From an uncultured Clostridia bacterium (GTDB lineage: Bacteria; Bacillota; Clostridia; UBA1381): DNA of 64,000 bases. The stretch spans positions 1 to 64,000 of the forward strand of contig CANQKM010000006.1 of NCBI GenBank assembly GCA_947624485.1, read 5' to 3'. Each line of letters starts with the position of its first letter. Within the stretch, counting starts at the first letter, position 1. Made by a program: the position numbers and the translations under genes. Below the pieces are notes generated by a model. That model saw only the letters and a program-made list of their open reading frames with translations, had not been told where the DNA came from and searched no databases. Positions 1-64,000 of the stretch are shown in pieces.

Positions 1-1
1 C

Positions 2-67
2 AATGACCGACCTCGTAAGTGCCTCGGCTGGAAATCCCCTAAAGAAATTTATGTTGCACTTGCTTGA
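2..67 (+). CDS. C-terminal end of an IS30-family-like transposase (partial, 5' end outside window)
   Basis: Bases 2-64 read as 21 codons followed by a TGA at 65-67. The peptide contains NDRPRKCLGWKSPKE, which resembles the conserved C-terminal segment of IS30-family DDE transposases (LN-RPRK-LG--TP-E). IS30-type elements often have their right terminal inverted repeat overlapping or abutting the transposase end, so the bases around 48-75 could hold that end, but the partner repeat lies outside the window. Only the tail is visible, so whether the gene is intact cannot be told. The family call rests on one short motif. Confidence 0.55.
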   Translation, partial: NDRPRKCLGWKSPKEIYVALA

Positions 68-98
68 CTTTCTGCCCATACGGCGTGCGCCGCATCTC

Positions 99-213
99 GT
101 GAGCCTCCCCTTGAGGAGAGGTGGCATCGCGGAGCGATGACGGAGAGGTGGCAATGTGTTTTTTAGAACCACCTCTCAGTCGCCTTCGGCGACAGCTCCC
201 CTCAAGGGGAGCC
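99..213. repeat. Palindromic intergenic repeat element, copy 1
   Basis: A non-coding element of about 115 bp whose two ends are imperfect inverted repeats: left end GAGCCTCCCCTTGAGGAGAG, right end CTCCCCTCAAGGGGAGCC. Inner segments around GGAGAGGTGG and CCACCTCTC also pair, so a transcript could fold into one long hairpin. A second copy with the same ends and internal order lies at 3303-3418. The structure is like a MITE or other non-autonomous palindromic repeat. It sits downstream of tpiA and just after the transposase remnant. Confidence 0.8.
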
Positions 214-222
214 TTCCCGTAG

Positions 223-243
223 GGGCGACCCTCGCGGTCGCCC
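223..243. repeat. GC-rich hairpin repeat, possible terminator after tpiA
   Basis: GGGCGACC (223-230) and GGTCGCCC (236-243) form a perfect 8-bp stem with a 5-nt loop. The same stem with another loop occurs at 3256-3277. It lies 36 bp beyond the tpiA stop codon on the tpiA transcript side, so it could help end that transcript, but no clear U-tract follows it. A repeat role is better supported than a terminator role. Confidence 0.55.
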
Positions 244-279
244 GCATTTACACCCCTAAATCATAATTTATATCCCTAT

Positions 280-1032
280 TTATTTCGCCGCGCCGGTAAT
301 AACCGCGAAATCGGGAGCTTTAAGCGACGCGCCGCCGATAAGTCCGCCGTCGATATTAGGCTTCGAGAGCAGTCCGGCTGCGTTTTTCGCGTTCATCGAG
401 CCGCCGTACTGGATAGTGATTGCCTTCGCGGTCGCGTCGTCGTAAAGGTCGGCAAGCAGCTTTCTTATAGCGCCGCAAACCTCCTCCGCCTGCTCGTCCG
501 TGGCGGTCTTGCCCGTGCCGATCGCCCAGATAGGCTCGTACGCGACAACTACCTTCTTCGCGTCGTCCGCGCTTATGCCCGCGAACGCCTTTTTAATCTG
601 AATCGCGATCCAATCCATAGTGATGCCCGCTTCGCGCTGCTCCAAGGATTCGCCGCAGCAAACGATAGGAATAAGTCCCTTTTCAAGCGCCTTTTTAGCC
701 TTCAGATTGACCGTCTCGTCGGTTTCGTTGTTGTACTCGCGCCTCTCGCTGTGTCCCATTATAACGTACTGAACGCCCAAATCAACGAGCATATCAGCCG
801 ATACCTCGCCCGTGAACGCGCCCTTGTCCTCGTAGTGGAGGTTTTCCGCGCCGATTTTTACGTGCGTACCCTTCGCCGCCTCGATCGCCGGGGCAAGGCA
901 CACGTACGGCGTGCAGCACACTACCTCGCATGTTGCGCCCTTAGTCGCCTCAACGACCTCTTTAACGAAGTCGTACGTCTCCGACGGAAGCTTGTTCATC
1001 TTCCAGTTTCCCGCAATTATATATTTTCCCAT
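280..1032 (-). CDS. tpiA: Triosephosphate isomerase
   Basis: Cytosolic glycolytic enzyme interconverting dihydroxyacetone phosphate and glyceraldehyde 3-phosphate. The 250-residue length is normal for the family. Visible landmarks: GNWKMN with the substrate Lys (residues 8-13), catalytic His94 in GHSERR, catalytic Glu166 in AYEPIWAIGTGKT including the mobile loop 6, and the phosphate-binding glycines in YGGSM (209-213) and GGLIGG (229-234). The start is supported by AAAAGGAG at 1041-1048, which touches the stop codon of the upstream coiled-coil gene, so translation of the two is probably coupled. It is the last gene of the leftward pgk operon. Confidence 0.98.
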   Translation of the reverse strand: MGKYIIAGNWKMNKLPSETYDFVKEVVEATKGATCEVVCCTPYVCLAPAIEAAKGTHVKIGAENLHYEDKGAFTGEVSADMLVDLGVQYVIMGHSERREYNNETDETVNLKAKKALEKGLIPIVCCGESLEQREAGITMDWIAIQIKKAFAGISADDAKKVVVAYEPIWAIGTGKTATDEQAEEVCGAIRKLLADLYDDATAKAITIQYGGSMNAKNAAGLLSKPNIDGGLIGGASLKAPDFAVITGAAK

Positions 1033-1047
1033 TGTTAATTCTCCTTT

Positions 1048-1428
1048 TTATGCAGTTTTTAATTTGTCGTATAAGTCTGATATGGCGGATTTTTCTGCTT
1101 CATTGTCAATTTTCAAAAGCTCGACTTCACGCCGCAGCCGTTCCAACGGCGGCAGTCTGTCTTCGTATACCTGCTGAGCTTCAACCATTATATCGAGCTT
1201 CTTTTCAAGTGTATTTTCAACATATACTCTGAAATTGAGGAAATTATTTTCCAGCGATGTAACGCGGTTATCCAGAGAAGATAAGCTGCCTTTAACTTCA
1301 ACCATATCCTCTTTAAGCGATGACACGTCGCCTTTGAGCGATGATACGTCGCCTTTGAGCGATGACACGTCGCCTTTAATACCTGATATTTCTTCAATCA
1401 GCAAATCTAATTTTTCATCAACTGTCAT
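1048..1428 (-). CDS. Small coiled-coil protein with three tandem heptads (hypothetical)
   Basis: A 126-residue protein I cannot assign to a named family. It is predicted to be almost wholly alpha-helical coiled coil: an acidic N-terminus, then three exact KGDVSSL heptads (residues 18-38), further heptad-like sequence with Leu and Val spacing (40-65), and a charged Lys/Glu/Leu-rich C-terminal helix. There are no membrane segments, signal peptide or cysteines. It lies between pgk and tpiA with gaps of 20 and 15 bp and its own ribosome site (AGAGGTGAT about 6 nt before the ATG), so it is a genuine operon member. A scaffold or oligomerising role is possible but nothing shows it. Confidence 0.85.
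   Translation of the reverse strand: MTVDEKLDLLIEEISGIKGDVSSLKGDVSSLKGDVSSLKEDMVEVKGSLSSLDNRVTSLENNFLNFRVYVENTLEKKLDIMVEAQQVYEDRLPPLERLRREVELLKIDNEAEKSAISDLYDKLKTA
1315..1377 (-). repeat. Three tandem 21-bp repeats inside the coiled-coil gene
   Basis: Three consecutive 21-bp units encode three identical 7-residue heptads (KGDVSSL). The units differ only by a synonymous T/C change and at the edges, so the duplication is recent or kept homogeneous. The repeat length equals one coiled-coil heptad, so adding or losing a unit would keep the frame and the register. Confidence 0.9.
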
Positions 1429-1448
1429 TTTTAATCACCTCTGAAAAA

Positions 1449-2633
1449 TTACTTATCCGTCAGTGCCGCGATACCGGGGAGTTCCTTACCCTCGAGAAAT
1501 TCCATACTCGCGCCGCCGCCGGTGGAAATGTGGCTCATCTTATCGCCCAAACCCGCCTGGTTTACAGCCGCAACGCTGTCGCCGCCGCCGATGATTGTTG
1601 TAGCGTCAAGCTCCGCCAAAAGCGCCGCGATTTCGTTTGTACCCTTCGCGAAATTCGGCATCTCGAACACGCCCATAGGACCGTTCCATACGACCGTCTT
1701 AGCGTCCGCAAGCTCCTTCTTGAACAGCTCGACCGACTTCGGGCCGATGTCAAGTCCCATCCAGCCGTCGGGGATATTGCCCTCGACAACCTTTGAGGGA
1801 GCGTCGTTGTCAAACTTTTCGGTGATGACCGTGTCAATCGGCAGAATAATCTTGTCGCCCGCCTCGTCGAGCATCTTCTTCGCGTAGTCAATGTAATCCT
1901 CTTCGAGCAGCGACGTGCCGACCGTCTTACCCTGCGCGGCGAAGAACGTGTACGCCATACCGCCGCCGATAATGAGCTTGTCCACCTTCTTAAGAAGGTT
2001 CTCGATAACCGAAATTTTCGACGAAACCTTACTGCCGCCTAAGATTGCGACAAGCGGTCTTACGGGGTTATTAACGGCGTTGCCGAGGAAGTTTATTTCC
2101 TTTTCGATAAGATAACCCGCAACAGCCGGCTTTAATATTGACGCTACGCCCACGTTTGAGCAGTGCGCTCTGTGAGCCGTGCCGAACGCGTCGTTTACGA
2201 ACAAATCAGCGAGAGAAGCAAGCTCCTTCGAGAACGCCTCCTCGTTCTTTGTTTCTTCCTTTCTGTAGCGCGTGTTTTCGAGAAGAACAACGTCGCCGTC
2301 CTTCATAGCCGCAACTGCAGCCTTCGCGTTGTCGCCGACAACGTTATTGTCAGCCGCGAAAACAACCTCTTTACCGAGCTTTTCCGAAAGGCTCTTCGCA
2401 ACCGGAGCAAGCGACATCGAGGGAACAGGTTCGCCCTTGGGCTTGCCCATATGCGAGCAGAGGATAACCTTCGCGCCGTTATCCGCAAGATACTTGATCG
2501 TGGGGAGCGCGCCCACTATGCGGTTTTCGTCCGTTATGTTGCCGTCGGCGTCCAGCGGAACGTTGAAATCGCAGCGGACAAGCACCTTCTTGCCCTTTAC
2601 ATCCACATCTTCAACTGTCATTTTGTTATACAT
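1449..2633 (-). CDS. pgk: Phosphoglycerate kinase
   Basis: Cytosolic glycolytic enzyme transferring phosphate from 1,3-bisphosphoglycerate to ADP. The 394-residue length is typical. Landmarks in order: [10 protein letters not shown] (residues 19-28), SHMGKPKG (60-67), GGSKVSSK (199-206), GGGMAYTF (223-230), WNGPMGVFE (316-324), GGGDSVAAV (349-357) and the C-terminal [12 protein letters not shown] (371-382). I chose ATG 2631-2633 because AAGGAGA lies 7 nt upstream; an in-frame ATG at residue 5 is a weaker alternative. It is the first gene of a pgk - coiled coil - tpiA operon driven by the promoter at 2682-2710. Confidence 0.98.
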
Positions 2634-2652
2634 AATTTTATCTCCTTTTCGC

Positions 2653-2665
2653 GCGGCACAGCCGC
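2653..2665. other. Small GC hairpin in the pgk 5' leader
   Basis: GCGGC and GCCGC form a 5-bp stem with a 3-nt loop between the pgk promoter and its ribosome site. On the + strand it is followed by a T-run, resembling a weak terminator for rightward transcription, but no rightward gene lies upstream. On the pgk mRNA it would be a leader hairpin about 20 nt before the start codon. Confidence 0.35.
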
Positions 2666-2681
2666 ATTTTTTCTATCCTAT

Positions 2682-2710
2682 ATTATATATAAAATTTGTC
2701 CGTATTGCAA
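2682..2710 (-). promoter_or_regulatory. Promoter of the pgk operon (sigma-A type)
   Basis: On the minus strand TTGCAA (-35, 2705-2710) and a perfect TATAAT (-10, 2682-2687) are separated by exactly 17 bp, within an AT-rich gap between the spmB stop and the pgk start. The leader is then about 40 nt. This separates constitutive glycolytic expression from upstream spmA/spmB. Confidence 0.8.
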
Positions 2711-2728
2711 GTGGATAATACAATTTCA

Positions 2729-3232
2729 TCAAAAATTTAACAGTTTTATAAGTATAACCGCCATGAGTATTCCAACGATGTCTCCGACCGCGGCGAACGG
2801 CAGGGCGCGGAGCGTGTGTTTGGCGCGCGTTCTGGCGAAGTACACGCAGAGGCAGTAGAGTGTCGTTTCGGTGCTGCCCATGATTACGGACGCTATACGT
2901 CCTATATCGCCGTCCGCGCCGTGGGTTTTGAGTATGTCGGTCAAAAGTCCGAGCGCGCCGCTGCCCGACACGGGACGAAGCAGCGCGAGCGGCATTACCT
3001 CGGCGGGTATGAGCCGCGTCACGGGCGCGAGCAGATTTATTATGAGGTCGAGCGTGCCGGACGCGCGGAGCATGTACGCGGCGGTGAGCGCGGCTAAAAG
3101 CGGCGGAAATATGTTCGCCGCGATTTTCATGCCGTCCGCCGCGCCGGAGATGAACAGGTCGTATGTGTTTTGTTTTTTCACGAGCGCGATAATGAGGATC
3201 GCGGCGATTATCGCGGGTATTGCGTATGTCAT
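2729..3232 (-). CDS. spmB: Spore maturation protein B
   Basis: Integral membrane protein of the nucleoside-recognition/Gate family. In Bacillus subtilis SpmA and SpmB are needed for spore core dehydration and heat resistance. The 167-residue length is usual. Visible are hydrophobic helices near residues 3-18, 38-58, 78-100 and 145-165, the family motif RPVSGSGALG (86-95), and GSTETTLY (119-126). The start is fixed by AAGGAGG 6 nt before the ATG. It follows spmA in the usual gene order but is separated from it by 293 bp of repeat DNA. The exact biochemical activity of the family is not settled. Confidence 0.93.
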   Translation of the reverse strand: MTYAIPAIIAAILIIALVKKQNTYDLFISGAADGMKIAANIFPPLLAALTAAYMLRASGTLDLIINLLAPVTRLIPAEVMPLALLRPVSGSGALGLLTDILKTHGADGDIGRIASVIMGSTETTLYCLCVYFARTRAKHTLRALPFAAVGDIVGILMAVILIKLLNF

Positions 3233-3255
3233 GATGTACCTCCTTGATTGTGGAC

Positions 3256-3277
3256 GGGCGACCGCAAGGGGTCGCCC
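3256..3277. repeat. GC-rich hairpin repeat in the spmA-spmB gap
   Basis: GGGCGACC (3256-3263) and GGTCGCCC (3270-3277) form an 8-bp stem with a 6-nt loop. The stem is identical to the one at 223-243. Together with the downstream CCCCTACGG and GGCGATGCGTGAGCC it begins a composite repeat that recurs in shortened form at 3428-3500. Confidence 0.7.
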
Positions 3278-3302
3278 CTACGGGTATTGTCGAAGGCGAT
3301 GC

Positions 3303-3418
3303 GTGAGCCTCTCCTTGAGGAGAGGTGGCATCGCAAAGCGATGACGGAGAGGTGGCAATGCACAATTTCAAAGCCACCTCTCAGTCGCCTACGGCGACAG
3401 CTCCCCTCAAGGGGAGCC
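3303..3418. repeat. Palindromic intergenic repeat element, copy 2 (between spmA and spmB)
   Basis: This is the same element as 99-213: GTGAGCCT at the left, GGCATCGC-AGCGATGACGG inside, CCACCTCTCAGTCGCC, and CTCCCCTCAAGGGGAGCC at the right. The two copies differ at only a few positions in the arms, with divergent loops. It separates two genes that are normally adjacent, which points to insertion into an spmAB operon. The transcript across it could form a strong hairpin and so could modulate spmB expression. Confidence 0.85.
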
Positions 3419-3427
3419 ATACATAAT

Positions 3428-3500
3428 GGGCGGCCAATGACCGCCCCTACGGATGTTGTTGCTGGCGATGCGTGAGCCTCCCCTAGTAGGGGAGCCATAC
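3428..3500. repeat. Shortened derivative of the palindromic repeat
   Basis: It starts with a GGGCGG/CCGCCC hairpin (3428-3446). It then repeats the flank CCCCTACGG...GGCGATGCGTGAGCCTC also seen at 3276-3311, and closes directly with AGGGGAGCCATAC as at 3410-3422. The middle of the long element is missing; only the two termini are left, fused as a 7-bp stem with a 3-nt loop (3478-3494). I read this as an internally deleted copy in tandem with 3256-3422. Confidence 0.7.
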
Positions 3501-3525
3501 GACGAGAGCCGCACACTGCCATCCC

Positions 3526-4086
3526 TTACCGCAGCCACAGCCGCGCCGACAATGCGGCAAAGGCGGCGGCGGTAAACGACGCTATCCACACCGGCAGCAC
3601 TACCGAAAACGGATCAGCCGAACCGGCCGCGGCGCGGAGCGCGATAATTGTCGTCGGAATAAGCTGTATCGACGCGGTATTTATCACGACGAGCATACAC
3701 ATATTCCTCGACGCGTACTCCGGACGCGGGTTCTCGCGGTCGAGTGCGCGCATTGCCAGAATACCCTCGGGCGTCGCGGCGTTGCCCATGCCGAGCAGAT
3801 TCGCGCTCATGTTCATCGCGATATGTCCTTTCGCTTCCTCGCCCGCGCCGGGGAAAAGGAACGAAATCACCGGTCTTAGCAGCCTTTTTACCTTATCCCG
3901 AAGCCCCGACCTTTCCGCGATTTTCATTATTCCCGTCCAGAAACACATCACGCCCGCGAACGACAGCACGACAAAAACCGACTCCTTCGCGCCGTCAAAC
4001 GCGGCGTTTACCGTTTCGCCGACAGTGCCGTTCACCGCCGACACGACGAGCGACACTATTATCATCGCGCACCAAATATAATTCAT
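3526..4086 (-). CDS. spmA: Spore maturation protein A
   Basis: Polytopic membrane protein of the nucleoside-recognition/Gate family that works with SpmB in late spore maturation. The 186-residue length is normal. The diagnostic segment MNMSANLLGMGNAATPEG lies at residues 91-108. Hydrophobic helices lie near 4-19, 36-52, 130-150 and 161-180. The start at 4084-4086 follows an AAAGGGGTGA ribosome site about 5 nt away. It is the most upstream gene of the leftward block and is divergent from the giant gene. Confidence 0.93.
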   Translation of the reverse strand: MNYIWCAMIIVSLVVSAVNGTVGETVNAAFDGAKESVFVVLSFAGVMCFWTGIMKIAERSGLRDKVKRLLRPVISFLFPGAGEEAKGHIAMNMSANLLGMGNAATPEGILAMRALDRENPRPEYASRNMCMLVVINTASIQLIPTTIIALRAAAGSADPFSVVLPVWIASFTAAAFAALSARLWLR

Positions 4087-4149
4087 AATATCACCCCTTT
4101 GTTTTTATTCATAAATATCCCTGCATATACCACCGAAAGGCAGCTTTTT

Positions 4150-4178
4150 ATAATAAAATTTTGTAATATTGCGGTTAA
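4150..4178 (-). promoter_or_regulatory. Possible spmA promoter
   Basis: On the minus strand TTAACC (4173-4178) and TATTAT (4150-4155) are 17 bp apart, about 65 bp before the spmA start. The -35 match is poor. Because spm genes are sporulation genes, a sigma-E type promoter would be expected, and I did not find a convincing one. Confidence 0.25.
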
Positions 4179-4364
4179 TTTTGTATTCTAAAATACATCA
4201 ATGTATAATTCTTGTAATCCTTTTGAAACGTTTGGTAATATTGCACAAGAGCAAAAAATAACAGTGTATTGGGTATATTATCATAATATTGGGGAAAAAA
4301 CATAAAAATTCCGACAAAATAAACAAAAAACCGATATATATTTATGCAAACGATGAAACAAGTA

Positions 4365-4393
4365 TTGACAATTCAAGAAAAAAGTCTTACAAT
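4365..4393 (+). promoter_or_regulatory. Near-consensus sigma-A promoter of the giant gene
   Basis: A perfect -35 TTGACA (4365-4370), a 17-bp spacer, and -10 TACAAT (4388-4393), one base from consensus. Transcription would start near 4400, leaving a leader of about 74 nt. It implies substantial transcription in vegetative cells by the housekeeping sigma factor, which is notable for a gene of about 60 kb or more. Confidence 0.85.
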
Positions 4394-4397
4394 GAGA

Positions 4398-4418
4398 ATG
4401 AGACAATATTGCTCTCAT
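4398..4418 (+). other. Hairpin at the start of the giant-gene leader
   Basis: ATGAGA (4398-4403) pairs with TCTCAT (4413-4418), and the inner CAATATTG extends the stem. It would sit at the very 5' end of the mRNA and may stabilise the long transcript against 5' decay; that role is inference. Confidence 0.35.
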
Positions 4419-4462
4419 CCGGTAAACATTGGTAAAAATCAACAAAAGACCAGATTGATCTC

Positions 4463-4468
4463 AGGAGG
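4463..4468 (+). promoter_or_regulatory. Ribosome binding site that fixes the giant-gene start
   Basis: AGGAGG lies 5 nt before ATG 4474. An in-frame TGA at 4456-4458, 18 nt upstream, rules out any earlier start in this frame. The next in-frame Met (codon 19) is inside the signal peptide. Confidence 0.92.
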
Positions 4469-4473
4469 ACAAT

Positions 4474-4572
4474 ATGGTACTGCGCAAGGTAACCCGCAAG
4501 GCTATATCTGTAGTTTTGCTGGCTGCAATGGCTGCGTCGTCGGTATCGTCGCAGGCGAGTACACTCGCCGCA
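4474..4572 (+). other. Signal peptide of the giant protein
   Basis: Residues 1-33 show a classical Sec signal: a basic n-region MVLRKVTRKA, a hydrophobic core AISVVLLAAMAASSV, and small residues before likely cleavage (after SQA or LAA). The mature protein then starts with polar, acidic sequence. Export across the cytoplasmic membrane is therefore expected. Confidence 0.85.
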
Positions 4573-7500
4573 GCGCCGGATATAACGCTTTTAACGCTTA
4601 TGTCCCAGACCGATGACGGAACGGAAAAACCTCAAAATTCGGAGACGGCAGCGTCCGCCGATACAGATGCGAAACCGGAAGGCACAGAATCCGCTGAAAA
4701 TGAAGAAGCGGAGGCTGTGTCTGAAAGTGATGCAGGGGAAAATTCCGAATCCGCGCAGACAACCCAAAACGACGGCGCTTCGTCCGAAACGGGCGCGCAA
4801 GGTCAGTCCTCCGGCAGCATTTCGGAAGGAAGCGAAGGCGGTTCTTCTTATAATGATTACAGCGAAGATTTATTCGAGACGGATACGGTCGGGGACGAAA
4901 ATCCGCTGACAGCGGGAAATCGCACAAGCAGCCTTATTTCACTGGACAAGCAAGCCATCGGCTTCACAAAGGTCGGCGACGTTGTTTCCGTAACGGCGAC
5001 CGTTGCGGACGGCGTTAACGACAATGTCGTATGGCGCGTGGCAGATCCCGAAAGACTTCGCATAAGAACATCGTCCGCGTCAGGTCAGACGAATACAGCC
5101 GAGATCGAGTGGATAGGCGAAACGGACGAGGAACAGCCGACAAGCACATTCTCCGCCGCGCTCGAATCCGATCCGGACGAGTACGTTGAAGGAACCGCTA
5201 TGCTTTTTGGCGGCAGTCAGACCTCGCAGAGCATTGGTGATGAAATTGACGACACAAAGGAACTGAAAACAGAATTTGAGTCGCCCGAGGTTGAAGAATT
5301 TCTCCGCGAGATGTATAACGAAGGCTTGTCGCAGGAAAACTCGGACTACGATTTGTCAAAGCTGTTTGACGATTCGGAGGACAAGACATATTCGCCTGTT
5401 GAGGAGGATGAACCCGAGGACGGCGATAAGATCATATCGGAGCTTGGCATGGTCGACACCGATTTGTTCATGGACAGCCTGAGAGAGAACGAGCTTGGCG
5501 ACACAACGTTCTCACTCGCCTCGACGGACGATAAGACGGAGACGGCGGACGACGAAAGTGAACGAGTTTCTTCCTATAATAATGGTGAATCCGAAAAGGA
5601 AGCAAATCAGACCGCGCCCGAAACGGAAGAGAAACCCGCTGAGCCTGTCACAGAGAAATCGGAGAGCGTAAAGAGTGAACCGGAGACAAAGACGGTTACG
5701 GAGACGGTTACCGAAAAAGTGACGTCGACCGAAACGCAGAACGTTTCAACCGAGACCACCACAACCGAAACGACGACAACGGAAATTCTTGACGCCGAAA
5801 CGCAGTACGAAACGGTTACAAAGGAAGTAACGAAGGAAGTTCCGAGAGAGGAAACGGTCGAGACGGAGCAGGTAATCGAAACGGAAGTGTTCAACGAGGA
5901 CGGCGATATGGAAACCGTCACCGAGACAATCACCGTTCCGACGGTGCAGACCGTATACGACACGGTTACGGAAACGGTCGAGGAGGAAGTCCCGACGGGA
6001 ACGCAGTACAGCGTAAGGGAAACGGTCGTTGTAAAGAAGGTCGTTACCGAGACGGTTACGAGCGCGGACGGCGAGGTTATTTCGTCGAGAGTTGTTTCGT
6101 CGGACGAAACGTCAAGCTCGAACGATTACGTTACGGACATTGAGCCGAATGTCGGCACGACGGAGAACGTTACGACGTCGACCGAAAACGGAACGCGTGA
6201 AAACACCGTTGAAACAGAGGTTGAAAAAACAGTTGAGAAAACCGTTACCGCAGAAGGCTCGTCCGACGAGAGCGAAAGTGAAAGCTCCGCTCCGCTCGCG
6301 CAGTTCGGTTCGGAAACCGGCTCGAAGAACGAGAACGTTCAGCCGGAGGTAACGGAGGACAATACCGTTACCGAAAACGACGGCGTTGACGTTCCCGATA
6401 AAGACGTTCAAAACGAGAAGCCGTCCGATGAAATTACAGGCGGCAAGAACGAAACGGAAACAGCGCCCGAAGAAAACAAATCGGATGAGACAAACAAAGA
6501 ACAAATTAAAGACGAAAACAATCCCGACTTATCCGTGAAGGGTGACGAGGGTACAGAAAATACAGAAACGGAGACGGACGAAAATGAAGTCACCGTAAAC
6601 GAAAACGAATTTGCCGAGGAGTTCCCGGAAATAGAGGACAAGCTTTCCGAGAATTACGACCTTGAGGCAATATCGCTCGATGAGGATTACGGTATAAATC
6701 TCATGGCGGTCGGCAGTCTTTCATCCGACGCGGAAAGCCTCAATTCGAGCGTCGGCAATCAGACGATCGCGATACGCGTTAATGACAGTCAGTCGCTTAA
6801 CGACTTGCTGTCGATGAAGGGTTACCACTATTCCGGCACGCCGACCGTGACTGACGACAGAATGGCGGCGGTTGGCGCGGACGGTAAGATAACGGGTAAG
6901 TCGCAGGGACGCACCACTATAGAATTTAACGATAGCGGCAATAAAATTCTCAACCTTGAAGTGTACGGCGAAGTCGAGGACGAGGTAACGCCGTCGGCGA
7001 TACCGATGGTCGTTTCGACCGGTACGTTTACACTGGCGCTGCAGAACAACGGTTCGGTATGGGGCTGGGGCAGCGCCGACGACCACAGACTTGCAAACGC
7101 TACGGGTACGTCGGTTATGGCTCCGAACAATATACAGATTAAGCGCGGCGGTAAGCTCACCGACCTCACCGGCATAAGACACATAGCCGTCGGCGACGGT
7201 CACGCGCTCGCGGTTACGAATGACGGATACGTTTATTCGTGGGGTATGAACAACAACGGTCAGCTTGGCAGAGGCAAGGACGCTCCGTCCACCTCCGACG
7301 GCAACCCGACGCTCGTCGTTAAGAATGACGGCGAGGTACTGTCGAACGTTGAGTATGTTTACGCGGGCGAGTATGCGTCGTATGCGGTTACGAAGTCGGG
7401 ACAGGTTTACGCGTGGGGACTTTCAATCTACGGTCAGCTTGGTATCGGTGAAAGCTACAGTGAAGAGAAGCCGGAAGCGTCGTTATACAATATCGGCGCG

Positions 7501-10500
7501 GCGACACCCGTTGACACGACAATGGACGGCGGCGAGTTCGGAAAGATAATAAAGATTTCGGCGGGTTATTCGCACGCAATGGCTCTTGACGTGAACCATA
7601 ACCTTTATATTTGGGGCGCAAACGTTGACGGGCTGCTTATAAACAATAATGAAGCATATAACAATGTAACATATATAAACAGACCTGTAAAGAGAGAGAT
7701 AGACGGCGCTCCCGGTTACATTATCGACATAGCCGCGGGCGGAACGTTTACCGAAAGAACCGATACATCTACCGGTTCGACAGCGGAACTGAAATTCCAC
7801 TCCGTAATCTTATTCAACACAGAACGTGACAATGTGTATACATGGGGACACAACGAAACGCGTCAGCTTGGTTACACCACCAAAGATTTGGGCGACGGTA
7901 TACTCGACTCCAATGCGACACCGACGGCAGTCACGACCGACGTGGAAGATTCACAGAGCGGAATGCATTTTGAAGGCTTCAACAGCAAAGTAGTTTCCGT
8001 AACTGCGTCGGCGACAAACACGGCTGCGGTTGTTGCGCATGAGAGCAGCAATAACGGTATCGTTTACGTCTGGGGTGACAACACGTATAAGCACCTTGGC
8101 TTTACATACACCGATGCAAGCAATGAGGTTGTCGATCTGCGCCAGTCCGATCCGGGCAGAGTTCTTAACAGCTTTGGCGGCAACTACACCGATTACATGA
8201 CCGATGTGGATCAGGTTGTTCTCGGAACGTTTACCGCGACAGCCGTGAAGTCGGACGGTACTGTTTGGTCGTGGGGTTCAAACACCTACGGTCAGCTCGG
8301 TAATCTCAATTACGGTAAAGTAAATCAGCCGACTCCCGTTCTCACGGGCGACGGCGAGGTAAAGAAGCTTATCGCGAACCATGTCGTTATCGCCGAGGAG
8401 GACGAGGACGGCAACGAGGAAATCATAAACGAATATACAAGGTACAGCGTAATCCCCTCCACGCTTTACATAACCACGGAACAGAAGGTAAAGGTGGATT
8501 ATGACAGCATTAAAATTCTGGAGGACGTCGGCTTTAACCTTTACAAGAATAACAAGCAGCTTGATCCCGCACCGCCGGTAAATCTTAACCCGGAACCGTC
8601 CGGCGTTGTGACGGGAGCGGACGACACGAGCGGCGGCGTGAGATGGTATGTGGCGACGCCGGACGATTTCCATGACAGTAAGAAAGACGTAACTCTCGTC
8701 ATATCGGATCAGTCTCCCGAAGAGGAAAAGGTCGGTCGCGGTGAAATCAAACTGAACGTCGCGCCGCCGAATATGTTTGCCGTTCCGATGATTGTTTCGG
8801 GCGACGACTTTACGGTTGCCTTAAAGTCCGACGGTACGGTTTGGGCATGGGGCGCGAATACGCACGGCCAGCTCGGCTACGGTTTAAGAGACGGCGCGAC
8901 CGAGGACACGCAGGGCCCCGTTCAGGTTCTTGCCGCGGCGGAACCCGTGACGGTCGGCGACGGCGGAGCATACGTTTATCCCGAGGAAAATGATAAGGTT
9001 CTGAAGGGCATACATAAAATTTCGGCGGGCGAGCATCACGTTCTCGCTCTCGCAAGCGACCAAACAGTTTACGCGTGGGGCGATAACACGTACGGTCAGC
9101 TTGGTATAGATTCGACGGTTGACCAGAACCGTCCCGTTAAGGTGTTCAGCGGCACGTTCGACGGCGCGGACGAGTATCTCGCGTTCGTGCAGGATATTGC
9201 CGCGGGCGGCAGACATTCGCTCGCGATTGTAAAAACAACGGAGCATTATTTCAACGACACCATTGATGAGGAGGATGACGGCGGCACGGTATCCGCGATG
9301 CGCCAGAGAGATATAAGCAGCATTTACGCGTGGGGCGCGAATGATTACGGTCAGCTTGGTTACACGGTTGACGATTCGCTTATCGGCGAAGGTCAATACG
9401 TTGCCACACCGGTGCGCGTCATAAACGCTCAGGCGGCGGGGTCCAGCGCCGAGGAGGAAGGAGACGGCACATCCGACGCTTACAGTGAGGATGTATATAT
9501 AAGAGACGCCGTAAAGGTCGCGGCGGGTAAAAATCACTCGGTCGCGATAGCGGACAGCTATACAGCTGCGGACGACATGCACGACAGCTATAAATATGTA
9601 ATAGCATGGGGTTCAAACGAATTCGCGCAGTCCGGCGGCGACATGGAGAGCGGAGATGATTACAGCCTTCCTTTCCCTCTCTCTTGGGGACTTGGCACCT
9701 ACGACAGACAGCAATACGAAAACGACTCCGAACCCACCACGAACCTGAGCGGTATTGTGGATATTGCCGCGGGTGACAACCATACGGTATTTTTAAGAGA
9801 GGACGGCGTGGCGCTCTCCATAGGCGACAACTCAAAAGGTCAGCTCGGACGCGGACTGAGTGACGCGTACGCTTCCAGGGTTGTCGAACAGGGCGATTAC
9901 GCGTATATTACGACTGACGGTACAAGCCCGCTTAAGGCAAGCGCGATTGCGGCGAGCGGCGACAATACGATTGTGCTTGACGATTCGGGAAATGTGTACC
10001 AGTTCGGCAGCAACTCGAACGGTCAGCTTGGCAACGGCAATAAGGACGACGCGAAGCATAACGTGGCGGTAAAAACCTCTGCGGACGAGTTTACCGCTTA
10101 CAGTACAACGTACAGGGGCGACAATAAAGCGATCGGCGCAGGTCTCGGCAGCAGCTACGTAATGCGCGAGGACGGTTACGTTTACGCGTACGGCGCGAAC
10201 GCGTACGGTCAGCTCGGCGACCTGTCGCGCGACGAGCGCCATAAGCCTGTGCAGGTGGGCGCGCTCGACGATGAAGTCCTGACGGTTGACGTTACGCTGC
10301 CCGGCGGTGAAAAGACGGTGAAAAACCCGACGGTCGTAAATGCCGTTAAGGGTGATACGATAAAAATAAGCGCGTCCGGCACTCTCACGGAGAGACGCGG
10401 CTTCAATCTTATAGTTATCGAAGATCCGACACACAGCGTGTCAGGTCTTACCTTCACGTCGTCGGACGATAAGATAGCGACGGTAAATCCGGACGGAACG

Positions 10501-13500
10501 ATTACGGCGGTTTCAAGAGGAAGCGTCGTTATCCGCGCGCAGTCAAATTCTGTGAAAAGTATTATAAACCCGGCGGTTAATAAGTCGGGTACGATGATGT
10601 TTGTACTTAATATAAAGGAAAAGGACGCGAGCGATCCCGCTCCGACGGACTTCTACACAGAGCCTATGGTAACGGGCGGCGACAGCTTCTCTGTGGCGCT
10701 TAAGTCGGACGGTACGGTTTGGACGTGGGGTTCAAACGATAACGGACAGCTCGGCAACGGACAGAAGAGCGGTACGGAAAACGGCGAGTACGTAGACCGC
10801 AAACAGTACCTCCCCGTGCAGGTAATAACCGAGGACGGCGCGGCGATAGACCGTATCATCGCGGTCGCAGCAGGCGCGAATCACGCCGTTGCGCTGCGCT
10901 CCGACGGTAAGGTTTACGTGTGGGGCAGCAACAGCCACGGTCAGATAGGTAACGGCGAGAGCGGTATCTATCAGGCAATCGAGGACTTCAGGAATTTGGA
11001 TCCGCACGATCCGATCGAGGAAGCCTCCGCTGATGAAGATAATAAGATTTATACATATAATATATACGAGCCGGAAGGTCTTATGCAGGTCAACGATATA
11101 ATAAAAGACCGTACAAATCTTCTTACATACGATGAGTACGGCGACAGCAATGAAACAGGTCATTACGTGTTTAACGTTATGGCTGACCTCGACATGACGG
11201 GCTATGACTTCAAGCCGATATATCTTGACGAGCGTGACAAAGCGGAAGAAGCAAAGGGTTTCCGCGACGTGTTCCACGGAAACGGTCACAGAATTTCAAA
11301 CCTTACGATAACAAAATCGGAAAATTACGTAATGAGAACCATGCACGACGAACTCACGTTCATTGCAGCCATGTTCGCGTACAACAACGGTACTATCGAC
11401 GGCGTTATACTTTCCGATGTGAATATAAACAACAGCGTGTCAACGTATTCGGACGGCTCGACGAGTAATGACGCTCAGTCGTACGCGGCGGGTATCGTCG
11501 GAATAAATAATCCGAACGGTAAAATTTCGCAGTCGGCCGTTTACTCCGGTACAATATCATCGCACAACAGCGCGGCGGGTATCGCGGTTGAGAACAGCGG
11601 TAAAATAGAAAACGTGTATAACCGCGCAAGCATAGAAATTGCCGAAAACGGCAACAATCTTTCAACGTACGCGGCGGGTATCGCGGCGGTCAACCATGAC
11701 GCAGCGGGCATTAAGACCGTTTACAGCAGCGGCAAGGTTGAGACAAAGAACAAAACAGAGGGACTGCTTCATTTTACGGGCAGCATTGTCGCGAGCAATA
11801 ACGCGCAGGCGACGGAGGACGGAGATAACTATACGGGTATTATTTCCGCGTATACAAATTCCGAGCTTCCCATAGCGGGAAATATCAACGAGGAAGAACC
11901 CGACAACATAAACGCTCCGCTCTACTCATATAAAGAAGTTGACCTTACCAACAAAACTCAGTTTAACGAAACGTACTGGGATTTTGAAAACACATGGGAG
12001 TACATTACGCAGTGGGATACGGATAAGCTCCCTGTGCTTGTGATAGAGACAGATCCGCCCGAAAAGGTAAATCTTACGGACTTTTCAAAGCGGGACGTTG
12101 TATATCCGTCGCTCGTAAACATGCGCGAGGGCGGTGAGCTTACGCCTATCGAAAATATCACGGCGATTGCCGCCGGCGGCAACAACACCGTCATGCTCAC
12201 GAGTACCGGCACGGTATACGCGCTGGGCGCTAACGACTACGGCCAGACGGGTAACGGCAACAACGGCACGTTTACGGAGTATAATGGCGTAAAGCTGCCG
12301 AACGCTCTCCCGAAGCATACAAGCACGGCGCAGAGAGTTATGAACGGCTTAAGTCCGAGCGGTAATATGTACGTGGACGACGTTATAAAGATTTCGTCGG
12401 GCGACAACTACACCGCCGCGCTTCGCTCAAACGGCAAGGTGCTGACATGGGGCGACGGCTCGAAAGGTCAGCTTGCGAACGGTGAGACAAGCTTAAGAAA
12501 CCAGCCTGTTTATGCGCAGTTAGAAGCAACAACGGCGCAGATAACAAACGCCGCCGATATTGCGGCGGGCGGTGAGCATGCGCTCATGCTCGCGTTCGGA
12601 AATGATCTTTACGGCTGGGGCAATAACGATATGCAGCAGCTTACGTCGGCTGTTTCCGACAAGCAAAAAACGCGCGCGGTCGTTATCAAGAGCGAAACGA
12701 TCGGCGGCAGTCTGGCAAACATGACCATAAAGCAGATTTCTGCGGGCGGCAAGCATTCCGGCGCACTCGTGTATACAAGCGGAACGTCGGATATTACCGG
12801 CGGCGACGCGACGGCAATTTACACGTGGGGCAACAACTCCGTTGACGAGGTTTACGAGGACAGCGACCACGTGCTTCAGACGCGCCGCGCGGCGACAGGT
12901 CAGCTTGGCACGGACGACCATTCAAGCGCGTCTGTCGGCGAGCCGAAGCAGGTACTGCGCGGAACGAGCGTAAACAAGAACAACAGCGAAAGCTTTATCG
13001 ACGCGCTCTACTTCGGCGCGGCGGGCGATCACACAATCGCGATAAAGAATGACGGCTATGTGTACTCGTGGGGACTTAACGACATGGGACAGATAGGCGA
13101 CATTTCATATAACAACAGATACACGCCCGTTATGACGGGCGACCTTGAAGCGCGTATTCTTATGATGGATAAGATACACGCCGAAAGCGATTCCGAAACA
13201 AAGCAGGCGGTGGATTATCCCGTTGAGCCTGATACGGATATTCCCGTGGCGATAAATATCAGTCCCGAATCCGAGGCTGTAATTTACGCGCTTAACACGT
13301 CGGAGAAATTCCTTTCCGGCTTTAACATGCTCAACAACAACAAGATTAACCCGACCGACAAGGCAAATCTCGGCAAGATAGTTTTCTCGTCCTCGGATGA
13401 GACGGTCGCGTCGGTTGAAACGGTGATAGAGACGCAGAAGCAGGAGCCGAGCGGTGAAGATGAAGGTGAAGAGGAAGAAGACAAACCCGAAATTATTACC

Positions 13501-16500
13501 GGTGTGAACGGCGTTATAAAGGCTCACGGCAAAATCGGCAGAGCCACGATTGTGATAAACAACACCGAAACGGGTTATATCGGTTCGATAGTTATAAACG
13601 TAACGGACGGTCTGACGCTGCCGCAGGTTGTGACCGGAAAGGACTTTTCGGCTGCGCTTTCGGCAAGCGGTAAGCTGTATACATGGGGTGACAACTCTAT
13701 GGGTCAGCTTGGCAGAGCGATTATTGAGGATGAGGAATACTCGTACATTCCCGAACAGGTGGAAATAGGCGACGGCAGGGAAATAATATCCGTGGCTGTC
13801 GGCGACGACTTCACCGCGGCACTCGACACGAAGGGCGAGATTTGGACATTCGGAGGCAACAGAAGTCTGCAGCTTGGCAGAAAGACACCGGTAACGACGC
13901 AGAATGCGGACGGATCGGTGACTCAGGAGGAGGGCTACAATTACGATTACGCGTGGAAGCCGGATAAGGCGGAAATACCCGACAGCATCGGCGGCAGCGT
14001 GAAGTTCCTGAGCCTCACCGCAGGCGGCGGCAGCGTGTACGCGCTAAGTGAAACCGGTACGGTTTACGCGTGGGGTAAAGCGTCACAAGGTCAGCTCGGC
14101 ACAAGCTCGACCGTTACGACGCCCGTGATCGCGGCAGCGTCGAAGGGCGCGAGCGCGAGCCTTACGAGTAATCTGGAGGACGTTATAAGAATAGAAGCGG
14201 GCGACGATTTCGCGGTAGCTGTAAAGAGAAACGGAGACGTATTCGCATTCGGCTCAAATTCGTACGGTCAGCTTGGAAACAACGCCGACGACAGCCAGAA
14301 GAACGTACCGATACAGGTATGGAAGGGCGATTACGTATATAACGGCGACACGTTTATCCACCATGCCGTAGATGTTGCGGCGGGCGGACACAGCGCGGCG
14401 CTTATTGTGCAGCAATCAAAAGAAATAAAAGAAACGGTTGAACCCGAGCCTGAACCTGAACCGGCGCCCGAACCAGGTCCGGAATCGGAGCTTGATTCGG
14501 AATCTGATCCCGAGCTTGGTCCGGAGCCTGAACCCGAGCCTGAACCCGAACCGGAGACGATAACGAGAACGGTTTATTACAACACGTTGTATACGTGGGG
14601 TAAGGACGACGCAGGTCAGCTTGGTATAGGCAAGCAGAATTACGTAACCTACACAATACAAGGTCAGCCGAAAGAGGTTAAGCTTGACAATGTAAGAAGC
14701 GTTGCCGTGGGCGGCAACCATATGCTCGCGCTCACGACGGACGACACAATGTACGCGTGGGGCAGCAATTCAAGCGGTCAGCTCGGTATAGGCGAGTATG
14801 ACATGACGGAGATAACGGATTACGACGCGGAAAACAAGAACGCGTACGCTCCGCTTCCCGTATACGACGGGGAAACATATGAAAAGGCGCAGTTCGGCGA
14901 CCATAAGGATAAGAAGGAGACGGACGGCGATTATTCAATACCGGTATATCTCATAAGCGCGGGCAGAAACTATTCGTCCGCGGTAAGATCGACCGGCAGA
15001 CTGTACTCGTGGGGTTCAAACGAAAGATGGCACATCGGCGATTACTCCACGGGTGACAAGAGCTTCCCGACGCAGGTCGGCATGAAGGAAAGCAATACGA
15101 TAGATATTAAGGGTGCGGAAAAGAGGCCTTCAACCGGCGGCAGTCAGCCTTACGACAGTCTGCCTACGGAGGTTGAGCTTGTCCGCAACTATAACACAGC
15201 ATATTATGAGCGGCTTGCGATTGACGCGGGCGAGCTTTACATGGATATAGAAAACAGATTTAATCTGTTTGACAACAATGACGAAGACGGCGCGAAAATT
15301 CCCGACGTCGCTTTGTCTGATTTTGCTGTCGTGAATACGAATTTGTTTAAGCTCACATTGGAAGACGGTAAAATCATTGTCACGCCGAACGACGATTACC
15401 GTTTCGGCACAACAACGCTTACAATTAAGAAAAACGAGTTCATAAAGCAGATTACGCTTAAGCTCATTCCGCAGGAAGGTCAGGTTGAACCCGTAATCAC
15501 CTCCGGCAAAGACTTTACCGTTGCGCTCAAGTCGGACGGAAGTCTGTGGGCGTGGGGCGCGAACGATCACGGTCAGCTTGGCGACGGCACGTCGATTGAC
15601 CGCGCATACCCCGTGCGCGTGCTTACGAAAGAGGTTTACGAGGAGCTTCAGGAGCATGTCGCGGACGCGATGAGTAACTACAACGGTAACTTTAACCTCG
15701 ACAGCGAGGAGGAGTACACCATATTCAGACTTGCCGCGGCGGGCGAAACGTTCACGCTTGCGGTCGAGGTCGGCGCGGACGGCGATAAGCTTTACGCGTG
15801 GGGTGACAATACGCTCGGTCAGCTCGGCGTTGCGATTGATGACGGCGTTGTACTGCCGACGTACGAAAAACAGACGCTTTACGATTTGAACGGAAACGAG
15901 ATTATAGGATACAACGATGAGGAAAATCACCGTCCGTATCTGTGGATGACGACGGATGACAACAACGTTAAAACCTACAGATACGCGAATGTTCCCAAAG
16001 CGGTAAACACAAAGTATATTTACAAGGATGAGGAAGACGAAACGCCGCTCGACGCCGAAGGTAATAAGATAACGGTTGACGACGATGGTTTCCCGACGGG
16101 CGGCGACAAGGACAAGCTGCTCGTTCTGGACGAAGAACCCGAAGACAGCGAGGATACAAACGGCGATTACATACTCGGTTACGAGAGAACGGAAAATCCC
16201 GTATACAACGACGAAAGCGACAGATACACGCTTACGCCGGTTGTCGGCTACCGCGATGACAACAAGCCGTATCACGGCAGAACGATAGAGGTTAATCTGC
16301 GCGAGTGGACGACAAAAACCGTTATGGGCGATGACGGTCAGCCCGAACCCGACGACAGCGGCACCGGTTATAAAACGGAAAGGGTACTCGAGGTTAAAAT
16401 AGGCGAGGACGGATTGCCCGTTAAAGAGACGCGCGTAATGTACTTTAACGAACCCGATCCCGTTCCCGAAAAGCACATAGACAACAGACTTTTGCCAGTT

Positions 16501-19500
16501 GAGGTAACGGCTGTAAAATTCCTCCACAGTGACGACGCGTCGCACAAGGAAAGAATAACGGATATCGCGGCGGGCAGAGCGCACGCGCTTATCGTTGTAG
16601 ACGACGATGAGGTTTACGCGTGGGGTAATAACGAATACGGTCAGCTTGGTACGGATTTTGTACCCGAAGCAGACGGAAAACAATATAACACAACGCCGGA
16701 GCGCGTTCTCGCGTACAACGGCATGGAGTCGTCCGAAAGAATTTACCTGTCGGGCGTTGTTGCCGTGGAAGCGGGTTCAAACCATTCCGTAGCTCTTAAG
16801 AGAGACGGTACCGTTTGGGCGTGGGGCGACAACACATACGGTCAGCTTGGCGACAGCGGTCAGTATTACATGACCATGAAGGACGGCCATCCCATGTCGA
16901 GGACGGCTGTGCAGGTATTCAAGGGCGAGGTACAAAACGCGGGCTACTACCTCTCGGATATAAGCCGTATTTCCGCGAAGGGCAACAATACCGCCGCGCT
17001 CACGAGAGATACTCATATCGTATACGCGTGGGGCGACAACACGTACGGTCAGCTTGGTCTCGGCGACGCGAACGCCGGTGTTAAATCTACAAACACGCCG
17101 CAGAATGTAACCGCGTCGTGGAGATATTACGATGACAGCGACAACCTCGCGAATATAAAGGATATTACCGTAGGCTTCGACCACATGACCGCGGTTGACC
17201 TGGACGGCAACGTGTCCGTTTGGGGACGTTCCGTTAAGTACGCGGACAATTCCGCAGGCGATGTAAGGAACGATAGAGCGACCGCAGTTCCCGCGGGTGA
17301 GACAGAGCCTGTAACGGGTGTGGATTCACTCACAAACGTTAATATGATGTCAGCCGGCGACGGCTTCACGTCAGCCGTTTTAGAGGACGGACGCGTTGTG
17401 ACGTGGGGCGCGGGTGAAAAAGGTCAGATCGGTAACTCCGGCTTTACGACGTTTGAATATCCGCTCTTTACAGGTGAAAAGGCTGCCGAAAGCTATCGCT
17501 TCGATTACGGCAGAACGTACTTTAAGAGCGGTTCGGAAAATCAGTATAAGTATTATACCCCCGTCGGCGGCGGCGCGGGTGATTTCTCGCGTCCGGTATA
17601 CGTTGTGGCGCAGAATGAAAAGCTTGAATTGGGTACGAATTACACTAAGAAGGACGACAAGACGTATGCCACGAAGATTTCGCATCCCGGCTTCTCGCTC
17701 ATAAACACCGTTAAGAGTGAAAAGGACGCGGATATATCGGATGATATACAGAGCGGCAAGCTTGTGTTCATTTCGGAAAACGAAGATATAATTAAGATAG
17801 AAACCAAAGGCGGACGCGTGTACGCAGTGCCGCCCACCGACACGCTTTACGGACGTACGACCGTGCGCGCGGTGGACAGAGACACGAACAAAACGATGTG
17901 GACGGGCGTGTTTAACGTAACGGTTACGAGCGAGCTTCTCGAATCGCAGCAGTTCATATATCCCGCGCCGCGTCTCGAAGCGGGCGGCGACTTCTCCGTT
18001 GCGCTCAAGATAGACGGCAGCGTTTGGACATGGGGTAACAACAGTAACGGTCAGCTTGGCGTAAACAGCAATGAGACGTACATAGACAACCCCACAGCCG
18101 TTCCGTCAATGACGTCGCTCGGCAAAAATCCGTCGGGTACGGAGGTTGAGTCATCCGATTCGCACGATTACATTATAGATATTGCGGCGGGTAAAAACCA
18201 CGCGCTTATGGTTCACGCCGTATCGGGCGAGGTAATGGCGTTCGGTCTCAACGACCGCGGACAGCTTGGTATAGACAGCAGACAGCGCATGAGCAATTCG
18301 CCCGAATATGTCGGACGCTTTACCGGCGACCAGGGCGGAAGCAAGGCTATTATAAGCAATATCGTGGCGGTCGCGGCGGGCGACAACCATTCGCTTGCGC
18401 TTGCGGGCGACGGTCACGTATACGCGTGGGGCGCGAATGACCACGGACAGCTCGGTATCGGCGAGCATGGCGACAACGTATATTATCCGATGGCTGTTTT
18501 GAAGGGCGACAGCGCGTCCGAGGACAGCTATCTCAACAACATAATCGCAATCGCAGCGGGCGGCGACTATTCGCTCGCGCTCAGAAACGACGGTATGGTA
18601 TACGCGTGGGGCGACGTTTCAAACGGTCAGCTTGGAACAGCTATATCGAGCGACGTATACACTCCGGCACAGGTTTGGAAGGGCGAGTATTCGTCCGACT
18701 GGTATTTGGAAAACGCGACCGATATTGCCGCAGGCGCGCATCATGCTCTCGCGCTTACTCACGATGAGGATGATCTCGCATCGGCGCCGGCAACGCACGT
18801 ATACGGCTGGGGCTTGAACGATTACGGTCAGCTTGGTCTGGGCGACAAGGGCAATAACAAGACGCTTCCCGTTCTTATAGCGGATAGTACGATGGATGGT
18901 GAAAGAGTTGTTCAGGTTGCTGCGGGCGACAAGCATTCCGTAGCTCTGACAAAGGAACGCACGGTTTACGCGTGGGGCAATAACGACGAAGGACAGCTCG
19001 GTATAGTTTACGGCGATGAAGATGCGGAGCATATAGGTCAGAACATACCCGAATCACTCACACCGGCACGCGTGTCGGCGGGAGAAAGCTCCAAGAGACA
19101 TAAGGATTTACAGAAGGCGCTCGGCGTATCGGCGGGCGGCACGCATACGACGATATACAGAACGGACGGCACGGTATGGTCGTGGGGCCTCGGCGCTACG
19201 GGACGTATCGGCGATTTCGACTCCATAACGCGCTACTCGCCCGTTCAGACGGGTGAAAAGCTCGTAAAAACGCTTGCTATATACAGCGGTGAAATACTCG
19301 ACGAGAACGACATGCACGTTAAGGACGTCACAAAGGACGACATGCCGTTGTTCTTAAGCGCGGGCAATAAGCTGCTTGTGGAGACCGTGTACGAGAAATT
19401 CGCGGCAGGCTTTAACCTCATATTAAACGATGAAATATCCTCCGTACCGTTCCCCGCGAAGGACTATGTTCTCACCACGACCGACAAAGGTTTGGGTAAG

Positions 19501-22500
19501 GCGACGCAGCGCGGGGACGGCAGTTGGCTCGTTGAGTCGGCGCAGGATAAGCGTTACGGCGAGGTTTCGTTTATCATAAGCAGCAATGACGAAGATTACG
19601 GCACGGATATGGACGGTGCGGAGCGTGAGCTTGACGGCGACTACACCGGCATATTTAAGGTTAATATTAAACAGAATATAGACGGCAAGATTGTTGTTCC
19701 GATGGTAGCGTCGGGTACCGACCATATGATTGCCTTAAAGTCCGACGGTACAATCTGGACGTGGGGCAACAACCGATACGGTCAGCTCGGCAACGGCGAG
19801 TCGGGTACGGAGGCTATGGCGACGGCATATCCGGCAAAGCTTACCGTTGAATACGACAACGGCACGGAAATTAAATTCATGGCGGTTGCGGCGGGCAACA
19901 AGTTCTCCGTCGCGCTTTCGACCGACGGCGACGTATACACATGGGGCTGGAACGATTACGGTCAGCTTGGCAACGGCAAGTGGAACAGCTACAGCGAGGA
20001 GGTTGCCGGCACGCAGTACGTATACGGCTCATGCGATCCGGCGGTAAGCGGCGCAACGCATGAATGGCGCATACACACGCACAACACCTACACGAGAGTA
20101 AAGGAAAACAACAATGTTTCCGTACCTACGAAGATTGAGGTAACGGACAGTAAAAATAACGACGTGAGAGTTACGGCTATTTCAGCCGCGACGGGTACGG
20201 GCAGCGAGCAGCCAATCACGGAGGTAGGCAAGAAGGTTGATCTCATAAATCACCCCGTAACCGGCGCGCACACGCTCGCGCTCGATGTTGACGGCTACGT
20301 ATACGGCTGGGGCTTCAACAATAAAGGTCAGCTCGGCAACGGCGTAACTCCGGTTTACAATGACGTTGACGCCGGATGGCACGTTGACGGCTCAACCGAC
20401 AGCTACTACAAGATAGACAGTGACGTTACAATAGACGATATTGCAGAAGCCGGCGGCGCGGATGTGTTCTTTGAGAAATATACGAAATATCCCCTTAACA
20501 ACGGTAAAGAGGATTACCCCGTATATCAGGTGAAGCAAACAGACCTTATCGTTACTCAGCCTAAGCGCGTGGTAGGTCTCGAAGGTTTGGGTTATCTCAC
20601 GTCCGTTTCGGAAATCGCAGCGGGCGCGACGAGCAGCGCGGCGGTAAGAGCGGACGGTCACGCGTTTACGTGGGGCGATAACTCGAAGAAGCAGCTTGGC
20701 ACGGACAAGGATATTACCGCAATAAACGAACCGGTACAGCTTGCGAGCGGCGAGAAGAGCAATCAGTATAACTTCTTCCGTGACGCGCTTTACATAGACG
20801 TTTCCGATGACCACGGCGTTGTTTCGACGCGCGACGGTCACGCGTACGCGTGGGGCATGAACGAATACGGTCAGCTTGGCAACGGCAATACCAACCCGAC
20901 TGCGGCGGAAACGCCCGTTGTTATGGTACTCACCTCCGACGGCAAGGCTCTGGGCGACAACATTGTAGTCACAGCGGGTACGGAGGAGCTTCCGGAAGAG
21001 GTATCGGTTGAAAATAACGTCGTACACGTGAGCGCGGGCGCAGGTCAGGGCTACGCCGTAACGGTAAACGGCGACGTATACGCGTGGGGACTTAACGATC
21101 ACGGTCAGCTTGGAACGAACAACAAGGGCGCGGGTACAGACAGCGCTTACGCCGTACATGTTGACGCGGGCGAAACGAGAGACGTTGACGATACGGAAAT
21201 ACTCACAAATGTTACGAGGGTATACCCGGGCGAAACGCAGGCGATGTCCGTAAGATATGACGGCTACGTATACGGCTGGGGTACGTTCGGCGTCGGCGCA
21301 TTCGCGTCCGACCAGATATACCCGATATTCGTCGGCGAAACACCGGCGCATATCTATGAGTTCGGCGACGGTAAGTATATATTGGGTTCGGAGAACCCCG
21401 ACGGTTCGGCGCTATCTTCGTGGACGGATTACGCCGACGGTCTGCCGAATATTGCCGTAATAAACAATAACGGACAAATCGAGTTTCCGCTTTACACCGA
21501 GGGCGGCGCGAACGGAATGATTAACAAGAAGTACCTCGGCTTTAACCTTCTCCTCGACGTTGAGGCTGAACCCACGCCGAAGGAAGAGGTGGAGAATATC
21601 AGATGGAGTTCGTCGAATACGAATATTGCCGATATTGAAATCGACCTTGACGGAAACAAGGCTACGGTAACGGCGAACCACAACAAGCTTTACGGCGAAA
21701 CGATTATCACGGCGCAGAATGACGCGACCGGTTATTTCGGCATGTTCAAGGTGCGCGTTAAACCCGAAAACGGTGTGACTGCCCCGATGGTCGTAAGCAC
21801 GACAAACGCCGACAGAGGTTCAACTTACGCGCTCGCGGCCGACGGTACGGTTTACGGCTGGGGCTGGTCGTATAACGGCACGGACGCGAAGCTGTCGGGA
21901 TCGACCTATAAATATAACTCAACACCCGTGAAGGTAACATTTGCAGACGATGAGATAACCGACGCAAAGATTAAATATATTGCGGCGGGTGAGGATCATC
22001 TTCTCGCGGTGGATACCGAGGGATACGTATGGGCTGTCGGCAGCGATATTTACCTTACCGGCACAAATCAGACGTATAAGGCGGCGAGAGTAAAGAAGGG
22101 CGTTCAGGACACGGACGGCGACTACCTTACAAATATAGACAAGGTTGCGGCGGGCAAGTATAATTCAGCCGCAATAGACACGGACGGCGTGGTGTATATC
22201 TGGGGTTATAACGATTACGGCTTGATGGGCGTTGAGTCAAACGCCGTAAACCGCCGCAGCACAACGCCTAAGTACACGATTAAGGGTATGAGCGCGGGCG
22301 ACCACCCGGACGGCGCGCTTACCGACTTTATGGATATTGAGATGGGCGGCGCGTTTATCGCGGCGCTGAGAAAGGACGGCAACGTATTCACCTGGGGTTC
22401 AAACTCGCACGGACAGCTCGGCAGAAATCAGGAGCCTACCGGTATGGCTGTTTCCTACGCGCCGGTACAGGTTGTACGCGGTCAGAGCGAACACGGCGTT

Positions 22501-25500
22501 GAGGTTGGATACTTAAGATCGTACCTCAGAAATATCATAGATATAGACGCGGGTACAAATCATATTATCGCGCTTCGTAACGATAACACAGTATACGGCT
22601 GGGGCGACAACAGCAGGAAACAGCTTGCCGCAACGCTTACGGCTGTTGACGGCGGGGACGTTCCGACAATAGCGAAAGATCCTGTCGCCGCTGAAAATAT
22701 TAACTACGCGGTGAAGCCTGAGGACGGCGTAAACGAGGCTGAAGGCGAGACGGTTGTAGGTCTTGCCGTGAACAACGACACCTCGTCCGCAGTGCTGCAG
22801 AGCGGCAGAATGTACGTATGGGGCGACAACAAGAACCGTCAGGGCGGTCAGAACGAGGAAGGCACGCCCGTTTCCGAAATCATCCCCTCGTACGTAAAGC
22901 GCGGCAACACGTTCTTCTACGACGACATTACCGAAACGCTCGGCTGGACAGCGGGCGCGACGGTTAACGCGAGAAGCGCGACGGTCGTAAGATACGACGG
23001 AAGCGTGTACTCGTGGGGTATAAGCGGCAGCGTTTACGACCTCGGAAACAACTCAACATGGACGCGTCCCGTACCCGTTAAGACCGGCGTATATGAGGAC
23101 AGACGCGCCATGATAGGCGAGGCTGCGCTGTACACGACCGACGGAACGGATCAGATAATTGACACTGTTGTCTATGACAGCGACAATCCGCTTCCGCAGA
23201 AAATAATGATGGATAAGAACCAGTATCTGGTAATTGATAAGTCCGGCATGTATGACGAACATCTCACGGGCTTTAATCTGGTGCGCTCAAACGATAAGCA
23301 GACGCTCGCGGAGGCGAAGTATAATCAGGAGGGCTACAACCAGGCGTACCACAGCTACGAAAACAGATACACTCCGTGGGTGGACGTACCCATAGAAACC
23401 ATAAGAGAAAATATTCAGTTTACAAGCCTCGACACGTCGCTTGTAAGCATTGAAGACAATAACGCGCAGACCGTGACGATAAGACCGTCGTCGGATCACA
23501 GATACGCGACAACCTTCGTTACGTACCACAACCCGTTTACGAACTTTACAAACGTACTCGAGGTAGGAATAAAGGAGGTCGGCGCGAATGTAGTTCCCAT
23601 GATTTCATCGGGCGAGTACCACACGCTTGCGCTTCTGCCGAACGGCGAGGTATGGGCGTGGGGTTCAAACACGTACGGACAGCTCGGCAACGGCGAGAGA
23701 AGCAACATGAAGCCCGAAAACGAGTGGACGACAGGTCCTGCTGCCGGCAGTCAAAGAAGAAATGACTTTATGTACCCCGTAAAGGTCAACATACCCGATG
23801 ATGTGGTAATTACGGCTGTTGCTGCGGGCAAGCGTCATTCGCTCGCGCTTACAGACGACGGAAAGGTTTATATATGGGGTTACACCGAACCTATGAACAT
23901 CATATGGGGCGACTATATGCAGTCCAATATCGTTATGAGACGTAACGAGTATTGGTATTACAGCAATCACACATGGACGAACATATCAACCTATACGGGC
24001 GGCGAGAAACGCTACGGTATAGTGACGCCGACGCTCGTAAAGGGCGCGGACGGTTCGGAGCTTTCGGATATAATTTCGATTGCCGCCGGCGATGACACAT
24101 CATTCGCCGTAAAGAGCAACGGCACGGTATGGTCATGGGGACACAACGGTCCCACCGGTAAGCTCGGTATCGCAAAAACCGATGTGTCACGCGAGGTACT
24201 CAGTGCGGTAGAGGAATGGAATACGCTCCATCTGACAATACCCGCACACTGGGAAAATGACGAGTATGTTCCCGCAAGCACGGCAACCATTTCGTTAAGC
24301 AGCGACGGTGACGGAAGCTACGACTGCGTATACTATTATTACGTGGCATGGACGGAGTACGGCAAGGAAACGGCGCAGCAGGTTGTGGGCCCGTACAATA
24401 TGGGCAGCTTGAACAACGTTGTGGCAGTGCGCTCGGCGGGCGACAGCACGTTCGCGATAAAGAGCGACGGCACGGTATGGTCGTGGGGTTCAAATCAGTA
24501 TGAAAACAGAACCGGCGCAGCGACGAACTACACGCTTCCGACACGTTCTCTCGGCACGGAAGAGACGGCTAAGCATGTTTCATATCCGCTTCAGGTATTT
24601 AACACGGCTGAAAACGTAGCGAATTATTCACATACACCGGAGAAATATCTGCATGATATTGTAGACGTTCAAACGGGAGCGGTGTACTCGGAATACCACG
24701 CTACGTCAAGGATATATGCAGACTATTATCACAGAAACAACAGCAGCAAGGAGTACAGCAGCTACAGCAACGGACCTCAGGACGCGTATGACAGCGTGTT
24801 CACGCTTGCGCTTTCGGCGGCGTCGGAGACGGACAGAGATACGGAATCCGAGACCTACGGCGTAAAGACGTATTCCGACAACGGCGGATATGTATATGCG
24901 TGGGGCGCGGGCGAATCGGGACAGCTCGGCGACGGTGAGCAGAACAGCACCGCGGACGGCGCTGTGACGAGACATTATTCCGCGAACCCCGAGATAGTAA
25001 AGAATATTGAAAACGTAACGGCTGTAGCCGCCGGCGGCAGCCACGCGACGGCGCTTGTCCGCGAAGCGGAAGCGGAAAGCGATGCGCTTTCGGAGCGTCA
25101 CGCGGTATACGCATGGGGTGACAACACAGACGGTCAGCTCGGTATTGACTCGCTCGAAAATCAGACGATGCCCGTCAAGGTTGTAAGAGGTGAAAACGAT
25201 TACGACGAGGACGAGTATTTTGACGACACAACGCTTATATCGAACGGCGAGTATTATTCCGCTGCCGTAAAGCGTGACGGCACGGTATGGGCGTGGGGTT
25301 CAAACCGCAACGGTCAGTTCGGCAACAACTACAGAGTGAACAGTCAAATCCCCGTTCAGTCGGGCGACAGAGCGACGGATATTCTCAGAATATATGAAGA
25401 AAAGACCGTTACGGAAACGACTTACCCCGAACCCGACGATGAAAATGAGAACCCCGAACCGCAGATTACTACGCACACAACGGATGTACAGCTTTTGAGA

Positions 25501-28500
25501 AAGCAGATGAAGGCAGGCACGCCGCTTGACCTTAAGGATATAATAAGCAAAGCGGAGTACGAGCATGTACTCGGCTTTGAGGTGGTTGAATACGACGCGT
25601 ACGGCACGATTGACGCTTCGGATATCAAGTTTACGTCCTCGTCGAATACGGACGTTGCCGATGTCAGCGATGACGGCGTTGTAACGGCTAACAATAACGG
25701 CGTTTACGGCAGCACGACAATAACGTTTGAATATACGGTAACCGACCACGGCGAGGGTGAAGAATTTACGCTTATCGGCGGCCCCGTAACGTATAAGGGC
25801 AGCATGGTTATAGACGTTGTGAAGAACGACGATCTTAACGGTGATTTGAAGATGGCTGTGCCTGCGGTTGAATCGGGCGACGATTTCCATATCGCGCTTA
25901 TGGACAACGGCACCGTTTGGACGTGGGGCAACAACACCTACGGACAGCTCGGCGACGGTACTCGGTACCGCTCGAATTACCCGATACGCGTCAAGAAGGC
26001 GGACGGCACATATCTTGACAATATTGTTTCCGTAACGGCGGGCAGCTACCACGCAATGGCTCTCGACAGCGAGGGTACGGTTTACGCGTGGGGCAGAAAC
26101 CGCTACGGCGAGACTGCAAGCAAGCCCGCGGGACAGTACAAATCGGGCAGCACAAATATCGATTACTCCGTTCCCGCCATTGTCACGGTTGACCTGCCGG
26201 AGGCGATAGTGTTTATCGCTGCGGGCGCAAGCCACAGCGCCGCGCTCGGCGTAAGCGGCAAGGTTTACGCGTGGGGCAGCAACAGCCACGGTCAGATAGG
26301 CGTTGAGTCGTCGTACACGAGAAATAACTATACTTACACCCCGCAGGTTGAATACTATGACACTCCGCAGGTTGTAAGAGACCTCAACAACGGTCACAAC
26401 GAAAAGAAGGATTGGAACGGTAACGGCACGGATGAATACCAGCCGATACATGATATTGTACAGATAGCCGCGGGCGGTAACAGCACAATGCTCATGCGCG
26501 CGGACGGCACGGTATACACGTTCGGTCTCGGCGACAGAGGTCAGCTTGGCTACGACAACACGAGAACGGCGGAGGAATACCGGCTTACGGCGTACAATAA
26601 AGACGATGCAAATACATCCCCCGGCGCTTACCTTAAGACTGTTCCGTCGCAGATTGTAAACAGAGGCGACGACGATACTCCTATGGTAACAAGGGGAGAT
26701 AAGGCTGTCTACAACACGTATATGCAAAACACGACGGCTATAGATATGGGCGCAAGCCATGCGATACTGCTTAATGGAGACACGCGCAGGGCGTATACGA
26801 CAGGCGCGGGTACGCAGGGACAGCTCGGCGACGGAAGCAGCGCGGACAGATATTACTGGAGCGTTGTCAAGACGGACGAGGATACGGAGCTTAGCGATGT
26901 TATAACGGTAAGCGCGGGCTTTGACAGATCGGGCGCGACGGTTGAAGGTCACGGCGAAGTAGAGCCGACTGCGGAGAAGCTGTACGTATGGGGCGGTAAC
27001 GGCAACATGGCTGCCGACGCCGACGCGGAAACAACGGACGACGTATTGTATGCGAAGCATCAGGTTATAACCGACCGTATGCGTGACTTGTCTCATGCTG
27101 ATGATGACGTTATTGCCGTATCGTTCGGCAGCACTACGACAGCGGCAATACTTGACGACGGTACTGTCTGGGCGTGGGGTACGAACAGGAACGGCGAGCT
27201 TGGTGACTTCTACAATCATGCGCAGAAGGGTACGCGTCAGGTAGGGCCTTTGGAATACTATGCGCTCAACTTCCTGCAGACAGAAAAAGCAAATGACGAA
27301 GCCGACGATGATACAAACGAAAAGATACACGATAATATAGTAAATCTCGGCGACGGTCATATCAGAATTTTCGATAAGACCATAACGAACGAGGGCGATC
27401 CGACAAATCCGGCGAATTACACGACTAACTCGTACGCGATAGATACATCAAAGATTAACCTCAAATATGTTCCGGGCTTTAATCTGCATGACGACAGTAA
27501 GTTCTTAGACATAAGCGCGGTACTGCCGGATGGAATGGCCGCAAGCTATGCCTTCTCGTCCTCGGACGACAGAATAGCGACCGTAAGTCCCGCCGGTGTT
27601 ATAACTCCCGTTATATCAGAATCGGGCGGCGGCAACTACGGCAGAGTTACGATTACCGTAACCGAACAGAATACGGGTTACAGCGGTATAATTGTCGCGG
27701 ATATATTAAAGTACAACAAGATGGCTGTACCTATGATCGCGGCGGGCTACGACTTCACGGTAGCTCTTAAAGCCGACGGTACGGTTTGGACATGGGGCAA
27801 TAACGCGAAAGGTCAGCTTGGTATCGGCTACACGATTGTGAACGAGGACGACAAGATAGAGCGTCTGCGCGAGGCTGACGCGTCATACAGCGCGAACAGG
27901 GTAACAATGTGGAGCGATCCGCTTCAGGTAGCTTCCGCTTCGGGACTCGGATATCTGAAGGATATAGTTCAGATTGCCGCGGGCGATTACTATGCCGCTG
28001 CGCTCGATATTAACGGAAACGTTTACATGTGGGGCGTCAACGACCACAATCAGCTTGGCAGAACAAATATGGCTCAGACGGAGTATCCCGTAAGACTTAC
28101 AGCCGGCGAGGATATCGGCCTCACCGAAGAGGTTGACGGCGAAACATATATAACGGGTATCACGGCTATAAGCGCGGGCCCCGACTATATGCTTGCGCTT
28201 GACAAGAACGGTCACGTGCTCGCGTGGGGCAATAACTACACGCTTAATATGTGCGCGCCGAATTACAGAAAGGGCGCGGATACAAATACGGTTACGCCTA
28301 CATACGTGACGGCGGGCGCGATGGCGAGCGATACGGAGTACGCGTATAACGACAATCAAGTTGTAAACGGTATGGACATAATCAGTGCTGCGACCAACTC
28401 GACGCGTCCGACGCAGAATGAGAGATATTTAAGCAATATTGTAAGCATTTACGCGGGCGGCGACCACGCGCTTGCGCTTGCCGGAAACGGCACGGTTTAC

Positions 28501-31500
28501 GCGTGGGGCGACAACAGATACGGTCAGCTCGGCGTTGCTCCGTCAGACGATCCGGAGTTCCGCTTTAAGGAGTACGACGACGGCGGCGAAGCGACGACGG
28601 CAACAAATGAGGATAAGCTAAGCTCGTATTCGTACGTACCGCTTATGGTTCAGAGCGGCGAGCAGATAAACGATGAGGACAAGCTTGCCGCAAAGGCGTA
28701 CGGCAAAGACTTTATAACGAGAGCGGTAGATATTGTCGCGGGTGACGACGACAGCTTTGTCCGCACGACGAATTATAAGGTATACGCGGCGGGTGACGAC
28801 GGCGCGAATACAAAACAGGTATTCGGCAAGGGCGGCATGGAAATGAGAGAGCTTACCGTAGAGCCGCTCACAAAGATATATCAGGTATCGTCGCACGGCA
28901 GAAGCACGTCCGTTATAGGCGATACAGCCGATGAAAAGAATGTTTTGTACACGGTCGGCAACAACACCTACGGACAGCTCGGACGCAACAGCGCAGCGTC
29001 ATTCGATCCCGAAAACGCCGAGATGCCCAACCCAGAACGTCCTTACGGCTCTATTTCGCCGGAGGGTGACGTAACGCCGTTTACCGACGCGTTCACAGCC
29101 GCGTACGGCGACAATCATCTCGTTATCATGAAGCAGGACGGTACGGTTTACACGACGGGACGCAACACGTACGGCGAGCTTGGCGACGAAACGTATGTTG
29201 ATTCACCCATACCCGTGAAGGTCGGACCGGACGAGGTACTGACGCTTGAAATGGAGCAGGTTGAGGTTAAGGAAAATGCTACCGATGCCGTCAAGGCAAC
29301 CTACGTATCGCCCGATTATATCGACATTGTGGAAGGTCAGCATATAGACTTCAACAAGACGAGGATAAAGAATAAGAGAATGGTCGGCTTCAATCTTTAC
29401 GAGGACGACATTATAACCGATATAGCAAATACCGACGCGATCACGTTCGAGTCGTCGGATGTTACTGTTGCGAAGTTTGAGAACAGCAATAGCGACGAAC
29501 TCAACATATCCGATCCTGTGAAAGCGTCATACACGATTGTAACAATCACGAACCCCGAAAACGGTTACAAGTCTCAGGTAGTCGTAACCGTAAACGGCGG
29601 AACAAAGTCGTGGCCGCAGGGCGCGAAGGTGGCAGCCGGCGCGAACTTCTCCGTCGCTCTTAAGGAGGACGGCACGGTTTGGACGTGGGGCAGCAACTCG
29701 AAGGGACAGCTTGGTCTCGGCGACAGTTCGATCGTGAGCAGAGGATACCCCGTGCGTGTGCTTGACGCGGACGGTAAGCCGCTTGAAAACATTATAGCTA
29801 TCGCGGCGGGCGACGAGTTTATCGTGGCTCTTGCAAGCGACGGTAAGATGTACAGATGGGGACTTGACATATTTGACGCCGCAGACGGAAGAATTGACAC
29901 AGTTGCGGAAATGGCACAGCTACCCGACGGCGCGAGAGCGCAGAATATTGCGGCGGGCAGTGATTACATACTCATTCTTACAACCGACAACACGGTTTAC
30001 ACGGCGGGTATAGATAACGAGAACGGTCAGCTTGGCGTTGAAACGGCCGCGACCGCTCCCGATGCTCCGACCACGGGACAGGAAAAGTATAATAAGGTTG
30101 AATTCGGTGAAGGAGTAAGAATTAAGTCGCTCGCGGCGGGTGACTCGCACAACATCGCGATCGATATGACAGACCGCGTATGGACGTGGGGCAACAACTC
30201 CAAGGGACAGCTCGGTCACGCGCAAGGTCAGGGTACGCGCACCGTCAAGAAACTCAAAGACGGTGAAGTTGACGAAGACGGCAACCCTGATACGAAGCCC
30301 GAACAATATGATAATGTAGAGGAAACATATCCAATAACGAGCAACGCGAAGCCTGCGGAAGTGACAGGCTTTACAGGCACGCCCAAATATGTTGCGGCGG
30401 GCAGCGAACACAGTGTTGTAGTAACGGAAGAAAACGGCGTGACGCAGGTATGGACGTTCGGCTCGAACGAAATGGGACAGCTTGGCGTCGCGGTTGACGA
30501 TCCCGACTTTGATATTACGACAATTATACCGAGCGGCGACTGGACATACAAGCCGCAGAAAGTCGTTGCGGGCGAGTTTGCCGAGGACGGCTATCTCACC
30601 GATATTTACGGCGTAACGGCGGGCGGCAGCTCGACGCTCGTTATAACGAACAATTACGAGGTTTATACATGGGGTGAGGGCGCAAGAGGCAAGCTCGGCG
30701 TTGACACCACAAGAAATTCGGAATGGCCCGTAAAGGTACTGAAGGGCGACACCTTCAACAGCGGCGCGGAACCGAATTTGAAGAACGTAGTCGGCGCGTC
30801 GGTAGGCAAGACACATACGGTTGTTATAAGAGACGACGGATACGTATGGGCATGGGGTGACAATACGTATGACCAGCTTGGCAACGAGTCTGCCGTAACG
30901 CACACGAAGAAGAACGGCTACGAGGATATGGCGAGAGTGCCTGTTCAGGTCGGCGACACCGATTCGCTCACGATAAGATTTGAGAATGCGGACGTATACG
31001 ACCACATGGGCGCAGCCGCGGTACATTACACGAAGGATAACCCGCTTCCCTCTTATATCAGAATCAGCGAGACGGGTTATATAGAAATCGACAATACGGA
31101 AATCAAGGAACATTACATCGCAGGCTTTAACCTGTTTAACAAGAATCTCGATTCCTCGACAATGACGGGCGACGAAGTGACGAAATTTGAATACACGTCC
31201 TCCGCTCCCTCCGTAATAAAGGTTGAGGAAAGCAACGGCACGTCAAAGAGAACACTCACGGCTGTCGGCAAGGGTACGGCGGTAATCAGCGTAAAGAATA
31301 CGAGAAGCGGATATGTAAGCACATTTACCGTAACGGTTGCCGACGAGAATGAGCAGTCTATCGTTGCGGCGGATATTGTGACGGGTTATAACTTTATGGT
31401 TGCCCTTAAGGCTGACGGCACCGTTTGGGCGTGGGGTGACAACACCTACGGTCAGCTTGGCGACGGCTCTAAGGTAATGCGCGGTTATCCGGTAGCCGTT

Positions 31501-34500
31501 AAGTATTACGACGGCAATACGAATACGGAAAGCGTATTCTCCGACGGTCACAGAGCGGTCGCGATAGCGGCAGGTCTCTACCATACGCTCGTGCTTGACG
31601 AGCAGGGTTACGTATACGCCGCGGGACGCAACAATAAAGGACAGCTCGGCGACGGTACGAATACCGACAACAATATAGTAAAGCGCGTACAGATCAGCGA
31701 CGCGGCTGCACCCGGCGGTTTTGCGGATCTCGCGAACATTACCGCGATAGCGGCTGGAAATGAATACTCGCTTGCTCTTAAAGAGGACGGCACGGTATAC
31801 GCGTGGGGCGACAACACCTACGGTCAGCTTGGTACGGGAACGAAGGGCGACACGTACACAACGGCGCAGCAGGTCCTCAAGGGTATGAGCGGTACGAGCA
31901 ACGACTACTATCTGAGCGATATATCCGCTGTCGAGGCAGGTGAAACCTTCTCGGTAGCGTTAAAGAACGACGGCACGGTATACGCATGGGGCGACAACAC
32001 CTACGGTCAGCTCGGCGACGGTACAAGCGCCTCCAAGCTCACTCCTGTTCAGGTGCTTAGCGGCGACAGCGTGCCGAACAGCGTAAATTCACCCACGGGT
32101 AACGACTACATCGCAAATGTGTCGATGATATCCGCGGGTAATAACCATGCTCTGGCGCTTACAAAGGACGGTCATGTATACGCGTGGGGCGACAATTCAA
32201 ACGGACAGCTCGGTATATGGTCTACGATAAACAACGATTACAATTACGTGCCGAGACAGGTAAGAGGCTCCGAAACGGATAATACTCACACCACTGCGGT
32301 GCTTCAGAATATAAAGATGGTGACAGCCGATACCGACCTTTCGATAGCGCTGTCGGACGACAATAAGGTTTACGTATGGGGCGGAGAGACAAAGGGCAGA
32401 CTTAGAATTGCCGCCTTTGACAAGACTGCCGACTACACAATTCCGCAGGATATAACGGAATCGTTCGGCGAGGGCAACACGGTTGTAAACTTCCATATAG
32501 GTCCGACGAACGGCGCGGCGATTTACGCGGACGGCTATGTTCACGCGTGGGCGGACGATTCGAGATGGCAGTACGGCAACCTCTACAGAAAGTCGTCTAT
32601 AGATCCGTACAATACGGATCTGGTCGGCGAAAGACCGCTCGACATACTCGAATTCTACACGACAAAGACAGAGCAGTCCGAAGATACCGGCGAGCCGACT
32701 GCGCCGACAGTTACTAAGGAAAGACTTGAATACATTCAGAATATAACATCGGATGAAACGATAGAGATAACGGAGATCGACCTTCATCATATCTACGGCT
32801 TCAACCTTGAATACTACGATACGCACACGCCGACAGACAGCGCTGCATGGGAGACAAACATAACGGCGGAATCGTCGAACACGAATGTTGCGACGGTAGC
32901 GCTCGAAGGCGGTAAGTTTGTAATCACGCCCGCCGACCGCACCGGATTTACCGTAGTTTCGTTCACGTACACCGACGGCGACGGTGAAACGAAGGTAATA
33001 GGTCAGCTTCATGTAACCGTCAGAACGGCATGGCATGATGATGAAAGAAAAGTAGAACCCGTAACAACTCCGATGATTGCGGCGGGCGGAAAACACGCTC
33101 TCGCGCTTCTCGATAACGGCGAGGTATACGCGTGGGGTTCAAACGACCACTATCAGCTCGGAACATTTACGGAAACGACGAACATAACCTATCCCGTAAA
33201 GGTTGATATACCCGACGGAGATAAGATAGGTTATATTGCCGTGGGCGAAAACGTATCATACGCCGTATCCATTGAGGACGGTTACGTATACGCATGGGGC
33301 AATAACACGAACGGTCTCGTCGGCAATATAAAGAATGATGCGGGCGCGCTCAATCAGAACGCGAACATAGTCGTTCCGCGTCAGGTTACAACGATTACTC
33401 CCGACCTTAAGGAAGTTCCCTTGACGGGTATTGTGAGAATGTCGGTAAGCCAGACGCACGCGCTCGCGCTTACGAAGGACGGTCACGTATACGCGTGGGG
33501 CAACAATACGTGGGGACCGCTCGGCAACGGCAATACAACCGAATCAGGCACTAATTTCCGCGACGCGGACAGCGCGGCGAACGTTACGATTATTCCGACG
33601 GCGCAGAAGGTATACCGCGGCGAAAGCGCGGCGACCAATGACGAATGGTATCTGCAAGATATTATAGACGTGGCGGCGGGCAGCAGCTTCTCCGTTGCGT
33701 TAAGAGCTGACGGCAGCGTGTTCGCGTGGGGTTACAACGGCACGACGGCAAGCAACGGAAATCCGACAAACCGCCGTCTCGGTATATACGACAACATATT
33801 GAGACCTGTTCCGATGCAGGTATTCGGCGCGGGCAGTGAAAAGTATCTCACATACACCGTTGATGTTGACGCGGGCGTTGACTTCGCGCACGCGCTCGAT
33901 AAGGACGGTAAGCTGTTCGGCTGGGGCTACGGCAGCAATTACGCCATAGGCAACAGCACCAATGCGGATTATGCAAGACCTATAGAAGTGCCGAGAAGTA
34001 ATTTTGAAGCATTTACCGCGGACGACAAGCTTGTTTCGATTTCAACAAGCTATTATGACAATGTGGTTGCCTCGACGCTCTACGGCAGCGTATACGCTTG
34101 GGGTGACAACCATCAGTATCAGGTAGGAGATTACCAGAACCGGTATTACAACGGTTACGGCGGATATTACTACGTATACGATTTCGTACAGACGCCGAGG
34201 CGTATTGTAAGAGGTGAAACGCCGGTACTCAAAGAGGACTATAACAGCGACGGTACGTATATGGACGACGTATGGGCAGTCGCGGCGGGCGACCTCGCGT
34301 ATTACGCTATACGCGGCGACGGTTACGTATACTCGTGGGGCGATAACACCTACGGCGAGCTTGGCAACCCCAACACGAACGGTTCGCACAGCTTCTACCC
34401 CGTACAGGTGGGCGATAAGGATTCAAAGACGCTCCTTACCGACGCGGCGGGTATTTATACCGAGGATGCGGCGGGCGATACGACGTTTGAAGAAACGGGC

Positions 34501-37500
34501 GATACAAAGTATAAGCTTACGACAGAATACAACGGCGGAAGTGACAAGATGCCCGCAAGCATCACAATAGGCAGAAATCAGGTTATTCAGCTTGACAGCG
34601 ATAACTTCAGACAATTATACAGAAGCGGCTTTAACGTTAAGAACTATGACCTTGACAAGAGCGGCTACATAAACGGTACAGGTGATGAGAGACTGCTGAA
34701 TACGCCTACCTTCACGTATATTTCGATGAACGATTCGACGGTGAAGGTAAGCGAGGACGGTCTTATTACCACGACGTCCGACGCGGACAGAAAGCTCGGC
34801 ATATCTTATATACGCGTTGTAACAAGCGACGGCTTTGAGGGTGCGTTTGTGGTACGCGTAAAGGATAACAGCGAAACTACAGCTATGCCGATGGTATCCA
34901 CGGGTAAGAGCCATACTCTCGCGCTGCGCGAGGACGGCACTCTCTGGGCGTGGGGCAGCAACAGCTACGGCGAGCTTGGCGACGGCACAAAGCAGTCGCG
35001 CACATTCCCCGTAAGGATTAAGGACGACGTTTTGGGCGGCGGCTTCACAGACGGCACGATCGTGCAGGTATTCGCCGGTACGGGCGCAAGCTACGCGCTC
35101 GATAAGGACGGTTACCTGTGGGCGTGGGGCAACGAGGCTCTGACGGCAAAGGGTAAGACCGAGGTAAGCGATCCTGCAGCCGGAACCGCTCCTGCCGCAG
35201 AACCGCTTGCAAATATAGTAAAATATGAGTATACGGAAGTATCAAAAGACGTAACAAATAACGCGGACGGCTCGCAGACCGTAACGACCACGGTTACGAC
35301 AAAGCAGTCTCCGCTGATGCACGTAATCGATATGGCGTTCGGCGAGACGCACGTGCTTGCGCTTACAAGCGACGGCGCGGTATGGTCGTGGGGTTCAAAC
35401 TCCGTCGGTCAGCTCGGTCAAAACACCGCAAACGCTTCAAAGGCTGCATCGACGGATGTTGCGAAGAGCGTTCTCGCGGTCAACAGCGATACGCCGCTCG
35501 AACATATAATCGACATAGCGGCGGGTAACAATACCGGCTTCGCGGCAGGCAAGGACGGTCAGGTTTACGCGTGGGGCGAGAACAGCACCTCCGCAAGCTA
35601 CGGCTATCTCGGTATCGGCAACAACACAAACCGTTATCAGCCTTACAGAGTGCTGACTGCCGACAGTCTCAGCGCTCTTGCGGTTAGCACCCTTGATGAA
35701 AAGTATTTGGATCATGTTCTGATGATGTCGGCGGGAAGCGAGCATGCGGTTGCGCTTGCGCTCAATCCCAAGACTTCTGCGGAGGCTGAACCGCCCGCGC
35801 AGACGGTTACATACGACAAAGAGGTTTACACATGGGGTAACGGCGGCAATAACAGATTGAATAACGGTACGACAACGCTGTATCATCCTGAGGTGAACAT
35901 AACGGAAGCAGATATACCGGACATGGCACAAATATTCGCGCTTGCCGCGGGCGGCGCGGCTCTCACTGCGACGGGCGACGTTTATACGTGGGGATCGAGC
36001 GTTCCCGGCAGCACGGCTATTGCAAAGACGGAGCGCGGCGAGATGGCTGACGGCGATAACGTATGGTATATGGAAGCCAACGACAACGATACAAACGTGT
36101 CCGTATTCGCCGGAAACACGACGCATACGAGAGGCTTTGTATACTCGTGGGGTACGAACGCGTCGGGACAGCTCGGTGACGACACGTCCGGCACGGCTGA
36201 GAAATTTGTTCAGGTCGGCGACAGAGAGACGAGCATACTCAGTCTGTACGGCGCGCAGATAAGCAGGGATGAGGCGAGCAAGGAGACGAACGCGCAGTCC
36301 GTTTCATACAAAGATACGGATGAGCTTCCGGTATTTGTGAGAATATCCGAAGGTCAGACAATCACCATAGACCTCGACAAGGCGAAAGAGGAGTTCCTCG
36401 AAGGCTTCAACTTTTACAACGAGTTTAAGATGACGGAAAACTCCTATGACGCGGCCGCGGGTACGAGGAATTACAATCCCGAAAACTATGAGTTCGTATC
36501 GTCGAATGAGGGCGTTGCGACGGTTAAGAGAGAGAATAATATTGTAACGGTTCAGCCGCTTACGGGTACAAAGTACAACCGCGGCGGCGAGACGGTTATT
36601 TCCTACATAAACAAGGCGACAGGCGCGGCGGGCGCGTTCGTGCTGAACGTATACGGCGCGAGACTTACCGCGAACAGCGCGTCGGAGGACAACTCCGGCT
36701 ACACGCTCCAGAAGGCTACGCCGATGGTTTCGACGAGCGATGAACATTCCGTTGCGGTTAAGTACGACGGTAAGGTATACGCTTGGGGCAGAAACCTTGA
36801 GGGACAGATTCTCCCCGACAACGAGTCGCCGAGCCAGTATGTACCGCAGAAAATTCAAAGACCGAGTACTGCCGAGGAAATAGCGGCGGGCGCTGCCGAA
36901 ACTGCGATGCACGACCTTGAGAACGTAATAGGCGTCGCGGCGGGCGGTTACCACAGCCTTGCCGTTGACAGCAGCGGTCACGTATGGGCGTGGGGTGACA
37001 ACACTTACGGTCAGCTTGGTAACGGCGGTTATGACGATAATCCGTCGGATGAGAACAGATACGACCACGTTCCCGTACATATGGTAATGCTCGACGAAGA
37101 TACGCCGATGACCGATATTGTGCAGGTAGCGGCGGGCAGACTGTTCAGCATGGCGCTCAGAAAGGACGGCTACGTATACGCGTGGGGCGGTAACTTCCGT
37201 TCGGCGTACAACGCGAAAAAGTACACGTCCGTGGGCGACGCGCAGCTTGACATGGGCAAATACGAATCGTCAGCGAACAAGACATATCAGCTTGGCTCGT
37301 CGTCAACCGAAAGCGGCGATTTCGCAGCCGAGGACACAAAGGCATACCCGATATTGGTAACACAGGGTACGTCCGCTTCGGGTGTCAAGAAATCAGTGGT
37401 TGACGGTAAGATCACGGTGGAAAAGGACGAGTTTAATAACGATGTTCCCGACGAGCTTTTGAACAACGTAATAATGATTACGGCGGGCGACGACTTTGCC

Positions 37501-40500
37501 GCGGCGTTAAGACGCGACGGTACGGTATTCGTTTGGGGTAATAATGAAAACGACCAGGGCGGAGTAAAGGAAAACGACATGAGAATGGCTCCGTACCAGA
37601 TTACAGCGGGCGCATATGATGTTACAAAGCATCCCGCGTACTCGGCTGCGGCTGAAGAGGAAGCGGCGGGAACTGTAAAGGGTTCACGCTTCGGCACGTC
37701 GTATATAAGCACAGTTTCACGCATAAGCGCGGGCGAAGACCATCTGCTTATGCTTACGAGCAAGCTGTATGATAACGGCGAAACAAACGTATACGGAGTA
37801 GGCGACAACTCAAATTCACAGCTTGGCGGCGACGCAAAGAAGGCAGTACCAGATCCCGTGCTTATAGCCACGAGGGAAACGCTGTCCGAGGAAACGGAAG
37901 CTTCCGGTCCGGGCAGATGGAAGAAGAAAGCGGACGCTATTATAAATATCGCGGCAGGCTCGAAGCACTCCGTAATGCAGACATATACGAATCAATTCGG
38001 CACGAGCAGCACGGATCAGTATCACTACGGCGTATGGACGGTAGGTCACAACGACGCTATACCGACCGTTGACAACGATACTCTCGGCGGCACGGGCGGT
38101 CAGCTCGGTATTAACAAAACGGATAGCTATACGGCGAAAACGCCGCAGCGTGTTCTGTCCGCGACGTATGACGCGAATGACCAATCGGGCGACACAAGTC
38201 CGTACCTTGAGGGCGTACTGACGCTTTCCGCGGGCGGTAACAGCACTTCTATCGTCAACGAAGAAGGTCAGGTCTACATGTGGGGCGACAACGACAAGTA
38301 TAAGAACCAGATCGGTAACTTCCTCGATCAGGCAAGTCCGCTCCCGACGCTCGTCGGCGAGAAGCCGTTCATGTCGATTATATTCAAGAACGTGTATATA
38401 GTTGACGATGCGGGCAATCCGGTAACGCATTATGAGACGTCGCCGCAGTTTATAGATATTGAACAATCGCAGAAGCTTTACATAGATATTAACCAGCTCT
38501 TCAACAGATATTTCAAGGGCTTTACGCTTTTGTGCGACGTTGAGGAAAGTCCGGTATCGAAGTTCTCGACAACCGATAAGGATATTACGGGCAGTCCGCA
38601 GTATATCTACTCCGGAAGCGAGGATGAGCCGGATACAAAAGAAAATAACGGTCACACCTTCAAGGAAAACAACGCGGATGAGCTCAACAACGTATATCCG
38701 ATAAGAGAAGGTGAGAACTACGTTGATTTCACATCGTCGAACGAGACGGTTGCGAAGGTGGCGCAGGATGAACTTAGCGCCAATGTCGGCACGGAAATCG
38801 TGACAGAGAATTTCGGCACCGATTATGATAACGATAACAAGGAAAGAAAGTATCTTGTTATAAGTCCGCAGAAGGGCGACGACGGCTCGATTAAGCTCGG
38901 CTCGTCCATCATCACGGCTACGAACAATGATACATACGAGGATAAGGACTACAAGGAATATGACGATAGTTTGCGCGACGAAATCGAGAGAATTAACTCT
39001 TACCACAGCAACAGAGGTCACAGCGGCGCTATTAACCTGAGAGTAATACCCGGTTCAACGGTAACTCCCGTTATTGTGTCAAAGGGCGACCATACGGTTG
39101 CGATCGACACGCTCGGCGAGGTATGGACATGGGGACGCAACGACCGCGGACAGCTCGGCGACGGCACGACCGTTGACCGCGCGTATCCGGTACAGGTAAT
39201 GCTGCACACGGTTGAGAACGGCGTTGAAGTAACCACGCCGCTGCGCGACGTTACGAATATTGCCGCGGGCGACAGATTCTCGGTAGCGCTTACGCGCGAC
39301 GGTAGACTGTACACATGGGGCGATAATTCCGAGTATCAGCTCGGAAACAACGATACGACGATGCCGTACTCCGCGTACCCCGTTGAGGTTGCGGGTATAG
39401 GCGGCAACGGCAAGTCGCTCTCCGAACAGCTTAAGGAAAATACGGCTGAAGGCTCCACAATAGTAAAGATTGCCGAAATAGTAGCCGGCAGAGCGCACAC
39501 TCTCGCCGTTACAAACATGGGCGACCTTTACGCTTGGGGTGCGAACAACAGAGGTCAGCTTGGTATAGAGCAGGGTTCGACGACGAATAAGCCGTACCCG
39601 ATGAATGTAAGAGGCTACCACGGCGGCGGTTCGCTCGACTCCGTAATTCTTATCGGAGCGGGTTCGGATCACTCCGTTGCGGTAAGACGCGACGGCAGCG
39701 TTTCGACGTGGGGTAACAATACGCACGGCGAACTCGGTATAGGCGACAACGCGGGCGTGACGCACGCGACAACGCCGGAAGAAGTAAACGGACTTTCGGG
39801 CGTTGACAGCATCGCCGCGGGCGACGGCTTCACGATTATAACGACGAAGGAACGTGACGTTTACTCCTGGGGACGCAACACCTACGGACAGCTCGGTGAC
39901 GGTACAAAGGATGACCGCTCGACGCCCGTACGCGTTCTCGTGGCGGGAACGGATTATCAGCTTACGGGCATTTCATCGGTAACGGCGGGTAGAAATCATG
40001 CTATGGCGATAGGCTCGTCCGTATCAAAGGCGGCTGACGGCAGCGTTGAAAAGACCGACTCCGACGAACCCAAAACGATCAGCGCGACCACGGTTTACGC
40101 GTGGGGCGACAACACGAAAGACCAGTACAGCAATAAGCTTATAAAAGATACAACAGATGTTGTAATAGGCAGAGATATAAAGGGAGACAACAAGATACAT
40201 ACGGCAGACGCGGCGGAAATAGACACAACCAAAGCGAACATCATAATACCCGACACGATGACGCTCAATCCGGAAAAAGACAGTGAGTTTATAACGTATT
40301 CGAGAATTGACGCCGGTTGGGATCACACCGTTCTTCTCACGAATAACGGCTACGTATGGGCGATAGGTAAGAATACGTACGAGGATGAGGAAGGCAACGC
40401 GATAGGCGGCGGACAGCTCGGCGATATGAGCCAGAGCAATTCCGACGTGCCTGTAAGAGTGGGCTTCAAGGCTGAGGATATACTCAATACGGCAGGTATC

Positions 40501-43500
40501 ACGGTAACGCATACCGACGGTACATCCGACAGTTATTCCGATCCCGATACCGCGCCTCCGCAGCTTTACGTAACGACGCAGGATAAGGTTACATTCAGTC
40601 CGTCAAGCTACGCGGCGCAGCACCACTACGCGTTTAATCTTCAGAGAATACATACCGAGAGAGCTACGGAAACGGTAACTCTTAACGGCGATCTCAAATT
40701 CTACTCGTCAAATCCGAATATCGCGGATATAAACGAGACAACGGGCGCTGTAACGATGAACGGTAACAGTCAGTACGGCACAACCACCATCGTTGCATAT
40801 ATAGAAAATCAAGACGCGGAAGGAAATACAACGTACACGTACGTTGACGAGACGATACTTAACGTAAGCGTTGAGGAAGCTCCGACAGACGGCGTGCGCG
40901 GAACGGTTAAGTCGCAGCCGATGATAGCGTCCGGCGACGGCTTCACGGTTGTTCTTAAGCCTGACGGCACGGTATGGACGTGGGGTGACAATAAGTACGG
41001 ACAGCTTGGCGCGAATATGAAGGAAGCGATTCAGTTCGGCTATGCTTTACAGGTAACGGACGGCACACAGCCGCTCGGCATGAGTAACGAAACAAGAATC
41101 ATACAGATAGCCGCGGGAAGCAGCCACGCACTTGCGCTTACGAGTGACGGTAAGGTATACGCGTGGGGCAGAAACAACCACGGTCAGCTTGGAATAGATC
41201 CGGATAAATCGTCATCGGAAGAGGATGAAGAGACCTCGTTCAGGAGAACGGCAGGTCTTGTAAGCATACGCGAAAACGGCGAGGATGTTAAGATCGTTTC
41301 AATCGCGGCGGGCGACGACTTCTCGCTCGCGCTGGCGGACAGCGGTTTTGTATACGCTTGGGGCGCGGGTGCGGACGGTCGTCTCGGCGACGGTTCGAGA
41401 AGCGACCAATACATACCCGTAAAGGTAAATCACGGTTCTTCTGCGACGACAAGCAAAGCGGGAGAAACGGTAAAGGTAGTCGGAACGGACGGCAAGCCCA
41501 TGAAGGATACCAACGGTATCGAAATCGAGCATGTTATCTACGACCAGGGCGACGCACTGGAGAACGTCACGGCTATAAGCGCGCAGAGCGGCAGAGCTAT
41601 GGCGATTAAGTCGAACGGCACACTTCTTAGCTGGGGTACCGACCGCTACGGCGCGTCCGGCACGGGCGATCCGGGCGAGTTCACGTCCAAGTTTATACCG
41701 ACGAGAGCGCTCGCGGCAGTTAAGGACGGCGAAACGGACGAGGACGGCAACTATATTGAGCGCACCGACACCGTGGACGGTCTGCCGATGTACATATTCA
41801 GCGACGTTAATTATCTTGCAAACGTAACCTCGCTCGGCGTCGGCGGCGACGCGTCGGCTGTTATAATCGGTAAGGGCAATATGGTTCTGAGCTCGGGACT
41901 TAATGAAAACGGCGAACTCGGACTCGGCGATAACAAGGATCGTTACAGATTTACGGAAATAAAGCAAGAGCTTCTTAATATAGACAACGGAGGCGAAGGC
42001 AAATTTGAGAGAATAGTACAGCTTGACGGCGGATTCAATCATATGGCTGCGCTTACCGAAAACGGACACGTGCTGACTTGGGGCAATAACAATCACGGTC
42101 AGCTTGGTTTGGGTACGACAATTCAGAATAACGACTATCCCGCAAGCAGCAATGTACCCGTACAGGTTAGGAAGGGAGACTCGTACTCCACGGACAAGTA
42201 TCTTGAAAATATCTGGGCAATAGACGCGGGCGGAGATCACACCCACGCGATTAAGCATGACACGGTTGTAAAGAGTGACGTCGTATGGTCGTGGGGTGAC
42301 AACTCCGAAAGACAGCTTGCCCACGAGGTATATATGGAATCGTACATGCCGCTCCAGTCGGGCGACAGAGAAATAAGACGAGTAATCGTACTCGTTGTGG
42401 AAAAGTACGATAAAGAGACCAATGCGTTCCGCGGCAGATATCAGGTATCGCTCGACATAACCGGCAACACGGATTACACCGACACGTCGATAACGAACCT
42501 GCCGAATATCTCGGTAGCGGAAACGGAATACCTGCAGGTAGACACAAATCAGATTTACGAGGTATACGAGAGCGGCTTTGTGCTTGAGGTATCGGGCAAT
42601 AAGGTAAAGGTAGAGGGCGCGACGTTCACATCGTCAAATGAAACGGTTGTTGCGGTTGAAGCACCCAATACGTCCGGTAAGCTCGTACCTGCAGCAGAAA
42701 ATGCGGCGTATAACAGCGCGGTAATTACCGTACTCAACCCGAGCAGCACATCGCTCAGCCGAGGCAGATTTACCGTAACGGTAACGAAGCATGTTGATTC
42801 AATCGCGACCGCGGCTGTCGCGGCGGGTGACAACCATACTGTTGTACTCTACGAGGACGGCAGAGTATGGGCGTTCGGCGACAATACATACGGACAGCTC
42901 GGCGACGGCGATCCCGGCAAGAACGGTACGGGCGGCGTTGTTGTAAACGGCGGCAGTGCTCCGTGGGATACCAATCTTTACAGAGATTACCTCTACCGCA
43001 ACTTTACCTACTACGGCACAAGCGACACGAACTACGTCGCATACCCCGTACAGGTAAGAACGGACGACGGTCAGGAGGACAATAACGCATTCCTTACAAA
43101 TGTTATAGCTATAGCGGCAAATCAGAACTACTCCGTAGCGGTAACGTCGGAGGGTATGGCTGAAGCCGACGGTAACGATTCGACAAGGAATGATATTGAA
43201 GCAAACGATAACAACAAGGTTTACTTCTGGGGTACAAGCGACGGCATAGGCACAAAGCGTCTTGCCGTAGAGCTTACCGGCTTTGAGGGTAAGAAGGTTA
43301 TATCCGTTGCGGCAGGCACGAGCCACATACTCGCGCTTACATCGGACGGCTATGTATATTCGTGGGGTACGAACGATCTCGGACAGCTCGGCGACAACAC
43401 CACCGCCGACAAGAACGGCGCGGACAGCGTGACGCAGGTAGTAGGTCTCGCGGGTGAGAATAACCTCTACGACATAATTCAGATCGCGGCTTACGGCGAT

Positions 43501-46500
43501 ACAAGCGCGGCGCTCAGAAGCGACGGCGCGGTATTCACGTGGGGTGACAACGCGTACGGACAGCTCGGTCAGACGGTCGGAGAAAAGGCTTACCAGACAA
43601 CTCCGATACAGGTACGCGTGGGAGATTCACTCGGCGACGAGCTTGACAAGAAACCGGACGGCGAATCGCTGCGCGGCGATAACGCGAACTATAACCCGTA
43701 TCTCAGAGATATAAGAGAAATCGCGGTGGGCGACGGCTTTATGCTCGCTCTCCGTGAGGACGGCAACGTATACGCATGGGGCAGAAACACGTACGGTCAG
43801 TGGGGTATAACAGCTTCCGACGACGAGGTAACGTCGCCCAAGCTCATAACCGATGACGCCGCGGCCGCAGGCGGTGACAATACAATAGCCGACGAAATTG
43901 CGGTTGAGAATATCGCACACATCTTTGCGGGCAGACACTACAGCGCGGTACTGACAAACGACGGACATCTTTACACAGCGGGCAGCAACCTCAACTGGGC
44001 GGACAAGAACGTTCCCGACGTATCGAGAACAAATTCGACAAATTCGAGCATAGAGGATTACTGGAAGTCAAGCGACGCCGATACGCACGTGAACGTATCG
44101 AGACTTGGCACGGGCAGCACGGAGGATTATGTTGACACGTTCGTACCCGTACAGACAGGTCTGAAGTACGAGCGTGACGATAACAACGCGGACGACAAAG
44201 ACATCTTCAACGGTGTAAACAACGCCGTTCTGGGCGACAACCATGCGATGGCAATAAGCAAGTACGGCTACGTATGGGGTTGGGGCGATAACGCGGCTTA
44301 CCAACTCGGCGACACGACAAACGACGTTGTCGCGGTTCCGCAGGTTGCGGGTATGAGAGAGACGCGCTACATAACCTTCAGAGACATCACGGTAAGCGAT
44401 CCCAATGAGGTTGTCGCATCGTATGAATATGACGCGGGCAATGATATTTACAAGACGGATAAGCAGCTTCCGCCTGTTGTTACGGTGCACGAGGACGCGA
44501 CGCTGTATATTAACCTTCTCACATACGACTATGACACGGGCTTCAACGTAACGCAGTACACGACGCAGACGAGATACTGGAAGAACGCTCTCCCCGCAGT
44601 TTCTACAGAAAACGATATGCTTTGGGAGAACGGTAATCTCGAATGGGCTTCGTCCGATGAGAGCGTTGCGACGATCGATCCCGTAACGGGTGAGATTACA
44701 CCCAATAAGAACAGACGCTACGACAGAACTACCATCTCCGTTCAGGATAAGAAAACGGGAGCTATCGGTATGTTCATACTGTACGTAAAGCGTCACAGCG
44801 ACGACGCGAAGGTAATGCCGATGGTTGCGGCAGGTCAGAATTTCTCGCTCGCGCTGCGCACGGACGGCACGGTATGGTCGTGGGGCGCTAACGGCCGCGG
44901 ACAGCTCGGCAGAGACAATATGACAGATTATCCGGCAGACAGACCGGGACCGATAACGTTCCCCGAAGGAACGGTTATCAAGTACATAACCGCAGGTAAG
45001 TACCACGCGGCGGCGGTTGACACCGACGGCGGCGTATATACCTGGGGCTGGAACGAGTACGGTCAGCTCGGCAACGGCAAGGCGTCATACTTCGAGCAGT
45101 ATGAGGAGCCGGTACCGTATTACAGCGGTCACTATACGGAATGGTGGCATCAATGCCGTACCTGCTGCTTAGACACCATTGATTCGGGCGATACAGGTCT
45201 TGACGTACACTGCCCCGAGGCTCATACGCATTATCAGTATACAAAGAAAGAATTTAACGAGTCGAAACCGATCAAGCTGTCTCTTACAAACGTGGCGGCT
45301 GTAACGGCGGGTGACAATCACACGGCAGCGCTTCTTGACGACGGCACGGTATACGCGTGGGGCGACAACAGCTACTCGCAGACGGCGACGGCTAAATCGT
45401 CCGAGGTATCCGGCTTTATGGGACACTACAGACCTGCCGACCATACGTCATGGACGTGGGGCATAAACGGAAACGCTTACACGATGAGACCGGTAAGAGC
45501 ATTGCCGGTTGAGGTTAAGGGCGTTGACGGTATGACGGCTCTTACAGATATAATCGACATTAAGGCGGGCGGTAACTTCACCGTAGCTCTCCGCCGCGAC
45601 GGTACGGTTTACACATGGGGTAAAACGGATAACGGCGAGTCGGGCGACGGCGTGAACATCACGTATACGAGAGAAAAGCTTTCGACGCATAAGTTTGAGT
45701 ATGCCGAGAGCGCCGCGGACGACAGAAGATATGAGAGAACATTCCCGCTCCAGGCGGTAGCCGGCGAGCAGCTTATAAGCTACGCGAAGGACGGAGACGA
45801 TTACGTTTATGAGCATGCTTCGGAGAACGCGGCGACATACGCGTACAACTATCTCCAGGAAGTAACGACAATCGCGGCAGGCGATAACCATGTTTCGGTA
45901 ATCACCAAGAACGGCGACGTTTACTCATGGGGTGACAACTCGCGCGGTCAGATGGGCTTGGGCGAGGATCATAAGGATCAGGAAAACGCTCTCAGTCCTG
46001 TAAAGGCTAAGAACCTTAAGGGTATCGCGCAGATTGCCGCAGGCTCGAACCAGAGCTTTACAATAGCCGACGACGGCGCTGTATACGGCTGGGGCGACAA
46101 TACTCCGCCGGAGGATCTCACCATAAGCTACAAGTATCCCGATTGGTTATATAACCTGAGATACTTTGAAGGCACTCATTATTCGGGCTACAAGGGCGCA
46201 GCAGGATTACAAACCACCTTTGACTGTGACAATTCCGAATACAGCACATATAACGCAATAACCGATTCGGACGACATAACGCATCAGCTTGGCACGGGTA
46301 CGAATGATCCGATAGTATACGAGCCTACGAGAGTAAAGAAGGGCGAGACGATTAACTATATCGGCGAAAACTTCAGCGAGAATCTCACAAAGTTCGGAAG
46401 CATTGCGACGAGAGGCACGCATACCGTAATGTACAACTCTCAGGAGGGTACCGTATGGTCGTGGGGCGAAGGTACAGATAATCAGCTCGGCGATTACAAG

Positions 46501-49500
46501 ATATACGACAACAATGAAGAAACAGCATATCCGAGAACAGCCGAAACGCCCGTTCAGACAGGCGCGACCGACTATATCCGCCCGAACGTAACAGGCGGCG
46601 GTATTTATGAGGTATCGTCTGAGGGAGACGACACGCTCGTTGAAGAATTCGGCAAGGATACGTCCGCGTGGATGCCGAACAATATAATGATAACGGAGGA
46701 TCAGTATATAAGAATAGATACTGACGACGTCCAGAGACTTATAGATCCGGGCTTCAACCTCTCGTATATCAATATGGAGTCGAGCGATTACCATAAGTTC
46801 ACCTATAATAAAGAGAACGGCGATATCGGTACAATCGAGAGATCTCTCAATCTTACGGCTGCCGACGGCAACATTGTCGCGGTAGAGCACGTACAGACAG
46901 AGACGGAGGATTACTTCCTTATCAAGCCGATACCGCATGAGAACTTCTACAGTTACGGCGATACAAACCTTATCCTGCGCGACGATATGTCCGATACGGC
47001 GTTCGTATTCAAGGTGAAGGTTCGCATGAGCGACGCCGAAAAGTACGGCAACTTAAAGAAGATTGACAGAAACGGAAATATCGTATACACCGATCCGAAG
47101 GCAGCCGCGCCGAAGGTTGTAAATGGCGCGAACCACGTTGTTGCTCTTAAGTCGAACGGTACGGTATGGACGTGGGGCATGGGCGGAAATTACCAGCTCG
47201 GTTCCGGCGGCAGAGAGGACGACGAATATCCGTCGCAGGTACCCGGCGTGAACGGCGCGGGCTACCTTGGCGTGGATACCGTTTCCGTTGCCGAGTCGGG
47301 CGATTGGGAAGACACTCTTGCTCTCAGAATGACGAAGAGAATTATAGATATTGCCGCGGGCAGCGACTTCTCCGCTGCGCTTGCGGCTGACGGCACGGTT
47401 TACACATGGGGCGCCGACATACCCAACGAGCGCGCAACGGGCCACAAGTACCCGGTTGTAAGCTATGATCCGAACGCGGACGAAAATAAGGGTAAGGCAA
47501 TCCCGATTGCGATCAGTGCGTCGGAGACAAAGATATACGCAGTTATGAGCGACACGACCGTTATGGAGTGGGTTTATAACAGCAGCAAGAATATCATAAA
47601 CGCGGGCGAGAGCCGTAAGCTTTACAGCGAAGACTTTACTCACGCGCTCGAGGTACAGGGCGGATCAAGTCATGTGACCATACTCCGCGACGACGGACGC
47701 ATATGGACGCGCGGCGATAACACATACGGTCAGCTCGGTAATGTTCAGCGCAGATACGAGAGCGGTTATCTCGGACTTGTGCGCGCGGGCGAGAGTCCGT
47801 ACAACAGCATATACCTCAATAATGTTGTTGATATAGACACGGGTTACCGTCATAATATCGCGCTGCTCAAGGAAAACAATACGGAAGCGCAGCATACGCA
47901 GTTTGACGTGCCTGAGGATAAGAAGTTCTCCGCCGCAAACGGCAGAGTATTCGTATGGGGCAGAGATACCGCGTCAGCCGAGGCGGACAAGTACACGCAG
48001 TACGCGCCGCGCGAGATAACGTTTAACGGAACCGACGGCGAGACAACAGATGTAACGCACGTATCGGCAGCGACGGATATTAACTCGGCTTCAACAAAGG
48101 CGCATAAGGTATGGACATGGAATAACGGCGACGAAGCATCGAAGGTTCAGAATGAGGAAGGCGGAGACTGGACGCAGGTCAACCCGTACGGAATAGCCGT
48201 TCCGGGCGCAATAGACGGCGCCGCGGGCGCAACGTCGAGAACAACGTACGTTGAGGACGGTACGGTTTGGTCATGGGGCGCGAATAACCACGGACAGCTC
48301 GGCACGGACGAGGTTGAGGACACAACGGCTGTACCTGTAATGGCTCAGACCGAAGAGCCTACGGTTACGGTTAAGATTGCCGAAGTGGATATTTACAAGG
48401 CTGACGGCACACTTAAAGAAACGCTCTATTATCCGGATCAGATAACCTTCGATCTCGGTGAAAAGGCTGTAATAAAGAGAATGTTCATAGAGGAAACGCG
48501 TCCGTTCAACCTCTATAACGACAAGTACGCAACGGAAATCACCGACCTTAACGGCATAACGTTTGAAACGACGGATGATTTGGCGATTGCGATAAATAAC
48601 ATAACAGAAACCGCACCGGAGCTTGTAAGTCCCGAAAACGCAACTGTCGGCGACAGCGCGTACACTGTATACGAGACTACGTACAAGAGCAAGGTATTCG
48701 GCGACGAAACAGGTCAGCCGAAGGATATGCAGCCGACAGGCTTTATAAAGGCAGGTCTTATAGAAGAAGGCACTGTCTCCTTGCCGACGGTTTCGCAGAG
48801 CGCGACCGCGTCCGCTATGGTTCACGCGGACGGCTCGGTATGGGCATGGGGCAAGAATTACGCTTCAAACAACCTCAACGTTTCAATCAACCGCGGCGGT
48901 CAGGATTACATCTACGTTCCCGGCAACGTGATGTTCAACAGCACCGACACGACGGCGATTGGGAATGTTAAGCAGTTTGTACTCGGCGATGAGTTCAGCG
49001 TATACTTAACAAATAACGGCAAGGTTTACGCGTGGGGCGAAGGCTCCGACTATCAGCTCGGTATCGGTAAAACCACAGCCGATAAGCTTTCCGCAGCCGA
49101 CAGCGGCGAGGTTCTTAACGCCGACGGCACACCGCTTTCAAGCATAGCCGGTATTGTCGCGGTAAGTGCGTACACGAGCCACGCTCTTGCGCTCGCGGAC
49201 GACGGCACGGTTTACGCGTGGGGTAAGAATGACGCTAACGTCGGCGACAACAAGTCCGGCGAGCATTACTATGCAAGAGCCGTAAGAATATCGAACGTTC
49301 AGGCTATAGCGGCGGGCAAGACGCACTCGCTGGCTCTGAAGAACGACGGCACCGTTTGGATTTGGGGTAATTACGGCGACGAGAAGACAAAGCGTCCCGT
49401 ACAGATAGACGGACTTGACAATATAGTAGCAATCACTGCCGGCGACGGCATGTCGGCGGCGCTCGACAAGGACGGTAAGGTTTACACGTGGGGCGATGAC

Positions 49501-52500
49501 CTCGCGGTTAACGAGGTATCCGTCGGCGAGGACAACAAGGCTACGCAGATAGATATGAGAGACACCCACTTTGCCGCCACGGGCTACGATGCTAAGGCGT
49601 ACGAGTGGAACGGCGCGGAGACGACGGCGTCGGCTGCGAACGTGGAGGGTGATGTAATAATCACAACCGCGGGCGGCAAGCATACGACCGCAATCAATTC
49701 CGAAGGTAAGGCATACGCGTGGGGCGACAATACGCACTATCAGCTCGGCGACGGAACGAATATCGCGTTTACGGCAGACAAGCCGGCAGAGGTCAACAAG
49801 GTACCCGACGGTATCAGAGTACACAGCGCGTCAAACGGTGCAACGGTATACGAGGCTCTCGCAAACTACGCGAACCTCCACGATATGTACGAGTTTACCG
49901 TTACAAGCGGCGGCGAGCTTACGATAAGCAGCGTCGACATATTCGCGCCGTACAGATACAACGTGCTGCATACAAAGGGATGGAATACATTCCTCTATAA
50001 TGACGAGAATAAGGCGTACAGGCTTGAGGCGCTTAACGACGCGCTTGTAAAGATCGATGGCAGCAAGATCGTTACCGTGGACGGTCAATACGGCACTGCG
50101 TATGTGCGCATAGTCGAGCTTAACGCCGACGGCACGGACGGCAATAACGTAGGATTTATAAGAGTAAACGTAATACCCGACGGCGCGGTAACGGCGCCTA
50201 TGGTATCGGCGGGTACGGACTTCGTGCTTGTGCTTACCGATAAGGGTGACGTATACGCATGGGGTTCAAACAGCCACCATAAGGTTCAAGACACAGAGAA
50301 CAGCTATTACACGCAGCCCATGCTTGTTACGGGACTTAGCAATATAGTAAAGATTTCCGCGGGCGACACGCACGCGCTTGCGGTTGACAAGGACGGCAAC
50401 GTATACGGCTGGGGTAACGATGAATTCCACCAGCTTGCTTCGGGTACGCCTTCCGAGCCGACGAAGCTCGGTATAAGCGGCGTCGCAGACGTTGCGGCAG
50501 GTCAGGAGCATAGCGTATTCCTGAAGAAGGACGGCACGGTATGGTCAATAGGCTCCAACGAGTTCGGTCAGATAGGCAACAAGCAGAACGACGACGCTTA
50601 TAAGACAACGGCTGCCGTTGCTACGGAATTCGGTCCGACGAAGATGCTTAACGACATAGTAAGCCTCGGTGCGGGCGACGGTCACACGGTTGCCCTCACC
50701 ACGGGCGGTACGCTGTACGCGTGGGGTAGAAACAACAGCCGTCAGCTCGGAAATATAGACGACGGCAATGAGAAATATATGAAGCTCGACGTACCGAGAG
50801 AAGTAATCGGCAACAGAGACGAGCTTGAATACACAGACGAAGAAATTAACGCAAACGGCAGATTCAAGTACAATATCGCGAAGATAGCGACGAAGGACGA
50901 GCATAATGTCGCCCTTTCCGGCGACGGCAGAGTCTGGACGTGGGGTTACAACTACTACGGACGTCTCGGCGACGGTACAGACACGTCGAGAAATATGCCG
51001 GGCAAGGTAATGTACGCCGAAAACTATACGTTAAAGGCTATCGGCGGCAAGGATACGCCGATAATAGACATAGACGCGGGCAGATCTCACAACCTGGCGA
51101 TCCTGAAGGGTGAGAGCGGCGAAAGCAATACCGTATACGCGTGGGGCGACAATATGTACGGTGAACTCGGCGACGGCACGAGAGCGCAGAAGTCGACGGC
51201 CGTAAAGGTACAGAGCGAGTTCGGCGGTGACTTTGAGGGCGCGATAGGCATTGCCGCGGGTAACGAGCATTCCGTTCTGTTTAACGGCAGCGGCGAGATT
51301 TACACCTTCGGTAACAACGCAGAAGGTCAGCTCGGTATCAGAAACGCGGCGGACAATGACGCGGATTACAAGACAAGCTCCTCTGTTCCGACGCTTCTGG
51401 GAAGCTCGGACGGCGCGAGCAAGGGTATTATCCCGACGGTAATTGTCGCTGACAACATGAATACTCCGTCAGTTAAGTACACGTCAAATCTGCCGGGTAC
51501 GCTGTCGATTTATCCCAACCAGCACCTTCTTATCGACAAGAACACGCTGAAGGTTATCACGGCGGTATCGTCGTTCAACATCTACGCGTCGCAGGGTACG
51601 GGTTCGTCGTCTACGACGGGTACGAACGCAAATCCGAGCGACGTACAGGTAACGTTTACAAGCGATACGGACAATCTGCTTACCCTGAGCGATAATGTCA
51701 GCGCGACCTTGGACGAGGGCGCGACTCAGGTGTTTGAGCTTGCTCCGAACACCTACGGTGTTGCGAACGTAACCGTTACACACGCAAAGACGGGATATAC
51801 AAAGACATTTACGGTAATTATAAAGCCCGAAAACAAGGCGGGCGAATCCGCTATGATTACGGGCGGCGAGAACTTCACAATAGCATTGAAGTCCGACGGC
51901 AGCGTATGGACGTGGGGTGACAACACGTACGGACAGCTCGGCAACGGCGAGTCCGGCGCGAATAAGTACGCGGTCAACCCCGCAAAGCTTGCGTCGCTTA
52001 CGGGTATAACAGAAGTTGCGGCGGGCAAGAGCTTCGCTCTCGCGCTCAACAGTACAACGGGACAGCTTTACGCGTGGGGCAGCAACTCCGACGGTCAGAT
52101 AGGTCAGGGTTCCGTCACGGAAACAATGTATACGACGCCGCAGACGGTAAACCTCAGCGAGCTTACCGCCACGGAAAAGATTACGAGAATAGCGGCGGGC
52201 GACAGCTTCGCAATGGCTCTCACGAATGAGGGCAATGTATACGCGTGGGGCGATAACAGCTTCAAGCAGATGGGACGCGACACCGACGGACGTCTGCCGG
52301 CGTTCTACAAGCCGTTTAAGATTGATATTACCGGCGCATCGCAGATTGCGGCGGGCGCGCACCATGCAATGGTATACGCCGGCGGCAAGGTTTACACATG
52401 GGGCGCGAACGGCTCCGGACAGCTTGGCAACGGCACCATTAAGAGTGAAACAACGGGCGGAGAAGCATTCAGCAGCACAACGCCGATAGATATTCCGCTT

Positions 52501-55500
52501 CATACGTATACCGATACCGAGGAAGTCAAGCCGAACGAGGAGATAGTTCAGATAGCGGCTCGCGGCGACTATTCCGCAGTGATTACGAGCGAGGGCAGAC
52601 TTCTCATGTGGGGTTCAAACAGTACCGCGCAGCTCGGAACAAGCGATAAGAGCAGCGTACCCACGGCTACGGAAATTGTGGCATACAGTGACGAACACAA
52701 CGAGCATAAGTATGTATTCTCCGGCGTTGCGCTGGGCTACAACCATGTTGTGGCTATTACGAATGACAGCGCGGTACTCACATGGGGCGCGAATACATCC
52801 GGTCAGATCGGCGACAATTCACAGGTAGAGGCGTTCAGTCCGAAGAAGACCTATTCGGGAGAGACTGCGGAAGACTCCACCGCTCCGATGTCCAATATGT
52901 GGGGCATAGGCGCGGGTTACAACTCGTCTTACGCGGTAACCTCGAACGGTATAGTTTACGGCTGGGGCGATAACACGAAAGGCCAGATAGGTATCGGCAG
53001 AGACGCGGATACGAACGCTCTTACCGAGAGTGTGCTTACGGCTAAGCTTGTGAGACTTGCCGATGAAAACGGCATGACCGCTACCGACGCCAAGCTAAAC
53101 GGCACGGCGATCAAGCTGCCGTACAACATAGAAATCACGCCGGACGACGAGCTTGTATTTGACAATACAAACGTTGTATTAACGGCTGCAAATCTTGAAT
53201 TTAATCTGTTCTCGTCGAACGAGCTTACGGTTCACACGGCGCAGACCGCAGACGTTAAGTATTATTCGCTCGATCCGTCGGTTATAGGCGTTGAGGAGTC
53301 TACGGGACGCGTAATAATACCCGACGCCACAAAGACAAACGGCTTCGGCACGACGCTCATTAAGATAGTCGAGCAGACGACGAAGCGCGAGGCGTTCGTA
53401 AAGGTATCCGTAAGACGCGAGGACAGCCCGAAGGCGGAGACAGGCGTATTCTCATCGCCGTATCTTGACGGAAAAGACGTTCAGGTAATGCTCAGAAACG
53501 ACGGCACGGTATGGACGTGGAACCTTGATACGGAGAGCGGAAACGGCTTCGGTCAGATGGGAAGAAAAGTAAATAACGATATAACGGAACCCGGACAGGT
53601 AACGGGCAACAGTCTTGACACAAACAAGGTTGTACAGGTAAGCGTCGGCAACCGTTTCGTTGTTGTACTCACCTCCGACGGCAAGGTATATTCGTGGGGT
53701 GCGAACTCCAACGGTCAGAACGGTTACAGACCGAGAGCCGCAAGCACAACGCCGGTAACATCGTCCATAAGCTACGAGAATGTGACGGTAACGCAGATAA
53801 GCGCCGGTGATTCGCACGTTGTGGCTATGACGAGCGACGGCAGCGTATATGCTTGGGGTAACAATACCTACGGCAACCTCGGCAGCAAGTCGCTGCTCTA
53901 CAGCTACATGCCGGTTCAGATTATGTCGAACGGCGAGCCGATAAAGGCTAAGCAGATAGCCGCCACCGAAAACGGCGGTGTTGCCCTTACCGACGACGGC
54001 AAGGTATACGTATGGGGCGACGGTCTCAACGCACCCGAGCTTATGACGGCAGGTCAGAGCGCGGGCGACGCGGACGGCAACCTTACGGATATAGTAAGAA
54101 TGTATACATACGGCAACAGCGTATACGTCGCAAAGGCTGACGGCAGCGCGTACACATGGAACAGAAAGTCGCAGACGGCTTCGCTCCATGCGCCGGAACT
54201 GTATAAGGAAACCGAAAAGCGCAATCTCAACGTCGTTTACGCGGATATAATGGAAAACGACGAGAACGTTGCGGATATAATAGAGAGAACGATGCCGTCC
54301 GGTTCGGCTGACGAAATCGCGGCTAAACAGGCTGAGCTTGACAAGGTACACTTCGTAATGGCTAACCCGCTCACGAAGTACTCTCTGGTAGAGCTTAACC
54401 CGTCCTCGCGCGTGCTTCAGATTTATCCCGATAAGATATTCGGCGACGCGTATGTGGACACTGTCGGCGTATACGACAGAGCAGGCTTTGAAATGACGGG
54501 AGAGAGACTTACGTTCACGTCAAGCAATCCTGCGGCTGTAACAGTTGATTCGACGGGCAAAGTATCAGGAAACGGCAAGACGGGTACGGCTACGATAACC
54601 GTTACGGACAATATTCTCGGCAGCAGCTTCAGCTTTGACGTAAAGGTAACCGACGCGTCGGGAACCTCGGAGACGAGAGGCATGGTCGTATCGGGCGATA
54701 ATCATACGCTCGTACTCCGCACGGACGGTACGGTATGGTCGTGGGGCGATAATACATACGGTCAGCTTGGCTACGGCGTATCGGGCGCGGATAAGGGTTC
54801 ATTCGTACCGCGTCAGGTTCGTATAGGACAGAACGATCAGAACAAGACGGTTCTCACAAAGATTAAATATGTAGCGGCTTACGGCAATAGGTCGGCGGCT
54901 GTGGACAGCAACGGTATACTCTACGTATGGGGTGACAATAAGAATAATATCCTCGGCGTAGACGGCGCAGCGAAGCTTGAATATCCTACGCCGGTAACGA
55001 CGCTCTTCAAGAGCGGCGCAGATATTGTGGCTGTCGATAAGGTTGCGCTCGGTGAAAACCATGTGGCTGTACTCGCAAGAGAGGGCGCGGACAGCAATAT
55101 GATTTACACGTGGGGCGACAACACGTATAATCAGCTTGGCTACCAGTGGACAATGACGCAGGAGAATTCTGCCGTAACAACGCCGTTCGATGAAAATTAC
55201 GGAACGAACGGACGTATAGTATCGGCTGAGTATCAGTCGTCGCACTTTGTGGACTTCGCGTCGGGCGCGAACCATATAGTTGCGATACTGAACGACGCGA
55301 CAGACAACACTTACGGCACTGTCGTAACATGGGGACGCAACAATAACGGACAGCTTGGTATCGGCATGACCGAAACAAAGCTGGACGACCGGGGCGAGCC
55401 GTATACAGTGCCGATTACCTCAAAACGTGTCGCGGTACGCGTTCAGAAGGAGGACGGCAGCAATATTACCGACGCGGTAGCTGTCGCGTCCTACGGCGAT

Positions 55501-58500
55501 TTCTCACTCGCGCTCGACAGAAACGGCAATCTGTGGGCGTGGGGCGCGAACACGTACGGACAGCTTGGTCAGGGCGGCACGTCCGATTATATAGCTAAAG
55601 CGGTACAGGTTAAGGGTATCACCGGCGACGGTTATCTTACGAACCTGAAGCTGCCGTCAGAGCAGTCTGCGGATATTTCCGGAGGCGTGATTTCCGCGTC
55701 GAGAAATAACGCTATGGCGCTCGGCAAGAACGGCAGAGTATACGTATGGGGCAGAAATGATAACGGTCAGCTCGGTACGGCTTCCACGCAGGATCAGAGC
55801 GAGGAAGCGCTGCCGAAATACGACAGCTATTATCCCGTAATGCAGAGCGATATGGTTGATATTATGTCGGTATCGCTCGGAGAAGGATTTGCGTCGGCAC
55901 TTTCCGATGACGGCAACGTTTACTCGTGGGGCAGAAACGACTTAGGTCAGATAGGCAACAGCACCTTTGACGAGCAGCTTGTGCCGGTAGCTTCGGGAGC
56001 GAATTCAAAGCTCGTAATAAAGAACGCGTCGATTATAACGTATGACAGCGACGATAAGAGCGAGGTCGTAACGACCGAAGAATTCCCGACCTTCAGCCTC
56101 ATGTCGGCAAGCGGTAAGGTAAGGGTAGACAAGACGTTCTCCGAAGAGGAGAAGGACACAGCTTCTATCGATGACAGCTTCGTACTGTTCGGCAATGCTA
56201 ATTTGGTAGACACATCCGAGATACCGAATTACACGAGCGAGGACGTATTGCCGAGAACGATTACTCTTACGAATAACGAGAACGGCAAACCGCAGCAGTT
56301 CGCGCTTGACAAGAGCGCGGTATACAGCGAGCTTCGTTATTATCTCAACGCAATAGCGGACAGCGACACCGATACGTTCCAGGTAGAGGATATTTACATG
56401 GTATCGGCTGATCCGACGCTGTTCACGGTATCGGATAACTGGCTTGTAACGCCGACGCAGAAGGCTATTGACAGAAGATACGCGGTAACGACGCTTATTA
56501 TAAGAGACAGAACGAGAAACATCTCTCAGACCTTTGAGCTGCAGTTCAGAGGCTCAAAGAGAAAAGATGTGGAATTTGACACAGATATATTCACATCGCC
56601 GATGGTATCGACGAACGGTATAAACACCATCGCGCTTATGGCGGACGGTACTGTATGGACGTGGGGTGACAATCAGTACGGACAGCTCGGCAACGGCGCC
56701 GGCAGCGCAGAAACATCCGTATCCGCGCCGATACAGGTAAGAAGCTCGTCAGGCGACGGTTATCTCACCGGTATTATTAAGGTGGCGCAGGGCAATCGCC
56801 ACAGCGTGGCGCTGTCCGAGGACGGCAAGGTATACGTATGGGGCGACGGTGAAAAGAACCAGCTCGGCGGATACGCCAGAAGACTTCTTCCGACGCTTGT
56901 CACAACGGGCGGCGAAGGAGAGTACCTCAGCGGTATCGTTGACATTGCGGCGGGTGATAGCTTCACCGCGGCGCTCGACGAGCGCGGCTACGTATGGACG
57001 TGGGGCGACAATACATACGGACAGCTTGGTATAGAAACAACCGCTACAAGCTTTGCTCCGCAGAGAGTTAAGAAGGGCTTAAGCCGCAGCATGACGACAT
57101 ATCTTGAGGATATTGTTGACATTGCGGCAGGCGCTAATCACATGCTTGCACTCGACAAGAACGGCAGCGTATGGGCGTGGGGTGATAACAGATACGGACA
57201 GCTTGGTGAAATTACCGGCGGCGACGAGCTTAGCTGGACGAAGTACACCGTTGACGGCAATGACGGTAAACCGCTGCAGTACAGCGGTGAGACAACCGAG
57301 CAGTTTATTGCGAACTACAGAGTTGCGCCCGTAATGACGTACATAAACGACGTAGAGAAGATTTCGGCGGGTTACAACAGTTCCGCCGCGATAAAGACCG
57401 ACATGACCGCGTGGGCGTGGGGCGATAACCGCCGCCGTCAGACCGGTACGGGCAGCGACGCGGATTATATCACACTTCCGAAGGCTGTTATGTACAACGG
57501 AAAGCAGCTTGACGAGGTAAGACAGATTGCGGTGGGTGAGAACCACATGAACGCACTCCTTCTCATCGATACGGAGGAGCAGGCTGTCGAACCCGAAAAT
57601 AAGGATAAGGTCAACGTCCTCACATGGGGCATGAACCTTAACGACAAGTCTCACAGCAAGTATAATGATACAGCCGTACCGCTGATTGACAACGCGGATT
57701 ACGTTGCTGTAGACCTGTTCGGCGGCGAGCGTGAGTCCGTTGAGAAGATAGCTGCCGACACGATTTGGGTTGTGGCCGGCGGCGACCTCAGCTTCCTCGT
57801 AAGATCTAACGGCGACGTATACGCCATAGGTATAAACGATAATAAGCAGCTTGGCACGTCCACGAACAACACCGAGGACAGACCTGTTCTCGTCGGTATG
57901 GGCAAGACTATTGACACTGTAGACATAACCGACGGTTACGTTGTAAAGAGATACGCGGACAGCGTAACGGCGGACAATTACAACACCTACGACGAGGAAA
58001 ATCCGATACGCGTTTATAAGGACGCGGACGGTTACAACGTGCTTCCGTACGAGGTTGACCTTTTGAGAAGCGAGAAGCTCGTACTCGACTACGATATCAA
58101 CAATATGATAGTCGATTCACAGCGCAGCTTTAACCTCATTCAGAGCCACTTCCGCTACAGAGAGGCGGGAGAGGTATGGTCGCTCAATCCCGACCTCGTA
58201 ACGGTATTTACAGACAATGCGGGCAGAATACACATAAGACCTACGGAACACCTCGACAGTCCCATATCTGTAGGCACGACTTACGTTGTTGTAAACGCCG
58301 GCAGCGACAAGGGCGGCAGCAACGCGAAGGGTATAATAAGAATCAACGTACTGCCGATGGATGTTCAGTACGACGGCAGAAACGACGTTGTGGTACAGAA
58401 GGACAGCATAGTTGCTCCGTCCGTATCGACGGGCGGCGACACCACTCATGCCGCAATGGCTGCCGTAACAGACAGCGGTATACTCTACACCTGGGGCGAT

Positions 58501-61500
58501 AACGCTCACGGTCAGCTTGGCATAGGCACGACCGAGATTAAGTTCTCAACAACACCGACAATAGCAATAAGCAGCGGTATAAGAAAAGCGCTCGTGGGCG
58601 ACGGCTTCATGGTAGCGCTCACGACCGACGGCAACGTATATACATGGGGACTTAACGACCACGGTCAGCTTGGTATCGGCTCCGGCGCAGGCAGCAGTCA
58701 GGTCAACACGCCGACACATGTTGACGGTATCGAGGGTGTAATAGACATAGCGGTCGGCACAAGCCATACGCTGCTTCTCACCGCTTCGGGTACGATCTAC
58801 GCGTTCGGACGCGGCACCGAGCAGCAGCTTGGGCCTGGTACGGTCGTTGACATAGCGAGACCGCAGAAGGTATTTATAGATGAAAAGATAAAACCCGCGG
58901 CAATATTCGCGGACAAGAATACAAGCTATATTCTCACAAAGGGCGGCGACATCATCTCGTGGGGCGCGAATGTATCCGGCAGCTTCGGCTCGTCAGAGTA
59001 CGAGGGCAGCGGTCTCGCATACGCCGACACGAATAAGCTCACATACAGCGCGACGAACGAAAAGTTTGTCACGATGGCTGTCGGCGCGCACAGCGTAATG
59101 GCTCTGTCCACGGGCGGCCGTCCGGCAAAGGCGGAGGATACGGGAGAATTGATAACGTCGCAGACCGTCTACGGCTGGGGCATCAACACGTATAACCAGC
59201 TTGGTATGGAAACGTTGGTGGACGAGGAGACTGACACGGCTAAGTTTGCGACAACCGTATACGATCCGACTCCGTCGTACTGGTTCAACAAATACGACGG
59301 CAGCGTTGACAAGGACGATATAAGACCGACGTCGATTGCCGTGGGCAACACGGGTTATGTAACGTATGACAGCGGTAATGTGTACGTACTCGGCGACAAC
59401 AGAAATTCCGTTGCGGGTACGGCGCATAACGAAGGCGTTGGTATGCTCGGTATACATGATCCGAATATAGACGCGAAGTACACTGGCGAACACCTCCTCA
59501 AGGCGGGCGAAAGCAAGCCGCTCGATACGGAGGCACCGTTTACGGACGCGATAGCTATGGCTGTATCGTCGTCCGGCGCAGACGCGGTTATCTTCAATAA
59601 CGAAGGTAAGATATTCACATGGGGTTCAAACGTTCAAGGTCAGATAGGCGACGGTACTCAGGAGAACCGCTCGTATCCGGCTTCCGTTCTCATGGACGGC
59701 GGCGGCAACTATCTCGACTTCTCCGAGGCTAAGATTACACGCAACGATCAGGAGAACAACGTTAAGTTCTACTATGACACAATTCTCCGCAAGGGCGGCG
59801 CGCTTGACGGCGTTATCGAAACGGCTGTAAGACAGGGCGATACTGTTCAGTTCGACATCGGTTCGGTTGTAGGTATCGTAGGATTTACCCTGTTCGGCAG
59901 CTCGGCGTACAAGCCGCAGCAGCTTACCTTTGAATCGGTCAACCATGACGTTGCGTGGTTCGACGGTGAAGACGCGGGAATGTATCAGGGCGAGAACGGC
60001 GCGAAGAACAGCGCCAATAACGGCGCCGCGCACGGCTTGCTCCATGTGGGAGAAAAGACGGGCGTAACATACCTCATCGCGCGCGACTCACGCAAGAACG
60101 TGGGTGTAATTAAGCTGAACGTTATCCCCGCGGGTGAGGACAGCAGCAACGTAATGCCGATGACTGCGATAGGCGAAAAGCACGCTATAGCGCTTAAGTC
60201 CGATGGTACGGTTTGGGCTTGGGGCGACAACGCTTACGGTCAGCTCGGCAACGGAACTTCAAAGAACACGACAGAGCCTGTTCAGGTATTGAAGCGTGAA
60301 ACACCGACCTCAAGTCCGACGGCTCTCACGAATGTAATAAAGATTGCCTCGGGCGGCAACCACAACCTCGCTCTTACAAGCGACGGTCACGTATACGCTT
60401 GGGGTACAGGCTTCAACGGCGCTCTCGGCAACGCTTCCGAAGGCGACTACAATATCCAGAGATACGCCGTTAAGGTATACGGCACGACAAGACTTGTCAA
60501 CGGTCAGGAACACTACCTCGGCGACAGTCTTACGAGCGATACCATAGGTTCAAGAATTATAGACATTGCCGCGGCGGGCGTAGGCTCACGAGCCACCACA
60601 ACGACGACGCAGTATTCGTTCGCGCTTGATATAGACGGTAATATTTACGGCTGGGGCAGCAACACGAAGAAGGTTGTATCGCCGCAGGCTTCGGCAACCA
60701 GCCGAATCCTCCTGCCGAGAAACATCACGTCGGCGAACACCATTATGCAGGGCGGCTATAAGCTTGTTGCCGATAAGATAGGCAAGTCGATGCATCTCTT
60801 AAAGCGCGACGGTCAGATTATATCCTGGGGCAGCAACGAAAGAGGCGTTTACGGTATAGGCGGCGAAGAGCTTAACCTCACGTCGACTTTGCCGAGCCGC
60901 GCACTCCTGAAGGAAAGAGCGCTCGCGGCGTTCGCGGGTACGGATAACATCGGCGCGATACTCATAAACGGCGACGTTGATATGTGGGGCGACCTCACGC
61001 AAGGTCAGCTTGGCTACGGCGCGGACATGGAAGGCGCGGAGGTACGTCATAACGCCGACTACACGCTCCCCGAAAAGGCGTATAAGTTCTCGTGGCACGG
61101 CGATTGGAATGATGAGGAGGGTGCGTTTGACACAACTCCGGTTGACTCGTTCCCGCTCGGCGGCGACATATCCACATACGTTCAGATGTTCTATCAGGAC
61201 GGCGGAAATACGACAAGGGATTATGACGAAACTGAGGAAAGCGCGCTTGACCGCAGCGAAAGAGGCAACCTGTGGGCTGCCGGCAGCTACGGCTCGCCGC
61301 TCGGCAGAGATCTTATAAAGACCGGCAAGCAGATTACGGTAAACGTGCCGAATGACGAAGGCGGCGTTGACCAAGTAGAGCAGGATGAATACTATAAGAC
61401 CGACGGCAGCGTAATCATGGGTATAGACAGAGTACGCGCCGGTAAGTCGGATATAAGCGGCGGCATAAAGAATGTAGTGATTGCCTCGAACGGTATATTC

Positions 61501-64000: not shown

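Follow-up and report, generated by a model that had tools for sequence, protein, structure and literature searches.

The window, that is, the whole stretch of 64,000 nucleotides analysed here (positions 1-64000 of the 185,810-bp contig C6; coordinates above 64,000 are given on C6), holds an open frame that leaves it without a stop codon. Giant open reading frames of bacteria are frequently met with doubt, or their architecture cannot be read, and this locus raises the question of whether such a frame is one gene, what its product might do, and how it is distributed among related genomes. We followed the frame along the contig and compared the host genome (G000) with the other genomes of its genus (G001-G015, 16 in all). 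The giant gene proved to be complete, its architecture can be read almost throughout, several genomes carry it, and it is under purifying selection along 33,000 codons; it is thus well suited to studies of how a 3.6-MDa chain is made, exported and anchored by a cell.

A single gene under purifying selection

The frame set by ATG 4474 runs on the forward strand over C6:4474..63999, comprising 19,842 codons without a stop, and is still open at the window end, as the preliminary description had claimed; followed past position 64000, as was proposed there, it continues to a TGA that ends at C6:103575. The complete product has 33,033 aa (99,102 bp), with a calculated mass of 3.588 MDa and a pI of 4.46, and the gene accounts for about 3.6% of the 2,715,828-bp host assembly. 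The mass of about 2 MDa given earlier holds for the visible part, which is 60% of the protein, and falls short of the full product of 3.59 MDa, while its place among the very large bacterial genes is borne out. The start had been described as real, and it reads that way: a ribosome-binding site precedes the ATG (Table 1), an in-frame TGA lies at 4456-4458, 18 bases upstream of ATG 4474, and the protein begins with MVLRKVTRKAISVVLLAAMAASSVSSQAS, which resembles a signal peptide by eye. Three promoter-like sites were found in the region, as against 2.7 expected from shuffles, and the one at 4365-4393 is nearest to consensus. No known RNA element was matched at gathering score in an Rfam scan of the window.

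A chance frame was rejected, since the logarithm of the probability of finding no stop (ln P) is about -1555 at the base composition of the gene, and stops are abundant in the other five frames (1,724 and 1,956 in the two other forward frames; 288, 1,278 and 1,578 in the three reverse frames). Third-position GC is even along the gene (0.61-0.63) and somewhat higher in the three upstream neighbours (0.68-0.72). A separate copy of 33,065 aa is present in a sister species, G010, the MAG "uncultured Clostridia bacterium isolate Lapin-001__bin71" (contig CANQDD010000042.1). The two proteins align over 32,996 residues with 93.5% identity and 51 indel sites, and both frames are open throughout. Overall dN was 0.035, dS 0.165 and omega 0.213, the latter ranging from 0.127 to 0.337 among the 33 full windows of 1000 codons. 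The giant is thus a single real gene, kept as a protein under purifying selection over its whole length.

An assembly artefact or a fusion of neighbouring genes might be suspected, as the host assembly is a draft of 35 contigs; however, the longest exact direct repeat within the gene is 32 nt and contig C6 contains no N bases, so that repeat collapse or misjoining is unlikely, and together with the dN/dS of 0.213 and the presence of a 37-unit gene in two other genomes (G010 and G001), this makes an artefact scarcely credible. None of the frameshift, internal stop or collapsed repeat named as grounds for doubt in the preliminary description was found in the assembled sequence.

Table 1. Positions of features at the giant locus (positions without prefix lie in the window)
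Feature	Position	Strand	Basis or remark
SpmA-like gene (presumed label), left flank, last chromosomal gene before the giant locus	3526..4086	-	homologues in 14 of 16 genus genomes
Sigma-70-type promoter-like site, TTGACA-17-TACAAT	4365..4393	+	11 of 12 consensus bases
Ribosome-binding site AGGAGG	4463..4468	+	five bases 5' of ATG; read from the sequence
Giant ORF	4474..64000, on to C6:103575	+	ORF reading, rest of contig C6
Signal-peptide-like N-terminus, aa 1 to ~34	4474..4575	+	judged by eye
Glu/Thr/Ser-rich acidic linker, to ~aa 730	4576..6663	+	composition
RCC1 array, aa 846-23,795	7009..64000, on to C6:75858	+	Pfam; own blade and spacer profiles
Propeller 3 and spacer with long insertion	10660..13614	+	unit length 985 aa
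Propeller 13 and Ig-like spacer, modelled unit	31366..33066	+	AlphaFold2, Foldseek
First downstream gene, 2,044 aa	C6:103859-109993	+	two Dockerin_1 stretches over cut-off, cadherin-like, Flg_new_2
Second downstream gene, 819 aa	C6:109993-112452	+	ORF
Small ORF between secreted proteins of the cluster	C6:112742-113173	+	ORF
First SLH gene, 5,730 aa	C6:113425-130617	+	SLH, Big_2, YDG (Pfam)
Second SLH gene, 3,948 aa	C6:130748-142594	+	SLH, MBG_2 (Pfam)

Propellers, stalk and tail

Coherent domains throughout, as opposed to a random frame, had been claimed from the window, and they extend over the whole protein as an RCC1 propeller array, a stalk and a tail. The array of G000 comprises 246 blades by a profile built here, mostly arranged in sevens, which make up 37 propellers, 30 of them complete inside the window. 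Seven blades were detected in 29 of the 37 propellers, six in five and five in three (split units merged). The Pfam families PF25390, PF00415 and PF13540 exceed their cut-offs by far throughout the array, and the spacers between propellers are Ig-like, in places Big_2-like, and mostly about 100-200 aa long. Its composition is acidic with very little cysteine, and the protein is built of repeated folds.

Propeller 13 with its spacer was modelled by AlphaFold2 using 23 of the 30 window units, with a mean pLDDT of 82.1 and a pTM of 0.81. The best Foldseek match was UVR8 (4dnv_B, E 6.6e-32, TM by target 0.86); the nearest structures were UVR8 and other RCC1 domains, and BLIP-II (3qhy_B, E 9.4e-17) followed further down. 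By Pfam and by the modelled unit, the giant shares the seven-bladed RCC1 fold of the RCC1/BLIP-II beta-propellers, such as UVR8, HERC1/2, RCC1 and BLIP-II. Unlike these known proteins, it carries 37 propellers in one chain, together with Ig-like spacers, a stalk and a docking-like tail.

The propellers are followed by a stalk of about 8,700 aa, from about aa 23,900 to 32,560, which consists of cadherin-like beta-sandwiches (Pfam PF12733, up to E 1.1e-45). Our own profile found at least 29 cadherin-like domains in the G000 stalk, and parts of it are recognised by neither PF12733 nor this profile. Stalk length is about 7,600-8,700 aa across all five complete giant genes. In the tail, a CarboxypepD_reg-like module comes first; two dockerin-like halves follow, separated by an acidic low-complexity linker, and the second of them starts with CDFNADG in G000. 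Motifs place the starts of the two halves 254-424 aa from each other in all eight tails compared, and we propose that the tail is a split dockerin. In Pfam searches, the first half had no match, whereas the G000 tail matched CarboxypepD_reg-like (E 2.3e-5) and, on its last half, Dockerin_1 (E 0.0014, 19.2 bits against a cut-off of 22.9), both below cut-off. The last half of the G011 tail gave weak EF-hand matches and no dockerin, and that of G015 matched neither.

Neither a catalytic family nor an SLH domain was found by Pfam in the giant protein, which was scanned whole except for a few codons at the locus joins. Matches to DUF6476 (just over cut-off) and to US22 and DUF7369 (below cut-off) look spurious. 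Sortase anchoring was rejected, as the C-terminus (...SDNLTAQNRTLVTAYDMN) lacks the pattern of LPXTG, hydrophobic stretch and positive tail. The protein exceeds the length of 5,000 aa that marks the exported giant class, to which it would belong by a signal peptide judged by eye.

The order of the propellers is maintained across species. All 37 propellers of G000 are reciprocal best hits of the 37 in G001, a more distant species, in the same order and with 36-53% identity, and the same correspondence in order holds for all 37 of G010. In G004, whose gene is cut by a contig end, units 11-37 match in order with 52-77% identity. Within its own protein, in contrast, the best match of a G000 propeller reaches only 24-38%, which falls below the 36-53% to the orthologous G001 unit, and recent tandem expansion was rejected on these grounds. 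As judged from the alignments, the array is an old, fixed series of distinct modules.

The number of propellers differs among the giants (37 in G000, G010 and G001, 15 in G006 and 13 in G011, with split units merged). Nine G000 propellers have reciprocal best hits in the shorter G006 gene, again in order, and seven of these nine pairs fall among the last nine units (29, 30 and 33-37 of G000 with 7, 8 and 11-15 of G006). Because the G006 matches cluster there, the ancestral part of the array seems to be its C-terminal end, and propellers would have been gained or lost on the N-terminal side. Since the 37 propellers keep their order from one species to another, the claim that every unit serves a purpose of its own can be put to the test.

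Neighbouring genes, distribution and exchange

The giant gene heads a cluster (C6:4474-142594) that takes up about 5% of the genome, in which it is followed by a dockerin-type gene, further secreted proteins and SLH-type proteins. This order recurs in G001, G003, G011 and G015, and is similar in G010, where the contig ends inside a 5,000-aa gene; the domains were assigned by Pfam in G000 and by eye from the sequence ends in the other genomes. In the host genome as a whole, 96 SLH, seven cohesin and four dockerin matches were over cut-off. Cohesins over cut-off occur in 15 of the 16 genus genomes, and in the host they lie on contigs other than C6.

No cohesin reached the Pfam cut-off in the cluster, and Pfam searches with pieces of the first two downstream genes returned none. 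G001 and G003 each have a sub-threshold cohesin match in a cluster gene (E 0.047 and 0.077). A profile of 17 cohesins of the genus matched the N-terminus of the first downstream gene weakly (domain E 0.0004 in G001 and 0.037 in G011), and hhalign gave a probability of about 8% for cohesin against the first two downstream genes. Possible scaffold-like partners are encoded elsewhere in the host genome, where two neighbouring proteins (G000:C21:8001-19545, L081), 1,186 and 1,489 aa long, each contain two cohesins and a dockerin.

The 5,730-aa SLH gene has a run of nine G (C6:113417-113425) just after its signal peptide, which is out of frame, while the corresponding tract of G010 (C42:15062) has eight G and the signal peptide is in frame. 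The run of nine G is the only G/C run of at least eight in the 185,810-bp contig C6. Unless it reflects a sequencing error, the tract resembles a switch that makes a surface anchor phase-variable; since the signal peptide is out of frame, anchoring by this protein may be off in this strain. Another G/C run of eight, the only other one in the G010 stretch examined, lies within the giant gene itself, near its start, at about aa 710 (C42:121898).

Several minor observations concern the surroundings of the cluster. Two intergenic copies of a repeat-like element with inverted-repeat character (gaggagaggtggcatcgc...gatgacggagaggtggcaatg ... cagtcgcctncggcgacagctcccctcaaggggagcc) lie at 90-210 and 3290-3500 of the window, and the stretch upstream of the SLH gene looks related to them. 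A 21-base tandem repeat (gatgacacgtcgcctttgagc) is present in about three copies at 1319-1380. Among the flanking genes, the names tpi, pgk, spmA, ileS, rpsL, yqeY and DUF2130 are those we presume from the sequence. The small gene between the secreted proteins of the cluster, which we take to resemble a DUF559-type protein, has a similar ORF between tpi and pgk in G011 and G015.

Long RCC1 frames are widespread in the genus. Those bounded by stops have 33,065 aa in G010, 29,377 in G001, 17,616 in G006 and 15,707 in G011 (from the first Met), and those cut by contig ends have 17,112 aa in G004, 13,554 in G009, 13,547 in G003 and 13,449 in G015, so that a frame of more than 10,000 aa is present in nine of the 16 genomes, including G000. 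With the 5' ends of giants at contig edges in G007 (807 aa) and G012 (2,384 aa), the count rises to 11 of 16. RCC1 proteins lie in a 551-codon frame in G002 and G005, three matches were found in G014, one weak match in G013, and no RCC1 match in G008. In the order, 40 of 95 genomes have an RCC1 match, and among the matches listed, frames of more than 10,000 aa belong to this genus or to G024 and G031, which represent two other genera of the family. RCC1 matches were found in 145 of the 391 genomes of a class sample, where the longest RCC1 frame outside this order, among the matches listed, has 5,128 aa.

The locus occupies different chromosomal sites. At site S1, between spmA and DUF2130, it is present in G000 and G010, while the site is empty in G011, G013 and G015, where the SpmA-like and DUF2130-like genes are adjacent. 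The S1 junctions at 4110 and 142672 of G000 correspond to positions 11772 and 11856 of G011, 83 bp apart, with no target duplication evident between these two genomes. At site S2 (yqeY, a 411-aa gene and ileS), the locus is present in G011 and in G015, of which the ileS side alone is readable, and no insertion is found in G000, G010 and G013; the states of S1 and S2 refer to these five genomes. At site S3, beside rpsL, it was found in all five genomes readable there (G001, G006, G007, G009 and G012). A gene that we take to be integrase-like adjoins yqeY at S2 in G010 (L138:2849-4066) and G013 (L139:2937-4313); since these two genomes have no giant at S2, the site may be a general insertion spot.

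G000 and G011 are closely related in their proteins (IleRS 98.9%, PGK 99.2% and TPI 98.8% identical), and their synonymous divergence of 0.29-0.48 in the four genes measured marks them as different species. G013 is about as close to G000 (98.6% IleRS identity); both S1 and S2 are unfilled in it, and no giant was found. The giant would therefore be dispensable in this group, provided that it was not overlooked in the G013 assembly, which is 90% complete.

The alleles of the giant diverge in a manner different from the rest of the genome. G011 and G015 hold the locus at the same site, S2, and their IleRS are about 99.7% identical, but their propellers are only 57% identical (median of 10 pairs). 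By contrast, G015 and G009 have 82% identical propellers (11 pairs) with IleRS at 92.0%, and G015 is closer to G009 than to G011 in each of 27 windows of 500 aa. Of six downstream cluster genes compared between G011 and G015, five are 40-69% identical and one is 90%; right after the cluster, identity stands at 96% for the 411-aa gene and about 99.7-99.8% for IleRS. The IleRS tree is partly resolved (four of 11 inner branches starred), and the argument for exchange rests on these pairwise values.

Between G000 and G010, dS in the giant (0.165; 0.055-0.39 by window) is lower than in four genes outside it (tpi 0.49, pgk 0.384, spmA 0.405 and ileS 0.316). After aa 32,000 of the giant it rises to 0.30-0.47, and it reaches 0.48 in the first downstream gene and 0.80 in the second. 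For the first SLH gene, the part that aligns gives 1.05, with a range of 0.22 to 2.3 among single windows. The simplest reading of these values is that about 96 kb, nearly the whole giant gene, was exchanged recently as one tract, with an older, separate and mosaic history for the docking tail and the anchors.

Because the locus differs among close relatives, either in its chromosomal site or by strong divergence of its alleles, we infer horizontal exchange, and the giant is apparently a very large, mobile bacterial gene. Ancient paralogues at several sites, followed by differential loss, would account for the existence of several chromosomal sites and for the strong difference between the long (37-unit) and the short (13-15-unit) giants, which are about 33% identical. 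Such paralogues would, however, hardly explain why giants at one site in nearly identical backgrounds (G011 and G015) are less alike than those of G015 and G009, nor why dS between G000 and G010 is 0.165 in the giant and 0.32-0.49 in the four other genes. Paralogue loss fits the divergence figures less well than exchange, and we regard it as rather improbable. If a gene of about 100 kb has been exchanged between species, recombination can move a gene of such size intact.

Proposed role and known systems

With moderate confidence, we propose that the giant is one exported 3.59-MDa, S-layer-associated multivalent adhesin or capture fibre, whose tail may be docked to proteins of the cluster and which appears to be exchanged between species. 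Export would follow the general secretory pathway, and the C-terminal tail may dock to the neighbouring dockerin/cohesin-like and SLH proteins, which in turn would bind the cell wall. The stalk would hold the propeller chain off the S-layer, where its many distinct binding faces would serve multivalent adhesion or capture. As a rough estimate, with 5 nm assumed for each propeller and 4 nm for each sandwich, such a fibre would be 0.6-0.7 micrometre long. Related species appear to exchange the propeller-and-stalk part in tracts of tens of kilobases, a pattern that suggests selection for swapping whole sets of binding specificities; these may concern host or plant surfaces, partner bacteria or escape from phages. 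More tentatively, and as a possibility we hold to be on the doubtful side, the fibre could be a library of 37 propeller receptors, each with its own ligand, of which the set is exchanged as an allele of about 100 kb at several sites, while the tail and anchors have a separate and more diverged history.

Among the other readings, a structural coat or sheath, an extracellular layer without specific ligand binding, is unlikely but fares best. The 39,678-aa giant of Velamenicoccus archaeovorus has been proposed as coat-forming (PMC10066038), and the giant studied here is likewise acidic, very low in cysteine and composed of stable repeated folds; yet a mere filler would not need 37 units with their own identity and constraint along the whole length. 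We consider it improbable that the gene encodes a secreted polyprotein, cut at the spacers into dozens of soluble propeller binders, for example inhibitors like BLIP-II. Its spacers would offer places for cleavage, bacterial RCC1/BLIP-II propellers include secreted binders according to one report (PMC9218822), and BLIP-II is a structural neighbour of modelled unit 13, but a conserved stalk, a docking-like tail and SLH neighbours make little sense for soluble fragments, and all 37 units keep their order. A predation or cell-wall-degrading device, in line with the degradation of target-cell polysaccharide proposed for the V. archaeovorus giant (PMC10066038), is very improbable given that no stretch of the protein, scanned as above, has a catalytic Pfam domain.

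The multivalent fibre that we favour would belong to the giant extracellular proteins, which are an already known kind. Giant proteins of 36,800 aa in Chlorobium and of 85,804 aa in Omnitrophota are also known. The V. archaeovorus giant is comparable in length, so that the protein described here is not a length record, and 42 transmembrane helices are predicted for the V. archaeovorus protein (PMC10066038). Most giant ORFs of the V. archaeovorus group are reported to have few annotated domains and to be poorly conserved (PMC10066038), whereas domains are recognised here over most of the chain and are conserved unit by unit. In a study of huge proteins, signal peptides were reported to be almost limited to those of less than 20,000 aa (PMC11573180); a 33,033-aa protein with a signal-like start would therefore be an exception.

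The closest likeness in gene arrangement may be seen in several surface systems. Giant1-5 of Apilactobacillus kunkeei are consecutive genes for giant extracellular proteins with recombination between strains, and they take up about 6% of a small genome, as compared with about 5% for the cluster here; they have 3,000-8,000 aa, and the first three contain beta-solenoids (PMC12863079). Unlike them, the present locus has one 33,033-aa gene with RCC1 propellers and a stalk, and with SLH and dockerin neighbours. The adjoining dockerin and SLH genes, with cohesins elsewhere in the genome, recall cellulosome-type surface systems, but no catalytic domain was found in the giant and the cohesin matches of the cluster are sub-threshold. 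A search for papers on giant RCC1 arrays or on bacterial RCC1 combined with dockerin returned none, an absence that weighs little because preprints and most subscription literature lay outside the search. An archaeal surface-protein island likewise varies between close lineages, with recombination; it extends up to 45 kb and includes several genes, while here one exchanged gene alone has about 100 kb.
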